Positions 1 to 64,000 of a stretch of DNA of 64,000 bases are shown one piece after another. The position numbers were made by a program, and so were the translations under genes. How positions within the stretch are numbered: position 1 is the stretch's first letter; every line of letters begins with the position of its first letter. Source of the DNA: Ditylenchus dipsaci (lineage: Eukaryota; Nematoda; Chromadorea; Rhabditida; Anguinidae). The stretch covers positions 1 through 64,000 of the forward strand of contig SADC01000396.1 in assembly GCA_004194705.1 (NCBI GenBank), given 5' to 3'. A model generated the notes under the pieces. That model was not told where the DNA came from and ran no database searches. It saw only the letters and a program-made list of their open reading frames with translations.

Positions 1-2
1 AA

Positions 3-1026
3 GTCGTTTTTGCAGATAGGACGTTTAAAATTACTCCGCCGCCATTCTATCAAGGTATCATTCTTTTTATTTTTGCGTTAACTTGAACATTCATTGTTTA
101 AGGTTTATGTGATTCTCACCGAACGTGGAGGCTACGTTTTTCCCGTCTTATATGCTCTAGCTGGCCGAATAAAAACGCAAGCAACGTACGAGAAAATGTT
201 CCAAATGGTAAAGAAATCTGTGGTCAGACTTTTGCTCCGTCTAGCATCTCCATCGACTTCGAAAATGGCGGTAATCAAATGCAAATAGAAATGGTCTTTC
301 CGGATACGGATGTAAGGACTGTTTCTTTCATATGGTCCAGAATAGAAGAAGAAGCTTGGTGAAAATGGTCTCAAGCGTCGTTACGAAACCGAGCCAGACA
401 TTGCAATTAAGTGCCGTATGTTCTTTTAGTCTTCGAATGTTTTTGATTACTTTTTATTTCAGGGAAATAATCACTGCAATGGCTTTGGTGAAGCCTGAGG
501 ATACTCTTTGGATCTTCGAAAGAAACTTTGGAATGTGATCCAGCAGAAATTAGAGCGCAGTCATGCAGTGGTTTCAGAGAATTACATCGGTGACTTTTTG
601 TTGGATTTTGTGTTCAACTTGAAATATGTTAAGACATCGCGTCAGCCGCCGTGGAGACTTCGTGCCGCCTATTGTTCGCTCACTCTCTTTGGAACTGTGT
701 ACGAAGGACTATGAACAAGCAGCATCGGACCAAACAACTACGCTGAGGCGCAAATCATGTATTCCAACGGAAACTTGACACGTGTGCCATCCGGGAATCT
801 GGAGCTTCATAGATTGTCTTCGCAAGGTGCAGCAAGGTCGCGACCGAACTTATTGAAATGGCTTCAAGGCAAGAAAGCAAAAGGCAAGCGGGAAATTCAC
901 GCAGACGCAGACAGGCCGATCTTGGCAGTCCCGTTGGAAAGCTATGATGATGCGACCACCGAAAATTTCTATTGGTATTGCGCACAACTATCGTATGGAG
1001 GATCTTTAGAGTTGTTCAAAATTTAA
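3..1026 (+). pseudogene. MULE transposase, C-terminal part, frame-broken
   Basis: This is the transposase of the surrounding MULE, which would cut and paste the element by a DDE RNase-H-like fold. The window opens in the core: frame 3 reads VVFADRTFKITPPPFYQ, the family's first catalytic Asp block (normally DGTF, here DRTF). After a short intron (about 55-102) comes VYVILTERGGYVFPVLYALAG and a TYEKMF block, then (about 215-330) ISIDFENGG, the second Asp region. Further on are recognisable EN-YIG (585), NNYAEA (736) and IWSFIDCLRKVQQG (800) blocks, all typical of FLYWCH-associated MULE proteins. They lie in different frames, with stops at several joins, so as written the gene is broken. A short intron around 420-463 ends TTTCAG. 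The missing N-terminal half corresponds to what survives in the copy at 24600-25070. Confidence 0.75.
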
Positions 1027-1155
1027 TGTTGTTATTGTTTGGATGTTGTTGTTTTGTTGTTTTAAAAAACTTTGCCATTGCTTTTGTTACATTGTTAAGT
1101 AAAAGAATAAATGAAATAAGCAAGAATAGTATAAAAAATATGCATTTGATATCCT

Positions 1156-1286
1156 GGCGGTGAATTGTCCCGGGCGGTGAACTGTCCGGGCGGTGAACCA
1201 GTCTCGGGCCCGGTGAACTGTCCGGCGTGAATGTCCGGCTGTGAATTGCCCGGGCGGTGATTGTCCGGCGGTGAATTGTCACGTAC
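1156..1286. repeat. MULE terminal tandem array (GTCCGGGCGGTGAA unit)
   Basis: About eight imperfect copies of a 14-16 bp unit containing GGGCGGTGAA, GC-rich in an AT-rich surrounding, ending in GTCACGTACC at the element boundary. It is placed exactly like the arrays of the other MULE-like elements here but has a different repeat word. Confidence 0.8.
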
Positions 1287-1371
1287 CCTTCAGGCCTTAT
1301 ATACTACAACAGTAACAGACACGTTTAAATCACTACGAGACAAATGGTGCTTTACACCACAGTACACAACA
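1287..1371 (-). repeat. Truncated 3' LTR
   Basis: Matches the first half of the LTR at 3413-3587, from TGTTGTGTACTGTG to just after the TATA box, then stops where the MULE terminus begins. Confidence 0.75.
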
Positions 1372-2002
1372 CCTTCCCCTGTACAATGGGTTGGGTGGAC
1401 AAAGATTCTGAAGAATTGGAGATTCGTTTCTTCTTGGCAGCATTGGAGCATCTTTTTGGCCGAGGAACTTGACTGTCGCAGATTGGGCACTTGAAGGCTT
1501 TCTTGACAGTTCCCTATATCGACCATTGGCTGCGGAAACCCTGCAGTGACTGGAAAGACGAGAGAGCTGAGCACCGTGTTCCATTCCCTTTCCTTGATGC
1601 GGAGCTGACTGTAAAGACACTTGCTTGCAGGCGAGACTGATGAGCACAATGACGCGTCCACTCCTTCCCATGATTGAAGACTGGAACCGGAGCTGTTTGG
1701 GAGACGAAATTTGCTGAGGACGAGTTGCTTGACTGGTCACTTGCTTCTTGGCAGGCTGCACTTGAAAAGAGGACGGCAACTGATTGACTAGATGACTGAT
1801 TGCTTGACTTGTCACCGACTTGTCACTGAGAAAACTGACTGACGACCAACGAGCTTGAAACGCCTTGCTTTGACTTGTGACGAGAGCATGCTTTTCCAGC
1901 GCATGAGTCCACAGATATAGCACGGCGACGAAGGCTTGCTGTTGCGACCACTGGAAGGCTACTCAGGATCCTGGCTATCAGTTGAGCTGAGCTGTAGCAG
2001 GT
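1372..2002 (-). other. Unrecognised sequence between protease and 3' LTR
   Basis: A 196-codon minus frame (1333-1923) and an overlapping 123-codon one are open here, rich in Ser and Gln. Neither shows reverse transcriptase, RNase H or integrase motifs (no YxDD, no DDE spacing, no HHCC). It may be a leftover of the internal deletion. Confidence 0.4.
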
Positions 2003-3398
2003 TTATTCCCTTGACTGACGGAACTGAGAAGACTGGTGATTTTCCTTCGATCGCTGCTGATTGAGAGGCATGTCCAAGAATCCTAGTGCGTTGAGCGCAT
2101 TGATCCCTAGGCGGTTGATTGATCCATGTTGAGCCACCACAAAAGCTTGCTTGACTGAGCGGCCATTAGCAGAGAAGGAGGCGATACCATCACCGATGAA
2201 TTTGCAGCTTGACCCATTGTAGAGACGACCCTGCATTTGCTTCTGTGGATTTTAGGCTGGCCAATAGCTTGATACGTTTCCTCATTGATAGCTGTTACTT
2301 CTGACCCAGTGTCAAGAGTAAAAGGACAAACCGGCCATTGACTTGCACTTGCTTCTTGATGAGCTGACACTGCTGACCCATTTGCTTGATCTGCACTGAT
2401 TGCATTTGAAGGAAGTTGACCCCACTGCTTGATTGATTTGAAGACTTGAACTGCTTCTGGAACTTTCTTCTTAGGCTGGCGAAACTGCTGAGTGGCGTCA
2501 CACTGCTGCTGAGGTAACAATTTCACCGCACTTGTAGCATTCAGCATTCTTGGAGCGGCAATCATCTGACAATGCATTTGACCACAGGGGAGCAGGCACT
2601 TGACGGAACTGAAGCTTTGCTGACTTGATTGATGTACGGACTGGAGGAGGGCTGCCGACTTTTTTCCAGATGCTTTGCTTCGGCGATTTTGAGAGGTAGC
2701 TGGCGGCTTCTTCCACAATTTCTTCGAACTTGACTGCATCCCCCTTTCGTTGATTCGATGGAGAAGGCGCGTTCGGATAGCTGCATCTTAGTTTTGATTT
2801 AAGTCCCAGCAGCAGGAGAAGGCAATTGAACTCCTCCTCTTTGAGAGAGCTGAACTTGAAAAGAAGGAGCTGACCCTTGAGACGATTGACGTAGTGGCGG
2901 AATTCTTCTTGATCTTCTTTGACTAAACGCAGGTATTCGAAGCGGTCCACCACCAGAGAGCGAGAATGAGCGAATAGTTTTGAAAGACCACTAACCGTTT
3001 CGTCCAGATTGAAGTCGGTCACATCCTCAGGCAGGCAGCTTTTGCAGTATTCGGAGAAGGCTTCGGCAGAGAGCTTGGTCATCTGGAGCTTCACTATGGT
3101 CGCTTCTACCGTGTTCGGAGCTGTGCAATCAAGAGACAATTGGAAGAGCTGCATCCAGTTTTGGAACTTGTTCGGATCGCTTTCATCTGAGCTGAAGACT
3201 TCATGTCTGGCAATTAAGGCAATGTAGAGATAGCAGGAGGAGCATTGTCCCATCACACAATTTGCTGCTGAAGAAGAGCCACGAATTGAGCCATTTGTTC
3301 TTGGTGCTGTTGTTGCTGTTGCTGAAGAGATTGCTAAAGAGCAATGCATGCTGATTTGACTGATTGTCCAGATTTTTTTTTAGCTGGCCCATATCCAT
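2003..3398 (-). pseudogene. gag plus retropepsin of LTR retrotransposon, frame-broken
   Basis: Gag starts at the ATG at 3398 (MDMGQLKKN) and changes frame near 3330. The body carries the family's gag core: NKFQNWMQLF, SEYCKSCLPEDV, a heptad-rich FRHYVNRLKGQ block, then ECYKCGE of a CCHC zinc knuckle (about 2530). After another frame change (2739-2107) comes the retropepsin motif LDTGSEVTAI with active-site Asp (about 2317), followed by LGINALNALGF (about 2090), the usual tail between protease and reverse transcriptase. Gag would package RNA and the protease would cleave the polyprotein; with pol missing and the frame broken, this copy cannot act alone. Confidence 0.75.
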
Positions 3399-3412
3399 TG
3401 CGACTGCGCCAA
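3395..3412 (-). other. tRNA primer-binding site next to 5' LTR
   Basis: TTGGCGCAGTCGCAATGG follows the LTR directly. TGGCGCAGTCG is the usual style of primer-binding site in gypsy-type elements of invertebrates; I did not identify the primer tRNA. The gag ATG (3398) overlaps its end. Confidence 0.55.
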
Positions 3413-3587
3413 TGTTGTTTCCTTGGTTGCTAGCTTAGAGAGAGACGAGAGCACACGACTTCTTAATAGCTTTATTCGGACACAAACTGATCTGAATACA
3501 GACGTTCAGACCTTTATATACTACAACAGTAACAGACACGTTTAAATCACTACGAAACAAATGGTGATTTAAACACAGTACACAACA
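3413..3587 (-). repeat. 5' LTR with TATA box and poly(A) signal
   Basis: Begins TGTTGTGTACTG (3587) and ends in CA (3413). It contains TATATAAAGG (3520-3511) and AATAAA (3476-3471), in the order expected for U3-R. About 85 bp is repeated at 1371-1287. Confidence 0.75.
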
Positions 3588-3703
3588 GATAGTTAACTTT
3601 AAAATTGGTTCTTACTTGATTTATTTGAAATTGAATTTTTTCTCATTTGTCTGCTGATATCACTCAATAAACTGGTATTTCAAAAAGGCATTATAAGAGA
3701 ATA

Positions 3704-3953
3704 CCGTATTTCTCTCTAATAAGCGGGCAGTCTCTATTAAACGGGCACCCTCGACTTTGAAGGCGTATATCTCAGGCCAGAGTGAATATTTGCAAAGCTG
3801 TTCAATGCATTTTCTTAACTCCCACGAGCTCTACCGATTCCACTTTTCAGATTTTAGTTGAGCACCTAAAAATATCGAGATCGAATTCAAAATTTTCTGA
3901 TTTTCGGATGATTGAAAAATAAACGGGCATGCTCGCTATTAGAAGAAATACGG
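3704..3953. mobile_element. ACCGTATTT-family MITE (TA-flanked)
   Basis: Imperfect palindrome from CCGTATTTCTCTCTAATAAGC to AGAAGAAATACGG, flanked by TA on both sides (3702-3703, 3954-3955), as in Tc1/mariner insertions. Relatives occur at 10907-13904 (split), about 24330-25690 (split), 47014, 48070-48195, 50760-51027, 61620, 62452-62600 and 63788. Confidence 0.65.
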
Positions 3954-3955
3954 TA

Positions 3956-4257
3956 AGTCATATTCTTATAAGGAACAACACCTACGTGAAAGAATGTTCC
4001 TAAAAAAGGAACAAAATAAAATAGGAATGTGCCTAAAATATAATATAATATACACCTATACACCAATATACACCTAAAATACACTTACCTAAAAAAACAG
4101 GACCTATATGAAGGAATGTCCTAAAAGGGTACAAAAATTAGATAAGTATGTGCCTAAAGTAGGCACATTCCATAATTTAGGCACATTCCACTATATTATA
4201 TATAGGAACATTTAGGCACGTTTAGGCACAAATAGGCACATTTGTGTGCCTATTTTG
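3956..4257. repeat. AGGCACATTCC-rich repeat stretch
   Basis: No gene. Short words such as AGGAATGTGCCTAAA and its complement TTTAGGCACATTCC recur about ten times in both orientations, as in the inside of a decayed foldback MITE. Confidence 0.5.
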
Positions 4258-4264
4258 TAGCCTA

Positions 4265-5275
4265 TTTTGACCACTTAGGATACCTGTTTTGAATCGTCCC
4301 CCGCCATTTCAAATTTTTTGCCTAATCATTTAACTTCTGTACGGATTTTTCAGCTTGGTTTCTAACAGAACAAGGCATAGAAAATAATTTTAGGTATAGT
4401 TTTGTTAGAAACAGGTTGAAAAATTCGTACATAAATCAGGGATGAGCTTTTGTAACTATTTGCGGGAAATAGTTACAATTTTTGCAGTTGAAAAATAGTT
4501 ACAGCGTGTAACTATTTTGTCTTCGCTGTGGTTTCTCGGCACGAAATCAGCAATTAAAATTTTTTTAATTAAATTTGGTCAATTTTGTGAACATTTCAGG
4601 GTAGGCAAAAACAGATGGCATAGGACCCACTCCGGAATGGCCAAAAGCCAAAAATAATTGTTTTTTGGGGTTTACTAAAGGAGGGTAAACTTGTTGCGAA
4701 AGATCGACTGAGCGGATCAGAATTCCAATCAGATGGGCTTAATTGCTCAGAAACTTAGTTTAGGGTGGTTTAAAGTGGAATAACGTGCAATTCTGAGCGA
4801 TTGAGCCCATCTGACTGGAATTCTGATCCGCTCAATCGATTTTTCGCAACAAGTTTACACCCCTTAGCAAACCCCCAAAAAAAACAATTATTTTTGGCTT
4901 TTGGCCATTCCGGAGTGGGTCCTATGCCATCTGGTTTTTGCCTACCCTGAAATTTTTACAAAATTGACCAAATTTAATTTGAAAAATTTTAATTGCTGAT
5001 TTTCGTGCCGAGAAACCACAGCGAAGACAAAATAGTTACACGCTGTAACTATTTTTTTTTAAATTATTGCTTTCGTGGCGAGAAATAGTTACAAGAATAG
5101 TTACAAAGGTCAGAATAGTTACAGGCTGTAACTATTTTTCAAATGCAAAAATTTGTAACTATTTCCCGCAAATAGTTACAAAAGCTCATCCCTGACATAA
5201 ATCCATCGATATATAAAAAATTTGAATTGGCGCGGGACAACCGTTGTCGGAGACGGCAATGCCCTTTTAAGTCAA
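4265..5275. mobile_element. Foldback MITE split by a nested hAT MITE
   Basis: Outer arms (about 4290-4436 and 5203-5272) pair with each other, including CCCGCCATTTCAAATTTTTT on the left and its counterpart next to GGACAACCGTTGTCGGAGAC on the right. A second copy of the family, uninterrupted, lies at 47736-47961. The element at 4437-5194 sits inside this one. Confidence 0.6.
4437..5194. mobile_element. hAT MITE with GTAACTATT repeats
   Basis: Termini CAGGGATGAGC and GCTCATCCCTG, the classic hAT form, with 8-bp target duplications ACATAAAT at 4429-4436 and 5195-5202. The arms are filled with the words GTAACTATTT and AAATAGTTAC. The centre is a long inverted repeat (4560-4990) including TGGCCATTCCGGAGTGGGTCC. 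No coding capacity. Confidence 0.8.
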
Positions 5276-5815
5276 AGGTTCTTATCCCGCTAAGTGCACA
5301 CCTTATTTATTTTTTATTAAATTCACTCACTGCTAGAGCCAGAATTATCGAGGAATCGATTGGAATTATTTCCAGCACTCCTTACTGTTAGCAAATGCCT
5401 TTATTTTGGATTTCATGTGAATAACAGATGTGTGTAGGATGGCATGGAATTGGACATCTTTGAATTTTTTTTAAATTCAGCTTTAACTTAATATTATTAC
5501 CTTTTTCTGTATGATAGATCAAATGAAAGCTAAGGATCTTAGCTGCATTTTCGTATAAAAACGTGTGAGTTGCAGAAAAAAGTCAGAAAATATCAACCAG
5601 CACAGCCAAAGAAAAACTCCCGTAACTATCGAAAATTAAGCAGGTTTCAGCATTTAAATCATCTCAGATGATTTGAAACCCAATGCTGATTTTTTTTTGG
5701 ATACCCAAGAGCCTGAAGATCATTTTGACACCAAATTTGTAAACAAAAGGGAGTTAAAAGTAGGGTCTGCAGCCAGTGTCAGTCGAATCTGTCGCCTAGG
5801 GCGGTGCGTACATTA
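5276..5815. other. Gene-free stretch
   Basis: AT-rich sequence without convincing open frames or repeats, apart from a short dyad near 5640-5690 (CATTTAAATCATCTCAGATG). Confidence 0.3.
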
Positions 5816-6008
5816 AAGGACTATACTTGTCGATGCAAATGAAAATTTTACAAATTCAAATGCGCGCGGGACACTTCTCTTTCGTCTGCACTCTACTCTT
5901 TGAGTTATTTCGAGCGACTCAAAAGAGTACAGTGAGAGACGAAAGAGAAGTATCCCGCGCGCATTTGAATTTACGAAATTCTCATTTGTATCAACAAGTA
6001 TGGTCCTC
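5816..6008. mobile_element. Palindromic MITE, GATGCAAATG family
   Basis: Near-perfect hairpin with ends AGGACTATACTTGT and ACAAGTATGGTCCT and a GC-richer middle (AATGCGCGCGGGACACTTCTC and complement). A second copy is at 14836-15446, where another element has split it. Confidence 0.7.
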
Positions 6009-6466
6009 TAAAGTCACTTCCCCTTTAACTTTTTAATCAAGAGGGACTGGGGATTTTCAAACAATATGTGATTCCATGGCCAACCCAACCAACTACCGTG
6101 TCAGCCCCTACTACAAGCCAAAATCTGTTACTCCTCTCTATCTTGCAACAAATAATTTGTAATGTAGGAAAAACGTTAGTTTTGACAGTCAAATGCGCAC
6201 AAAAGGATGCGTATAATCTAAGAAAGGACTTATAACAAGAGAGGATACGGTGTTAATGTACTCAGCCGCTACTTGTGCAGAATACCTCACTCCTCTTACT
6301 TTAAGTAACCAGACATACATAAGGAAAAAGAAAAGAAAAAATTCAATGTGCAAAAAGTCAAATTCTAGGAGTCTCTTTATTATTAGCACTGTACAATCCT
6401 TAAGACCATGATCATCACAAACAAATGAGGAACAAATAACGCACATCAAAAATATGAACAACAAAC

Positions 6467-9400
6467 TCAAAAAGATATTTCTCCATCCTCACTGGTGTTC
6501 ATTTCATCGTCCGAGAAATTGTCTTGCTGTTCTAAACTGGCGTCAGCCATAATATTCGGACTATCAACCGTGCTCCTGAAAATTAAAATCTATGAAAAGA
6601 CTTATAGAGAAAGCACAAGTGCTTACTCATCACCACACCAATGGGTCGAAGGCAATCTACAGGTGTCACCATTGCTGCCTGCATCCTCTGCGAAGCCGGA
6701 GTGACATGATTTGCCCTGGCTGCTAAGCTATCTTGTTCCGCTTCTTTGCTGCGTTTATTCATAATCAGACGTAGTATTCGATGACCTTCTTCCTTCGACT
6801 AAAATAATGAATTTTAGTCGAAGCCGTCGCCATACAACACATCCTTAATGCTCACAATATCAAATGTGAGGCACCGTTGGGCATAAGTGTAAGCTGTATC
6901 CAAATCATTGCTGTTCAAATAATGTCTCGCAAGAAATTGGCAAGCTGTAGCTATCAAGTTCAAGTCGCCAACCTGAACTGTATCGGTAAACATTCAGCAA
7001 AGAGCCATCTCCAAATTTACCAATTCCTCTGTATACAGAGACAAGTATGCCTCGTAAGCCTGAAAATTATAAATTGAGTCGGTTTGAAAAACAAAGATTT
7101 TTTACCTTTGCAGCATTGACACTGTCATTTTGTTCTTCATATAATCTAAATCAAGATGCATCGTCTTAGAACAGATAAATAAAACTTTCTTCGAAAGTAT
7201 TGAAATCGTGACATATTTCATGCTATATTTCATGCTGGACTCACAAATCAAACTACAGAATTCAGACCAAAAAAAATTTTTGCCCGCAAAAAATTCAGTG
7301 CTGAATATGTCTGGCACGAAATCACACTAGATAGACTTAAAATTTTCAAATCGTTCTGTGCAAAGTTACTACTTAGCCAAATTCGTTAAAGCATTTCCTT
7401 CGACATCTCCAATTTGGAAAGCTTTCTTGAAACACTTCTCCGCATCCGACTTTCTAAAATAGACATATTGACACAGAGAAGTCGGCTTCATCAAAAGGCG
7501 CTCTAAGAAAAGAATTTGGAAAGAAGAATTTGATAATCCAGTCTGTTTATAGTGTTGATTCTCAACCCCCAAGCGGTCAACGCAGTAGTCACAAAAAACG
7601 ATGCAAAGAATAATTGGGATAGGAGAAAGAAGAACCAGATTCTTAAAATGTCGGTAAGGGAACAACTTGCCGATTAAGTTTGGAGAATATTACGCCTAGA
7701 GCAATGAGCCTAAATGACAGTAAAATGTCAATGTCTAAATTAAAATTATCACGAAACCATTACATTCGAGAGTCAGCTGGCCTAAAAGTCACCAAAAGTT
7801 TTGGTTCATCAAAAAACTCAAATTACCTGTATTTTTGCGCTTGCTGGTAGTAGTATAAGCATACGCCGGCAACTTCAAAATCTCATAAAGTTGTCCAAGT
7901 CCATACCAAGCGCGATAATTTGCACAGCAGATACCTGAATGTACATTATACAAACCAACAATTCTACAGGTTATGCCGGAAGGAGACGGTGACGACAGCA
8001 AAATCAAATTTCACTAAGCTTTTCCGATAACAAGTCACGGCAGATTGGTGATTCTTAGTTTCCATAAATTCGTGACCAAGTAGAACCTGCATTTAAATTG
8101 AAATTAGGTATCGGAAAAATGACGATAAAATCACCCATATAGAAGCGTTTGAAGGACACATTTTCACAGCTCTCTTCAAGAAGTCCTGAGCAAGTTCATG
8201 GCTTTTCCGTGCACTGTAGTAGTTGGCTGAAACGAACAAAAGACATTAGGTCCATGACACATAGAAAACATGAAACTCACCACGATACAACATGTCTCCC
8301 AATTGATTTGTGAGATTCGAAGAAAAACTTTGCTAGATTGGCCAACTCAACACCATTTTGCTAGAAGATAAAGAAAACAATTATATGTGGAACAATTGTG
8401 CTATACCCCAGCACTCACTTGTACTATACCCATAGGCGTACCCAAGGCTAAAAATCCTGACGGGGGGAGCTATAGGCAGGCTAGCCACCACCCACCCCCC
8501 CTCCCCCTGGGTACGCCTATGGCTATACCCCAGCATTAAAGGAAAAAAACCCCCACAGAGAAAAAGTCAGTATAAAGTTGGAGCTAGAATTCTAAAAACA
8601 TCCACCTGTGTCCTAATAGGCGATGCGTATAGGAAGTTCGCCCCGCCCCTCTAAATTGTACTATTTTTGCAAAAATAATAAAAAAAAACCCCTTTATTTA
8701 CACTTCCTAGTCATTTTAATGCAAAAATTTTTTTGGTAAAAAAAACAAATTTGCCTTGGTCCCAAGCTAAATTCAGTGCTGGGGTATAGTAGAATTTAGC
8801 CTATTCTGTTACAGCAAATTATCTGCATGAATGCTCACCCTAATGTACAGAGAATCAGAGAAAAAGTTCATTTGCTCGATTCTAAAAACGCTTAGCTAAA
8901 TGAATCTTTACTGCACTAAAAATTCACCTATAGGGATCCATCTTTCTCACTCTTTGAAAGGAGTTTGTGGAGCTGTCGTGTTCTATAAAAATTTGATTTC
9001 TGAGTTCAACAAGATATAATGGAAGGCACCTTGCAAATCCGATTGAGCTGCAGCAACTTGGCATATCAAATATGGCGACGGGCCTAAAATGAATACACTC
9101 TCAAAGCTCAACTCCATTTTTAGCTGTCACCTAGAGCATTCGAAACAGTCAAGTAGGCCTCGATGCACAGAGATAGAGCTGTAAGCGGAACATTGTTTCA
9201 CCGATGAACAACGCGCATTGCCAGGTATTCCCGTTCTCCTCTTTCTCACTGTTCACCTGAAAAAGTTTTTATATCAACTGTTAGGGTAAATTAGCAATAC
9301 AGGGTGTGACAAGAAATTTGCCCGCTTTTAGGTGATCATAACTTTTTTCTAGGCCGCTTTTCGAAATTCTGTAAACGTTAATCAACTTAGTTTTTCATGA

Positions 9401-10741
9401 CAATTTTTTATGACAACTTCTCTTTTCATGAAATTTTTTTGCGGTATATAATGACAAAAACACGATTTACACTTGATCCCCCTGTGGTTTGGGTCCTGGT
9501 CATTGGATAGCCTCTGGATGCGCAATACCCAAAACACAGGGAGGACCAAGCGAAAATCGTATTTTTGACATTATAAAAAATATTATAATTCCTAAAATAA
9601 TTTTTCAAACATTTTTTCAAACGAAGTTGTCATAAAGAAGAATTGTTATGAAAAACTAACTAGATTAGTGTTCATAGAATTTTGAAAAAAGGCCTATAAA
9701 AAAGTTAGCACCTGTCAAAAGTGGGCGAAATTTCTTGACACACCCTGCATAATAAGTATACCGAATGGAAAGCATCTATCAATCCAGAAAGCCCTAAGAT
9801 TTCACATTCAAAAAGTTAGCAAAGCCTTCAACAGTTTTATAAGAGAGTACCTTCCAAGCTGGCCAGCAGCGATAATCTGAAATCTTATAATGCTTTTTAG
9901 AAACCAGCCGTACAAAACAATACCTTGGTCAATTGCTTCACGAAATACTTTGCACGCGTCTTCAGAGGCATCATTGTCTTTTCTGACTACTCCTAGGCTA
10001 AAAAGAGGAATGAGAAACAGGAAATTCAAGGCAGTAAAAAATTATAAAGCCAACTTACAGGTAATTCAAAAAACAGTCGAATGATTCTGGCGACTTTTCT
10101 TTAAGTGATTCCATCTTTTGTCTGAGGTCGGCTAGGTTAGAATCTACAAATTCCGTCTTTCGTTCAGTGTCATTGGCCTCCTCTTCTAGTCTAGTTTGCA
10201 CAGATATCTGGAATTTTCAGGTGTAGAGTAATTAAAAAGATAGAGTCACTTACCATATACCATGAAAAGTAGTATAAAAACTTGTCCACTGGCGAACGTA
10301 GTTCGATTTTTTCCAAGAAGAATTTAGCTAAAGTCAGTTTGGTCTGGGTGAAACTTGGATTGTGTCATTATATACCCTCCTGTACTCTTTGTTCTGAATA
10401 AGGGATCTTGCAAATCGTATTGTGTTTTGGCCGTGGATTGAGCTGGAATTAGGTCGATCACTTGAGGTTGTCCTATTTTTGTCGGAAGAAGCATAAGCAT
10501 CGAAGTACTCGGCGGCAGATGACAGATAATCTCATTAGTCCTGGAAATTCCTAGTTAACTGCCGATATAACAGACAACCCTCGAGAATTGCCGAATCCTA
10601 GTTGCCGCTGACAGCTTGGAAAACTAACCATTTACTACACTCGAAAAGACAACGAATTTCGCATTGTTCTGCAAGCCAATAAAGTTCATCCACTATTTTC
10701 ACTTGGTCAACATTTGCTTCTTTTTCGTCTTCGTTCATCAT
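6467..10741 (-). CDS. CDC23: CDC23 / APC8, anaphase-promoting complex TPR subunit
   Basis: APC8 is a TPR scaffold of the anaphase-promoting complex, the nuclear ubiquitin ligase that drives exit from mitosis. About sixteen exons can be followed on the minus strand. The start MMNEDEKEAN is at 10741 (exon to 10629), then blocks near 10546-10377 (SSAAEYFDAYA...RFARSLIQNKEYRR), 10328-10254, 10209-10061, 9998-9926, 9880-9855, 9060-8930 (ending VRKMDPYR), 8358-8280 (ETCC), 8230-8160 (ANYYSARKSHELAQDFLKRA), 8085-8007 (LLGHEFMETKNHQSA), 7938-7829 (NYRAWYGLGQLYEILKLP), 7500-7374 (AEKCFKKAFQIGDVEGNAL), 7060-6830 (TPR), 6797-6648 and 6576-6467. The order and the WYGLGQ-YEILK and GDVE-NAL signatures match APC8. 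Several exons need single-base frame corrections. The exon covering about 9250-9060 and the segment 7670-7500 are not resolved. A hAT element lies about 300 bp upstream of the start codon. Confidence 0.85.
8398..8790. mobile_element. Intronic foldback with nested CATAGGCGTACCC element
   Basis: Outer arms GTGCTATACCCCAGCACT and AGTGCTGGGGTATAGTAG lie in a CDC23 intron. Inside the left arm sits a roughly 90-bp element with ends CATAGGCGTACCCA and TGGGTACGCCTATGG, flanked by CTATACC on both sides. Confidence 0.6.
9302..9748. mobile_element. Intronic palindromic MITE (CAGGGTGTG ends)
   Basis: Long imperfect inverted repeat in a CDC23 intron: CAGGGTGTGACAAGAAATTT at the left, and its complement AAATTTCTTGACACACCCTG at the right. 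The middle pairs around CCAAAACACAGGGAGG. Confidence 0.65.
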
Positions 10742-11054
10742 CTTGTGAATATTTGAGCTCGGCTAAATTTGCAGGAAATGAAAGCAAGGGTTATCAGGAT
10801 TTAGAAAGTCTGTATCAGACAAAGTAAAAAGTTACTACTGGGAAAACAGCTTAAAGAACCAACTTAAGAAACCAAAGTAATGGTCATTTCAGTAAAAGAC
10901 CAAAATACCGTATTTCTCTAATAGAAGCCATGGGCTTCTATTTTTCAACCTCTCAAAAATCTTGAAATTGTCAATCAAAAATGACCTTAACTCCGAAACC
11001 TTAGTCAAAAAATAGGGGTGGGCTTCTATTAGAGCATGGGCTTTAGGGTTGTCA

Positions 11055-11320
11055 AACGTTCGAAATTTTCGAACGTTCGATTCGACGAACATTCGAAGTT
11101 TGAAATTTTCGAACGTTCGGTTCGATTCGAAGTTCGAGTTCGAAATTTTCGAACGTTCGGTTCGATTCGAAGTTCGAGTTCGAAATTTTCGAACGTTCGG
11201 CTCGATTCGAAGTTCGAGTTCGAAAATTTTCGAACGTTCGGTTCGATTCGAAGTTCGAGTTCGAAAATTTTCGAACGTTCGATTCGAAATTTTCGAACGT
11301 TTGATTCGAAGTTTGAATCA
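11055..11320. repeat. Left TTCGAA array of the hAT
   Basis: Tandem copies of about 36 bp, each with GAACGTTCG and TTCGAGTTCGAA, so the array is both tandem and palindromic. Long open frames in all directions here are low-complexity by-products, not genes. Confidence 0.9.
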
Positions 11321-11443
11321 TACAATTTCACATGTTCGATTTATAAAGTTCTGATTATTCAAATTCAAGCTTCGAATCTGACATTTATTCCATGCTGGTT
11401 TTCATGATTCTGTAAATGTTCTTGATGCTTTAGTTTGACAGTT

Positions 11444-13510
11444 ATGCCGAGCGACGTTTGGGCAACTTTTGTAAAAAAGGGCGACAAGGCAGTTTGCAAG
11501 TGTGGTGCTGAATATTCGCTTGGAAAAGTGGAGCCACAAAAAATCTATCTTCTCATCTACAATCTGCAAAACATAACGAAGCTATGGTAAAATTCGATGG
11601 TCCAAGCACGAAGAAGGCACGAACGGAAACACTCCCTTCGATATTCAGTCCGAATTACTCGAAAGTATGACAATTCAAAAAAATTTTAATTTTATTAACC
11701 TAACTTATTAGATTCAACGGATAATTTGAGAAATGATGTGCTGAAGCTGATTGTTCAACATAATTTGCCATACTCGATTGCTGAATCGCCGTTTCTTCGT
11801 CATCTGATCAAAACTAACTATGGAACCTCAAAGGTGATTTTAGCAAGCCCTTTAAAAATGAGTTTTTTCTGTGAATTCTCTCTGGAATAGCTTTTTTTAT
11901 CATCACTGGGCTTTCCTTGAAGAAAACTTTGGATACTGCACTCGTGTTCTGGCAGTTGAGTCCTTTACTGAGAGACATGATGCTGTCAATATTGCAAGTC
12001 AAGTGAGCTCGGCTTTGATGAAATTCAAATCGCCAAAGCAAAATGTGGTCGCTGCGACTCGTGATGGAGCGCCAAACATGGTCGCAGGCTGTCGTGAGGC
12101 AACATAAAGAGGTTTGCGAATCTGTTTATTTTCTTGCGCATTCGAATTACCTGTAGCTATTTTACATTTAGTATTCATTGCTTCTGTCATGTATTGCACC
12201 TCGTTGTTGGAGACGCTGTAACGAGTAGAAGTGGAAAGTCTAATTGAAAAGCTAACAAGGTGGCCAACACGTTCCATCGAACTCCGACTGCAACTACAGC
12301 CTTTAGGAAAATTCAAGCCGACAACTCAACGCTTTTGAACAGGTTGGGATTTCGACAAATTATTTGAAATTTTAATAATATTTCCAGCAAGTGCCTACTC
12401 GTTGGAATTCTACACTTGAAATGCTGCGCTCACTACTTTACCACCGTGAGAGTCTCAAACGATATTCGAGCACTTTCCAAGCTCGACAGCTGCTAACATA
12501 TCAAAGCCATATCTGATGGTGATTATGATGAAATCCAGTCGCTTGTTTCTGTGCTTGGACCTTTTGAAGACTGCACAAAATGGTATTTGGTTAAACTTAA
12601 GCTCTGATGAAAAAGTCGTTTTAGGCTTCATACCAAAATGCCTGCGTGTCCTGCTACCCATATTTCGTGAAAAAGCTTAGTGAACATCTTGACGGCGACA
12701 TGAGCGAGCTTGCATGTGATCTTCAAGGAAGCCTGATGGAACGAACTAACGATTGCTTAACAATGTAGAAGTGGAATTAGCCGCTTTCTTAGATCCACGA
12801 CTGTGTTTCAGGTAGTTCAACACATAAATTTGGATCGAAAGTTTTATCAAAATTATTGTAAGACAATCGGTTTACTCAAAAAACAAATGGGCATTAATTA
12901 AAGAAAAAGTACTCGAGCTGTTAGTGAAATCTTTCCCAGGTGTGTGCTTGCAAGGAATGACATAAACTAATATTAATTTCAGGAGGAAGTGAAGAGTTCC
13001 AGGCAGCTGAGAGAAAGAGATCAAGAAACCGTGGAATGTGGATGAAGAAGAAGAGAATGTTGATAGACTGGATCTTTTAGTGCGGACAGATTCAAGGTTT
13101 GTCTTGAGCAGCAATTTATCACAAAAACCTTTCTTTCAAAGGATGAAGTCGACCGTTATCTGAATGAGCCAAAGTTGCCAACGCCAAACCCGGGTATCAT
13201 GGCCATGATGACATATTAAATGGTGGCAGAAGAATTCTCCAAAATTCCCTCATCTCGCAATTCTGGCTCGTAAATACTTGTCCATTTCGTTATCCAGCGT
13301 TGCATCAGAAAGGTGTTTTTCCAAAGCTTCTCTTCTCTTCGCTAACTCTCTTCGATCCCGTCTACCAAAAGATGCTGCAGCCAACCTTCTTCACATCAAA
13401 ACGGGCTGGCGGATTCAGTACTAGAGGATGCCAGAAGCAAGAATACTGAAGAACCGGAAGAAATCATCAATATTTTAATGGAAAATTCCGTAGATTTCGA
13501 AGAATTTTGA
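11444..13510 (+). CDS. hAT transposase (BED zinc finger, RNase-H fold, dimerisation domain)
   Basis: Encodes the element's transposase. Start ATG 11444 follows a CTTTAG acceptor. Blocks in order: BED finger with VWATFVKKGDKAVC and HLQSAKHNEAM (11450-11590, one frame step inside); SIAESPFLRHLIKT (11780); HWAFLEENFGY and VAATRDGAPNMVAG with the catalytic Asp (11895-12095); HCFCHVLHLVVGDAV (12180); VPTRWNSTLEMLRSLL (12390); AAFLDPRLCFR (12780); then the C-terminal dimerisation region YLNEPKLP, WWQKNSPKFPHLA, LARKYLS, SSVASERCFS (13155-13320), ending FEEF-stop at 13510. Several short introns are likely. The blocks lie in different frames joined by single-base steps of the same kind as in RPL3, so the frame breaks may be consensus errors rather than decay. 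Confidence 0.85.
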
Positions 13511-13606
13511 TTTATTTGGTTGTTATAGTTTAATAAAGGTCACGAAATTATGACTAAAATTATAAAAATTTGGTAAAAAGTTCTAAATTTCCCTAATTAC
13601 ACGTCC

Positions 13607-13870
13607 GATTCGAATTCAAGAATTTTCGAATCGAGCGTTTGGTTCGAAGTTTGAATTCGAAAATTTCGAATCGAACGTTCGGTTCGAAGTTTGAATTCGA
13701 AATTTTCGAATCGAACGTTCGGTTCGAAGTTCGAGTTTGAAATTTTCGAATCGAACGTTCGCTTCGAAGTTCGGGTTCGAAAATTTTCGAACGAACGTTC
13801 GGTTCGAAGTCGAACGTTCGAAAAATCTCGAACATTTGACTCGAAGTTCGAAATCGAACGTTCGATTCGA
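13607..13870. repeat. Right TTCGAA array of the hAT
   Basis: Inverted counterpart of the left array with units such as CGAACGTTCGGTTCGAAGTT. Copies differ by a few bases from each other and from the left end. Confidence 0.9.
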
Positions 13871-14411
13871 CAACCCTAATGGGCTTATATTAGAGGAAGT
13901 ACGGTATATGAATCTTGGTGAACTTCCAATTCACATTTGAATTTGAAATTCCGTAGATCTGTTGGCTACCTGCTCCTTGCAAATTGCAATTTGAACTTCC
14001 AAAATTGATAGCAAAAATCTTTAAAACTGGCGTGTCCTGCACCGAAGCCATCTTGTTGCCCTGCCTTTGGTCTGTTCCTTGTATTTTAGGTGAATTTCTT
14101 GGTCGTGTAGGAATTTTATCTACAGCGCTCTGTAAAAACTCATTCCGAAAAGAGCTAAAGAATTCTCAAATTTTGTTGTGGTTTTTTTCTTATTTTCATG
14201 AAATCCAATTTTTTTTTAGCAATTTGATTTTGTCAGCGTCCCTGATATAGCAAAATCGGCTCTACCCCGTTAGTGCCCAAATTGTTTGCGCCAAAAATGG
14301 TTACAGCCAAAACCGTTACATTTTTAATTAATTAGCTTGCTAGTAGCAAGTTGCTACATATAGTTTTCATAAAATGATAATAAATAAATAATAGATAATA
14401 AAATGATAAAA

Positions 14412-14555
14412 TGATTTTGAGCATAAGGTTGTAAATGACACATCTGCAAAATTGACTAAAAACTCCAAAAGTTCTCAAAAAAGTTCAGAATTCCGGAAAT
14501 TTTGGAGTTTTTAGCAAATTTTGCAGATATGGTCATTTACAACCTTATGCTCAAT
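14412..14555. mobile_element. Palindromic MITE (GCATAAGGTTGTAAATGAC ends)
   Basis: Hairpin from GAGCATAAGGTTGTAAATGA to its complement TCATTTACAACCTTATGCTC, with AAAGTTCTCAAAAAAGTT in the loop region. The relative at 30147-30305 shares the outer 20 bp. Confidence 0.7.
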
Positions 14556-14588
14556 ATGTAGCCCGTCTCTCTTTCATCAATTCGAGTA

Positions 14589-14765
14589 CAGTCGAATCTC
14601 GATTTAACGTACCCCCTGGGGACCGGCCCTAGGGGTACGTTAAATCGAGGGTACGTTATATGGGGGGTAAATTTGACGGAGTTTATTATTAGAGGGACCG
14701 ACCCAGGGGTACGTTAAATCGAAGGGTACGTTAAATTGGGGGTACGTTAAATCGAGACTCGACTG
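14589..14765. mobile_element. pogo/Tc1-like MITE (TA-flanked)
   Basis: Ends CAGTCGAATCTCGATTTAAC and GTTAAATCGAGACTCGACTG with TA on both sides. The inside repeats GGGTACGTTAAATCG. Same terminal family as 27579-27741, 31977-32045, 44061-44618 and others. Confidence 0.75.
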
Positions 14766-14850
14766 TATTGACTTGTAAAGAAGAATATCCACGAAATTAC
14801 TTAGAAAACCGTATGTAGCAAGCTAATTAATTAAGGACCATACTTGTTGA

Positions 14851-15258
14851 CATAGTGACCACGCCGTCTACGCCGTCCTAATTTTTTTCATCGCCGTCCT
14901 GCATTTTAACAATATTTTTCATTATGGACCGCCTTTTTTATTTTACAACATATAATCAGTTTTTATTTTATACTTTATTTTTAGGCGACCGTCCAAGTTT
15001 TCTTTCATTTTCATTTCAAAAAAATGAGGCCGTCCTAATTCAACCGACTTTTTGAAAATTTTTGTGTGAAATTAGGACGGCCCCATTTTTTGAAATAAAA
15101 TGAAGAAAACTTGGACGGTCGCCTAAAAATAAAGTATAAAAATAAAAACTGATTATATGTTGTAAAATAAAAAAAGGCGGTCCATAATGAAAAATATTGT
15201 TAAAATGCAGGACGGCGATGAAAAAAATAGGACGGCGTAGGACGGCGTGGTCACTATG
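14851..15258. mobile_element. hAT MITE with CGCCGTCC repeats
   Basis: Ends CATAGTGACCACGCCGTC and GACGGCGTGGTCACTATG, 8-bp duplication CTTGTTGA at 14843-14850 and 15259-15266. The subterminal word CGCCGTCCT recurs on both arms. The two arms pair nearly throughout. Confidence 0.75.
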
Positions 15259-15585
15259 CTTGTTGATGCAAATGAAAATTTGGCAAATTCAAATGCGCGC
15301 GGGACACTTCTCTTTCGTCTCGCACTTTACTCTATGGAGTTATTTCGAGCGACTCAAAAGAGTACGGTGAGAGACGAAAGAGAAGTGTCCCGCGCGCATT
15401 TGAATATGTCAAATTTTCATTTGCATCAACAAGTATGGTCTTTTAAAATGTAACGGTTTTTGCTATAACGATTTTTGGCGCAAACATTTTGGGCGCTAAC
15501 GGGGTAGAGCCGCAAAATCGTCATCTTCAAATTTTACGTGTGAATGACCTGTTTTAAATAAATAGCAGTTTTTGTAATTGCTCAA

Positions 15586-15592
15586 TTTTCAG
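15586..15592 (+). promoter_or_regulatory. 3' splice acceptor just before RPL3 ATG
   Basis: TTTTCAG after a T-rich tract, six bases before the start codon. It is either the end of a 5'-UTR intron or a spliced-leader trans-splice site; the second is common for ribosomal protein genes if the organism is a nematode. No 5' donor can be chosen with confidence. Confidence 0.5.
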
Positions 15593-15598
15593 AAAGTC

Positions 15599-17331
15599 AT
15601 GTCGCATCGAAAGTTCTCTGCTCCTCGTCACGGGTCCATGGGTAAGTCAATTAGCTAGATATGATGGAATGCGCGTACTCATTGCAATTTATATATAATT
15701 ACAGGTTTCACCCTAAGAAGCGAAGCAAGCGCCATCGTGGTAAGGTCAAGGCATTCCCGAAAGACGACCCCTCGAAGCCGGTCCACTTGACTGCATTTAT
15801 TGGATACAAGGTGCTTTCTCGTCATTTCTTTGTATACTAAATTTATTCGTTAACCAAATTTCAGGCTGGTATGAGTCACATTGTGCGTGATGTCGACAAG
15901 CTTGGATCAAAGGTGCACAAAAAAGAGGTCGTCGAGGCTGTCACCATTCTGGAGACTCCCCCGATGATCGTTGTTGGTGTGGTGGGCTACATCGAAACTC
16001 CTCGTGGTCTCGTCCTCTTAAGACTGTGTTCGCCGAGCATCTCGCCGAAGACTGCAAGCGTCGTTTCTACAAGAACTGGTGAGTCCTTTTTTCTTGCTTT
16101 TTTCCAGAATCATTGGCCGACTATGTAGGCATAACGCAGGCCTGATAAATTCTGCACTCCTCTGCTGTTGCATGAGTGTTCGGAAATATTTCAGCTCTCC
16201 AATGTCATTTTTGATAAGAGAGTTAAAATATAAATTTTGTGCAGGTACAAGTCTAAGAAGAAGGCTTTCACCAAGTACGCGAAGAAGTGGCAGGATGAAG
16301 AAGGTAATAAAAGTTTCCATACTTATTTCTCTCTTAATTGTCCTTTGAAATTCTAGGCCAGAAGTCAATTGAGTCGGACCTCAACAAGATCAAGAAGTAC
16401 TGCTCTGTCGTCCGTGTCATTGCTCATACTCAGATGAAGTTGATGAAGCACCGCAACAAGAAGGCTCATATCATGGAGATCCAGGTCAATGGTGGAACCA
16501 TCGCGCAGAAGGTTGATTGGGCTAAGGAGCACTTCGAGAAGCAGATCCCTGTGGAAAGCATCTTCGCTCAGGACGAGATGATCGATTGTATTGGAGTGAC
16601 CAAGGGCAAAGGGTTCAAGGAGTTACCAGCCGTTGGCATACCAAGAAGCTTCCTCGTAAAACTCACAAGGGTCTCCGCAAGGTAAGAAACCCGTTCCTAT
16701 GTTCAGTGTTCTCAAACAATGTTCATTATATTCTAGTTGCTTGTATCGGAGCTTGGCATCCTTCTCGTGTTCAGTTCACTGTCGCTCGTGCCGGTCAGAA
16801 GGGTTACCACCACAGGACCGAAATCAACAAGAAGATCTACCGCATTGGCAAGTCGTGCCTCACTGAGCCTGGCAAGCAGAATGGTTCCACCGAATTTGAT
16901 ATCACGGTCAAGTCAGTCAATCCTATGGTTAGTATTATTTCTAAGTATGACCAGCACCAAAATCGTCCATTTAGGGTGGATTCCCATTATGGTTTGGTGA
17001 ATCAAGACTTTGGTGAGTTTATTCACTCCATATTGGTCGATGTATGTATAAGTGATTTAATTTTTAGTTATGATCCGAGGCTGCTGTATTGGTTCCAAGA
17101 AGCGTCCTATCACTCTTCGAAAGTCGTTGGTGAATCAGACAAGCGCTTTGCATATGAGAAGATCGCATTGAAGTGGATCGACACCAGCTCTAAGTTTGGA
17201 CACGGACGATTCCAGGTAGAAGCTTTTCACGTTTTCTGTGTTTTTCAATAATTTTTTAATTTCAGACCCGCGCTGAGAAGAAGGCATTCATGGGCAAGCT
17301 CAAAAAAGATCTTATCGCAGAAGGCAATTAG
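15599..17331 (+). CDS. RPL3: 60S ribosomal protein L3, nine exons
   Basis: RPL3 is a universal large-subunit protein that reaches the peptidyl-transferase centre. Exons: 15599-15641, 15705-15810, 15865-16078, 16245-16303, 16357-16681, 16737-16927, 16975-17012, 17068-17215, 17266-17331, all with GT-AG introns. The protein reads [131 protein letters not shown]: near-textbook conservation. The exons add up to 1190 nt, 7 short of a clean frame. Small deletions are needed near 15712, 16011, 16620, 16737, 16983 (two bases) and 17140, mostly in short homopolymers. Corrected, the product is about 398 residues, normal for the family. AATAAA at 17361-17366. Either the assembly has indel errors here or this copy has just died. 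Confidence 0.93.
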
Positions 17332-17366
17332 AACCGCTCTCTTGTTGTCGTTAATGTTGAAATAAA

Positions 17367-17820
17367 ATTTGTTGCTATTGACAATGTGCTTTGGTCTTGT
17401 ACCCTATTTTTATTGCCTTCGGAATATTTACGAGGACTTGAACATACCCTACAAAACGACATGTTAGCTCGAAATCTATTGTAACTTTTTCTTAACCTTT
17501 TCTAAACTTTTTTTAAAACCATTTCTATGATGCCAAGTTATTACAGTGAGCATGTTTTAAATCTTGTAAAATTCTAAAAAAATCCGACCGAGTGGACAAC
17601 TACTCGTTTTAGTCAGGGCATAGACCATCTAGTAGAAAAGTGGTTGGCTTGTTGAAAATATTTAAAACGACAAGGATCCTTATAAAGATAATTTTTTCGA
17701 GGAATCATTTTCCTGACAATACAAAGCTGTTGGTTGAATTCACCGAGGATGAATCCGTTGGATGAATTTATTAAGATGAATTTATTAGAGGATACCTCCA
17801 CTGAGGCTTAGGCTTGTCTT
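17367..17820. other. RPL3 3' flank, no gene
   Basis: AT-rich sequence without credible frames. A fragment related to the GAATTCACCGAGGATGAAT array of the next element appears at 17736-17795. Confidence 0.4.
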
Positions 17821-17823
17821 TTA

Positions 17824-17895
17824 GGACTGCCATACGACCGGATACACATTATGACCGGATACAACGACCGGGTATAATTACGACCGGATACACTT
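17824..17895. repeat. Solo MULE-like terminal array (CGACCGGATACA unit)
   Basis: Four or five copies of ACGACCGGATACAC preceded by GGACTGCCAT, built like the terminal arrays of the MULE-like elements but without a recognisable partner end in the window. Confidence 0.45.
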
Positions 17896-18111
17896 TCCCA
17901 TTTGATTTTGTGAAAATCAAAAGATATCAAAAAAAGTTTTGTATATGAATGTTGGACATCTAATTTATTAAAAAAAACAACGAATTGTTAACCATACAAT
18001 AAATCAACAATTTAAAATAGTTCAAACAATGGGATATTAGCGCGGTTTCAAGCTTCATCCATTTCAATTGCATTTTCGTTTAATACAACCACATCCACAT
18101 GGCAATTTTAG

Positions 18112-18921
18112 GGCTCTAGGTGAATTCATCCTCAACCAATTCATCCTCGGTGAATTCATCCTCGGTGAATTCATCCTCCGGTGAATTCATCCTCTAACGA
18201 ATTCATCCTCGGTGAATTCATCCTCCTTTTGTTGTTCTGTTGTTTTTTTGCAAAAAAGTTAATTTTTTAAGAATAAATTTCGTTATGCTTTTGTATATTG
18301 CTTTTTTTTATTGAACTACGGCTGTCAATACATGCATTTAGCAGCTGTGAGCATTTAACATAATGTAATCAAAGCATAAGAACTTCTCACAATAAGCACA
18401 TCTGATAAAACATTGCTTTGAACAAGCACATTTTGAACTGACTGGATAATCTTGAAGGCAAAACTGTGGGGTGTGCGGAATTCCTGTGGCCTATTTTTAA
18501 CTTCTCGAACAGAACCGTGTTTATCATATCTAAAAAGAATGTGATATATATATAACGAAAATTTATTCTTAAATTTTGCAAAAAACAACAGGGGGGACCA
18601 AGGCAATTTTTGGTCATTTTTTAACTTTCTCAGGCCTCCAATTTTCGATTTTTGTTTCCACGGGGAAAAAATAAAATTTTATATAGTAAATCGACCATGC
18701 TCTACAAGATGGCGTTATCAGAATTTGCGTGTCGAAGTTTACAGTTCGTGGATGTCCCTTGTTAGTTTAAAAATTATAACAACTATATTTCCTGTCAAGA
18801 CAAAAAGGAGGATGAATTCACCGAGGATGAATTCACCGGAGGATGAATTCGCTAGAGGATGAATTCACCGAGGATGAATTCACCGAGGATGAATTGGTTG
18901 AGGATGAATTCACCGTCGCCC
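18112..18921. mobile_element. MULE-like element with GAATTCATCCTCGGT arrays
   Basis: Left end GGCTCTAGGTGAATTCATCC, right end GGATGAATTCACCGTCGCCC, with an exact 9-bp target duplication CAATTTTAG (18103-18111, 18922-18930). Arrays of five to seven repeats at both ends (18119-18230, 18808-18910) are inverted relative to each other. The inside has a Cys-rich reading frame on the minus strand. Confidence 0.85.
18348..18610 (-). CDS. Cys-rich fragment inside MULE-like element, unrecognised
   Basis: After a TTTTTAG acceptor near 18530 the minus strand reads through NRPQEFRTPHSFAF. In the adjacent frame it ends CACSKQCFIRCAYCEKFLCF, with a stop just after. The C-x-C, C-x2-C and C-x4-C spacing resembles a zinc-binding tail such as those at the C-terminus of some transposases. 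No catalytic core is visible, so it is a remnant or a cargo gene. I do not recognise the family. Confidence 0.35.
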
Positions 18922-18930
18922 CAATTTTAG

Positions 18931-19310
18931 TTCTGTTAAAGAGCATGCCGTGCGTTACACGGTGAAATTTGAATTTCCAAAAGGCGGGGACTTTAATGCG
19001 TGAGACAAAAACATTTTAAATTCAAAATTTCATTTCTATTGTATTTGATGTCGTATATCAGTCGTGTGCTGCGTATTCACTTGCAAATTTTGATATTCTG
19101 CTGTGTTACAGCCGAGAGATAAAGTTCACCGTGTGTCAGGTTTGTGTGTCATTTTTTAGTTACTTCTCACCAGTGTTAAGAACCGGGGTTTGAGCGAAAA
19201 ATCAATCAGAAAAGTTATAACAGTTTATAGTCCGAGCAAGGATCCGAGCAAATAAATGTAATACTAGTGAGAAATCTAAAACGAGAGGGAGGTTAAACCC
19301 AAGAATAATA
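18931..19310. other. Gene-free stretch
   Basis: No coherent frame, palindrome or array seen. Confidence 0.3.
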
Positions 19311-19894
19311 TTTTCGATGAAACGGTTTTACGACGAAACGTCGCGTACCCGTCACGGACGTTTCGTCGCAAGCCGTTTCATCGTAAGCCGTTTCGTCGTA
19401 AGGGACGTTTCTTCGTAAGGGATGTTTCGTCGTAAAATTGATTTTGTGGTAGTAGACATTATTTTCTCTAGACTAACAGTTAATAACTAGTTTTGGCTCT
19501 ATTCAACCATGGGGGAGGGAGAGTGGTTTGCCTTGGCCCCCTGTTGTTTTTTAGGTCTTTTAAGGCTTAGGCAAGGGTAGGCCAGCGTATGTGAGGACGG
19601 GCTCAAACATATCCTTTACTCATGTTTAACCCTAACACCACCATGGGTCAATGTGACCCAAAGCACTTTTGAAAAAGCTGTAAATTTTTTTTTAGACATT
19701 GTGAAAGGCTGATTTTTCTGACTTTGTTTGTCTTTTTGTTAGCTACATTTTGACTACTTTTCCTATGATTTGGCGATTTATTTTTGTTGGTGTATGAAAA
19801 AAGCAGCAGTGTATACCGTGGGGTCAATATGACCCCAATATACTATTTCATTATTTTAGTTGTTTCTATATCTTTATTTCTCTTTTTTAGAGCG

Positions 19895-20803
19895 ATGCCT
19901 AGTAGCTCAAGTAGCGAAGATTTTCCAAGTGAATATGTGCCATCGTCGGATGAAGGTGAAATCGACTCTCTCAGCGGTGATGCCTCCAGTAGTAGCGAAT
20001 CTCTCAGTGGTGGTGAAGAAGTCGAAGTGGTTCCGTCGTATGCGTCTAAGAATGGGAAAGAAGTTAGGAATTCTCAGCCTCCAGCAAATCGGGGAAGATT
20101 GTCAGCCGAAAATGTCCGAAAATGCCCGAAAACGTCCCGTGAATCGTATTCCTCTGTTTTCGGGTTTCAAGAAAAAGCTACTCTGGTTTCATACTGTCCA
20201 AAGAAAGGGAGAAAGCCAGTGATCCTTCTAAGCACGATGCATCATAACGCAAAAGTTTCAAGTAGTGAGCAAAAAAAGCCCGAAATAGTTACAGACTACA
20301 ATGCAACCAAAGGTAATTTTGTTCGGATATTTAGGCTTTACATGACTGCTTATCTCAGGAGGAGTAGACACCTTGGATCAAATGGTACGAACATATTCTA
20401 CGAAAAGGAAGACTTGTCGCTGGCCTATGGTAGTGTTTATTTATGGTTGCTTCGCTTTCTTACAAATATCTCTCATTTTATAGGTTATATTTTACAATAT
20501 TTGGAAATTGCTGCTGTCAATGCATTTGTGATCTGGTCAAAAATCAATCCTGGTTATCACGTTGGTAAGCGGCATCGTCGTCGTCTATTTCTTGAAGAGC
20601 TCGATAAAACATTAGCTTGCACTTTGCCCGTGGTGAATCCTCCAAGAACAATGCCAAGTCCTCAAACAGCATCAGGAAGCAAACGTGGTCGATGCTATTT
20701 GTGCCCAAGAGAAATCGATAAAAAAGTGTCATCAAAATGTAGTAATTGTCAAAAATTTACATGTGTTGGTCATTCAGTTTGTTATGAGTGTAGTGATCAA
20801 TAA
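19895..20803 (+). pseudogene. piggyBac transposase with the first two catalytic Asp deleted
   Basis: The start is the ATG at 19895, just after a TTTTTTAG acceptor; an ATG further upstream would begin inside the terminal repeat. The N-terminus is acidic (MPSSSSSEDFPSEYVPSSDEG), normal for piggyBac. Near 20100 it jumps to the late part of the DDE domain: SSVFGFQEKATLVSYCPKKG, LLSTMHHN, KKPEIVTDYNATKG. A 46-bp intron (20313-20358) brings in GGVDTLDQMVRTYSTKRKT with the third catalytic Asp. A second intron (20430-20483) leads to EIAAVNAFVIW, which needs one added base. The tail is a Cys/His zinc ribbon (CYLCPREIDKKVSSKCSNC), with a stop at 20803 and AATAAA overlapping it. About 250 residues holding the first two Asp are missing, so it cannot transpose alone. 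Confidence 0.85.
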
Positions 20804-20865
20804 AGTCATTTACTTGTGTGGAATAAATTCGATAATTTGGAACTATTTTGAATACTTTTTGTGAC

Positions 20866-21106
20866 GCTAGTAGCGAATACCCCCCCCCCCAACGATTTTC
20901 ACTTTTTTTACTTTAGTAAAAAGTACCCAAATTTATGTCCCAGACCCCGGAAATGTGCGCAAACTCTTCATTAGTCACAACTTCCGTACGCTGGCCTACC
21001 CCCAAGCCTAAGGGCCAAGCCTAAACTTGTTGTTTGCAAGGGTAGTTACAGCAATTTTTAAAGGTCGGATGCTTGGGGGGGGGGGGGTATTCGCTACTAG
21101 CGCCCT
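20866..21106. mobile_element. GCGCTACT/C-tract MITE inside piggyBac
   Basis: Ends GACGCTAGTAGCGAATACCC with a C10 tract and a G-tract with GGGTATTCGCTACTAGCGCC, flanked by CTTTTTGT. About 80 percent similar over its body to the copy at 30583-30828, including CATTAGTCACAACTTCCGTA. Confidence 0.7.
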
Positions 21107-21399
21107 TTTTGTTTTGGGGTCATATTGACCCCACGGTATACAACGCTAGTTTTTTTTCCGGTAGTGTTAGGGTTAATTCTATTTAAATTACGCTGGCCTA
21201 AACTTGCCTAGATTTAAGCTAAAAAAAATCACAATAAAAACTATTGAGCCGAGAGAAATTAATTATTTTAGCTGAAAATAATTAAAATCATTCAATTCTA
21301 TTCAGAATTGTGTCCTAAATACGATTTGCCAATGCTAAAGAGCAACTTGGCTTACAGGGACCCCAGTTCTGGAGTAGTTTCGTATCCTGTAGGGTATGC

Positions 21400-21560
21400 A
21401 GGTGTATAGAGGTGGTAGTACCAAGAAAATGGTATTCAGGTTGTTATACCAAGGCAGTGACGAGTATCGGTACTCAGGTGGAAGTGCTTAGGTATTGGTA
21501 TTTGTGTGGCGATGGCAGATTGTAGTTCCTAAGTGGTGGTATCTTGAAGGTAGTGCTCAG
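21400..21560. repeat. GGTGGTAGTACC-type degenerate repeats
   Basis: Scattered related words (GGTATTGGTATTTG, GGTGGTAGTACCAAG, GGCAGTACCC) suggest another decayed array end. No gene. Confidence 0.3.
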
Positions 21561-21604
21561 TCGGCAGTACCCAAATTGCACATCAGACTATTAAAACCAA
21601 GTAA

Positions 21605-21900
21605 TAGTCCACTTGGATCGAAAATTCTTTTTACTTTTTCGGGCTCCAAAACCTGTTTTCTGGACTGCTTCGGGTGTGCTAAAGATGGTTTGATAGTAGT
21701 CAAATGGCGTTTAGTCGGTATTTTTTTAGTTTGGTAAAATCGAGTTTTGGTGAAATCAATTATCTCTCAATACTCACCCTACAAAAAACTTTTTTTACTA
21801 TTATTAAACTATCTTCAGCATAAACGAGTTAGTCCAGAAAACAGGTTTTAAAACCCAAAAACGTCAAAAAAAATTCGATCCAAGTGGACGACCACTTGGT
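21605..21900. mobile_element. Palindromic MITE (GTCCACTTGGATCG ends)
   Basis: GTCCACTTGGATCGAAAATT and its complement near 21880 bound a hairpin with CCAGAAAACAGG at the inner stem. Confidence 0.6.
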
Positions 21901-22111
21901 TATGTTGGTACATGTGAAAAATGTGGATACAAATATTAATGAGAATCTTGATAAAAAAAAATGGTCTTAATTGTTTATATGTGCAGCTCAAATGACTAAA
22001 ACCCCATAAAATTATTCACACATAAGCATCACGTTGTTTCCTAATGTTAATAACTTTTGCGACGAAACTTCCTTACGACGAAACGGCTTGCGACGAAACG
22101 GCTGCATGACC

Positions 22112-22245
22112 ACAGTTGGACGCCGCCGCCGCCGCCCGCCGGCGGCGGCGCTGCGGCGGCGGCGAATTTTTTAGCCGGCGTGGCGGCGGGGCAAAAATCG
22201 CCGCCGCGGTGGCGCTGGCGGAAACGCGGGCGGTGGCAGAATTTG
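22112..22245. repeat. CG-rich GCCGCC palindromic repeat
   Basis: About 130 bp of GCC/GGC repeats with long dyads (GCCGCCGCCGCCCGCC then its complement), over 75 percent G+C in an AT-rich region. It looks like one end of a hAT-like element whose subterminal word is GGCGGC, or a CpG-rich leader of the next gene. Open frames here are low-complexity artefacts. Confidence 0.45.
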
Positions 22246-22287
22246 TTAAGTACTGTTAATTTTTTTTCCGCTCTCAATAAATAAGAA

Positions 22288-22659
22288 ATGGCGTTGGCAA
22301 TCGATCCTGCTGCTATCCAAGTGCCTGCTGCTGTGGTGTCTCTACGCATGCTGACCAATTTGGTAGAATCGCGCCTAGCCTTCAAGGTAACAACGACCAA
22401 AAACAACGACCACTATCGTCTCAAGCCCGTCTTGGTTTCGTGGAGCATGGTCAGACTGCTGCCTTGGAGTGACTCGCACTGTAAGTTTTCCCTACGTATT
22501 CTATAACAATCCTTATCATCTATCTTATATTCAGGCTGGACCGCCGAAGGAAGACAAGCTAGTCATTCATTTCCTGGAGTTGCTGCAGATGTCGCTGATG
22601 CAACCGGTTGTTCAAGAGTGGTACTCCTCAGGAATCACGCTGCCAGCTTCCGCTCAGTA
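22288..22659 (+). CDS. Small two-exon gene, function not recognised
   Basis: ATG 22288 opens MALAIDPAAIQVPAAVVSLR, which continues open to a good donor CACT-GTAAGT (22480). After an intron ending TATTCAG (about 22534) the sequence reads AGPPKEDKLVIHFLELLQMS, then QPVVQEWYSS, with a stop near 22657. An alternative donor AAG-GTAACA lies at 22386. The two exons join cleanly only if the 3' half of exon 1 is read in another frame, so one small deletion or a further intron is likely. An AATAAA lies near 22734. Codon use and the conserved-looking hydrophobic/acidic pattern suggest a real gene of about 110-125 residues. I do not recognise the family. Confidence 0.45.
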
Positions 22660-22739
22660 ATCAGGCAAGAACATCATTCGAAAGAACACATACGTTTGTT
22701 GTCGTTCGTTATTGTCGTTGTTGATGGTTTCTCAATAAA

Positions 22740-23250
22740 AAATGGAGAATGTAGTCCGTTGTATGTTGCACTAACTTTTCAATTAACAGAATGCTCTTTT
22801 GCGGCTTGTTAACATTTCGCATTTGTCATCGCACCCCTTATGAGGTCGGCACGGCGATGCAAATAGTATGGACCAGTGATTTCTGAGGACATAGATTTTA
22901 GTTATAAACTTTTGTTCGAAATTTTCCAGTTTGTTTTGATCAAACACCAGAACCTATTTGTCCGAAAATCCATCGTTTCCGGGTTTTCCTCACCGGTTTG
23001 ATTGATATTTCATGAAGTATTTTCTTAAAGGGCGCACGTTTTTTCTCTTATGTGTAGCGTAGATTCTAAGAATTCATTTAAGCTGTCAAAGAAAGAATAA
23101 TAGCATTTAGTAATGTCCGAAATTGAATTTTTTTTAACAGTATCATATCTCGTGCCACCCTACCCTTTACACGTAACCTTTTTTTCGCTGGGTCAAACCT
23201 TTGATAAGTTGCAATCAGCTTCTAAGAAGTTGATTAATTACCGTATTCGG
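22740..23250. other. Gene-free stretch
   Basis: No gene or strong repeat found between the small gene and the next palindrome. Confidence 0.3.
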
Positions 23251-23254
23251 CAGG

Positions 23255-24297
23255 AGTGCACTATACCGCGTAGCCCAAAACTGTCTTAAAGCGTGTTTTT
23301 TTGATGTGTGAGCAATTAAAACATACTTAAAACGTGTTTTAGAGTGCGGAAGGCCATTTTTGGAAAAAAAAATTTTGACCAAAATTTGACTTTTTGCCTT
23401 GGGGACCAAGGTAAACCACTTGGAGAGGGATTTTTTACCTCGTTTTTCTTACTGAGACTGGGAAAAAAGAGTATCTAGACGCATTTTTTGATCGAGAGCG
23501 TTGCTCGGATTCGTCTCCAAGGTAAGTGAGTGCGCGCATCTCTAACTCCCAAGCCCCTAGGGCTAAGAAACGGATGGTTGAAGTTGGAAAAAACAAAAAT
23601 GTACCAAAATGAAGTAAAAAGAGGAGTTTTATAACTCTTCCAACTTCAACCATCCGTTTCTTAGCCCTGTCTAATTCTAAAGAGCAGTCGACATGCCATT
23701 TTGTAGATAAATAAAAGAGCTTTTAGAAAATGCATTAAATGCTAGCTTTGGATATTAAAATTTTCAAGAATAGCTTGTATTTACGTGACCGAACAACCAT
23801 TTTCCTTACATTTACTTTGATTTTGACTAAAAGTCGACACTTTTATGTTGATGGTCATAAGTTTCTCAGAACAATTTAAAGCAAAAGCTTGACCTTCTAA
23901 ATTGCAGCTAAAATTCAGGGCTCTTAAAAAATGTATGCTGTAATCTTTCACCATTGAAGACAAGCATGTAAAAAAGATCAAAATGTTATCGGGCGGTAAC
24001 TTTTTTCGTGACCTTATTTTTGCATTGTTTCAAACTTTGCGATTTTTTTGCATAAATTTTAAATGAATCTTTTGAACAAAAATACCAGTTTTGTAGAGCG
24101 TGAAATTTTCTACAAGACTGTCTATTTCGTTTTCCCTTTCCGTTTGAAAATAATTAAATTCAAACAGTTTTTCTCAAAAAAATGTGGAAATTCTGATCGG
24201 GCGGTAACTTTTTTCCGCAACTGTATGTTTTAATTGCTCACACATCAAAAAAACACGCTTTAAGCCAGTTTTGGGCTACGCGGTATAATGCACTTTA
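23255..24297. mobile_element. Foldback element with long inverted ends, nested content
   Basis: Left end TGCACTATACCGCGTAGCCC and the following 90 bp are mirrored at 24205-24297 (GGGCTACGCGGTATAATGCA), including TGAGCAATTAAAACAT and complement. Inside, 23640-23665 and 23560-23585 (CAACCATCCGTTTCTTAGCC and complement) form a second nested hairpin. Confidence 0.65.
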
Positions 24298-24599
24298 GCC
24301 ATTTTCTTCTTATAACTCCCGGTCTAGGGATTCGAAATCGTGTTCTTGGCATTGTGTTTTGACCCACTTTTTAAAGACTGCTCTCAAACAACTTAGCACC
24401 CATTTTGTAGCTCATCTCAGTTGCTACAAAATGGGTGCTTAGTTCGGCCACGCCCAAAATCCCCCCGCGCCAAAATCCCCCGGGCCCAAAATCCCCCGCC
24501 CAAAATCCCCCGCCCAAAATCCCCCCGCCCAAAATCCCCCCGCCCAAATCCCCCGCACCAAAATCCCCCGGGCCCATAATCCCCCCCCCCCCCAAATCA

Positions 24600-25075
24600 A
24601 GCATGAAACGAAGAGCCGTGGACACACAAGAGGTATGTTTGCATATGGTGTCGCGGTCTTAATATTTTTGTTTCATAAACCGATCCAAATATTCACCAAC
24701 GCTCTTCAACGTCTTCCGGAAAGTGTGTCGTCAGGTCTAAGCAAGAGTGCAGTCCGCAAGATGGCAGGAAGAGTCCGGAGTCGAAACGGAATTCAAGTGC
24801 TACAAGCAAATGCAGTCGAAGAAATCAGGATCCCACAAGACCATCGCTACTACGGACAAGGTGGAGAACTCTTTGTGCTTGCCGACTCTGGAGAACATTT
24901 CGCTGATCCTGACAGGTCTTTAAATCATTTAATGTTTGTTAGCTGAATGTTAATTATTTATTTCCAGGATCATAATCTTTGGTCGCCAGCAGAACTTGCA
25001 ATGGGCAGCAGAAATGGTCAATGTGTATATGGACGGGACATTTAGCATCACTCCAGCTCCATTCACACAAGTCAA
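24600..25075 (+). pseudogene. MULE transposase, N-terminal half only
   Basis: Exon-like blocks: MKRRAVDTQE (24600-24630, donor GTATGT); ALQRLPESVSSGLSKSAV, then VRSRNGIQVLQA, IRIPQDHRYYGQGGE, VLADSGEHFADPDR (24690-24915); and after an intron ending TTTCCAG (24967) IIIFGRQQNLQWAAEMVNVY with MDGTFSITPAPFTQ (to about 25070). This is the region before and through the first catalytic Asp (DGTF) of FLYWCH-associated MULE transposases. The rest is replaced by a short GC-rich hairpin segment, so the copy is an internal-deletion derivative. It complements the half seen at 3-1026. Confidence 0.75.
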
Positions 25076-25194
25076 TAAGTTTCAACCAAATAATTCCAAC
25101 TAATTAATGGTAACACTATAGAATGCCCCCCAGCTAGCGAAAAATTTACTTTTCCTGAAGGGAAAGGACCCGAAAAGAAAGGGAAAGGACCCCT

Positions 25195-25233
25195 CAAGCC
25201 CCCTGCGCCCCCTTCGGGGGCGCAGGGGGCTTG
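25195..25233. repeat. 18-bp perfect GC hairpin with TTC loop
   Basis: CAAGCCCCCTGCGCCCCC, loop TTC, then its exact complement. Nearly the same hairpin appears at about 29008-29045 (imperfect) and 48824-48863 in unrelated surroundings. Confidence 0.85.
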
Positions 25234-25689
25234 GGGCTGGGGAAGAGAAAGATCTATCTGGATGCAGACAAAAGAATCTTGAGCCTGGTTCTGCTGTTTG
25301 AAAGAAGAAATCTCATTGAATATCTCAGAGGGCTGGCTAGAAACTTCATCATGGATCAGTAATCAGTTGCCTTTCATTCTCCGTTAATCTCTCGATTGTT
25401 GTTATAAAATTTGGTTATATTAGTAACAGTCTTTACTTTGGATTTTTGTGCGGGGGGATTTTTGGCGGGTTGATTATGGGCGGGGGATTATGGGGGGGGA
25501 TTATGGGCGGGGGATTATGGGCGGGGATTTTGGGCGGGGGGATTTTGGGCCCGGGGGATTTCGGCGCGGGGGATTTTGTCACGTACCGGCTTAGTTGCCT
25601 AACTTTTTGAGCAGTACTCAAAAAGTGGGTCAAAAACAGAGTGCCAAGAACGCGTTAGACCCGGGAGTTATTAGAAGAAATACGGTAGA

Positions 25690-26259
25690 TAGATTCAGTG
25701 GCAATGTGAACCATAGTAAATGGCTACTGCTGGTCCCGTTTATTTTGATGGTCATGTTCATCAAATCGCACAACTGAGCAGTTGCTGACGGCAACTAAAT
25801 CTGTGGAAGATTCCAGTCGATTCCTCGATACATTTCCTCTCTAGAACTCAGGAATTTCGACTAAATTGCTGAAAAGGTGGGCTAAAAAATAATGAGTGCA
25901 CCCAGTGGGATATGAACCTTCGACCTACGCAGGTTTGTGGGAATAAGCTGTGCCCACTTTCCTTGGTTTTGGTCGCTGCCGATTTCGTCTGTTTTGAAAA
26001 TCTATTGTGACCAGATATACCAGATATATATCGAAATTCGACCTTGCAAAAAGTTATGACCCTTCAGAAGTTTCAGAATTCCTTGGAACACCCTGTATAT
26101 AATTTCAAAATACGATTTTCGCTTGCTTACCCCCCCCTGAAAGTAGCCCTGAATCTCAGCTTTCTAACTAGACTTTAATTTCCTGCAAAAGGTTTCAAAG
26201 ATATGAAGATTTTTGGCTTTGTATGAAGTAACTTTTTCCACCAAGTTCCTCTATTCAGA
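25690..26259. other. Gene-free stretch with SINE-like and MITE fragments
   Basis: Around 25905-25950 the complement of a tRNA-like B box and flank (CCTGCGTAGGTCGAAGG) is seen. 26040-26097 is one end of a Tc1-like MITE (TTCCTTGGAACACCCTGTA). No gene. Confidence 0.35.
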
Positions 26260-26267
26260 TCCCTAAA

Positions 26268-26619
26268 TAGGGTTGTCGAGGCCTCGAAATTTTCGAGGCC
26301 TCGACTCGAAGACTTGAACCGACTCGAAAATTTTCGAGGCCTCGACTCGAAGACTTGAACCGACTCGAAAATTTTCGAGGCCTCGACTCGAACCGAAACT
26401 CGAAACTCGAAAATTTTCGAGTTTTCGAGTCTAAAACTCGAAATCGAGGCCTCGAAACTCGAAAAATGACTAGAAATTTTTTTTCGATGCCTCGAAACTC
26501 GAAAGAAGGACTCGAAATTTTTTTCAAGCCTCGAGACTCGAAAAAAAGACTCGAAACTCGAAAATTTTCGAGTTTTCGAGTCCAAAACTCGAAATCGAGG
26601 CCTCGACTCGACAACCCTA
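26268..26619. mobile_element. hAT MITE with GAGGCCTCGA arrays
   Basis: Ends TAGGGTTGTCGAGGCCTCG and CGACAACCCTA, identical over 10 bp to the full hAT at 11044. The flanking 8-mers TCCCTAAA (26260-26267) and TTCCTAAA (26620-26627) match at 7 of 8. The whole inside is made of TCGAGG/CTCGAAA words; no coding capacity. Confidence 0.8.
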
Positions 26620-26762
26620 TTCCTAAATCTCCAACTTTTTTAATTTTTTACTGAAAAAAATATCTTGTTGAGTAGCTGAGATTCAGGGCTACTCGATAGT
26701 TAAAAAAATTTCAAAAGTGTACCTTCAACGTGAGGAGAAAAAGAGAAAAATACAAAAAAATG

Positions 26763-27040
26763 AGACGCTACTGTCATATATCCCCCCCCAAAAGCTACTG
26801 TAATATAACCAAATCGCCCCTCCCCCTTCCCCGCCCCAATAATTTTTCAGGTACCCCAAAAACCATACTTTTTTTGGAAAGTGGTGAAATTATTACGTGT
26901 TGTCCCTGAGCCTAATGCATAAGGGCCAAAGCGCAAGGGCTAAGCCTAATTCCTAAGCCTAAAATTATTGGGGGGGGGGGGGGGTTGTGGTATATTACAG
27001 GAGGGTTTTTGCGGGGGGGGGGGGGGGATATATTACAGTA
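26763..27040. mobile_element. GCTACTGT/C-tract element fragments
   Basis: GACGCTACTGTCATATATCC with a C8 tract at 26763, AAAGCTACTGTAATATAACC just after, and G12-G13 tracts with TATATTACAG at 26970-27030. Boundaries are unclear. Confidence 0.5.
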
Positions 27041-27044
27041 AGGC

Positions 27045-28075
27045 AAAGCTTTTCCTTGCTGCAAAAAGACTTTTTTTTGCTCCCAAAGGACATTTTTGCT
27101 CTCAAAAGACTTCTTTTTTGCTGCTAAATTTTTTTTTTTGCTGCAAAAAGACTCTTCGTGCTGCAAGAAGACTTTTTTTGCTGCTAAATACTTTTTTTGC
27201 TGCAAATGTTGTTTTGCTTCACATGCCTTCTTCGCAGCTTTTTTCACTAGAAATATCAATTATTATACATGTTTTGTGGTCAATTTGTCTACAAAATTTT
27301 TACTATCACTCCGGGGGGGTGTTGGTTGATGGATGTGCGCATTTTATAATAATTTGAGAAGAGTGTTTAAACATCTTCTAGATAATTGTTTACGCAACTT
27401 TTTAAGTTTTTATTTAATTTTTGCCCCTGAAATGAATAAGTACCAGGTAGTCGACGTTAAAATTAAAGGAATTATTCATAGATAGAGCTTATAAATAATT
27501 ATATCATGCCTAGAACAGTGCCTCGAGTACTTTAGTGTATATGAAAAGTAGGTTTTTGTCGTGAAATTTCAGGCTGTACAGTCAAACCTCTATATTGCAT
27601 CCGCAAGAAACCGACCCTGCCCGGATGCAATATAGAGGGTTGATAATAGGTTATTTACTTTCCGGCCAACCAAAACAAGAAAAGCGGATGCAACATAGAG
27701 GTGGATGCAATATAGAGGCTTGCTATTTAGAGGTTTGACTGTACTCAAGTTGTCCAGCCGGACCCCACCTGGAGAATAAGGGACTACCTAGGTTTCGAAA
27801 AAGTGATTAATTGACCTGTAGACAAATTGACGTGTGGACGAATTGGCGAATGCACGAATTGACCGTGAACGGATTAACTGTGTACGAATTGACCACAAAA
27901 TAGTATGATAATTGTATGATAATTGATATTTCTAGTGAAAAAGCTGCGAAGAAGCATGTGAAGCAAAACAACATTTGCAGCAAAAAAAGTATTTTAGCAG
28001 CAAAAAAAAGTCTTCTTGCAGCACGAAGAGTCTTTTTGCAGCAAAAAAAATATTTTTGCAGCAGACGAAATTAGA
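27045..28075. mobile_element. Foldback with TGCTGCAAAAAGAC arrays
   Basis: Left arm 27045-27265 is a run of TTTTTGCTGCAAAAAGACTT-like units; right arm 27930-28075 is the inverted counterpart (GCAGCAAAAAAAGTCTTCTT). The inside carries a pogo-like MITE (27579-27741) and a short array at 27825-27897 with units ACGAATTGACC, another MULE-type end. Confidence 0.6.
27579..27741. mobile_element. pogo/Tc1-like MITE (TA-flanked)
   Basis: CAGTCAAACCTCTATATTGC to AGAGGTTTGACTG, with TA at 27577-27578 and 27742-27743. The inner word GGATGCAATATAGAGG is repeated. Confidence 0.75.
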
Positions 28076-28676
28076 AGGGTATTTCAAGAATGTCGCAACC
28101 TCTATTAGTGTTTCAGTGTGAATGAAATAGTCAAATAACCAAAAGCGACTTTTGACTTGAGTCAGTGCATTTCTAAAGAACTTAACGATGCTTGCCTATC
28201 TCTTACAGGAAGTTGAATTTTCAATTACACAAATAATAGGAGATAATTACACTTTTCATTCCATTATTTATCAAAAAAACACAAGGCCGAATAACTAATC
28301 AGCTGGAAATAGTGTGAATTTGCTTAGAGTCACACCTTAATTCAGCAAAAACCTTTTCACAAACAAAAAAGGCGTGTTTTGCACATCTTTTTGCCGTGGT
28401 CTTCCCCTTCAATCTACTTAATGGTCAAATGTGTTTGGTCCACATTCAACAAGCATCCAACCAATTTTAGAAGCGCCCCAGTTTGATACTTTGCTTTGTT
28501 TTGGGGGGAGGTTGGATGGTTGGTGTAATAAATGTTAATTGGAATTCTTCGAACAGAATTCGAAATTTAAACTTTGATATCTTCAGCGGTGCATTATCGC
28601 GAAAATTTCATACGCGATTTTCAACTCGGAACGAGTTTTCTCCTGATTTTTAAGCTTTTTAGGAATAGATCAAATT
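28076..28676. other. Gene-free stretch
   Basis: No gene or clear repeat; AT-rich. Confidence 0.3.
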
Positions 28677-28685
28677 GAATTTTTG

Positions 28686-29685
28686 ACGCTACTGTCATAT
28701 ACCCCCCCCCCCAAAAAAGCTACTGTAATATACCCCCCCCCCCCAAAAACCGACTTTTTTAGGAGTGTCTAAAAACCATTTTTATGCAATAATTTTGCCA
28801 TAAAGGGACCAGAAAAGCAGTTTAAAAGGGATTATGGGCTGTATTGGGAGGGGAAGGGAATAATACAGGGGCCACTTTTTTTTAGCTGCTTTACCATGTT
28901 TTTCAACTCGGGCCGTGGCAAAAATAGACTCAATATGCATTTTATGATCAAGTGTACTTCTCGGAATCATGTCTAAAGTAAGTGCGTGCGCGCATCTCTA
29001 ACTCTCAAGCCCCTGCGCTCCCTTCGGGGGCGCAGGTGGCTTGGGGGCTTGGAGTTGAGATGCGCACACACACATACCTTAGACACAATCACTCGGAAGC
29101 GACTCTGGATGCATTAAAAAACATGCATACCAGAGTTATTTATGCGGTAGGCCCCAGTATTCAAAACTATGTTCAACATCTTTATTTTTTCGCCGAAGAG
29201 CATTTCCCCTCGTTCTATAAGGCCGGCCAGAGGCCCAGCATCCAAAAATTCAGCCTAGCACTCAAAAGTGCTAGGGCAAGGTGTAAACCGCGGGTTCCAC
29301 CCCGCTGATCCGCTTGGTCCATGAAAAGTACTCATACTTATGCCTGCACCACAAGTTCCTAGGTTTGAAAGTACTCTTAGACGCTTAGAGAATTAGTACT
29401 CTAAGGATACCAACCATCTCGAGAAGTGGCCCCTGTATTATTCCCTTCCCCTCCCAACACAGCCCGCAATCCCATTTAAATTGCTTTTCTGGTCCTTTTA
29501 TGGCGAAATTATTGTGTAAAAATGGTTTTTGACCATCCCTAAAAAAGTCGGTTTTTGGGGGGGGGGGGGTATATGACAGTAGGTCGATTTTTTGGGGGGG
29601 GTATATGACAGTAGGTCGATTTTTGGGGGGGGGGGGGTATATTACAGTAGCGCTTTTTGGGGGGGGGTTATATTACAGTAGCGCC
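28686..29685. mobile_element. 1-kb C/G-tract foldback element
   Basis: Left end ACGCTACTGTCATATACC with two C11-C13 tracts, right end two to four G-tracts with TATATTACAGTAGCGCC, flanked by 9-bp duplications GAATTTTTG (28677-28685, 29686-29694). The middle (28780-29470) is a long imperfect palindrome including the GC hairpin near 29008-29045 and GATGCGCACACACACATACC. Related to 48546-49242. Confidence 0.8.
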
Positions 29686-29694
29686 GAATTTTTG

Positions 29695-29864
29695 CCCCTA
29701 AATTTTTGCTCTCAGAAAAAATAAAAAGGGCAAGAATTCAGAGTTACTAGTTACATCATTTATAAATTAGATTGGGTGTCTGTGATCGGGTTTTTTAATT
29801 TGGACAAAATGTCATTTAATATATATCTAATTTATTATCTGCGATACTCGATACTGGGGGGTAT
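29695..29864. other. Short AT-rich spacer
   Basis: No feature seen. Confidence 0.3.
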
Positions 29865-30572
29865 TTTGACTAGAAAATGGAATTTCGCAAGCTTAAGTTA
29901 ATTTTATTTTTATCCCCTTATTTTCTACACCAATCGAAATTACCATTAATTCACCCTACAAAAATCGCATCAGATCAAAATTTCTAAATAAAATTTTCTC
30001 TCGAAAAAAATTGCCTTAATTCAATTGAGGAGGCTCCTGGCAGTTTTCGGAACTGTTTCAGAACTCACGTTTTTATCGGTGCTCTAGTAAATATGATTAT
30101 ATAAATTTAATAGTCAAAATGACGCCAGAAAGCAGAGCTACATTTTGAGTATAAGGTTGTATATAACTGTGCCAGCACAATTTGCGAAAAAGCAAAAATT
30201 CTAAAAAAAAAGTCCCGACTTTCGGGAAAGTTTCAGAACTTTTTGAGAACTTTTCCTTTTTTCGCAAATTTTGCAGGCACAGTCATATACAACTTTATAA
30301 TCAAAATGTAGCCCTGCTTTATAAACTTTTGCATAATCATATTTACTAGAGCACCGATAAGACCGTGAGTTCTGAAACAGTTCCGAAAACTGCCAGGACC
30401 CTCCTCAATTGAAGTAGGGCAAATTTTTTCGAGAAAAATTTTTATTTTGAAATTTTGATCTGATGCGATTTTTGTTGGGTTTATTAATGGTGATTTCGAT
30501 TGGTGTAAAAAAATAAGGGGTTAAAATCAAATTAAACTAAGCCTGCGAAATTTCATTTTCTAGTCAAAATGT
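29865..30572. mobile_element. 700-bp palindromic element with nested MITE
   Basis: Outer arms pair along nearly their whole length (TTTTGACTAGAAAATGGAAT at 29873 against its complement near 30552; CTCCTGGCAGTTTTCGGAAC against 30380-30400). The centre is a second palindrome (30147-30305) whose ends match the MITE at 14412-14555. Confidence 0.7.
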
Positions 30573-30582
30573 AGCATTTTTC

Positions 30583-30828
30583 GACCCTAGTATAGAATAC
30601 TCCCCCTAAAAATTTTTTATTTTCAAACTTAAGTAAAGAGCACCCAAATATATGTCCCAGACCTAGGAAAATGTGCTCAAACTCTTCATTAATCACAACT
30701 TCCGTACGCTGGCCTACCCCAAGCCTAAGGGCTAAGCCTAAACTTGTTATTTGCAAGGGTAGTTACAGCATTTTTTAAAGGTCGGATTCTTGGGGACGGG
30801 GGGATTGGTTATTCTATAGTAGCGCCCG
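30583..30828. mobile_element. GCGCTACT-family MITE
   Basis: CCCTAGTATAGAATACTCCCC to GGTTATTCTATAGTAGCGCCC. The body matches the copy at 20866-21106, including TTCCGTACGCTGGCC and AAACTTGTTATTTGCAAGGG. Confidence 0.7.
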
Positions 30829-31014
30829 TTTTTCTTTAGCTTTCTAATGGTGTATTCAGTTGTTTGTTTCGCAGTCGATTTTTATATTACCTAGTGGGTT
30901 TATGAAAATATCGGTTTTGGTCAATTTCACCATGCATCTTTATCTGAGAAGACTGGACGCCATGAATGCTTCTGTCTACACTAATGTGGTACCAAAATGA
31001 TCATTAGGACATGG

Positions 31015-31195
31015 CACGGCTATTTCAAGTGTTGTTTTTTATGACTTTTAGGCTTAAGGATTAGGCAAGGGTAGGGCGGACTCAAACGTATTTTAGGCTC
31101 ATGTTTGAGTCTGTCCTAACATACGCTGGCCTACCTTTGCCTAAGCTTAAGCCTAAAAGATCACAATAAAAAACAACAGGGGGTACCAAGGCAAA
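31015..31195. mobile_element. Palindromic MITE (GACTTTTAGGCTTAAG arms)
   Basis: Hairpin with GGCAAGGGTAGG...GGACTCAAACGTATTTTAGG and its mirror, then AACAACAGGGGGTACCAAGG. Relatives at 50425-50630, and one split around the piggyBac at about 19545-19625 and 21177-21240. Confidence 0.6.
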
Positions 31196-31976
31196 CCCCC
31201 CCCCCATCATCATATAGGGCCGGGTGGTCCCTCAGCGCTCATTAATTTGTAGCTCAAAAAGTGTCTGCTGAACGCTTTTTTAACATTCTCTCAACAATCT
31301 TATGAATTTTTCCCACCCCATTTAAAAATCCAATGGATTCAAAAAAACAAGACCAACCAAAGCCGCTTTTGGCCTTTTAGCCAAAAATATTGCTGCAACC
31401 CAGCTGGCTCCTATATTTTCTTTGACACTAATTGTGGTGCCACAGAAACACGCCTCTTTTGTTCTTTTTGTCTTTTGTTGGTGGTGGATGTTGTGCTAGT
31501 ACACCAATTTGCTAATCATCTTAACAAAACATGGTTTTTATATTCATTCTGCTTCTTTTCCTCCTAAAAATTCTCACTTTTGGTATTTTTAGAACGGTTT
31601 TGGCCGATTAGTTGCTGGCCTGCTGAGTGTGCAGTCAAGAGGGCTAAATGTTTGGGTGTGCCTTGTGTACATTTATTGTTTTTCCTTGTTTTAATGAGGC
31701 TTTGTTTGCTTTTCACACATATAATTGCATAGTCCTTTTTTGTTTTAGCAGTGGTTTTCTTTGAAAATGCAAAAAAGCGTGAAACAAATAATTGCTACAG
31801 TAAATCCATTTTTGAAGGTGGCAATACAGTCGAAATTTTTTAATATTGAGATCCACCCTTATTTGTGCCCGGAAATGCGGTATTCCGAAAAGTTGCAAGG
31901 ACTCCGATTTTGCCCGTTGTTTTCTCAAAATTTCACAATTTCGCCATGAATACCTGCCGAGCTCTATTAACTAATA
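31196..31976. other. Gene-free stretch upstream of stomatin gene
   Basis: No open frame with family signature; AT-rich with runs of T. It may hold part of the stomatin promoter. Confidence 0.3.
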
Positions 31977-32045
31977 CAGTCCATTCTCGATAAACCGGCA
32001 CCCCAAGCTGGCCCCCAGGGGTGCTGGTTTATCGAGAGTGGACTG
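31977..32045. mobile_element. 69-bp pogo-like mini-MITE
   Basis: CAGTCCATTCTCGATAAACC and its mirror GGTTTATCGAGAGTGGACTG around a short GC-rich middle, with TA on both sides (31975-31976, 32046-32047). Confidence 0.75.
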
Positions 32046-32367
32046 TACCCGTTTTTGAAACTCAAGTTATAATAAAATTTGGATTGATTTGGAAAAAAGA
32101 CCTGTGAATAGGAAACCTCACGGTTTTAGGATTAGATTTACGAATCACATGGCAAAAGACTTCGAAAATAGAGCTCAAAAGAGTGTCGGACCTTAGGTGG
32201 GAACGAACTTGAGGGGTGTCCGATAAACGTGTTTTGACTGTAATTTATTTGTTGTAAAATGTCGCAAATGTGATTTTTGCTTTCGTATAATTATGGACAA
32301 AAAAGTGTATTTGCGTCAAAGAAAACTATTTTACCAAATATTATGAGTAAAATTGACTAATTTGAGG

Positions 32368-35300
32368 ATGTTGCGAAAGGTATTATCCAGGTTTGACCAC
32401 TCCCTGGACGGTTATTCTCCAGATCCAAGTACAGCCGTAGCCGCAGCCACACTCAACTACTCAGATCTGAAGAATGATGGCAAAAGGCCATTTTCGATTG
32501 CTTATTTTGCTGTGCTCATGCTTGCCTACATTTTGTTCTTGCTCACTCTTCCCGTCTCCCTTTTGTTTTGTATCAAGGGTAGGTGGCCGGTGATTTATGC
32601 AAATGTTTCTACAAACAAATGCACTTGGGGATACCTAACCAATTTTTTTGGCTATTTGCAGTGGTGCACGAGTACAAGAGAATGGTAGTATTCCGGTTAG
32701 GCAGGCTGAAGCCAGAAATGGGGCCTGGAGTGGTCATGGTTTTGGTAAGAAATCTTGGATCCAACTACCTAACAAATAGGGAAAATATTTAGCCCTGCAT
32801 TGACTTGTACCACATGATTGATCTCAGGACTCGGTCATATGGTGAGAAAAATTTCTTCTTTGAATTATTCAGAAATTTCCTATTGGCTTTTATTTTGACT
32901 AGACAAACCTTCAATTCTGACACCGGATTCATGTTTAGCATGATCGATTTGCATAGAAAACTGTTCTTTGAAACATAAAGTCAGTCAAATTTTGAATTCC
33001 AATTTTTGGGGGTAATATTTAATTTTGCCTCCTCATTCACTGAAAAATGCCCCCTAATTTTAAATTGAATTTTTTTTCTTAATTTTCACGTTTATTTAAA
33101 AAAAATTTAATTATCGTGGAGCCCAAAATCTCAGCTTTCTAACAAGCTATCAAACTTCACGGAATGATTTGAGAAATCTAGAAATTTCGGGGTTCGGAGA
33201 AATTAGAGAAAAACAAAAGTTACTTCATTCAAGCCCCTAAATATCCACTTTTCTGTAATTATTTAATAGAATTTGATAGCTCGTTAAAAAGCCGATACAG
33301 TCAAATTTCTCTACTATGGCACCCCAAAAGTTCGTTTCTGCCTTGGGTCCGACACTTTTTTTAACCGAATTTTCGAAGTCTTTTATCCATTCTGTTTTGA
33401 CAGTCTGGTCCCAAATATCGTAAGGATTCCGATTTTGCCGATCGTTTTTCAGAATTATAAAGAAAATTCTTCTAAAAGAGCAAAAACTCAGTTTAAAAAC
33501 AGAAATTTTTGAATTTTCCTGTTTTTAAACTGAGTTTTTGCTTTTTTAGAAGAAATTTTTTTATAATTCTGAAAAACGATCGGCAAAATCGGAATCCTTA
33601 CGATATTTGGGACCAGACTGTGGAAACAGAATGGATAAAAGACTTTGAAAATTCGGTTAAAAAAAGTGTCGGACCCAAGGCGGGAACGAACTTTTGGGGT
33701 GCCATAGTAGAGAGGTTTGACTGTATCGTAGTCTACACGATAGTTGGAAAAAATTCGTAAAATAAACAAAAAAATTAAGAAAAAAATCAATTTCTGATTA
33801 GGGAGCATTTTTCAGCGAATAAGGGGTCATTTTTCAGTATTCAGGGGGGCAAAATTAAATACCACCCATTTTTTTGAAAATCAAATGCTTGTTTTCTCGA
33901 GTGGAACTAAAATTCGACAGTGAATTTTTTATTTCAAGAGCAATAACCACGCTGAACATGAACCTCTTGTCAGATTTAAAAGTAAGCTTAGCAGAGAACC
34001 CCCTTTTCACTGATTTAAGTCATTTTGTAAAACGGTTTTTTTGACGGAAAAGTCACAATTCTATAAATGTCAACGCTATAGAAAGGTTCGGCACAAAGTC
34101 TGCACCAGCAAAGACCAAAGTTTCGGACAGTAACGCTAGTGTTAAGTACTACTTTTATAAAAAAGACATCAAAAAACTATCCAAAAAAATTGAGAATAGG
34201 CCTTACACTCCACTTCACAGGTGCCGCCAAGACCTGAGTCAACTAAAATTGCAATTTTTATTCAGTCCACCTATTTAGATGTGCCTTCACAAGAAATGGT
34301 AGCTGGCAAAAATCAAATTTCTAGCAAAATATTAATATTCCGATTTTTCGGCTTCCAGCTGACCAAGGACTCTGTTACTGTGTGTGTAGGTAAACCAAAA
34401 TAAATTTGGTGGATTTTTTTTCATCAAAACCTGTTTAGATGCAGCTGTGTACTTCCGGTGCGATTAATATGCAATTTTGGGTCAATTCTAAATGAGTTTT
34501 TGTTGTTTGAAGAGTGAGTGATCCAATAGCAACCGTCTTCTGCATTTTGGATGCTCACCTGTCCACCAAGCAATTGGCACAGACCACACTTAGGAATTGT
34601 TTGGGAACGAGGACCCTCACTGAGGTGGATTTTTATTTGGAGCCAAATTCGTGAATCGGGCTGTCAGTATTCAAACATTCATAAAATCTTTAAAAATCTA
34701 GATGCCCCAGCAGTTTTCGATCACAATTCGTAGAAAAATTATCAAAATTAAAATGGCTAAATTACTTTCTTCAGTCAAAAGGTTCAAAATTCAAGTTAAA
34801 TTGGCAACCGGACAAAAAAGACTTTTTTATTCGGTAGATTCGGGCGAAACAGCCGAATTCACAGATAAAAAAGTCTTTTTTGTCGCGCGACAAATATTTT
34901 TAAAAACCTTTTTTGTCCGGTTGCCGTTAATTTAGTAATTTATTCCGTCCAATCTTAATATTTTTGTCTCAAGAATTTATTAAGATTTTTGTTTATTTTT
35001 TAAAATTTTTATGTCAGAGTGTAGCCCTGGATCTCAGCTTTCTAACAAGTTATAGCTTGTATAAATACAGTCAATATAAATACAGTCAAACCTCATGTAG
35101 TGCGCGCTCCTCAAGTTCGTTCCCGCCTGGAGCCCGACACTTTTTTATCTTGATTTTTAAGAGCTTTTGCCAATCCCGTTTTAACAGACCTGTCTCTCAA
35201 ATCGTAAGATTCCGATTTCGCTGACAGTTTTTCAGAAGACTTGGATTTTTCAGTCTAAAAAATTGAAACTTCTATACTGGGCGGACTATAAATAAGTTCG

Positions 35301-37411
35301 ACTGTAGAAATTTTAACCATGTTTTTATGGAATATGATCATTTTCAAAAGAGCATCTTTTTTTGCCGCAAAAAGTTTTTTTCATTCTTAGGCTTTTTGTT
35401 CATAATGGTAGATTGTAAATTCAACAATCCTCACTCGGAAATGGTCATTACTTTTTTGAATTTTTTAAAATTTATTCTTTGTAGCTGAGGTTCAGGGCTA
35501 CTAGATGAGCTATTAATAAAGTTAATGTTAATAAAAAAAACTTCTGAAAAAAGTTCAAGCGAGTGAGGACTGTGAGTTAGACATGTTGAAGTTTTTTCAA
35601 CCTCTTTGAATTTATATCAGCTCGACTAATAGCCTATTTTGTAGCCCTAAATCTCAGCTACAGGATTGCAGCAAAAAATTATTTTTGGATAATTTAAAAA
35701 AACAGTTATGACCATTTTCGATGTTGAATAGATGTTGAATTTACAGTCCAGCATTGTGGGCGAGGCCTTAAAGTTACTTTATTTCAGATAATGATGGACC
35801 GAGAAGGTATTGCTATGGAAGCTCAAGCTATATTAGACGAGGGTAAAGCTTAATAGTCCTTATACTTGGTATTCTTTTTTCCATAGATGAAGGAATTATT
35901 ACAGGCACTGATCCCTGGGGAATCAAAGTAGAAAGGGTGGAAGTCAAAAACATTTTTTCTTTCATTTTTTCTGATCAAACTCTCTCTTGGTTCAGGTCAA
36001 AGATATCCGACTGCCTCGAGAATTAACTCGAGTTCTAGCGGCTGAAGCTGAGGCGTCCAGGTTTTCTACAGCTTTTAGCTGAGAAATTTACTTCTGAAAT
36101 TTTAGAGAGGCGGATGCAAGAGTGGTTTGCGCTGCTGGCGAGCTAAATGTAATAACTTTTGGTAGCTTATGACAGAGCTTGACTTGGAGCGAAAAAGTAA
36201 TTTTGGTATAAGTCGTAAGCAGTTGGGAGCACGCATTTCATAATTTTTCCTAAATCATGTTTTAACATCTTCTTACAAGGGGGGGGCTGACTGTGACATA
36301 AGGTATCTTTGATGGGAAATTTTTTCTGCGTATTCTTGTAGAGCGTGCTCAACTCCCCAGCTTATCTGGCTCCCCAGCTCTGAAACAGCACATAACGTGG
36401 TACAAGGGTCACTCAAAGTTCTGAAAACACCTCGACCCCCACATCATGGTTTTCCTTAACTGACCCGTGGAGGATGGGTTATTGCTAAAAATCTCATTAG
36501 CTTTCAGAGGTGGGGAGCCAAATTCACATGGGATTTGGGCAAGCTCTACAAGAATACGCGCTTAAAATAATTCATCGAAAAAACCCAGGTCACAGTCAGG
36601 CTCCCTCCCTTGTAAGTAATTTTTATACGCCAAAATCGAAAAAAATGTTGTTTCCTGACACTTTTTCACATAAAAAGTAGATTTTCGAAAAAAAAATCTT
36701 TGACCAAAATTGGACTAAAACCTTAATTTACCCTGGTCCCCCAAGGCAAAAAAGTCCAATTTTCTGCTAATTTTTTTTATATAAAATTGACTCCTTATGT
36801 GAGATAGTAACAGAAAACAACGTTTTTGTCGTTTTTAGCGTATAAAACTCACTTTAGGCAAAATTTTGAAATGCGGCCTAACTAAACAAGTTCCTAAGGC
36901 AGCTCGTTGGAACAGTTTATAAATTATCGTCTTTTTTTAATTTTTTTTGCAGTTTGGAACACACCCTGGGCCTAAGGCTTCGCCCAAATTTAAGAAATTA
37001 AAAAGCAGTCAAAAAAAAGTTGAAAAAGGCGCGAATTTAAAAAAATGTCCCAAAAAAGGAAATGCCCCTTTTTGACTGAAAAATTCATTTCTGAAAACTG
37101 AATTTTCAGATCGTGTCAGGGGAAAAAAATTCGCTGTTAAAAATAAGTCAAATTTTTCGGCCCACCATTTACAGTCAACTTCCCTTATTTTATGTTTGTT
37201 TGAAATTCCAATATTACAGGCATCTGTAGCCCTGAAGCGAGCTGCTGAAAACTTTGCTGGCTCATCAGCTGCTGTGAACCTGCGCTACCTGCAAACCCTG
37301 TGTCGCATCGCAGCCTATAAAAACCACACTATAGTGCTGCCTATACCTGTGGAATTGGTCAAGGGTTTCATGAGAAGGTTTTGCTCCAACAAAAAATTAG
37401 TCAAAAAATAA
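32368..37411 (+). CDS. Stomatin-family (PHB domain) membrane protein, twelve exons
   Basis: Stomatin-like proteins sit in the inner leaflet as a hairpin and tune ion channels. Exons: 32368-32578, 32662-32744, 32793-32841, 34279-34298, 34359-34389, 34439-34457, 34513-34624, 35788-35842, 35905-35942, 35996-36060, 36106-36148, 37220-37411; total 918 nt, a clean 305-codon frame. Residues 43-68 (IAYFAVLMLAYILFLLTLPV) form the hairpin membrane segment with the family Pro. Then come VVHEYKRMVVFRLGRL, GPGVVMVLPCIDLYHMIDLR, DVPSQEM, LTKDSVTVCVDAAVYFRVSD, STKQLAQTTLRNCLGTRTLT, ILDEGTDPWGIKVERVEVKD, RLPRELTRVLAAEAEASREA, and a C-terminus NLRYLQTLCRIAAYKN-TIV-P-P. The closest pattern is the UNC-1/STO/MEC-2 group. 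Exons 4-6 are 19-31 nt microexons. Introns 3, 7 and 11 (1.1-1.4 kb) are filled with MITEs. The start at 32368 is the first in-frame ATG; an extra upstream exon cannot be excluded. Confidence 0.93.
33005..33870. mobile_element. Intronic foldback with nested pogo-like palindrome
   Basis: Outer arms (TGGGGGTAATATTTAATTTT and mirror near 33850) enclose a nearly perfect palindrome 33298-33727 with ends CAGTCAAATTTCTCTACTAT and GTAGAGAGGTTTGACTG; arms of about 200 bp meet near 33515. It lies in stomatin intron 3. Confidence 0.7.
34800..34930. repeat. Intronic palindrome (GGCAACCGGACAAAAAAG)
   Basis: Arms GGCAACCGGACAAAAAAGAC and the complement at 34903-34926, centre TTCGGGCGAAACAGCCGAA. It is in stomatin intron 7. 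Confidence 0.6.
35085..35307. mobile_element. Intronic pogo-like MITE
   Basis: ACAGTCAAACCTCATGTAGT to AAGTTCGACTGTA, with AAGTTCGTTCCCGCC and CCCGACACTTTTTT as in the copies at 33298 and 37990. Confidence 0.6.
36275..36850. repeat. Intron 11 palindromes
   Basis: Two adjacent inverted repeats: 36280-36615 (TGCGTATTCTTGTAGAGC and its mirror TCTACAAGAATACGCG) and 36640-36850 (TTCCTGACACTTTTTCACAT-type arms). Confidence 0.5.
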
Positions 37412-37985
37412 AAATATTGAGCATACTTGATTGTTTCTTTTTAAATGTGTAGTTTTTTGCTGTTCTTGTCAATAAGTATAATTATTTTGGTGTCGTTCAG
37501 TGGGGAAATTGTCTTCATTTAAGTTTTATAGAAAATCAAAACGGTAAAACATGAAGTGTGATGAGAAAAAAATTTGTTTGGACAAAAATATCAGATTAAT
37601 CAAAAAATTTCCTCGGAATTAGACTTTTTTCGTCAGCTTTTTTATTGTGGTCGATAATCTGCAGAAGCATCAGCGAGATTGCAACTTTTTTCTATCATAG
37701 AAGAATATCTAGATCAGTGGGGATGCGGCGGCTTAGCAGTTGAAGAAAGTGTTCGGAGATGAGGTGTCGTCTGAGAGGTGGGTTCAGTGTTTGCTAAAGA
37801 CTAAAGCTGAGATAGCTGGAGTTCACCGTCAGTATTTTTTTGAGCTTTCTGTTCTGAAGCGATGGAAGGCTGTGATCGACTACGGGGGAGACTATCCGTG
37901 ATTTTTTCAAGAAAAAGGGAACCGAAGAAAACTTTTTGAAAAATCTGGCAGTTTTGTGGTGGGAACAAGTTGGAAAAGTCAGTCT
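37412..37985. other. Stomatin 3' flank, no gene
   Basis: AATAAA overlaps the stop codon region (37407 on). No other gene seen. Confidence 0.35.
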
Positions 37986-37989
37986 AATA

Positions 37990-38422
37990 CAGTCGAACTT
38001 CCCAATAGTGTACACCCCAAAAGTTCGTTCCCTCCTAGGGTCCGACACTTTTTTTAGCTCGATTTTCTAACTTTTTTGCTGATTCTGTTTCGACAGTCTG
38101 GCCGCAAATATTGTAAGGATCCCGATTTTGCCGATCGTTTTTCATTTTCCTATATATTTTTCTCTAAAAAAGCAAAACATCCCAATAGTGTACGTCTTAT
38201 TTTCAAAGTGGTGTATGTACACTATTGGGAGGTTTTGCTTTTTTAGAGAAAAAATGTATAGGCAAATGAAAAACGATCGGCGAAATCGGAATCCTTACGA
38301 TATTTGCGGCCAGACTGTCGAAACAGAATCAGCAAAAAAATTAGAAAATCGAGTTAAAAAAGTGTCGGACCCTAGGCGGGAACGAACTTTTGGGATGTAC
38401 ACTATTGGGAGGTTCGACTGTA
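37990..38422. mobile_element. pogo-like palindrome, about 200-bp arms
   Basis: CAGTCGAACTTCCCAATAGT to ACTATTGGGAGGTTCGACTG. Arms share TTCGTTCCCTCCTAGGGTCC and complement, and meet near 38205. TA flanks both sides. Confidence 0.75.
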
Positions 38423-38454
38423 CAGTTAATTTAAGCCAAATAATCACAAGTCAG

Positions 38455-39240
38455 GGACCGTAGTAACAGTCGTAGTAACAACTTCCGTGGCTAAAAGTGG
38501 AATATATCGGAGTTCAGTCCACTTTTTGCATAGCGGTTTTTTGCAAACAAAAAAAGACAAGTTTTATCTTCAGATTTTATTACAACAATCTGAATCGCTC
38601 ATCGATAACCAGAGCTAGCACTAAATGCAAAAAAATTTTCCACAACTGCGGATATTTTTGGACCTGTGAGGCTAAAAATCAAATTTATCGTACAGGTTTG
38701 AGCTGATTGTGATGATGTTTCACTTGGTTTGTAGCCTAGATTATAACGAACATTTTGGTGGTTTAAAAAGTATTTTCGGCTTTACCAAACTTAAAATATT
38801 ACTAAAACTGCCTCTAAATATTGAATTTGAAAAGTTAGCTTAGTCTATCCACGGATAATTTTCCGAACTCTATATTTAGAGGCACTTTTAGTAATATTTT
38901 AAATTTAGTAAAGCCGAAAATACTTTTGAAACTACCAAAATGTTCCTTATAATCTAAGCTACAAACCAAGTGAAACATTATCACAATCAGCTCAAACCTG
39001 TACGATAAATTTGATTTTTAGCCTCACAGGTCCAAAAAATATCCGCAGCTGCGGATATTTTTTGCATTTAGTGCTAGCTCTGGTTACCGATGAGCGATTT
39101 AGATTATTGTAATAAAATCTGAAGATAAAATTTGTCTATTTTTGTTTGCAAAAAACTACTATTCAAAAAGTGGACTGAACTCCGATATATTCCACTTTTA
39201 GCCACGGAAGTTGTTACTACGATTGTTATTACGGCCCCAG
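38455..39240. repeat. Giant near-perfect inverted repeat
   Basis: Arms of about 370 bp (38455-38830 and 38865-39238) begin GGACCGTAGTAACAGTCGTA and end with the mirror TACGATTGTTATTACGGCCC. They include TGGAATATATCGGAGTTCAG and complement. The loop is about 30-60 bp. No transposon hallmark was identified at the ends. Confidence 0.8.
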
Positions 39241-39497
39241 TTTATACATTTAAAGAGGTAAAACCCCAACTGACATGAGTTCCAACTGACATGGCCCAAC
39301 TGACATGAGTCCCAACTGACATGACCCAACTGACATGAGTCCCAACTGACATGACCCAACTGACATGAGTCCTAACTGACATGACCCAACTGACATGAGC
39401 CCCAACTAACATTCATTGCTTAGTAATAAACAATGAAACAAAATGATTTATTTAATGAGTTAACAACAAAATAAGATCTAATTATAACGACAATTCA

Positions 39498-40279
39498 ATA
39501 AAGGTTAAATTCTTCGATGTTCTCCACAGCCCTTCTTTCTTCCTCCTCCTCGTCCATCTCTTGCTCGGCAGCTGGCTCCTCTTCTATTTCTTCGTCCACA
39601 ATTTTAGCTGGCCTGTTGTTGTATCCCATGAGGTATCCAATGTGCAGCAGGAAGGCTGTGAGTTGTTCTTAGAAGTTTTCGTCTTCAATTTGGTACTCCA
39701 GAATCGCTGCAAATAGCTTTTGTGCATCGGCTATCTTGGCGGTAAAACTTCGACTCGCTACAATTGTGACTCGCTACATTTTTTGCGACTCGCTACACTT
39801 TAACTTTTTTGTCCATTTCACCAAAAACATGTACTACATGTTCCCCTATCCCTTGCAATGTGGAGTGTGCTGGTCTTGGCCGCGAAGCGGCCAACAATTG
39901 GTCTGGTACAACAATCTGTACCCACATAACAATAGAAAATTCAATCTGTAGCGAGTCGCAATTGTAGCGAGTCGCAGTAGCGAGTCACAATTTGTAGCGA
40001 GTCGCAGGTCGTCCATCTTGGCGGACAGTTCAGCTGAGTCTCGTGATTGTTTCCTTGGTGACTGGCGCACATTCTTCACATCGCTCGCGTTCTCTTTCTC
40101 GGCGTGTTGCAGGTAAAACCACAAATATAACAATAAATTAAATTATATTGATTAAAAATAATTACTTCTTGAAAGTTGACAAATCCACTCTCCGAGAGGC
40201 GAGTCGACGCGCAAGAAATTTTAGAGCTTTCCATGATAAGACTCTGCGGTGTTAGTTGACCTCTGCCCTTGCATTCCAT
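39498..40279 (-). pseudogene. Gene carried in MULE-like element, disrupted, family unknown
   Basis: ATG at 40279: MECKGRGQLTPQSLIMESSK, exon to 40166 (donor AA-GTAATT). The second block (about 40105-40025) reads KENASDVKNVRQSPRKQSRD then SAELSAK. The frame is split there by the element at 39743-40014. Taking out that insertion and one copy of its 10-bp duplication restores the frame into IADAQKLFAAILEYQIEDEN, then one in-frame TAA, then LTAFLLHIGYLMGYNN and an acidic tail, ending near 39498. No transposase motif is visible. It may be cargo or an element-specific accessory protein. I do not recognise it. Confidence 0.5.
39743..40014. mobile_element. Nested 272-bp MULE-like MITE (GCGACTCGCTACA arrays)
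   Basis: Ends TAAAACTTCGACTCGCTAC and GTAGCGAGTCGCAGGTCGTCC, flanked by exact 10-bp duplications ATCTTGGCGG (39733-39742, 40015-40024). Three to four array units lie at each end. It interrupts an exon of the larger element's gene. Confidence 0.9.
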
Positions 40280-40764
40280 AGAGAGAAAAGATATCGTTGA
40301 GAGAGAGCCATGTGTTCGTTAAACATATCATTTGACCAAATTCACCAATTCAAAAATAATACTTGAAATACTCGATGATTTCGAATAGATTTGCAGCAAT
40401 TTCTCCCAGCATATTGAACTTGAGGCGGGTATGTTGAGTAATGTCAGTTGGGTCATGTCAGTTGGGACTCATGTCAGTTGGGTCATGTCAGTTGGGACTC
40501 ATGTCAGTTGGGTCATGTCAGTTGGGACTCATGTCAGTTGGGTCATGTCAGTTGGAACTCATGTCAGTTGGGTGTCGTTCATTTAAAGAATGAGGTTAGT
40601 GCTATAAAAAAACGATACAAAAGAACAAAAGTTAGCTGAAAGGAGGAGCAGTGAGTTTATCAGAAAATGTAATCGGGTACTCGAATTCGTAGTCGGAGGC
40701 GAAACTGTTCACATAATCTAGAGGTATCGAAGACGCTGTCTTAAGTGTAGTATGTGAACCCAGT

Positions 40765-40847
40765 CTGAGAAGGTCCTCCCAGATTTTCAATCTTCTCTTC
40801 CAATTCTTCCCTCTTGGTCTGCGGCTTAATAGTGGCAGTCTTTGGAG
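40765..40847 (-). pseudogene. Duplicated BET exon (APKT...LEE block)
   Basis: After a TTTCAG acceptor: APKTATIKPQTKREELEEKI, then NLGGPSQ. It matches the main gene's exon at 57229-57137 ([19 protein letters not shown]). Confidence 0.65.
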
Positions 40848-40916
40848 CTGAAATTAGAACAGATGTTAGAAATTTTCAAGGAGGGAATCCGTTTAAGTTC
40901 TAAAATTAAAATTTAG

Positions 40917-41268
40917 CATAGGTGGCGCAGTGATTTAGCGTTTGTGTCTCATAACCCAAAATGATTGGAAGGTTCGACCCTACTGTAGAATACACACCCG
41001 GATTTCGGGAGGGGGGGGGTGGTATTCTATAGTAGCGCCGAAGGTTCGATCCCATCTGGTGGCACACTACTTATTTTGGCTCATTTGATCAATATACAAA
41101 GGTAACTCGACGTTTTCAGCGCCAGATTCGGAATCAGCGATCCAAATTACCCCTGGGACTGGTCAAACAAGCTAAAATAAATAGCATGCCACCACGTGGG
41201 ATCGAACCTGCAACACCATTTTGAGCCAAAAAACACAAACGTTTACCCACTGCGCCTTTTTTCAAATC
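40917..41268. repeat. tRNA-like (SINE) inverted pair
   Basis: Left arm has A-box-like TGGCGCAGTGATTTAGCG and B box GGTTCGA(TCCC). The right arm (41190-41262, complement) reads GGCGCAGTGGGTAAACG and GCAGGTTCGATCCCACG. The arms are inverted copies, so the unit is a palindromic tRNA-derived element. Not a functional tRNA: stems do not close properly. Confidence 0.55.
40978..41039. mobile_element. 62-bp mini-MITE inside the tRNA-like arm
   Basis: Ends CCCTACTGTAGAATACACAC and GGTATTCTATAGTAGCGCC, with an exact 10-bp duplication GAAGGTTCGA (40968-40977, 41040-41049) that splits the B box. It is the smallest copy of the GCGCTACT/C-tract family here. Confidence 0.85.
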
Positions 41269-41723
41269 AGAGTGGCTATCCAGCCCCGCCCTTTTCAAAA
41301 AAACTTCAGTATAACAGCCATTTTAAGAGAATGAAAATAGAGGGATTTGGCGAAAAATAGGCCAGTGCCCAAATACAAAAAAAATCTGTCTGATTTTCGG
41401 ACTGTTTATAGGTTCGAAAATCGGTCAGAAAACTGGACGGATTTTCAAATTTCGATTTTTGCGTTTCCGCAGGTTTTCAGTTCGCCATTGTATTCAGGAC
41501 ACGATTTTAAGATATTTTCAGATTTTTTTTATATTTTCAGAAAAAAATCGGTCTGATTGAAAAATCGGATTATTATGCATTTAGGCACAGCTAATCCCAT
41601 CCAGTCAAGCATTTTAAATATTAAGGTTAAAAAGCAGGTGGATTTTTAGTAGAGGAATTATTAGTGAAAAGCGGTATCCACTGCTTCAAAGACATAAAAT
41701 TCCATTTTACCCATTACTTACCA

Positions 41724-42230
41724 ACTGGCTTTTTGGTGGACTTCTTGTCCAAACAAGCCTTGACAAAAGCCTCCAGTTCACGCAGCTAAATTTGGAATGT
41801 TATCTTCTATAATTAACTGTATTTGAGGCTTACAGTTTGTGCTTTGAGTGTCTCAAAGTCGATCTCAATTTCCTCAGGGTTGAAATCAGTGATTTGTTCA
41901 CGGGACTCAATGATGCTGACCACCCGAGTAAGGCACTCGCCAGGCAGTTTGTTGATGTTTAGAGACATATGCTTTTTCTCCTCGTAAGTCATTGGCTCAG
42001 AGCTGTGATCATCCTCCGAGTTGAAGTCATATTCGTCGTGTTTCATGTCTTTTGAGGGGTCGACTTTAGGCTTATTCTTTGAACCTGTCTTCCTACCTCT
42101 TCCTGACTTCACCACTGGAACCATCTGAGCAGGTTGTTGGTGGATGGCTTGCTGGTGGTCTGGTGCAGGCACAACTGGTTGAACGGTTGGGAACGTCAGG
42201 AACGAATAGCAGGTGAGGGGCTGAAATCGA
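41724..42230 (-). CDS. Duplicated ET-domain exons of the BET gene
   Basis: Two exons (about 42230-41834 and 41786-41724) encode [67 protein letters not shown], then [20 protein letters not shown]. The ET domain binds short Lys/hydrophobic motifs of chromatin regulators. Compared with the main copy (58562-58060), coding changes are few and the frame and both splice sites are intact; the Pro-rich N-terminal part of the exon is shortened (first 20 or so residues differ). It lies 11 kb downstream of the main stop codon on the same strand. Expression is not known. Confidence 0.7.
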
Positions 42231-42645
42231 CAGAAAATCATTAGTAACGACGGTCTAACAAAAGTTCGGAACTGATTTTTGGCACTGTTGCACTTGGGAC
42301 CGATTCTCTGTTAGCTATGGGTGTCACCCATGATTACCTCATGATTCTCCGAAAAACGGGGAAATAGGAAACATGAATTTCCGAAATTTCAAATTGCACT
42401 GTTTATGACTTCTTTATTTTTTTACCTGGGAAATAGGCCGGGGAACGGTTGCGGAATTCCCGGGAAACCCATTTGATTACCCTACTATTAACTGAATAAT
42501 AAGGCAGCACCCTTTTGTTTTTTACAAAAATTTCAGAATAAAGACCATTTTTGGTTTACAATTTCAAGATTTTCAGGGGTTCAAAAATAAGGCGGCATGC
42601 CGCTATATTAGAAAAAAATACGTTAAATGGATAATAGTCATACCT

Positions 42646-43060
42646 TTTCTCTTTCTCTCATTATCTTGATCTCTTCCTGCTCTTTGGCAGCCTTGTCAAT
42701 TTTATTGTTGGCATTACTGCTCGGCTGTCCTCCCTTCAACATTTCCGCTCTTCGGCGTTTCCGTTTGTCTTCCTCCTCTACCAGTTGTTTGCGCTAAAAC
42801 TTACCAAAAATTAGTTTTGCGTACCTACAAAAAACTTTTGTCTATTCTCACCTTGAGCTGTTTTTCACGTGCCTGCTTTCGGTACAGCTCATAGGCCTCT
42901 TCAAATTTTTTGTCGGTTAATGTATTCCATCCAGCCATATTAAACGATCCACCACCTCCTTGGTTGGAGCTATTGTCAGAAGGCAGGAGCTGGTCGAGTA
43001 CAGGCCCATGTATAGCCGCACTGATGGATGGAGGGTTGTTGGTTTGAGCCTTAAATTCAG
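42646..43060 (-). CDS. Duplicated BET C-terminal exons, copy with intact frame
   Basis: About 43060-42853: [48 protein letters not shown] then donor GTGAGA. Then 42794-42646: [37 protein letters not shown] then donor GTATGA. Both are open throughout, with more amino-acid differences from the main copy than the pair at 43304-44992, so this is an older duplicate still under frame constraint or not yet broken. Confidence 0.65.
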
Positions 43061-43300
43061 ACTCCTAAAAGGTTTGATACAGCGATTTAAAGCCGATTCC
43101 ATTTTGACCGTTTCTCGCCAGCAGGGGCCACTTTTTTTGACTGCTTTACCCTGTTTTTCAGCTCGGGTCGTGGCAAAAAAATAGACTTTATATGCATGTA
43201 ATAATCAATTGTACTTATCGGAATCACGACTTCACAAAACTCTTGGTGAAAATGTAAAACCAAAAACTGAAGGGTACTTTTCAAATGGTTCGAAGTCCTA
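43061..43300. other. Spacer between duplicated BET exons
   Basis: Part (43125-43230) resembles the palindromic inside of the C/G-tract element at 28860-28980 (GGGGCCACTTTTTTT, ATATGCAT...GATCAA). No gene. Confidence 0.4.
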
Positions 43301-43303
43301 CCT

Positions 43304-43455
43304 TTTCTCTTTCTCGCATTATCCTGATCTCTTCCTGCTCTTTGGCAGCCTTGTCAATGTTATTGTTGGCACTGCTGCCCGGCTGTCCTCCCTTCAACAT
43401 TTCCTCTTTTTGACCTTTCCGTTTGTCTTCCTCCTCCACCAGTTTCTTGCGCTGA
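43304..43455 (-). pseudogene. Duplicated BET exon ([12 protein letters not shown])
   Basis: [47 protein letters not shown] then donor GTAGGA; nearly identical to 53946-53798 but without that exon's one-base deletion. Confidence 0.65.
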
Positions 43456-43509
43456 ATCACACCAAAAATTAGTTTCGCATGCCCACAATTTTTTTTATTT
43501 TAGCCACGT

Positions 43510-44712
43510 TTACAATGAGTGTGGTACTAAGTGTGAGATTTGGCGTGTTTTTAACGCGGGAATAGCTGTGCTTTTTTTCTTCACTGAAACTTTTTTTTCT
43601 GTTGGTACCATTTCGTAGCTAAGATTCAGGGCTTCAAAATGAGCTACAGACACTTGTCCGGATGTGGTCCTGGGTGCGGACTTCAACATTTTTACCCCAA
43701 TTTTTTGGATCAAATTTAATTTTTGCCCCTAAAGTCTGAATTCTTGCCCCTTTTTCAAATTTCAAAAAAAACTGAAATCTTGCCCCTTTTTAATTAAAAA
43801 TAAAGTAAATTTCTCCAATTTGGCGCCTTCGATGAAAAATCGAAGGAATTTACCCGATTTTGATTAAAAAGGGGCAACATTTCAGAAAAAGGGCAAGGTT
43901 TTATTTATTTTTTGTTTGAAATTTGAAAAGGGGCTAAAATAATTAAAAAGGAGCAAGAATTCAGACTTTAGGGCAAGAATTCAGATACATCCATTTTTTA
44001 ATCAGATGTGGCTTTTAAATAGCTCATTTTGAAGCCATAAACCTTAGCTACAATTTGGTGCAGTCGAGTCTCGATATAGTGGCCCTCCGATATAGTGACA
44101 CCCTCGCTATAGTGGCACCCTAAGCCGAATTTGGCTGGCCGGTAAAGAAAATAAAGAAAGTTTACCCCCGCTATAGTGGCACTTCATTATAGTGGCACCC
44201 TCCATATAGTGGCACTAGTTTGCTTTCGGCTATGAGGAAATGACTAGAGTGGTACCCTTGATATGGGTCGTGAAGAAAGCGGGGTGATTAAGGACAATTG
44301 AGTATAGTTGAAGAGGGTGGCTTATTTGTTTGACCAGAAAATGCGATTTCGGCGCGGAAATGTCGTGGCGCGCAAATGTCGGATAACTTCTTATTGTCTT
44401 CTAACTATCTGTTATTAAACAAGACAATGGTGTTCAAAGAAAAGTAAACTCACAGATTTCTTCCAAGTTTTTTAATGTTATTTTCGATTGTTTTGTTAGA
44501 AATAAAATTATTGTTTTAAAAAGTCTTGGTATAGTGGCACCCTCGCCATAGTGGCACCCGCGATATAGTGGCCCCTGATGGTCAGTCCCCGGAGTGCCAC
44601 TATATCAAGACTCGACTGTACCAACAGGAAAAAGTTTCAGTGAAGAAAAAAATTACAGCTCTTCCGCGTTAAAAACACGCCGAATCTCGCACTCAGTCCC
44701 ACACTCATTGTG
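43510..44712. mobile_element. Foldback enclosing two nested MITEs
   Basis: Outer arms: CAATGAGTGTGGTACTAAG to GTTTTTTTCTTCACTGAAAC on the left, mirror at 44640-44712. Inside, 43607-44060 is a palindrome (CAAGAATTCAGACTTTA and mirror), next to the pogo-like MITE 44061-44618. It sits between duplicated BET exons. Confidence 0.65.
44061..44618. mobile_element. pogo-like MITE with TATAGTGGCACCC repeats
   Basis: CAGTCGAGTCTCGATATAGT to TATCAAGACTCGACTG. At least eight copies of TATAGTGGCACCC lie at both ends. Confidence 0.7.
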
Positions 44713-44731
44713 AACGTGCCTTTATTCTCAC

Positions 44732-44992
44732 CTTGAGCTCTTTTTCACGTCTTTTTCACATAAGCATCTTCAGCTTTTTTATTGGTTAACGAATTCCAGC
44801 CAGCCATGTTGGACAGACCACCACCTCCTTGATTGGAGCTATTATCGGAGGGCAGGAGGTGATCCAGCACAGACCCATCTATACCCGCACTGATGTATTG
44901 GGGTTTTTGGTTTGAAGCAAAGGGGATGCTTCACTGTGCATTATGCTCTTGGGTTTGTTAGCAGTAGCGGCGGCGGCAACTGACGCAAATGC
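44732..44992 (-). pseudogene. Duplicated BET exon ([16 protein letters not shown])
   Basis: Close copy of 54276-54002 starting [20 protein letters not shown], with [14 protein letters not shown] and [17 protein letters not shown] in shifted frames and a short deletion replacing ELFRKQA. Probably dead. Confidence 0.65.
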
Positions 44993-45414
44993 AGCTGAAA
45001 AACGAGAATTGGGGCTGCGACTAGCAAAACGACTTGATTGCAAACTATTTCGGTAAATCCTCGGCTTTTTAGACAAATTTGTAAAAACTGTCTATTCAGT
45101 TTCTTGCTATAAATTTGACGAATTTTGCAACTCATTTTATAGAAGAGATTCTGCGCTAGAAAATAGATGGTCGTTTATATTTTTGAAAATTGTTTGAAAA
45201 AGGGAAGGGGACTTGAAGCTGACCTTATGACCTAGGGCTTCAACCGTTCATCTTTCTTACACCAAGTTCAAGTTCTTACACGATAATAAGAAAGAAATAA
45301 AAAATAAAAAACTTAAATGCGAAAACAATAAATGCAGTAATAATAAATTAGCGTGAGCAAGCCCCTTGCAGGGCGAAAAAATTCAAAAAAAAAAGGTTAA
45401 TCATTTTTCTGTGG

Positions 45415-46135
45415 CAAATTTACTTTTTTTTGTAGCAAAAATGTTTTTTTGTGGCAAATTTACTTTTTTTGTAGCAAATCCCATTTTCGCCTGTAGCACA
45501 TATGCTTGAGCTAGTGTGCTTATTTATTCCAAATTATCAAAATTTATATTATGATTCTGTGAAAGACGTTGACTTCATAAAAGACAGGGGAATTAATTGC
45601 TGGTAAAGCCGCTGGGCTCTAGGTATAATCTAACATACACACACCTGGCACACTCTTGGCTGCTTCATTACTCAACATCCTCTGATGGATCAGTTATGAA
45701 ATTTTCAAATTCAAGCTTACCGAATTCACCGTGGATACAATGCTGATGATAATTCCATCAACCTTAGCCACATTTTGCTCCACCATTTTGAGAAGAGCAA
45801 CACTTCAGTCCGTAAATTTTGGATCTTAAACGGGCTTTTTCTTGTGAAGAAAAGAGTGTTGGCCGAAAAAGCCGGCTGAAAATGGGATCTTAACCTCAGG
45901 AATTTGCAATTTTCGACTGCTCGACCGAACCGAAATTCTCGGTTCGGGTTTCTCGAAAATCGGTTTTGGTCTAAAAGGACTGAAAACGATACGCGGATTA
46001 AGTGTATCGACAGATGTATATATATTTCCAAAGTTTTTAGACATAAATAAGCACACTAGCTCAAGTATATGTGCTACAGACGAAAATCGGATTTGCTACA
46101 AAAAAAAGTAAATTTGCTACAAAATATATTGGCCA
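45415..46135. mobile_element. Foldback with TTTGTAGCAAAT arrays
   Basis: Arms 45415-45535 and 46043-46135 carry ACTTTTTTTGTAGCAAATCC and GTGTGCTTATTTAT with their mirrors. The inside has a minus-strand open block (45802-45726, ALLKMVEQNVAKVDGIIISI then a GTAAGC donor) that looks exon-like but could not be assigned. Confidence 0.55.
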
Positions 46136-46139
46136 CAAA

Positions 46140-46266
46140 AAAATGATTTTCGTACGTTCGATTTGACGAACGTTCGAGTTTGAAATTTTCGAACGAACGT
46201 TCGATTCGAAGTCGAAGGTTCGAAAAAGTCTCAAACATTTCGAACAATGTTCGAAATCGAACGTTC
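46140..46266. repeat. Fragment of the TTCGAA hAT end
   Basis: GAACGTTCGAGTTTGAAATT and CGAACGAACGTTCGATTCGA words as in 11055-11320; no termini or duplication. Confidence 0.65.
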
Positions 46267-46359
46267 TACTTACAATAGTCTCAATTTTTTTTCCTAAAGT
46301 CAAAAATAATCAAACAGTCTCTACAATATCCTTTTGCAGACTAACTTAGTAATCCGACT

Positions 46360-46838
46360 ATGCATTCACCTTCTGAGACTGTCAAAGACATATTGGTCTT
46401 TTTGGACCACACTGACCAAAGACGTTTGCTCTTCACTTCACGTCTTTTCTTCTTACATGTGAAACCTCTTTTGAAGAAGAGATACTTAGTGGTAAGGATT
46501 GATTTTTTTCGAGTTGTGTTATTGGTCAGCTTGAAGACCGAAATAAAATATTTTTCGCTTAACCCTCACTTACTGTAATTGGCCATTTTTTAGAGAAGAG
46601 AAAAATTAATGGACTAAAACATAAAAAGACAGCTAGAGCATAGAATATTTAGAAACTAAAGATTTGTATTTAGATTGAGCGTCTAGAGAGAGCTATGATT
46701 TTAGGGTGTATTGACCACATCAGATTTATAGAAGATGAGGAAAAGTTGGCCGCCTACTTGGAAGCTCGAAAATCGTATTTGGAAGCTAGGAAAAAAACTG
46801 AGTTCCGCACGACCAATATTCTCAGTATTTATTGTTGA
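46360..46838 (+). CDS. Small F-box-like protein, two exons
   Basis: Exons 46360-46491 and 46674-46838 give an intact frame of 99 codons (98 residues). Residues 5-35 (ETVKDILVFLDHTDQRRLLF and TSRLFFLHV) have the Leu/Ile spacing of a short F-box, which links substrates to SKP1-cullin ubiquitin ligases. The second exon is charged (RFIEDEEKLAAYLEARKSYL) and probably helical. The F-box match is weak and short, so the function is tentative. Splice sites are GTAAGG and TATTTAG. Confidence 0.45.
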
Positions 46839-46889
46839 AAGTTTTCGGTATTGAATGAAAGAAGATCATGTTTCCAAAAGCCACACTTC

Positions 46890-46931
46890 AAAGAGTTCTG
46901 TCTATGCCTTTAGGCATAGACAGAACTCTTT
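46890..46931. repeat. 19-bp perfect hairpin with TTTA loop
   Basis: AAAGAGTTCTGTCTATGCC, loop TTTA, exact complement. It lies about 50 bp after the F-box-like gene, perhaps in its 3' UTR. Confidence 0.8.
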
Positions 46932-47618
46932 AAACCTTATGCTACACCCGGTAGGTTATTAAAAACACAACAAAGCAAGCATCTTATAAATTCATAATCT
47001 ATAAGAATTAATTACCGTATTTCTTATAAAAAGCGCCCCCCCCTCTAATGATCGCCGCCCTCTAATAAGTGACCTCCCTCCTGGAAGGCATCCAAAAAAC
47101 AAGCGTTAAGAAATATCACATCACATCCACAAGAAAACACAAAGCCAATAGCACAATTTTGAACGAGGAAGTTGGTGCCAATTAGGACAAATACGGCAAT
47201 ACCAAGGGTTGGGCGATAGTAATAGTCCAGCGAATGTTACCGGAAATATTCCCGAATAACACTGGAGAATATCACTGCCTGTCCGAAATCTGTAATAATC
47301 TATTTAATCTTGTACGAATTTTTTCAAACATCTTTTAATAAAAAAATAATAATTCAATTTGAAAAAAATTGAAATAAAAAATTTTAAGACAAACCCCTGC
47401 TTCTGACACCGAATTCGCGCTCAGCATGGTTAGTTTGCTTGAAAACAAACTCTTAAAACAAAAACTCTCTAAGAAATTTTGAATTCCTCTTGAGACAACG
47501 AAGATTTGAATTTAAAACTTTTTACATTTACGATTTTTTCGAAGAAGAATGTCACCGTCTTTTGGACTTACCGGGGACATTCCAAAAACATTACACCGGT
47601 GATTATCCCAACCCTAGT

Positions 47619-49522
47619 ACAGTTAACGCTCTCCATAAGATACCCTCCCCATAAGATACGCTCTCTACAAGATGCTCCTTGAAACTATTTTGGTTGGTTT
47701 TGCACTGAATAAGGCTAAATCAACATTCTCCTTAAAGGGCCATTGCCGTCTCCGACAACGGTTGTCCCCGCCAATTCAATTTTTTTTCCTAATCGTTAAA
47801 CTTATGTACGGATTCTTCAACTTCAAAACCATACCTAAAATTAAATTTAGGCCTTGTTTTATTAGAAACCAAGCTGAAAAAAAACATACGTTGAATGATA
47901 AGGCGAGAAAATTTGAATTGGCGGGGACAATTCAAAACAGGTGGCAAAGGCCCTTTAAGGTACGCTCTACATAAGATACCCCTAGACACAGTGCCGAGTC
48001 TTTAAATACCGCTCTCCATAAGATACTTTCAAAATCTACTCATCAAAAAGACGAATTTTTAAAAAATATGCCGTATTCTCTCTAATAATCACACACTAAG
48101 ATTTCGAAGTTAGGGCCATTTTTCGTTTACAATTTGAAGATTTTTCGGAGATTGAAAAATAATCCCACAGTGGGATTATTAAAGAGAATACGGTGACTAA
48201 AATTAAACTTTTTGCCTTAGGGAACCAATGTAAGGTGTCGGTTTATTGAGGGTTTACCGTAGTCGAGGCTTGACTGTGGCACACTTTTGTCCATTTTTAT
48301 TTGTCGAAAATGAGTATCCCACGCATAAAGACACTTTCAAGATGCGTTGAATGGTTTAATCTTCAAGAAAACATTATTTATGTGCATTTCGTAATTTTTC
48401 GGAAGAGCACAACATCCCCTAAAAGACCATTTTACACCATTATACAAATTAAATTGATAAGCCGAAAAATGGAAAAAGACAGAGAGCTGAAATAAAGCTT
48501 TGAGCTGTAAAAAATCTCAATTCAATGGCTTGATAACAAAATTTGACCCTACTTGGATATACCCCCCCCCAAATCAACTTTTTTAAAATGTTCCCAAACA
48601 CCCTATATCGACCTGAAATCGCCTCAGAAGCTCAAAAAGACATTATTTTTAAGTTCTGGTGAAAAGAAAATTGAGTTTTGGGCACTTTGAATTTCGACTT
48701 TTTACCTGTTTTATCATGTTCTGGTCACTGGAGCTGGGCAAAAATAGTCTCTAAATGCATTTTTTTCAAGAGTCTTGCTCGGAATTATGTCTAAGGTAAG
48801 TGAGTGCGCGCATCTCTAACCAACCAAGCCCCCTGCGCCCCCTTCGGGGCGCAGGGGGCTTGGTTGCTTGGGGTTGAGATGCGCACACCCACATACCTTA
48901 GACGCAAATCACTCGAAAGTGACTCTGGAAGCATAAAAATGTGTGCATACCAGAGTTTATTTATGCGGTAGGCCCCCGTATTCAAAACTATGTTCACCAT
49001 CTTCCTTTTTGTTAGAAGTCGGCACCTTTTTAGTCCATTTCCACCCAAATACAGACCTAAATCCCTTGAAAAATGGTCAAAATGGGTGATTTTGGGTGGT
49101 CCAGAAACTCGATTTTCTATTCACCAGAACTCAAAAATAATGTCTTTTTTGAGCTTCTGAGGCGATTTTAGGTCGATATAGGTGTTTGGGAACATTTTTA
49201 AAAAAGTTGATTTGGGGGGGGGGGGTATATCCAAGTAGCGCCCAAAATTTTTTGGTGAAAACTATTCAAATATGGATGCATTTATCCTAAAAAAATAGGT
49301 TCTTGAATTGACAAAATAGGTGTTGGATTTCATTATTTTTGACTAAGATCCGGAAAAAAGTTGGAACAAATAAACTAGGCGCTGGATTTTATCATTATAT
49401 ACGAAAATGCTCCTTGTAAGTTATATAAGTTACGATTTTCAGAAAATTTGGCTATATACGCTCTCCATAAGATACCTCTGAGGCGGTCCCCTAGGGGTAT
49501 CTTATGGAGAGCGTCGACTGTA
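47619..49522. mobile_element. pogo-like element, 1.9 kb, with nested insertions
   Basis: Left end ACAGTTAACGCTCTCCATAA, right end TTATGGAGAGCGTCGACTGT; the word CTCTCCATAAGATAC recurs at 47631, 47957, 48009 and 49460. Nested inside: a foldback at 47736-47961 (GTCTCCGACAACGGTTGTCC, same family as 4265-5275), an ACCGTATTT MITE at about 48070-48195, and a C/G-tract element at 48546-49242. Confidence 0.65.
48546..49242. mobile_element. C/G-tract foldback element
   Basis: Ends ACCCTACTTGGATATACCC and GGGTATATCCAAGTAGCGCC, flanked by CAAAATTTG and CAAAATTTT (8 of 9). Its middle is closely related to 28780-29160, including the GC hairpin (48824-48863) and ACCAGAGTTTATTTATGCGG. Confidence 0.75.
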
Positions 49523-49524
49523 AT

Positions 49525-50420
49525 ACCGAAAAAATTTTCCGCATAAAAATGATTGAAAATTGCACATAAATAGTTTTAAAGACCTTTAGAAAAAAATGTA
49601 AAAAAACTTTAGAGAAGACCAATAAAATCTTTTTTGGGAAGCGTGCAGAGACACACTGAGCCATCGAGCTTATCGTTTCTCACTATTTTTGCTTGGCAAT
49701 CTTCTCAGTCGTTGCCCTTGCATTTTAGCATGATCTTTCTCTGAACCACTTGTCGATGCATTCGCTAACCGTAGCGTAGAGGTGCTAAAGAAATGATAAC
49801 AATGACCAAACTTTTTATCAAGCAAAACCTAACAAGTGCTCAGCCTCTCTTTTAATTTCATATTCAGAAAGATTCCAGGAGACAAGCAAAACTAAATTTT
49901 AAAAAACAGGTGAAATGAAAAACTGCAGATATTTTTGAAAATTAAATTTTTTTATTGTCTTTTTAAAGGAGGGGTGAAAGCTGTTAAGGAGATAGTCTCG
50001 ACACGAAAGCATTCCTCCATGTTTTGTGTTTTAAAAGTGTGGTTTTAGAGCCAAATTTTATCAACAACTTGGTATTACGATGTCGGACAAACTTTTGCAG
50101 AATTAAAAGTTGTATTAACATCATTAATATCAGAATTTTGGATTCTCACAAAATGCCCTACAAACGAAAAAGGAAACGGAGAAAAACCATCGAGAAAAGG
50201 TTGATTATTATTTTGTTTTTTTACAAGTAACAAACCTTTCTAATAAATTTTAATTTTTAGATAATTTTTCAGAAAAATGTTCTTAGTCTGTTACAAATGT
50301 CCTAATACAACTTTTAATTCTGAAAAAATTTGCTTGTATCGCAATACCGGGTTCTCATGGCTCGTACGAAAATCCGGAGTTGGAGTCAAAGTATTTGGCC
50401 GTTGTAGAGAATCAAGGGTT
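49525..50420. other. Gene-free stretch
   Basis: No convincing gene. An open block at 50024-50230 ends in a very basic tail (KRKRKRRKTIEKR) with no other support. Confidence 0.3.
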
Positions 50421-50424
50421 TTTT

Positions 50425-50630
50425 TTCGCCTTGGTCCCACTTGCTTTTCAAGCCTTTTTCTAGGCCTAGGTTCAGGAAAAAATAGGCCAGCGTATGTTAG
50501 GATGGACTCAAACGTATTTTAGACTCATATTTGAGTCCGTCCTAACATACGCTGGCCTACCCTTGCCTAAGCCTAATGCCTAAAAGATCACAATAAAAAC
50601 AACAACGGAAACCAAGGCAAAAAACCCCTG
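50425..50630. mobile_element. Palindromic MITE (CGTATGTTAGGAYGGACTC arms)
   Basis: GCCTTGGTCCCACTTG to AAACCAAGGC, with AATAGGCCAGCGTATGTTAG and its mirror. Same family as 31015-31195. Confidence 0.65.
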
Positions 50631-50759
50631 TTTCTCTACTAGGGCCGTATTTGGCATCGTAAAGACACTTTACTTCAGCTCCGACTCTGACGCCACCTCC
50701 GACTCCAACGTGTTCACGAAGTCGAGGTTAGAGTATTATTGATTAGTGGACACCCATCA

Positions 50760-51027
50760 CCGTATTATCTCTAATATACCGCCACCCCTTTATTCAAAAT
50801 GAAGTTTGTGGCACTGAGTTTTTGAATTATTTTTCGAAAGTTTCTCTCAAGCAAGTCACCATCCTCATCCTAGCCAGTGAGATGCTTTATAAAATGAGGG
50901 GTAACTTGCCCAGGAGAGGTTTTGAGAAAGTGGGTCAAAAACGCAATGCCAAACAACGATTTTGAATTTGGGCAGGTGGGGGGGGGGGGGGGTGTGGTGC
51001 CGGCCTATTAAAGAGAATACGATATAC
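50760..51027. mobile_element. ACCGTATT-family MITE
   Basis: ACCGTATTATCTCTAATATACC to TTAAAGAGAATACG, with inner words GAGGGGTAACTTGCC and GTGGGTCAAAAACGC shared with 24330-24390 and 61490-61590. Confidence 0.6.
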
Positions 51028-51203
51028 CTAAAATTGGCCTTTCTTTAGCTGGCCATGAGCTGTAGGTGACGGCAAACTCGCAACTATGGATCTGATCAAT
51101 CAAGAAACTTGATAAATAAAACGGTTTCTGGCAAAAACTGCTCTCACCAACCACAAATCCTTGTTTCTGAACGAGCCATCACCAAAAAGCACACTTAGAA
51201 AAC

Positions 51204-52386
51204 GAACGACTATCAGTTCGTGGTACTTTTGATTCGTGGAAATCAGTGTTTCCAAAAACAGAACACAGAATTAACCACAGAATTTTTAAAGTGCTCGTAA
51301 TTGTGTTTTTGTATGGTATTTTTGCTAATTTTTTGTGCGTTTTGTTCAGCGGTAAAAGTTGCGGTAGGGACCATACGCGTTTCGCAAATTTCCACTAAAA
51401 CAGTAAGAAATTTGACTTTTGTTCCGAAAAAGTCAAAAACAGAATTCTTTTTCTGTTTTTGACTTTTTCGGAACAAAAGTCAAATTTTCTTACTCTTTAG
51501 TGGAAAATTTGCGAAACGCGTATGGTCCCCTACCGCAACTTTTAACGCTGAACAAACGCACAAAAAATTAGAAAAAATACCATACAAAAACACAATTACG
51601 AGCACTTTTAAAAATTCTGTGGTTAATTCTGTGTTCTGTTTTTGGAAACACTGGTGGCAATCGATTCGTGGTACTATCGATTCGTGGTACTTTTCATTTG
51701 TGACTGGTTAAAATACTTTTCGACCCTGAAAAGGCTCCTTTCTGCTGGAAATGTCTCTTTGGCACTAGGTCTATTCGTCCACTGGCAATTTATTCATGGT
51801 CAATTCGTTTACATCTCTTATGATCCCTTAAAAACAAAAAAAAATCTTTGTAAAGACCAAAATTCAGAATCTCAATACCCTGGGTATCTACCCACCCAAA
51901 GGTGGTCGACCAGAAATGTGTGGAGGTTCGCATGGTGCTTTGTATCAGATCTGTTTGCATCATAATTACTTCTTTTGCATCAGATATACACTTTCCAAGC
52001 TCAAAAACACCCCAAAACATTCCAAACTTTTCAAAATAGTCCTGAAAACCACAAACCTCTCTGATCAACGGTTGATTGATTGATCAGCCTCAGCCGGTAT
52101 TTATGGCCCCTTTGACCCTTACTTTAATTTTACTCACCTCGTAGTGAAGATTTGACTTGCAGCATCCTTGATTAGAACAATGTCGAGAGATTCCGAACGG
52201 TGCTCGCGATGGCCAACGATTCCAAAAAAATCAAGGGGAATAAAACCACCATCCGATACAAAAGGATGTGAATCTGATGCACTTCAATAACCTTGAAAAG
52301 GAGCCTTTTCAGGGTCGAAAAGTATTTTAACCAGTCACAAATGAAAAGTACCACGAATCGATAGTGCCACGAACTGATACTTTACC
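51204..52386. mobile_element. MULE-like element with ATCAGTTCGTGGTACTTT arrays
   Basis: Left end GAACGACTATCAGTTCGTGG, right end CCACGAACTGATACTTTACC, flanked by TAGAAAAC on both sides (51196-51203, 52387-52394; 8-9 bp). Inner TIR parts GACTGGTTAAAATACTTTTC and mirror. A hAT MITE (51244-51653) is inserted in the left array. The inside (51760-52300) has no recognised gene. Confidence 0.75.
51244..51653. mobile_element. hAT-like MITE, near-perfect 200-bp hairpin
   Basis: Ends CAGTGTTTCCAAAAACAG and CTGTTTTTGGAAACACTG, flanks GTGGAAAT and GTGGCAAT (7 of 8). The arms meet at about 51452. Confidence 0.75.
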
Positions 52387-52924
52387 TAGAAAACACAAAT
52401 TGGGTATATTTAGTCACTTTTGGAGAGAGATCAATGCTTTCCTAACTTTCTTGTATGATCTGTTTTTTTGTTTCTTGTTACAAGTATGCTTTGAAGCACA
52501 CAAACTTCAAAATCTATAGAAAAAATACACAAAAAACACATTCAACAAATGATCTTTTCGAAAGATCAAACACGAATTTTAAAAAATCCAGTTTTTATGT
52601 TTTCAGAACAATTTTTTATTATCAATTTTTATTATTCCTGAAAATAAAAATTTAAACATTTGCATATATATTTGTTTATAAATTGTGCTATAATCAAATA
52701 TCAAAGATACAATTCAGCTTATTGTAAGCTGCTTTTGCAATCTCAAAAAGTCAATAATTTAGAGTTTATACACAGAAACACACACAAACACACAATATAG
52801 CAGTAGTAATAGTAGTAGTTGTGTTGATGCTAATAATAGAAGGTAAGACGATCTTTTGCGCCGACATTGAGCTGGTTTACAGGGTGGCTGGAGGACACAG
52901 TGCTGGTTCAGAATAGCGGTAGCC

Positions 52925-55900
52925 TTAGAATCTCGCCTCGAAGTTGGCCATCAACTCGATTTGACTGGTCATGTCCACGTGGTCCATGGCTTCCCGTTTG
53001 CGGCGCTCCTGCAAATTGATGAATAAATTAGGTGGATGTGAATTTAAATATGAAAATCAGGGAGCATTTTCAAAAAAATGGTGCATGCTACCAGTGGGAG
53101 TCGAACCGACATGGTATTGGAGGTGAACTTTTTGGTGAAAAAAGGTTTTCAAGCTTTAAACGCAAAAAGTGAGCATTTTTGTGTCTTTCAACGCTGGAGC
53201 AGCTATAATTTTTTCTCTCCATTGAATTTTTTTCTGTGAATTTCGTTTTGTTGCTAAGATGCAGGTCTACACAATGAGCTTTTTGCTAGGCAAATATCAT
53301 TCAATTTTGTACAACAATAATTTTATTTACAGTCCGCATTGCAGTCGGGTCCAAGTGCAATGCGGACTGAAAATCAACATATATAAACATATAAATTCAA
53401 AAATGTTACTGTGTTAAAAGTCACAAAAATTGCACGCTCATTGAGCTGGAGATTCAGATCTCAAGTTAAGGCCAAGAAATTAAGTTGATTTGAAACGGTC
53501 ATAATTTTTTCCGCCCTAGATCCGGAGTCCGGACTACTAAAAAGCTCGATATATCCATTTCAAAGCTATTTTTGATACAGCCATCTCAAGCCGGTTCCAT
53601 TTGATCAACATTTTTTTAAGTCTTATCAAAAGTTTTCTTCTAATTTCGCTTTTCTACCGAAAATTTTTTTTTCATAAAGACATCAGATCCAAAATGTAGC
53701 CCACAATCGCGCTACATTTTGGAATTAAAAAAAAACCTCTTGGTAAGTATATAAATCCACAGACATAAGGTGCTATCCAAGTGGTTCGAAGTCCTACCTT
53801 TTCTCTTTCTCGCATTATCCTGATCTCTTCCTGCTCTTTGGCAGCCTGTCAATGTTATTGTTGGCACTGCTGCCCGGCTGTCCTCCCTTCAACATTTCCT
53901 CTTTTTGACGTTTCCGTTTATCTTCTTCCTCTACCAGTTGCTTGCGCTGAATCAAACCAAAATTAGTTTCAATTACTCACAACTTTTTTATTTATTCTCA
54001 CCTTGAGCTCTTTTTCACGTGCCTGTTTTCGGAACAGTTCATAAGCATCTTCAGCTTTTTATTGGTTAACGAATTCCAGCCAGCCATGTTGGACAGACCA
54101 CCACCTCCTTGATTGGAGCTATTATCGGAGGGCAGGAGGTGATCCAGCACAGACCCATCTATACCCGCACTGATGGATGGGGGTTGTTGGTTTGAAGCAA
54201 AGGGCTGCTCCACTGTGCACTATGCTTTTGGGTTTGTTAGCAGTAGCAGCGGCGGCGGCAGCTGAGGCAAATGCAGCTAAAAAAAGAGGGGAATTAAGGG
54301 TTGTGATTGGCAGAAAGATTTGTTTACAAGATTTTCAGGTAAAATTCTGGATGTTTAGATAAACTTGAGCTTGTAAACAAGGCCCTTGTTAGTTATGTTT
54401 CGGCACTCTAATCTCGAAAATGTTAAAAATTTTGATTTTGACCATTTTCTTCTAACAAAGCAAAAACACAGTATGTCGACCTTTATTCTGAAAAAAGGTC
54501 GTTATATCCAGGGTGGGATTTGGATACTAATTCATTATAAAACAGTACTTTTGGAGTACTAAATAGTACTAAGTAGTACTAATTAGTACTAGGGTACTAA
54601 TTAGTACTGAGTACTATTTTAGTACTAATTTAAGTACTAATATAGTACACAGTACAACATTAGTACTTAGTACCAATAGTACTATTTAGTACTAGGTACT
54701 ATTTTAGTACTTAGTACTACTTTAGTACTATGTTTAAAAACACACAGATACGCATTCTTCTTGTCTTAATAACAATTTTTAGTTATTTTATGGTGAAAAA
54801 TAAATAAAAATATGCGCAGTGTGTCTTTTTGACGTAAAAACAGCAAAAAATAGAAGAAGTACTACGAGTATTAAGTACTAAACTAGTACTAGGTACTAAA
54901 ATAGTATTTAGTACTAAATTAGTACTATTTGAGTACTATTTAGTACTTCGAATGTACTATTTAGTACTCAAATCGTAACCCTGGTTATATCAAGTCTTTG
55001 ATTTGTTTGAAAAAAAGGTCTACGAAAAACGATCAGCACAATAGAAATCCTTGTGATATTTGGGATCAGAATGACCAAATGCTGCCGGCAAAAACTTTAC
55101 AAATCAAGAAAGGAAAAGGTGTCGGACCCAGCTGGGGTCGAACTTTAAGTGGTTTTGTTATATCGACTGTATGTTAACTGTGGTTGACTGTATTCCTTTA
55201 TTAAAAAATTAATTTTTTTTATTTTCATAAAAATCATACAAAATTTCAAAAAGTTTTACCTTTAGCCATGACATTGGAGGCATGTTGTTGAGCAGCTAGT
55301 TTTGGATCCACTAATGCAGGCATATGCTGGGCTGCCAAATTAACTGCTGCTGCTGAGGAGGAGGCAGAAGGGCAAGCCGGGTTTCGATTTTGCAAATCCG
55401 CCAATCCATTCTGGGTGGTGGGGGTGCGAGCACAGGTTTGGGAGATTTCTTGGGTCTGGGCGAGCTCCAGTTGTCTTTCTGGCCTGCAAATAACATTTTT
55501 TATTCAGGCAGAAGTATTTTTTTATTTTTCAAATTTGTTTATTTCGACTTTAATTTGCGGCAATATCTATTTTATTTGGTTGTCTGGCCGGATTATACTC
55601 AGTCAATTACATAAAAAAGGCAACAAATATATAGGTTAGAAAGCAATTTCGGTAATTTTTTATTGCACTTGCTTCTGTGCCGTCCACTGGTCACTACTTG
55701 CCAACAAATCTGTGGTTTGTCTGTCTATATGTGATGTTTATGTGCATGATCTTCCAAAGCAGTTTTGCCAACAGCAGTTGGACCACACAAGCAAAGTTTG
55801 AAAAAATGACACAATGAGAAAAGATCAGTTTTATTATTAATAATAACTTTTTTATCAATCAATCAATTTTTTAAACATTGGCATTAAAAATTTAATTACA

Positions 55901-58900
55901 AAAAAATGCATTAACAATTGGATTTTTTAAATACTTTTTAAAATACTAACAAAAGAATAAGATTTGTGCCAAAAAAGAATAATTATTTAAAAAAATGAAC
56001 AGTAAACACAATAAAAGGGTGACAATGCCGTATACTTTTTTTAGAATGCTCATTTTGATTCTCATTCTGAAAAAGTGTCGGAATTCTTTTTGTCGCGAAA
56101 TTGAACCTAAGCGGCCAAAGTTACGTTAATAAACATCAATTCGGTCAAAGAAAAAATAAATTGCATGGACAAAGGATCGAACCTGCGAACCTCGAAAATG
56201 CAATTTTTGGTACAAAATGATTTTTGACCTAAGATGTGGTCTCAGCGCTCTAAATTACGTTTATAAGCGAAAAATGGCACTTGCACCGATGGGAGATCGA
56301 ACCTGCGACCCGCCAAAAACGCACCATAACGCAAACCACTGATCCACCAGAGCCAGTGTGTACAATTGCGTTTATTTAAATTCTATTGTACACCCTTACA
56401 AAAATGAGATTTGCAAAAAAGCAGCAGTAATCAGCAGCAACAGATCATGCGAAAATACAATTTTCGAAAAAAATGTACATGTAAATGAGATCAATGCTAT
56501 TTATAAGTATGCAAATACAACAATTAAGTCCGGCATTAGTGGAAAGCGTAAAAGCACCAACAATAAGTACATCAAAATTAACGTTTATGGCCACATTATA
56601 GTTATGTAGTACTACAATTTACAAAAGTGAAATCAACTCAAAGAGCCAAGAACACCTGGACATAAATCATTTTTTTCTTCTATATACACAAGTCCATCCA
56701 TATTTCTGATTGCCCATATAATTTTTTTTTTACAAAAAACCAATTTACAACCAAATGTTCCTGCCCTTCCAAGTTTTACAAAGGGCTGAGGTATGCAAAA
56801 AATTTGCCAAAATTTGTAAAGTTTTACGTAAAATCTTAACATTTGAGAGTATGGCGAAAGACCTTTGTTCACGGGTCTTTTGCCATACTACCTAAGGGTG
56901 TGTGAGTGTGTCTAACCTGATTCTGAATCGGAAGAATCACTCGATGAAGATTCCGATGAAGAGGAGCCGCTGGACGAGGATTCAGAGGAGGAACCATCAG
57001 TGGGGCGGCCAGGTCGGCCTTGTGCTTGGGGGTTGGCCTTGCTGGTCGACGCTCCGTTGGTCACTAAAAATAGGACTTGATTTTGAAATTCTTTGGGTCT
57101 AATATTGAGTTTAGATAAAAATTGATTTTGACTAACGTTTGCCAGGTGCCTGAGAGGCTCCTCCCAGATTTTTCATCCTTTCTTCCAACTCTTTCCTCTT
57201 GGTCTGCAACTCAGTGGTGGTCTTGGGAGCTGAAAATATAACATAGGTCAAGAATGTTCAAGTTCTCTGGCTATCAATTTAACAACTATTCTATCACTAG
57301 ATTTGTATATTCTAATACAGTTGAGTCTGGATGTAGTGGCCGTATTTTCAAAAATAGAGGCTCACTGTATCGAAGGCAGCGGCTATAACGGTGAATATTT
57401 TGTCACTCGCTTAAAGGGGGGACACTTGGGGGGGGGGGGGGGGGTTGAGGTTTGTCAGCCTAAGGAAAAACTTATTGACGGGTTGCAAAAATTTGAATAT
57501 AAAATTATTTATGTGATTTCATAATGGGTTTCACTAAATATTGTCGAATAATGTAGTGAAACCCATCATAAAATCACATAAATAATTTTATATTAAAAAT
57601 CTTTTTGCAACCCATTAATGGGTTTTTCTTCAGGTTGACAAACCCATTTCTCAACCCCCCGAGTGCCCCCCCCCCTTTTAAACAACTGAAGAAATTAGAA
57701 TCCGTGGCAATTTTCGGAACTACATTAACAAAAAGATTGAGAAAAATCCTTTAAAATCAATAAAAAATGGTGTCGTGTACCAGGCGGGAACAAACTTGAG
57801 GTGGGTTCACCATATCGAAACTCAAAAGTAGCAAAAAAATTAAGTGCTCCCTTGATATTAAATTTTAAATCTGACTATTCGTATGATGAATTGTCCAACT
57901 CATTGCTGAAATTGTAGCCAATGATGTTAGCTACAATTCGAGTTGTTATTTGCATGCAAAAGCTTTGCATGAAAAAGCAAAAATCAAATTTGGCATTGGG
58001 CACAAAAAAGTTCAAAAAAATTGGCAAAGACATAAAATTCGATATTCCCAACTACTTACCGACTGGTTTTTTGGTAGACTTCTTGTCCAAACAAGCCTTG
58101 ACAAAAGCCTCCAGTTCACGCAGCTAAATTTGAATGTTATCTTCTATAATTAACTGTGTTGGAGGCTTACAGTTTGTGCTTTGAGTGTCTCAAAGTCGAT
58201 CTCAATTTCCTCAGGGTTGAAATCAGTGATTTGTTCACGGGACTCAATGATGCTGACCACCCGAGTGAGGCACTCGCCAGGCAGTTTGTTGATGTTCAGA
58301 GACAGGTGCTTTTTCTCCTCGTAAGTCATTGGCTCAGAGCTGTGATCATCCTCCGAGTTGAAGTCATATTCGTCGTGTTTCATGTCTTTTGAGGGGTCGA
58401 CTTTAGGCTTATTCTTTGAACCTGGCTTCCTTCCTCTTCCCGACTTCACCACTGGGACCATCTGAGCGGGTTGTTGGTGGATGACTTGCTGGTGGTCTGG
58501 TGCAGGCACAACTGGTTGAACGGCTGGGAACGATGGCACAGGAACGGGTTGCGGGCGAGGAGCTGAAATCGACACAATGAATTGATAAGAAACCATTTCT
58601 AAAAAAATAAAGGGCGCTTACCCATGACTGGAGGGGTCGGTAATACTTGGTCGGGCACATAGGCACCTAAAGCAGTCAAGGATGAGTTTCAGTGGTGACC
58701 AAAACGCTTTTTAATTAAAAAAAAAATCAACCTGGTAGTCCTGAAGACTTAGGTCTGCCGGGTCCTGCCTTCTTCTGCTTCATGTCTCTGTGAAGGGAGG
58801 GAACAGGTGCTGCTGATGCTGGTATAGATGGCATACCTGAAAATTGATATAAAAAGGTTGCGAGAAGATAGTTTGTATCAGGACTGTGAAAACACCCGTA

Positions 58901-61900
58901 GGGAAGTAATTTTCAAAATCGGAATTCCCCCACGGATCAGCCCAAAAAACTTTTACCCAGACCGGGACGAGTCAGAACGACCACCCACTCAATCTTTCTA
59001 AGAATGTGACCCGATAAATTAAATGCAAAATTTCCCGAACATTATACCAGAAATTCTACAGTTAATTCTTGGGTCTAAGTTAGAATGACCAACAAATAAT
59101 AAACGGGACAAAAAACATGCCTAATTTGGGTCCCTTAGCACCTCTGTATCCATTCAAATCATTACCACTGAGAGGATGGGAAGAAATTGTGGAGGAGCAG
59201 GCACCCAATGACTGTTTAATACTGGCTTGCATCTCTTGGGTCAGCAGGGGGACTGGTGCACCCTGGACACGAGCTTCTCTACGTTTGAACCTGAAATGGT
59301 AGAAATTTAGCTATATTATTGTTCCCAACAATTCGCTAATATCTTACTTGAGTTGTAGGAGCTCCCTTCCATGATGCTGCAGCTTAGTCAAGACCTCTTG
59401 GATTCGACTCTGCTCAGCCTGCACCTCCAGTAGAACCAGCTCAATTTTGTCGTCTTCATCTATGTTTTTCATGCTAGCTATCATGGCGCTGGGAGATGGG
59501 GTGCTTTTGGCAGGTACTGCTTTCATGACTGGAGATACCACTTCTCGCTTTTCTTCTTTGACTACTGCAGGTGCTGAGGACATGCCAGAAGTTGAGGCTC
59601 CATCCATTGGCTCGACTGGCTCATCCGGCATTTTGGACCACTTGTTTTCGAAGTAGGACTGATAAGAATTTAGATTAAATAGAAAAAAGAAGAAGCTAGA
59701 AGGTGCTATTTCACAAAGACAGGGATGGGATCTGTCCTCATCAATAAGATTTCTCCTTATTTTAAGATACTAACTCTTATTTTTTCTGAAATTTTTCGTC
59801 AAAATCTTATTTTTGGCTCGAAAAGAGCAGCTAGTACTGGTTAAAATAGTGTATTTTGCCAAAATGTCTTTTTTTATTTTGAGATCTCAACCCTGCACAA
59901 AGAGGAGTTTTTCGGCTTGACCCTGCCGTTTTTTTTGACAGAGGGAGGGTAGTCTAGCGTGTGGCAGGATTTTTTTATGTGGGATTTTTCTCGATTTTTT
60001 CTGTTTTTCCTTCCAGTCGAAGGTACATGCTTAAGCATGTACCTTGAGTCATTAGCAGCTTGAGTCCTTAGCAACATACAGTGGCCTAAGGCTAATCCAA
60101 AAAGGAAGACTGACCGAAAAAGTTACTCCCCCCATTATTCTATGGGACAAGACCAGCTAGAATGAGAATCAACTATGAAGTGGATCTGCAGACTAATCCT
60201 TCGTAATTTTTTTTGCAAAGCTAACCTTAAGTTCCTTGCCAGCCTTATGCACCACTTGGTCTGGTGGGTTGTAGACAAAGCAGTTGTTGAGCATCAGTAG
60301 AATGTCCTTCCTGAACTCTTCCGGGTCAAGATACTGCCGGGCATCCATCTTGCGCCGAATAGTCGACAAATCCATTGGTTCATTGATGTACTCGTAGTAG
60401 TCTTTCAAGCCGAGTCCTTCCACATCCACCGGTTCAAGGATGGCCAGGCAAAGTTCTGCAAATAGTAAAATTAGAAAGACTGATGAAAAATATATTCCAA
60501 TAATGTCCTACCTTGCACCTCTTGGAGAGCAGCTCAGAGACTATCCTCTGACAGAACTTCATCTGCTCAGTCAGTTTGCCCTTGAAACGCGGTTTGAGTG
60601 TGGTGTAGTCGATGGGAACAGGAGCGGGCTTTTTGATGGGACGCACATCTCTTTTCTTCGCATCCACTGGAGCTGCTGCGGCTGTTGCCGAAGCTAAAAA
60701 TTGTTGAGTAAGAGATCTATTGAAACAGCGAAAATACAGCTTGTTCCAACAATCCGAAGACTTTCTTTTCCAATAACTAACACGTATTTTTAAAATATGT
60801 ATTTATCTCCTGCAGTTCTGGCCCTTGCCTGCGTGGAGATCCAGATGGCTCTGGTCAGCATTATAGAGAGAATAGATGAAAATTGTGTTTTTACATATGT
60901 ACTGAAAACATTCTCATCGCGATCGGAAGTGGTATTCAAAAGTAACATAGGGGCATTTGATACACTTTGCGCGATTTTATTTGAGTTCGCGCCTTTTAAA
61001 TTTTGTTTATTTTTTGGCGGTTTGGGCATGTTTTTGAATTTAGGCGAATACTTTAACGCAGAATAGGCCCGCACACTATAGTCTCGTGTCCAATTGGCGG
61101 ATTTTTACCTTCACTCTCACTCTTCATTGGACACACAACAAACCTTTCACTCTCACTCTGACTTTGTCCCTCACTCTCACCTCACTCTCAGTGTGTGTCA
61201 AAGTCAGAGTGAGAGTGAAAGGCAGACTGATAGTGAGAGTGAATGGCAACTTTTAAAAGACTTGAAACTGAAAAAGACTGGGAGTCAGACTGAGAGGGCA
61301 ATCGATTCGAACCAGCGACCTCCTTTCTAAGTAAGGCACTACACCAACCCCTCTATTTATTAGCATCGCCCAGAACTCACGTCGGAGTGGCCAATAGGCC
61401 GGGGAAACGGTGAATTCGCCACAGTGAATTCGCCTACAGGTAAATTCGCCCACAAAATTTTTTTTACACTTTTTGAATACTTCTCTTAGGCAAATTACCC
61501 CTCATTTTGTAGCCAGTGAGATGAGCTACAAAATGAGGGTAATTTGCTTGAGAGAAGTAATCAAAAAGTGGGTCAAAAACACAACGCCAAGAACACGATT
61601 TTGAACGAGGGGGGGCGTTTATTACAGGAAATACGGTATGTGTTTTTTGGTGTAATTTGAATCACTGCTAATTTGAATCATTGCCCTTTTAGTGATTCAA
61701 ATTTATTTGTGTAATTTGAATCACTGCTAATTCGAATCATTGCCCTTTTAGTTATTCAAATTTATTTGCGTAATTTGAATCACAGCTAATTTGATTCTCG
61801 ACACGAAATCAATTATTTTGAAAAATTTTGTGTGAAATTCAAGGTGGCCAAAGACCAGATGGCTCAGGCCCACTGCGGAATGGCCGAAAGGCCAAAATTT

Positions 61901-63041
61901 CGGTCTTTTCGGGGGGTCGTTAATTTTTTAAATTTTAATTTAATTTTTTAAAATAATTGATTTCGTGTCAAGAATCAAATTAGCTGTGATTAAACTAGAC
62001 AAATAAATTTGAATCACTAAAAGCGATGATTCAAATTAGCAGTGATTCAAATTTATTTTGACCAAATAAATTTGAACGTAATTTGAATCACAGCCATTTT
62101 TTCCCGCAAAGATTCAAATTACGAAAATGATTCAAATTGCCATCACTGGTGCTGAACCCCAAAGTTTGGGGAATCATTGTGATTGAGCAGAAAAACAGTT
62201 CTATGTTATCCCAAAATGAATTTACCTAGAGCCCAATAGGCAGAAATAACTGGTTGTTGAATAACTGGTTTTGTTGACTTGATCTCAACGTTTGCAGGTT
62301 TAGGAAGACATTTTGGTATGGGAAGTTGCTACTCAAAAGACTTTTCGGATAATTTGATCATTTTTTCAAAAGTTTAAAAAAATCGTCGAAAAAAGTGTCG
62401 CGAGTCGAGACTGTCGCGAGTCAAAACTGTCGCGAGTTGATAGCCGTCCCGTATATCTTCTAATAAAACCCATGGGGCCTTATTTTTCAACGCCTCTTTG
62501 GGGGTGGGGCTTTATTAGAAAGTGGGGCCTTATTAGAAGATGCTTTTTTGGACTTATTAGGCCTTATTTAAGGTGGGGCCTTATTAGAAGATACACGGTA
62601 TGTCCAAAATAACAAAAAAGCCAATTCAATTGCGAATTCGAAAATGGCACAAAAGTGCGAAAATAGGTTCCCGGAAAAGGGCCCACGAAAAAAGTAGTGG
62701 TCTCCAAAATCCTTGTGACACATTGCATATCCTAAACATACCTTTTTTCTCAACCACTTCTTTGGATGACGTCCCAGCAACTTGGCCCTCTTCATCAAAA
62801 CTAGTGGTTGTGTCGGCTTTCCTCTTAACGCCTTTCTGAACCTGAAAGAGTCAAAAAATAAAATAGGAATTCAAAATAGCTAAAGTAAAAGCTACTTTAG
62901 AGGGTCTGGCTGGAGGTTCAGCAATGGCTAGTGAGGACACCTCAGACACAGTTGTCAATCCACTGCTAGAGGCTGTTGCTGCATTGTTTGTGGAAGAGGA
63001 GCTGTCTGGAAGACCTCTTTGGATGGAAGACTCACGACTCG
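52925..63041 (-). CDS. BET-family bromodomain protein, 5' end outside window
   Basis: BET proteins read acetylated histones and recruit transcription machinery. Exons on the minus strand: 63041-62896, 62841-62742 ([12 protein letters not shown], the basic linker), possibly 62328-62226, 60693-60512 and 60455-60226 (second bromodomain: [24 protein letters not shown] shelf, [25 protein letters not shown] with the acetyl-lysine-binding Asn), 59658-59348 ([12 protein letters not shown], then a coiled coil), 59290-59166, 58836-58732, 58666-58622, 58562-58171 and 58123-58060 (ET domain), 57229-57137, 57063-56917 (Ser-rich [14 protein letters not shown]), 55483-55260, 54276-54002, 53946-53798, 53008-52925 (C-terminal motif [12 protein letters not shown]...FEARF). 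The first bromodomain must lie beyond 64000. One-base corrections are needed near 60436 and in the exons at 55.4, 54.2, 54.05 and 53.8 kb. Confidence 0.9.
53217..53735. repeat. Intronic hairpin region in BET gene
   Basis: CATTGCAGTCGGGTCCAAGT...GCAATGCGGACTG (53335-53370) and AAAATGTAGCCCACAATCGCGCTACATTTT-type dyad (53693-53723, arms AAAATGTAGC). No gene between the last two BET exons. Confidence 0.45.
54509..54983. mobile_element. hAT MITE built of TAGTACT words
   Basis: Ends CAGGGTGGGATTTGG and CAAATCGTAACCCTG, exact 8-bp duplication GTTATATC (54501-54508, 54984-54991). More than 25 AGTACT hexamers, each its own palindrome, fill both arms. It lies in a BET intron, inside an older pogo-like MITE (about 54440-55170). 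Confidence 0.85.
55500..56916. other. BET intron with SINE-like fragments
   Basis: Two reverse-oriented tRNA-like pieces: near 56165-56205 (GGTTCGATCCTTTGTCC on the complement) and 56275-56350 (complement reads GGTGGATCAGTGGTTTGCG, then GCAGGTTCGATCTCCC). A further palindrome lies at about 56640-56890 (CGAAAGACC...GGTCTTTTGCC). No gene other than the BET exons. Confidence 0.45.
57318..57830. mobile_element. Intronic pogo-like palindrome with G/C tract
   Basis: ACAGTTGAGTCTGGATGTAG to ATATCGAAACTCAA; inner mirror AAAATTATTTATGTGATTTC and a G14/C9 pair (57429-57444, 57668-57677). Confidence 0.55.
58060..58562 (-). other. ET domain of the BET gene
   Basis: Pro-rich lead, basic [13 protein letters not shown] patch, acidic [12 protein letters not shown], then [20 protein letters not shown] through [16 protein letters not shown] sequence and [15 protein letters not shown]. 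It is duplicated at 42230-41724. Confidence 0.88.
59720..59895. mobile_element. hAT MITE with TCTTATTTT words
   Basis: Ends CAGGGATGGGATC and GAGATCTCAACCCTG, exact 8-bp duplication CACAAAGA (59712-59719, 59896-59903). It lies in the intron after the second bromodomain. Confidence 0.85.
60226..60693 (-). other. Second bromodomain of the BET gene
   Basis: Two exons split by a 56-bp intron (60511-60456). The ZA-loop WPF shelf, the PMDLSTI signature of helix B and the YNPPD Asn are all present, so the domain should bind acetyl-lysine. One base is missing in the WPF-LEP codons as written. Confidence 0.85.
60730..61080. other. BET intron sequence, no gene
   Basis: Open blocks on both strands (60797-61066) overlap without family features; I see no real gene. 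Confidence 0.3.
61100..61245. repeat. Inverted CACTCTCA microsatellite
   Basis: About ten TCACTCTCAC words followed by their complement GTGAGAGTGA, giving a 60-bp-arm hairpin centred near 61190. Confidence 0.7.
61290..61350 (-). repeat. tRNA-like fragment
   Basis: On the complement: GGTTGGTGTAGTGCCTTACT then GCTGGTTCGAATCGATTGCC. A- and B-box-like, but stems are imperfect and spacing short; probably SINE debris rather than a tRNA gene. Confidence 0.4.
61404..61460. repeat. Solo MULE-like array (GGTGAATTCGCC unit)
   Basis: GGGGAAACGGTGAATTCGCC followed by two more related units, built like the terminal arrays elsewhere, without a partner end. Confidence 0.45.
61640..62147. mobile_element. 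hAT MITE with TTTGAATCA words
   Basis: Right end (complement) CAGTGATGGCAATTTGAATC is hAT-like. TTTGAATCACTGC, AATTTGAATCA and complements recur about twelve times on both arms. The centre pairs (AGATGGCTCAGGCCCACTGC region). The left terminus is not clear. Confidence 0.6.
62395..62450. repeat. Solo MULE-like array (TGTCGCGAGTCAAAAC unit)
   Basis: Three units then GATAGCCGTCCC (complement GGGACGGCTATC), resembling the GRCGAC-type ends of the complete elements. Confidence 0.5.
62452..62600. mobile_element. CCGTATATCTTCTAATA MITE
   Basis: CCCGTATATCTTCTAATAAA to CCTTATTAGAAGATACACGG, with GGGGCCTTATT repeated four times. Confidence 0.6.
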
Positions 63042-63176
63042 CTGAAAACAATTTTTTGTGAACAATAAGGGAAAATTACTTTTTCTGAATTCTAAAGATT
63101 TTTTCAAAGGGATGGTCAGAAAATTACGGTAATAGTAAATTTTACAAAAAAATCTTATTTTTTTCATTTTTGCTTA

Positions 63177-63412
63177 AAGGGGCATGATCGTGCCCGATTG
63201 GGAGAAAAGGCGCGAACCAGCAGTTCTTTTCTTTCTCGATAAATTTTTACATTCGTTCTCGTCTAGATTTTTTAAGTTTTTTGTCTAGTTTTTAAAAGCA
63301 GTATAAGGTCATCTATATCAGATTTGACGCAGAACGAGTGAAAAATGGGACGATTCGAACAAATTCGAAAAAAACTGCTGGTTCACGCCTTAACGCACGG
63401 GCATGCCCCTTT
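63177..63412. mobile_element. Palindromic MITE (AAAGGGGCATG ends)
   Basis: AAAGGGGCATGATCGTGCCC with GCGCGAACCAGCAGTTCTTT on the left, mirror AAACTGCTGGTTCACGCC and GGGCATGCCCCTTT on the right. Confidence 0.65.
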
Positions 63413-63439
63413 AAATTCGATCTTCCAGTCAGTTCAGGC

Positions 63440-63700
63440 CAGTGTTTTTATAACTGGCACTGGAACCTGACACTTGCAAAGCCGGCAATAAGCGCCAGTG
63501 CCAGTTTGCCATTCTGCCAGTTTAAATTTCCAGTTGATCAGTATCATTACCAGTTTAAAACTGGCACTTTGCAAAAATTGCAATTTAGACTGGCAAACTA
63601 GAATTTAGGCCGGAAACTGGCATTTCAAAATGGCGAACTGACACTCTTGTGATTGGCAAAACGGGGATTTGTTGCCAGGACCAGTGCCAGTTGGAACTTG
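63440..63700. mobile_element. Element made of CTGGCACTGG words, hAT-like
   Basis: Starts CAGTGTTTTTATAACTGGC; AACTGGCACT, GCCAGTGCCAG and similar words recur about fifteen times, to near 63645 (GAACTGACACT). Its composition recalls the hAT MITEs with private repeats. No duplication was confirmed. Confidence 0.45.
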
Positions 63701-64000
63701 ACTGCACGACAATTGTAGAAGACTTTAAATTATTTCGGAAAAAGTTTTTTCCTGCCTCACTCTGCGTAAATCTTCATTTTCTGACTACCGTATTTTCTCT
63801 ATTAATTCCCTCCCCAAAAATGGGAATTTTCAATTTTATGGCATTGCCTGAACGGCATTCAACTGGCATCCATTTCAACTGGCAACCATTGAAACTTTTG
63901 ATTAAAAATGGACAATGTTGACAGTAAAAGTTTTAAAAAATACTCATAACAACAAAATCTCTTCCTGAATCCGAATCCGTTGAGATCAGGCCCGAAAAAT

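What the first reader, a model, noticed from the sequence alone, without database searches (positions are those of the whole stretch)
18103..52394. MULE-like elements share a tiny terminus but each has its own tandem-repeat terminal array
Five elements with confirmed 8-10 bp target duplications (18112-18921 CAATTTTAG; 24446-25588 GCTTAGTT; 39257-40579 CATTTAAAGA; 39743-40014 ATCTTGGCGG; 51204-52386 TAGAAAAC) begin with about 10 bp of one of two related forms, GGTAAARY/GGTACGTGAC at one end and GRACGACN or GGGCGACGG at the other, followed at once by 3-10 tandem copies of a 13-17 bp word inverted at the far end. The word differs completely between elements (GAATTCATCCTCGGT, CCCAAAATCCCCC, CCCAACTGACATGAGT, GCGACTCGCTACA, TCAGTTCGTGGTAC). 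Two of the family carry MULE transposase parts. Drosophila FB elements have repeat-built ends, but one family with a constant tip and freely replaced arrays would be unusual. A lock-and-key set of transposase-binding arrays that stops cross-mobilisation is one reading.
Basis: partly seen in the sequence, partly recalled or inferred. Interest (0 to 1): 0.85.

Follow-up and report, generated by a model that had tools for sequence, protein, structure and literature searches.

The report
Nematode MULE transposons with family-specific array ends
These are cut-and-paste jumping genes of a known kind in a nematode; they share two different short end tips but each family carries its own repeated word beside them, probably the docking site for its own enzyme.

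Summary
The five elements are real transposons, all with perfect 8-9 bp target duplications; three boundaries are corrected. They belong to a large set of Mutator-like (MULE) elements of the Phantom/Tm1 type in a tylenchid nematode, probably Ditylenchus dipsaci. Arrays of 12-18 bp period occur in 67 of 73 MULE loci examined (7 of 19 window tiles; 0 of 40 shuffled loci). I recorded 27 words from MULE loci.

The words are not unrelated. They start at nt 11 (52 of 56 ends) and share a degenerate core, and word distance follows transposase distance, so arrays diverge with their enzyme rather than being freely replaced. The two tips differ in 27 of 28 elements with perfect duplications (20 of 21 families), although the adjoining arrays are 93% alike; which tip lies upstream of the gene flips repeatedly.

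The architecture (unlike 7-bp tips, 3 bp, ~14-bp units, 9-bp duplication, FLYWCH + MULE transposase) was published for Meloidogyne Tm1 in 2011; mosquito Muta families have their own repeats. New here is the scale: many words behind one two-tip design in one genome. A link between DNA-binding domain and word beyond common descent is only weakly supported. Cross-mobilisation is untested.

The parts
18103..18111 (.). Element 1, left target duplication CAATTTTAG (right copy 18922-18930)
18112..18921 (.). Element 1, no transposase recognised; tips GGCTCTAGG / GGGCGACGG; array word GAATTCATCCTCGG, left array 18119-18230, right array 18803-18915
   Evidence: its right end also at more than 20 other places
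24437..24444 (.). Element 2, left target duplication GCTTAGTT (right copy 25589-25596)
24445..25588 (+). Element 2, deleted MULE; tips CGGCCACGCC / CGGTACGTGAC; word CAAAATCCCCCGCC; arrays 24451-24590 and 25450-25578; MULE transposase fragments about 24700-25075 (read by eye against L083)
   Evidence: full-length relative L083 with FLYWCH + MULE
39248..39256 (.). Element 3, left target duplication ATTTAAAGA (right copy 40581-40589)
39257..40580 (.). Element 3; tips GGTAAAAC / GAACGACA; word CAACTGACATGAGT; arrays 39265-39412 and 40433-40573; interrupted by element 4
   Evidence: longer relatives L082, L084
39733..39740 (.). Element 4, left target duplication ATCTTGGC (right copy 40015-40022)
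39741..40014 (.). Element 4, 274-bp MITE nested in element 3; tips GGTAAAAC / GGACGACC; word CGACTCGCTACAAT
   Evidence: (40 of 1428 first-look candidates scored, all 98% or more identical)
51196..51203 (.). Element 5, left target duplication TAGAAAAC (right copy 52387-52394)
   Evidence: read by eye
51204..52386 (.). Element 5; tips GAACGACT / GGTAAAGT; word C(A/G)(G/A)TTCGTGGTACT; left array seems interrupted by a fold-back insert about 51241-51650

Best explanation
These are Phantom/Tm1-type Mutator-like cut-and-paste transposons and their deleted derivatives. Each end is a bipartite site: about 8 terminal bases in one of two forms (T-form GGGTVYRY, A-form GGGANNNG, or the variants GGTAAARY and GRACGACN), which I infer is the cleavage end read by the conserved MULE/DDE catalytic core, followed after 2 bases, in fixed register, by about 3-28 tandem units of a ~12-bp word plus a short spacer, which I infer is bound by the transposase's FLYWCH (WRKY-like) zinc finger. 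Arrays at the two ends of an element are kept alike, while the two tips are kept different. Words diverge along with their transposases, so related elements end up with different words. Shown: anatomy, duplications, register, two-tip pattern, FLYWCH + MULE coding, co-divergence with the transposase as a whole. Inferred: that FLYWCH binds the word, that the catalytic domain reads the tip, that the two tips must be unlike for synapsis, and that orientation flips come from recombination between the inverted arrays.
Against: No binding or transposition data. The DNA-binding-domain link beyond the catalytic domain is weak and lost within lineages A and B. The presumed DNA-reading segment of FLYWCH is only slightly more variable than the rest (identity 0.34 vs 0.43 among 9 proteins here; 0.44 vs 0.64 among 7 other animal or metagenome proteins). 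Families B5 and B6 (L013; L038, L068) have two T-form tips, so unlike tips are not absolutely required. Lineage C (tips GGCTGTAC...), L071, L076 and L085 do not follow the tip/core pattern.
Confidence: 0.75

Rival explanations
1. The arrays mainly serve expression or anti-silencing (as VANC targets do in VANDAL elements), not transposase docking; words diverge under pressure from host silencing.
For: VANC targets form tandem repeats that vary considerably between related TEs (PMC5735166, abstract and one section). Arrays here flank the gene on both sides.
Against: The array begins in fixed register 10 nt from the cut end at both ends, and is kept in 274-bp copies without any gene, which fits docking better than transcription. 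No second ORF was looked for systematically.
Confidence: 0.12
2. The arrays are neutral slippage products; any terminal sequence may become a tandem array, and word differences are drift with no recognition role.
For: Arrays expand far beyond apparent need in places (28 units in L012; about 1.6 kb of the element-3 word on contig C1304). Word distance is explained by overall descent about as well as by the DNA-binding domain.
Against: Uniform ~12-bp unit with a looser spacer, fixed register, shared core across lineages and in Tm1, presence in most MULE loci.
Confidence: 0.08
3. Shared tips are chance or a mere G/C-start convention and the elements are unrelated families sampled together.
For: MULE termini commonly start with G/C (PMC13359780, Discussion); the tip search itself required tips to begin GG, CGG, GA or AA.
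Against: Agreement extends over 8 nt (22 T-form tips GGGTVYRY; 19 A-form tips with G at position 8 in all 19), one form at each end, across families whose catalytic domains are 31-92% alike.
Confidence: 0.05

Closest known systems
Tm1, Mutator/Foldback family of Meloidogyne (PMC3169594; passages, section 9 and part 1 of section 11 read)
   Same: FLYWCH + MULE transposase placed by its authors in Phantom, unlike 7-bp tips (A1, A2) outside inverted arrays, 3-bp motif, ~14-bp units starting CGATTC/CGTTTC, mostly 8-10 bp TSD, TIRs of an element 93% alike, many non-autonomous copies
   Different: One word consensus per Meloidogyne species there; here 27 words in one genome, in several transposase lineages, with tip orientation flipping
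Muta families of Aedes aegypti, Phantom group (PMC5225508, PMC6446971; passages read)
   Same: 9-15 bp subterminal tandem repeats in 10 of 12 long-TIR families, terminal motif of 10 bp (Muta1) or 8 bp (Muta5), FLYWCH predicted in 13 of 14, 8-9 bp TSD
   Different: Muta1 tip is described as an imperfect palindrome; no comparison of repeat words with DNA-binding domains in the passages seen
VANDAL/VANC of Arabidopsis (PMC5735166; abstract and one section read)
   Same: MULEs whose tandem motifs are read by a TE-encoded protein and differ between relatives
   Different: Motifs are in non-coding regions and bound by an anti-silencing protein; VANDALs lack clear TIRs (PMC6446971 passage)
Galileo (P superfamily) long TIRs (PMC3688188; abstract and passages read)
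   Same: Tandem repeats in long TIRs carry extra transposase DNA-binding-domain sites, tested by EMSA
   Different: THAP domain, P-type transposase; the paper says that binding to Foldback and Phantom repeats was untested

Membership tests
Phantom / Tm1-like MULE | MULE (PF10551) catalytic domain | tested here: met
   115 genome matches, all but one marked over the cut-off, five of them only with neighbours in the frame; L019 and L016 ORFs over the cut-off, L083 (26.0) and L082 (20.5) below 27.6
Phantom / Tm1-like MULE | N-terminal FLYWCH zinc finger | tested here: met
   PF04500 over cut-off in L019, L063, L083; no hit in L065 (lineage B, divergent) or in the L082 piece tried; fold match to 2RPR
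Phantom / Tm1-like MULE | 8-10 bp target-site duplication | tested here: met
   81 sequences examined, 47 inverted array pairs, 28 with a perfect 8-9 bp duplication, 19 without; L084 dropped as spurious, W5 (one of the 19) perfect by eye, so 28
Phantom / Tm1-like MULE | Inverted subterminal tandem arrays | tested here: met
   67 of 73 MULE loci with an array, 34 of 73 with an inverted array pair inside the fetched stretch
Phantom / Tm1-like MULE | Unlike short terminal motifs outside the arrays (Tm1) | tested here: met
   27 of 28 perfect-TSD elements
Phantom / Tm1-like MULE | Placement inside the Phantom clade in a MULE-wide tree | not tested
   Only a homology search (Ditylenchus, parasitoid wasp, predatory mite, aphid and unnamed proteins) and a tree of this genome's own families
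VANDAL | Encodes a VANC protein | not tested
   No search with VANC domains was made
VANDAL | Lacks or has degenerate TIRs | tested here: not met
   Inverted arrays at both ends

The most novel reading that the evidence does not exclude
A two-part address system: a conserved rule that one end be T-form and the other A-form (comparable in logic to pairing unlike signal ends), plus a fast-diverging FLYWCH-word pair that tells sister transposons in one genome apart. In lineage B the residue after the conserved Tyr/Phe of FLYWCH is W or V in the four families whose word has C at position 6 and F or Y in the six with T (10 of 10; two changes on the catalytic tree for nine of them; found after the fact), a candidate letter of a recognition code readable from this genome.
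Probability: 0.3. Interest if true: 0.7.

Novelty: new member of a known kind. Interest (0 to 1): 0.45.

Why it matters
One genome offers some 27 natural pairs of a transposase and its presumed binding word, 22 of them with a FLYWCH sequence in hand. That would make the DNA-reading rules of FLYWCH, a domain also used by animal transcription factors, directly testable, and would show how sister transposons may separate their traffic. The pattern of unlike tips generalises a feature reported for the Tm1 family.

Tried and rejected
Rejected: arrays as freely swapped cassettes. Rejected: that the DNA-reading segment of FLYWCH is unusually variable only here. The residue-base match in lineage B could not be tested on new families, since the six last loci showed no new B family. 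No autonomous partner was found for elements 4 and 5 in the rows listed (capped at 40 scored). In one search the catalytic row of family B7b drew in an unrelated piece, so B7b was left out of the Mantel tests and the tree; families A10-A13 had no FLYWCH peptide in the table and were left out of the Mantel tests. Note 5 called B5 and B6 sisters; the tree does not show that. Tip identity of 0.46 ignored one-base register slips; one search gives 0.50. Literature searches: (open-licence PMC only; Marquez and Pritham 2010, the Phantom paper, was not seen, known only through citations).

Full report
Setting. The window is contig C395 of a 226,978,389-base assembly in 1359 contigs. The best named relatives of one MULE ORF are Ditylenchus dipsaci proteins (four at 55-64% identity over 40-57% of the query, a fifth at 44%); a NET-domain ORF in the window is nearest to Meloidogyne hapla (65%); D. 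dipsaci is listed at 227.2 Mb with 55.7% repeats (PMC11118728, passages). The host is therefore a tylenchid nematode, probably D. dipsaci; this is an inference.

Observation. All five elements were verified and three boundaries corrected. Element 4 is a 274-bp element with an 8-bp duplication; the 40 copies scored of 1428 candidates are 98% or more identical. Element 3 with element 4 inside it recurs on C92, C158, C406, C412, C1198 and C1339.

Genome-wide picture. A search for the MULE domain gave 115 matches, 150 of 504 candidates being scored. I took 73 of these places as loci of 2.3-3.6 kb (L009-L081) and six more later (L085-L090; three of these six show an array by the same test). Arrays of period 12-18 lie in 67 of 73, an inverted pair in 34 of 73 (limited by locus length), against 7 of 19 tiles of the window, which itself is rich in such elements, and 0 of 40 letter-shuffled loci. 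By eye and by the tree I sorted transposases into lineages A, B and E (related), G, D, and more distant ones including C and the element-3 lineage H.

Ends. In 81 sequences the script found 47 inverted array pairs and 28 with a duplication of 8-9 bp at tips required to begin GG, CGG, GA or AA; all 28 duplications were perfect. One (L084) was spurious and dropped; element 5 was added by eye, giving 28. In 27 of 28, or 20 of 21 families, the two tips differ; L013 has two identical T-form tips, and so, nearly, have L038 and L068, which lack a duplication. Twenty-two tips are GGGTVYRY; nineteen are GG(G/A)ANNNG. Mean identity of the two tips is 0.50 with registers matched and of the adjoining arrays 0.93, 23 loci. 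The T-form lies upstream of the gene in 10 and downstream in 12 of the 22 gene-bearing elements with unlike tips (my count, orientation by catalytic hits); Fitch parsimony over 15 families (one coded ambiguous) needs six flips on the catalytic tree, while shuffled labels need 4.78 on average and never more than six in 2000 shuffles. So orientation is labile. Flips without loss of the unlike pair fit recombination between the inverted arrays; this is inference.

Words. The word's first base is a C at nt 11 at 52 of 56 ends (the misses are both ends of element 1 and the left ends of L063 and L083). Words of 27 families differ by 5.91 of 12 positions on average, against 8.47 +- 0.07 for shuffled letters. 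Core pattern C-[ACG]-[AT]-[AT]-[AT]-[CGT]: 28 of 32 words including the window's, chance 0.021 in a fixed register and 0.30 if any register is allowed; the pattern was drawn from these same words. Within arrays positions 1-12 are 85-96% uniform, 13 and 14 are 80 and 72% (26 families; A8 had too few units). Published Tm1 units (CGATTCAGTATCGC, CGTTTCAGTATCGC) follow 7 + 3 bases, the same register and core, so the design is probably older than this genome.

Coupling with the transposase. Over 20 families (A, B, E): word-DBD r = 0.35, p = 0.0002; word-catalytic r = 0.33, p = 0.0002; partial word-DBD given catalytic 0.15, p = 0.035; partial word-catalytic given DBD 0.09, p = 0.13. With 21 families and the word core: partial DBD 0.27, p = 0.0014; for positions 7-14 it is -0.02, p = 0.59. 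Within A (9 families) partial DBD 0.12, p = 0.22, while catalytic stays at 0.48, p = 0.0016; within B (9) -0.19, p = 0.80. Nineteen such tests were run, uncorrected. DBDs are less alike than catalytic cores (0.43 vs 0.64 in A; 0.54 vs 0.68 in B). So co-divergence is shown for the element as a whole, not specifically for the DNA-binding domain. A post hoc residue-base match in lineage B (W/V with C6, F/Y with T6; 10 of 10 families) is a hypothesis only.

Comparison with print. The architecture is that of Tm1 and of Phantom-type Muta elements; tandem motifs differing between related MULEs are known for VANDAL/VANC; transposase binding to repeats inside long TIRs is shown for Galileo. In the listings I saw no paper that compares many array words of one genome with their transposases or states an unlike-tip rule across families; I opened eight papers, none of them whole, and subscription papers are not covered.

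Verdict. A known kind of transposon with an unusually instructive local radiation: new member of a known kind, interest moderate.

Noticed in passing
window 1156-1290: Right end of another element: tip GGGTACGTGAC and word CAATTCACCGCC, the same word as full-length L044; its other end was not found in the window and may lie off the contig.
   Followed up: partly
window 19300-19435 and 22049-22103: Two arrays of the word CGTTTCGTCGTAAG abut head to head at about 19349, one with a GGGTACGCGA tip and the other with a GTCACGGA tip, as if two ends of one family were joined.
   Followed up: no
window 18237-18766: The interior of element 1 is itself a fold-back repeat, found nearly whole at 13 other listed places without a listed match to element 1's ends beside it.
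   Followed up: no
window 11051-13865: Inverted pair of 40-bp TTCGAA-rich tandem arrays about 2.8 kb apart; no element assigned.
   Followed up: no
window 44055-44720: Arrays of a TATAGTGGCACCC word, a different repeat type.
   Followed up: no
G000 contig C1304:84728-86384 and L012:2807-3234: Array words expanded to long satellite-like arrays (element 3 word over about 1.6 kb; 28 units at one end of L012), suggesting that ends may seed satellites.
   Followed up: partly
L016, L043, L046, L049, L053, L058: Lineage C MULEs have another tip (GGCTGTAC...) and A/T-rich words such as CATTTCGTAACA and CATTTTGCTAAG.
   Followed up: partly
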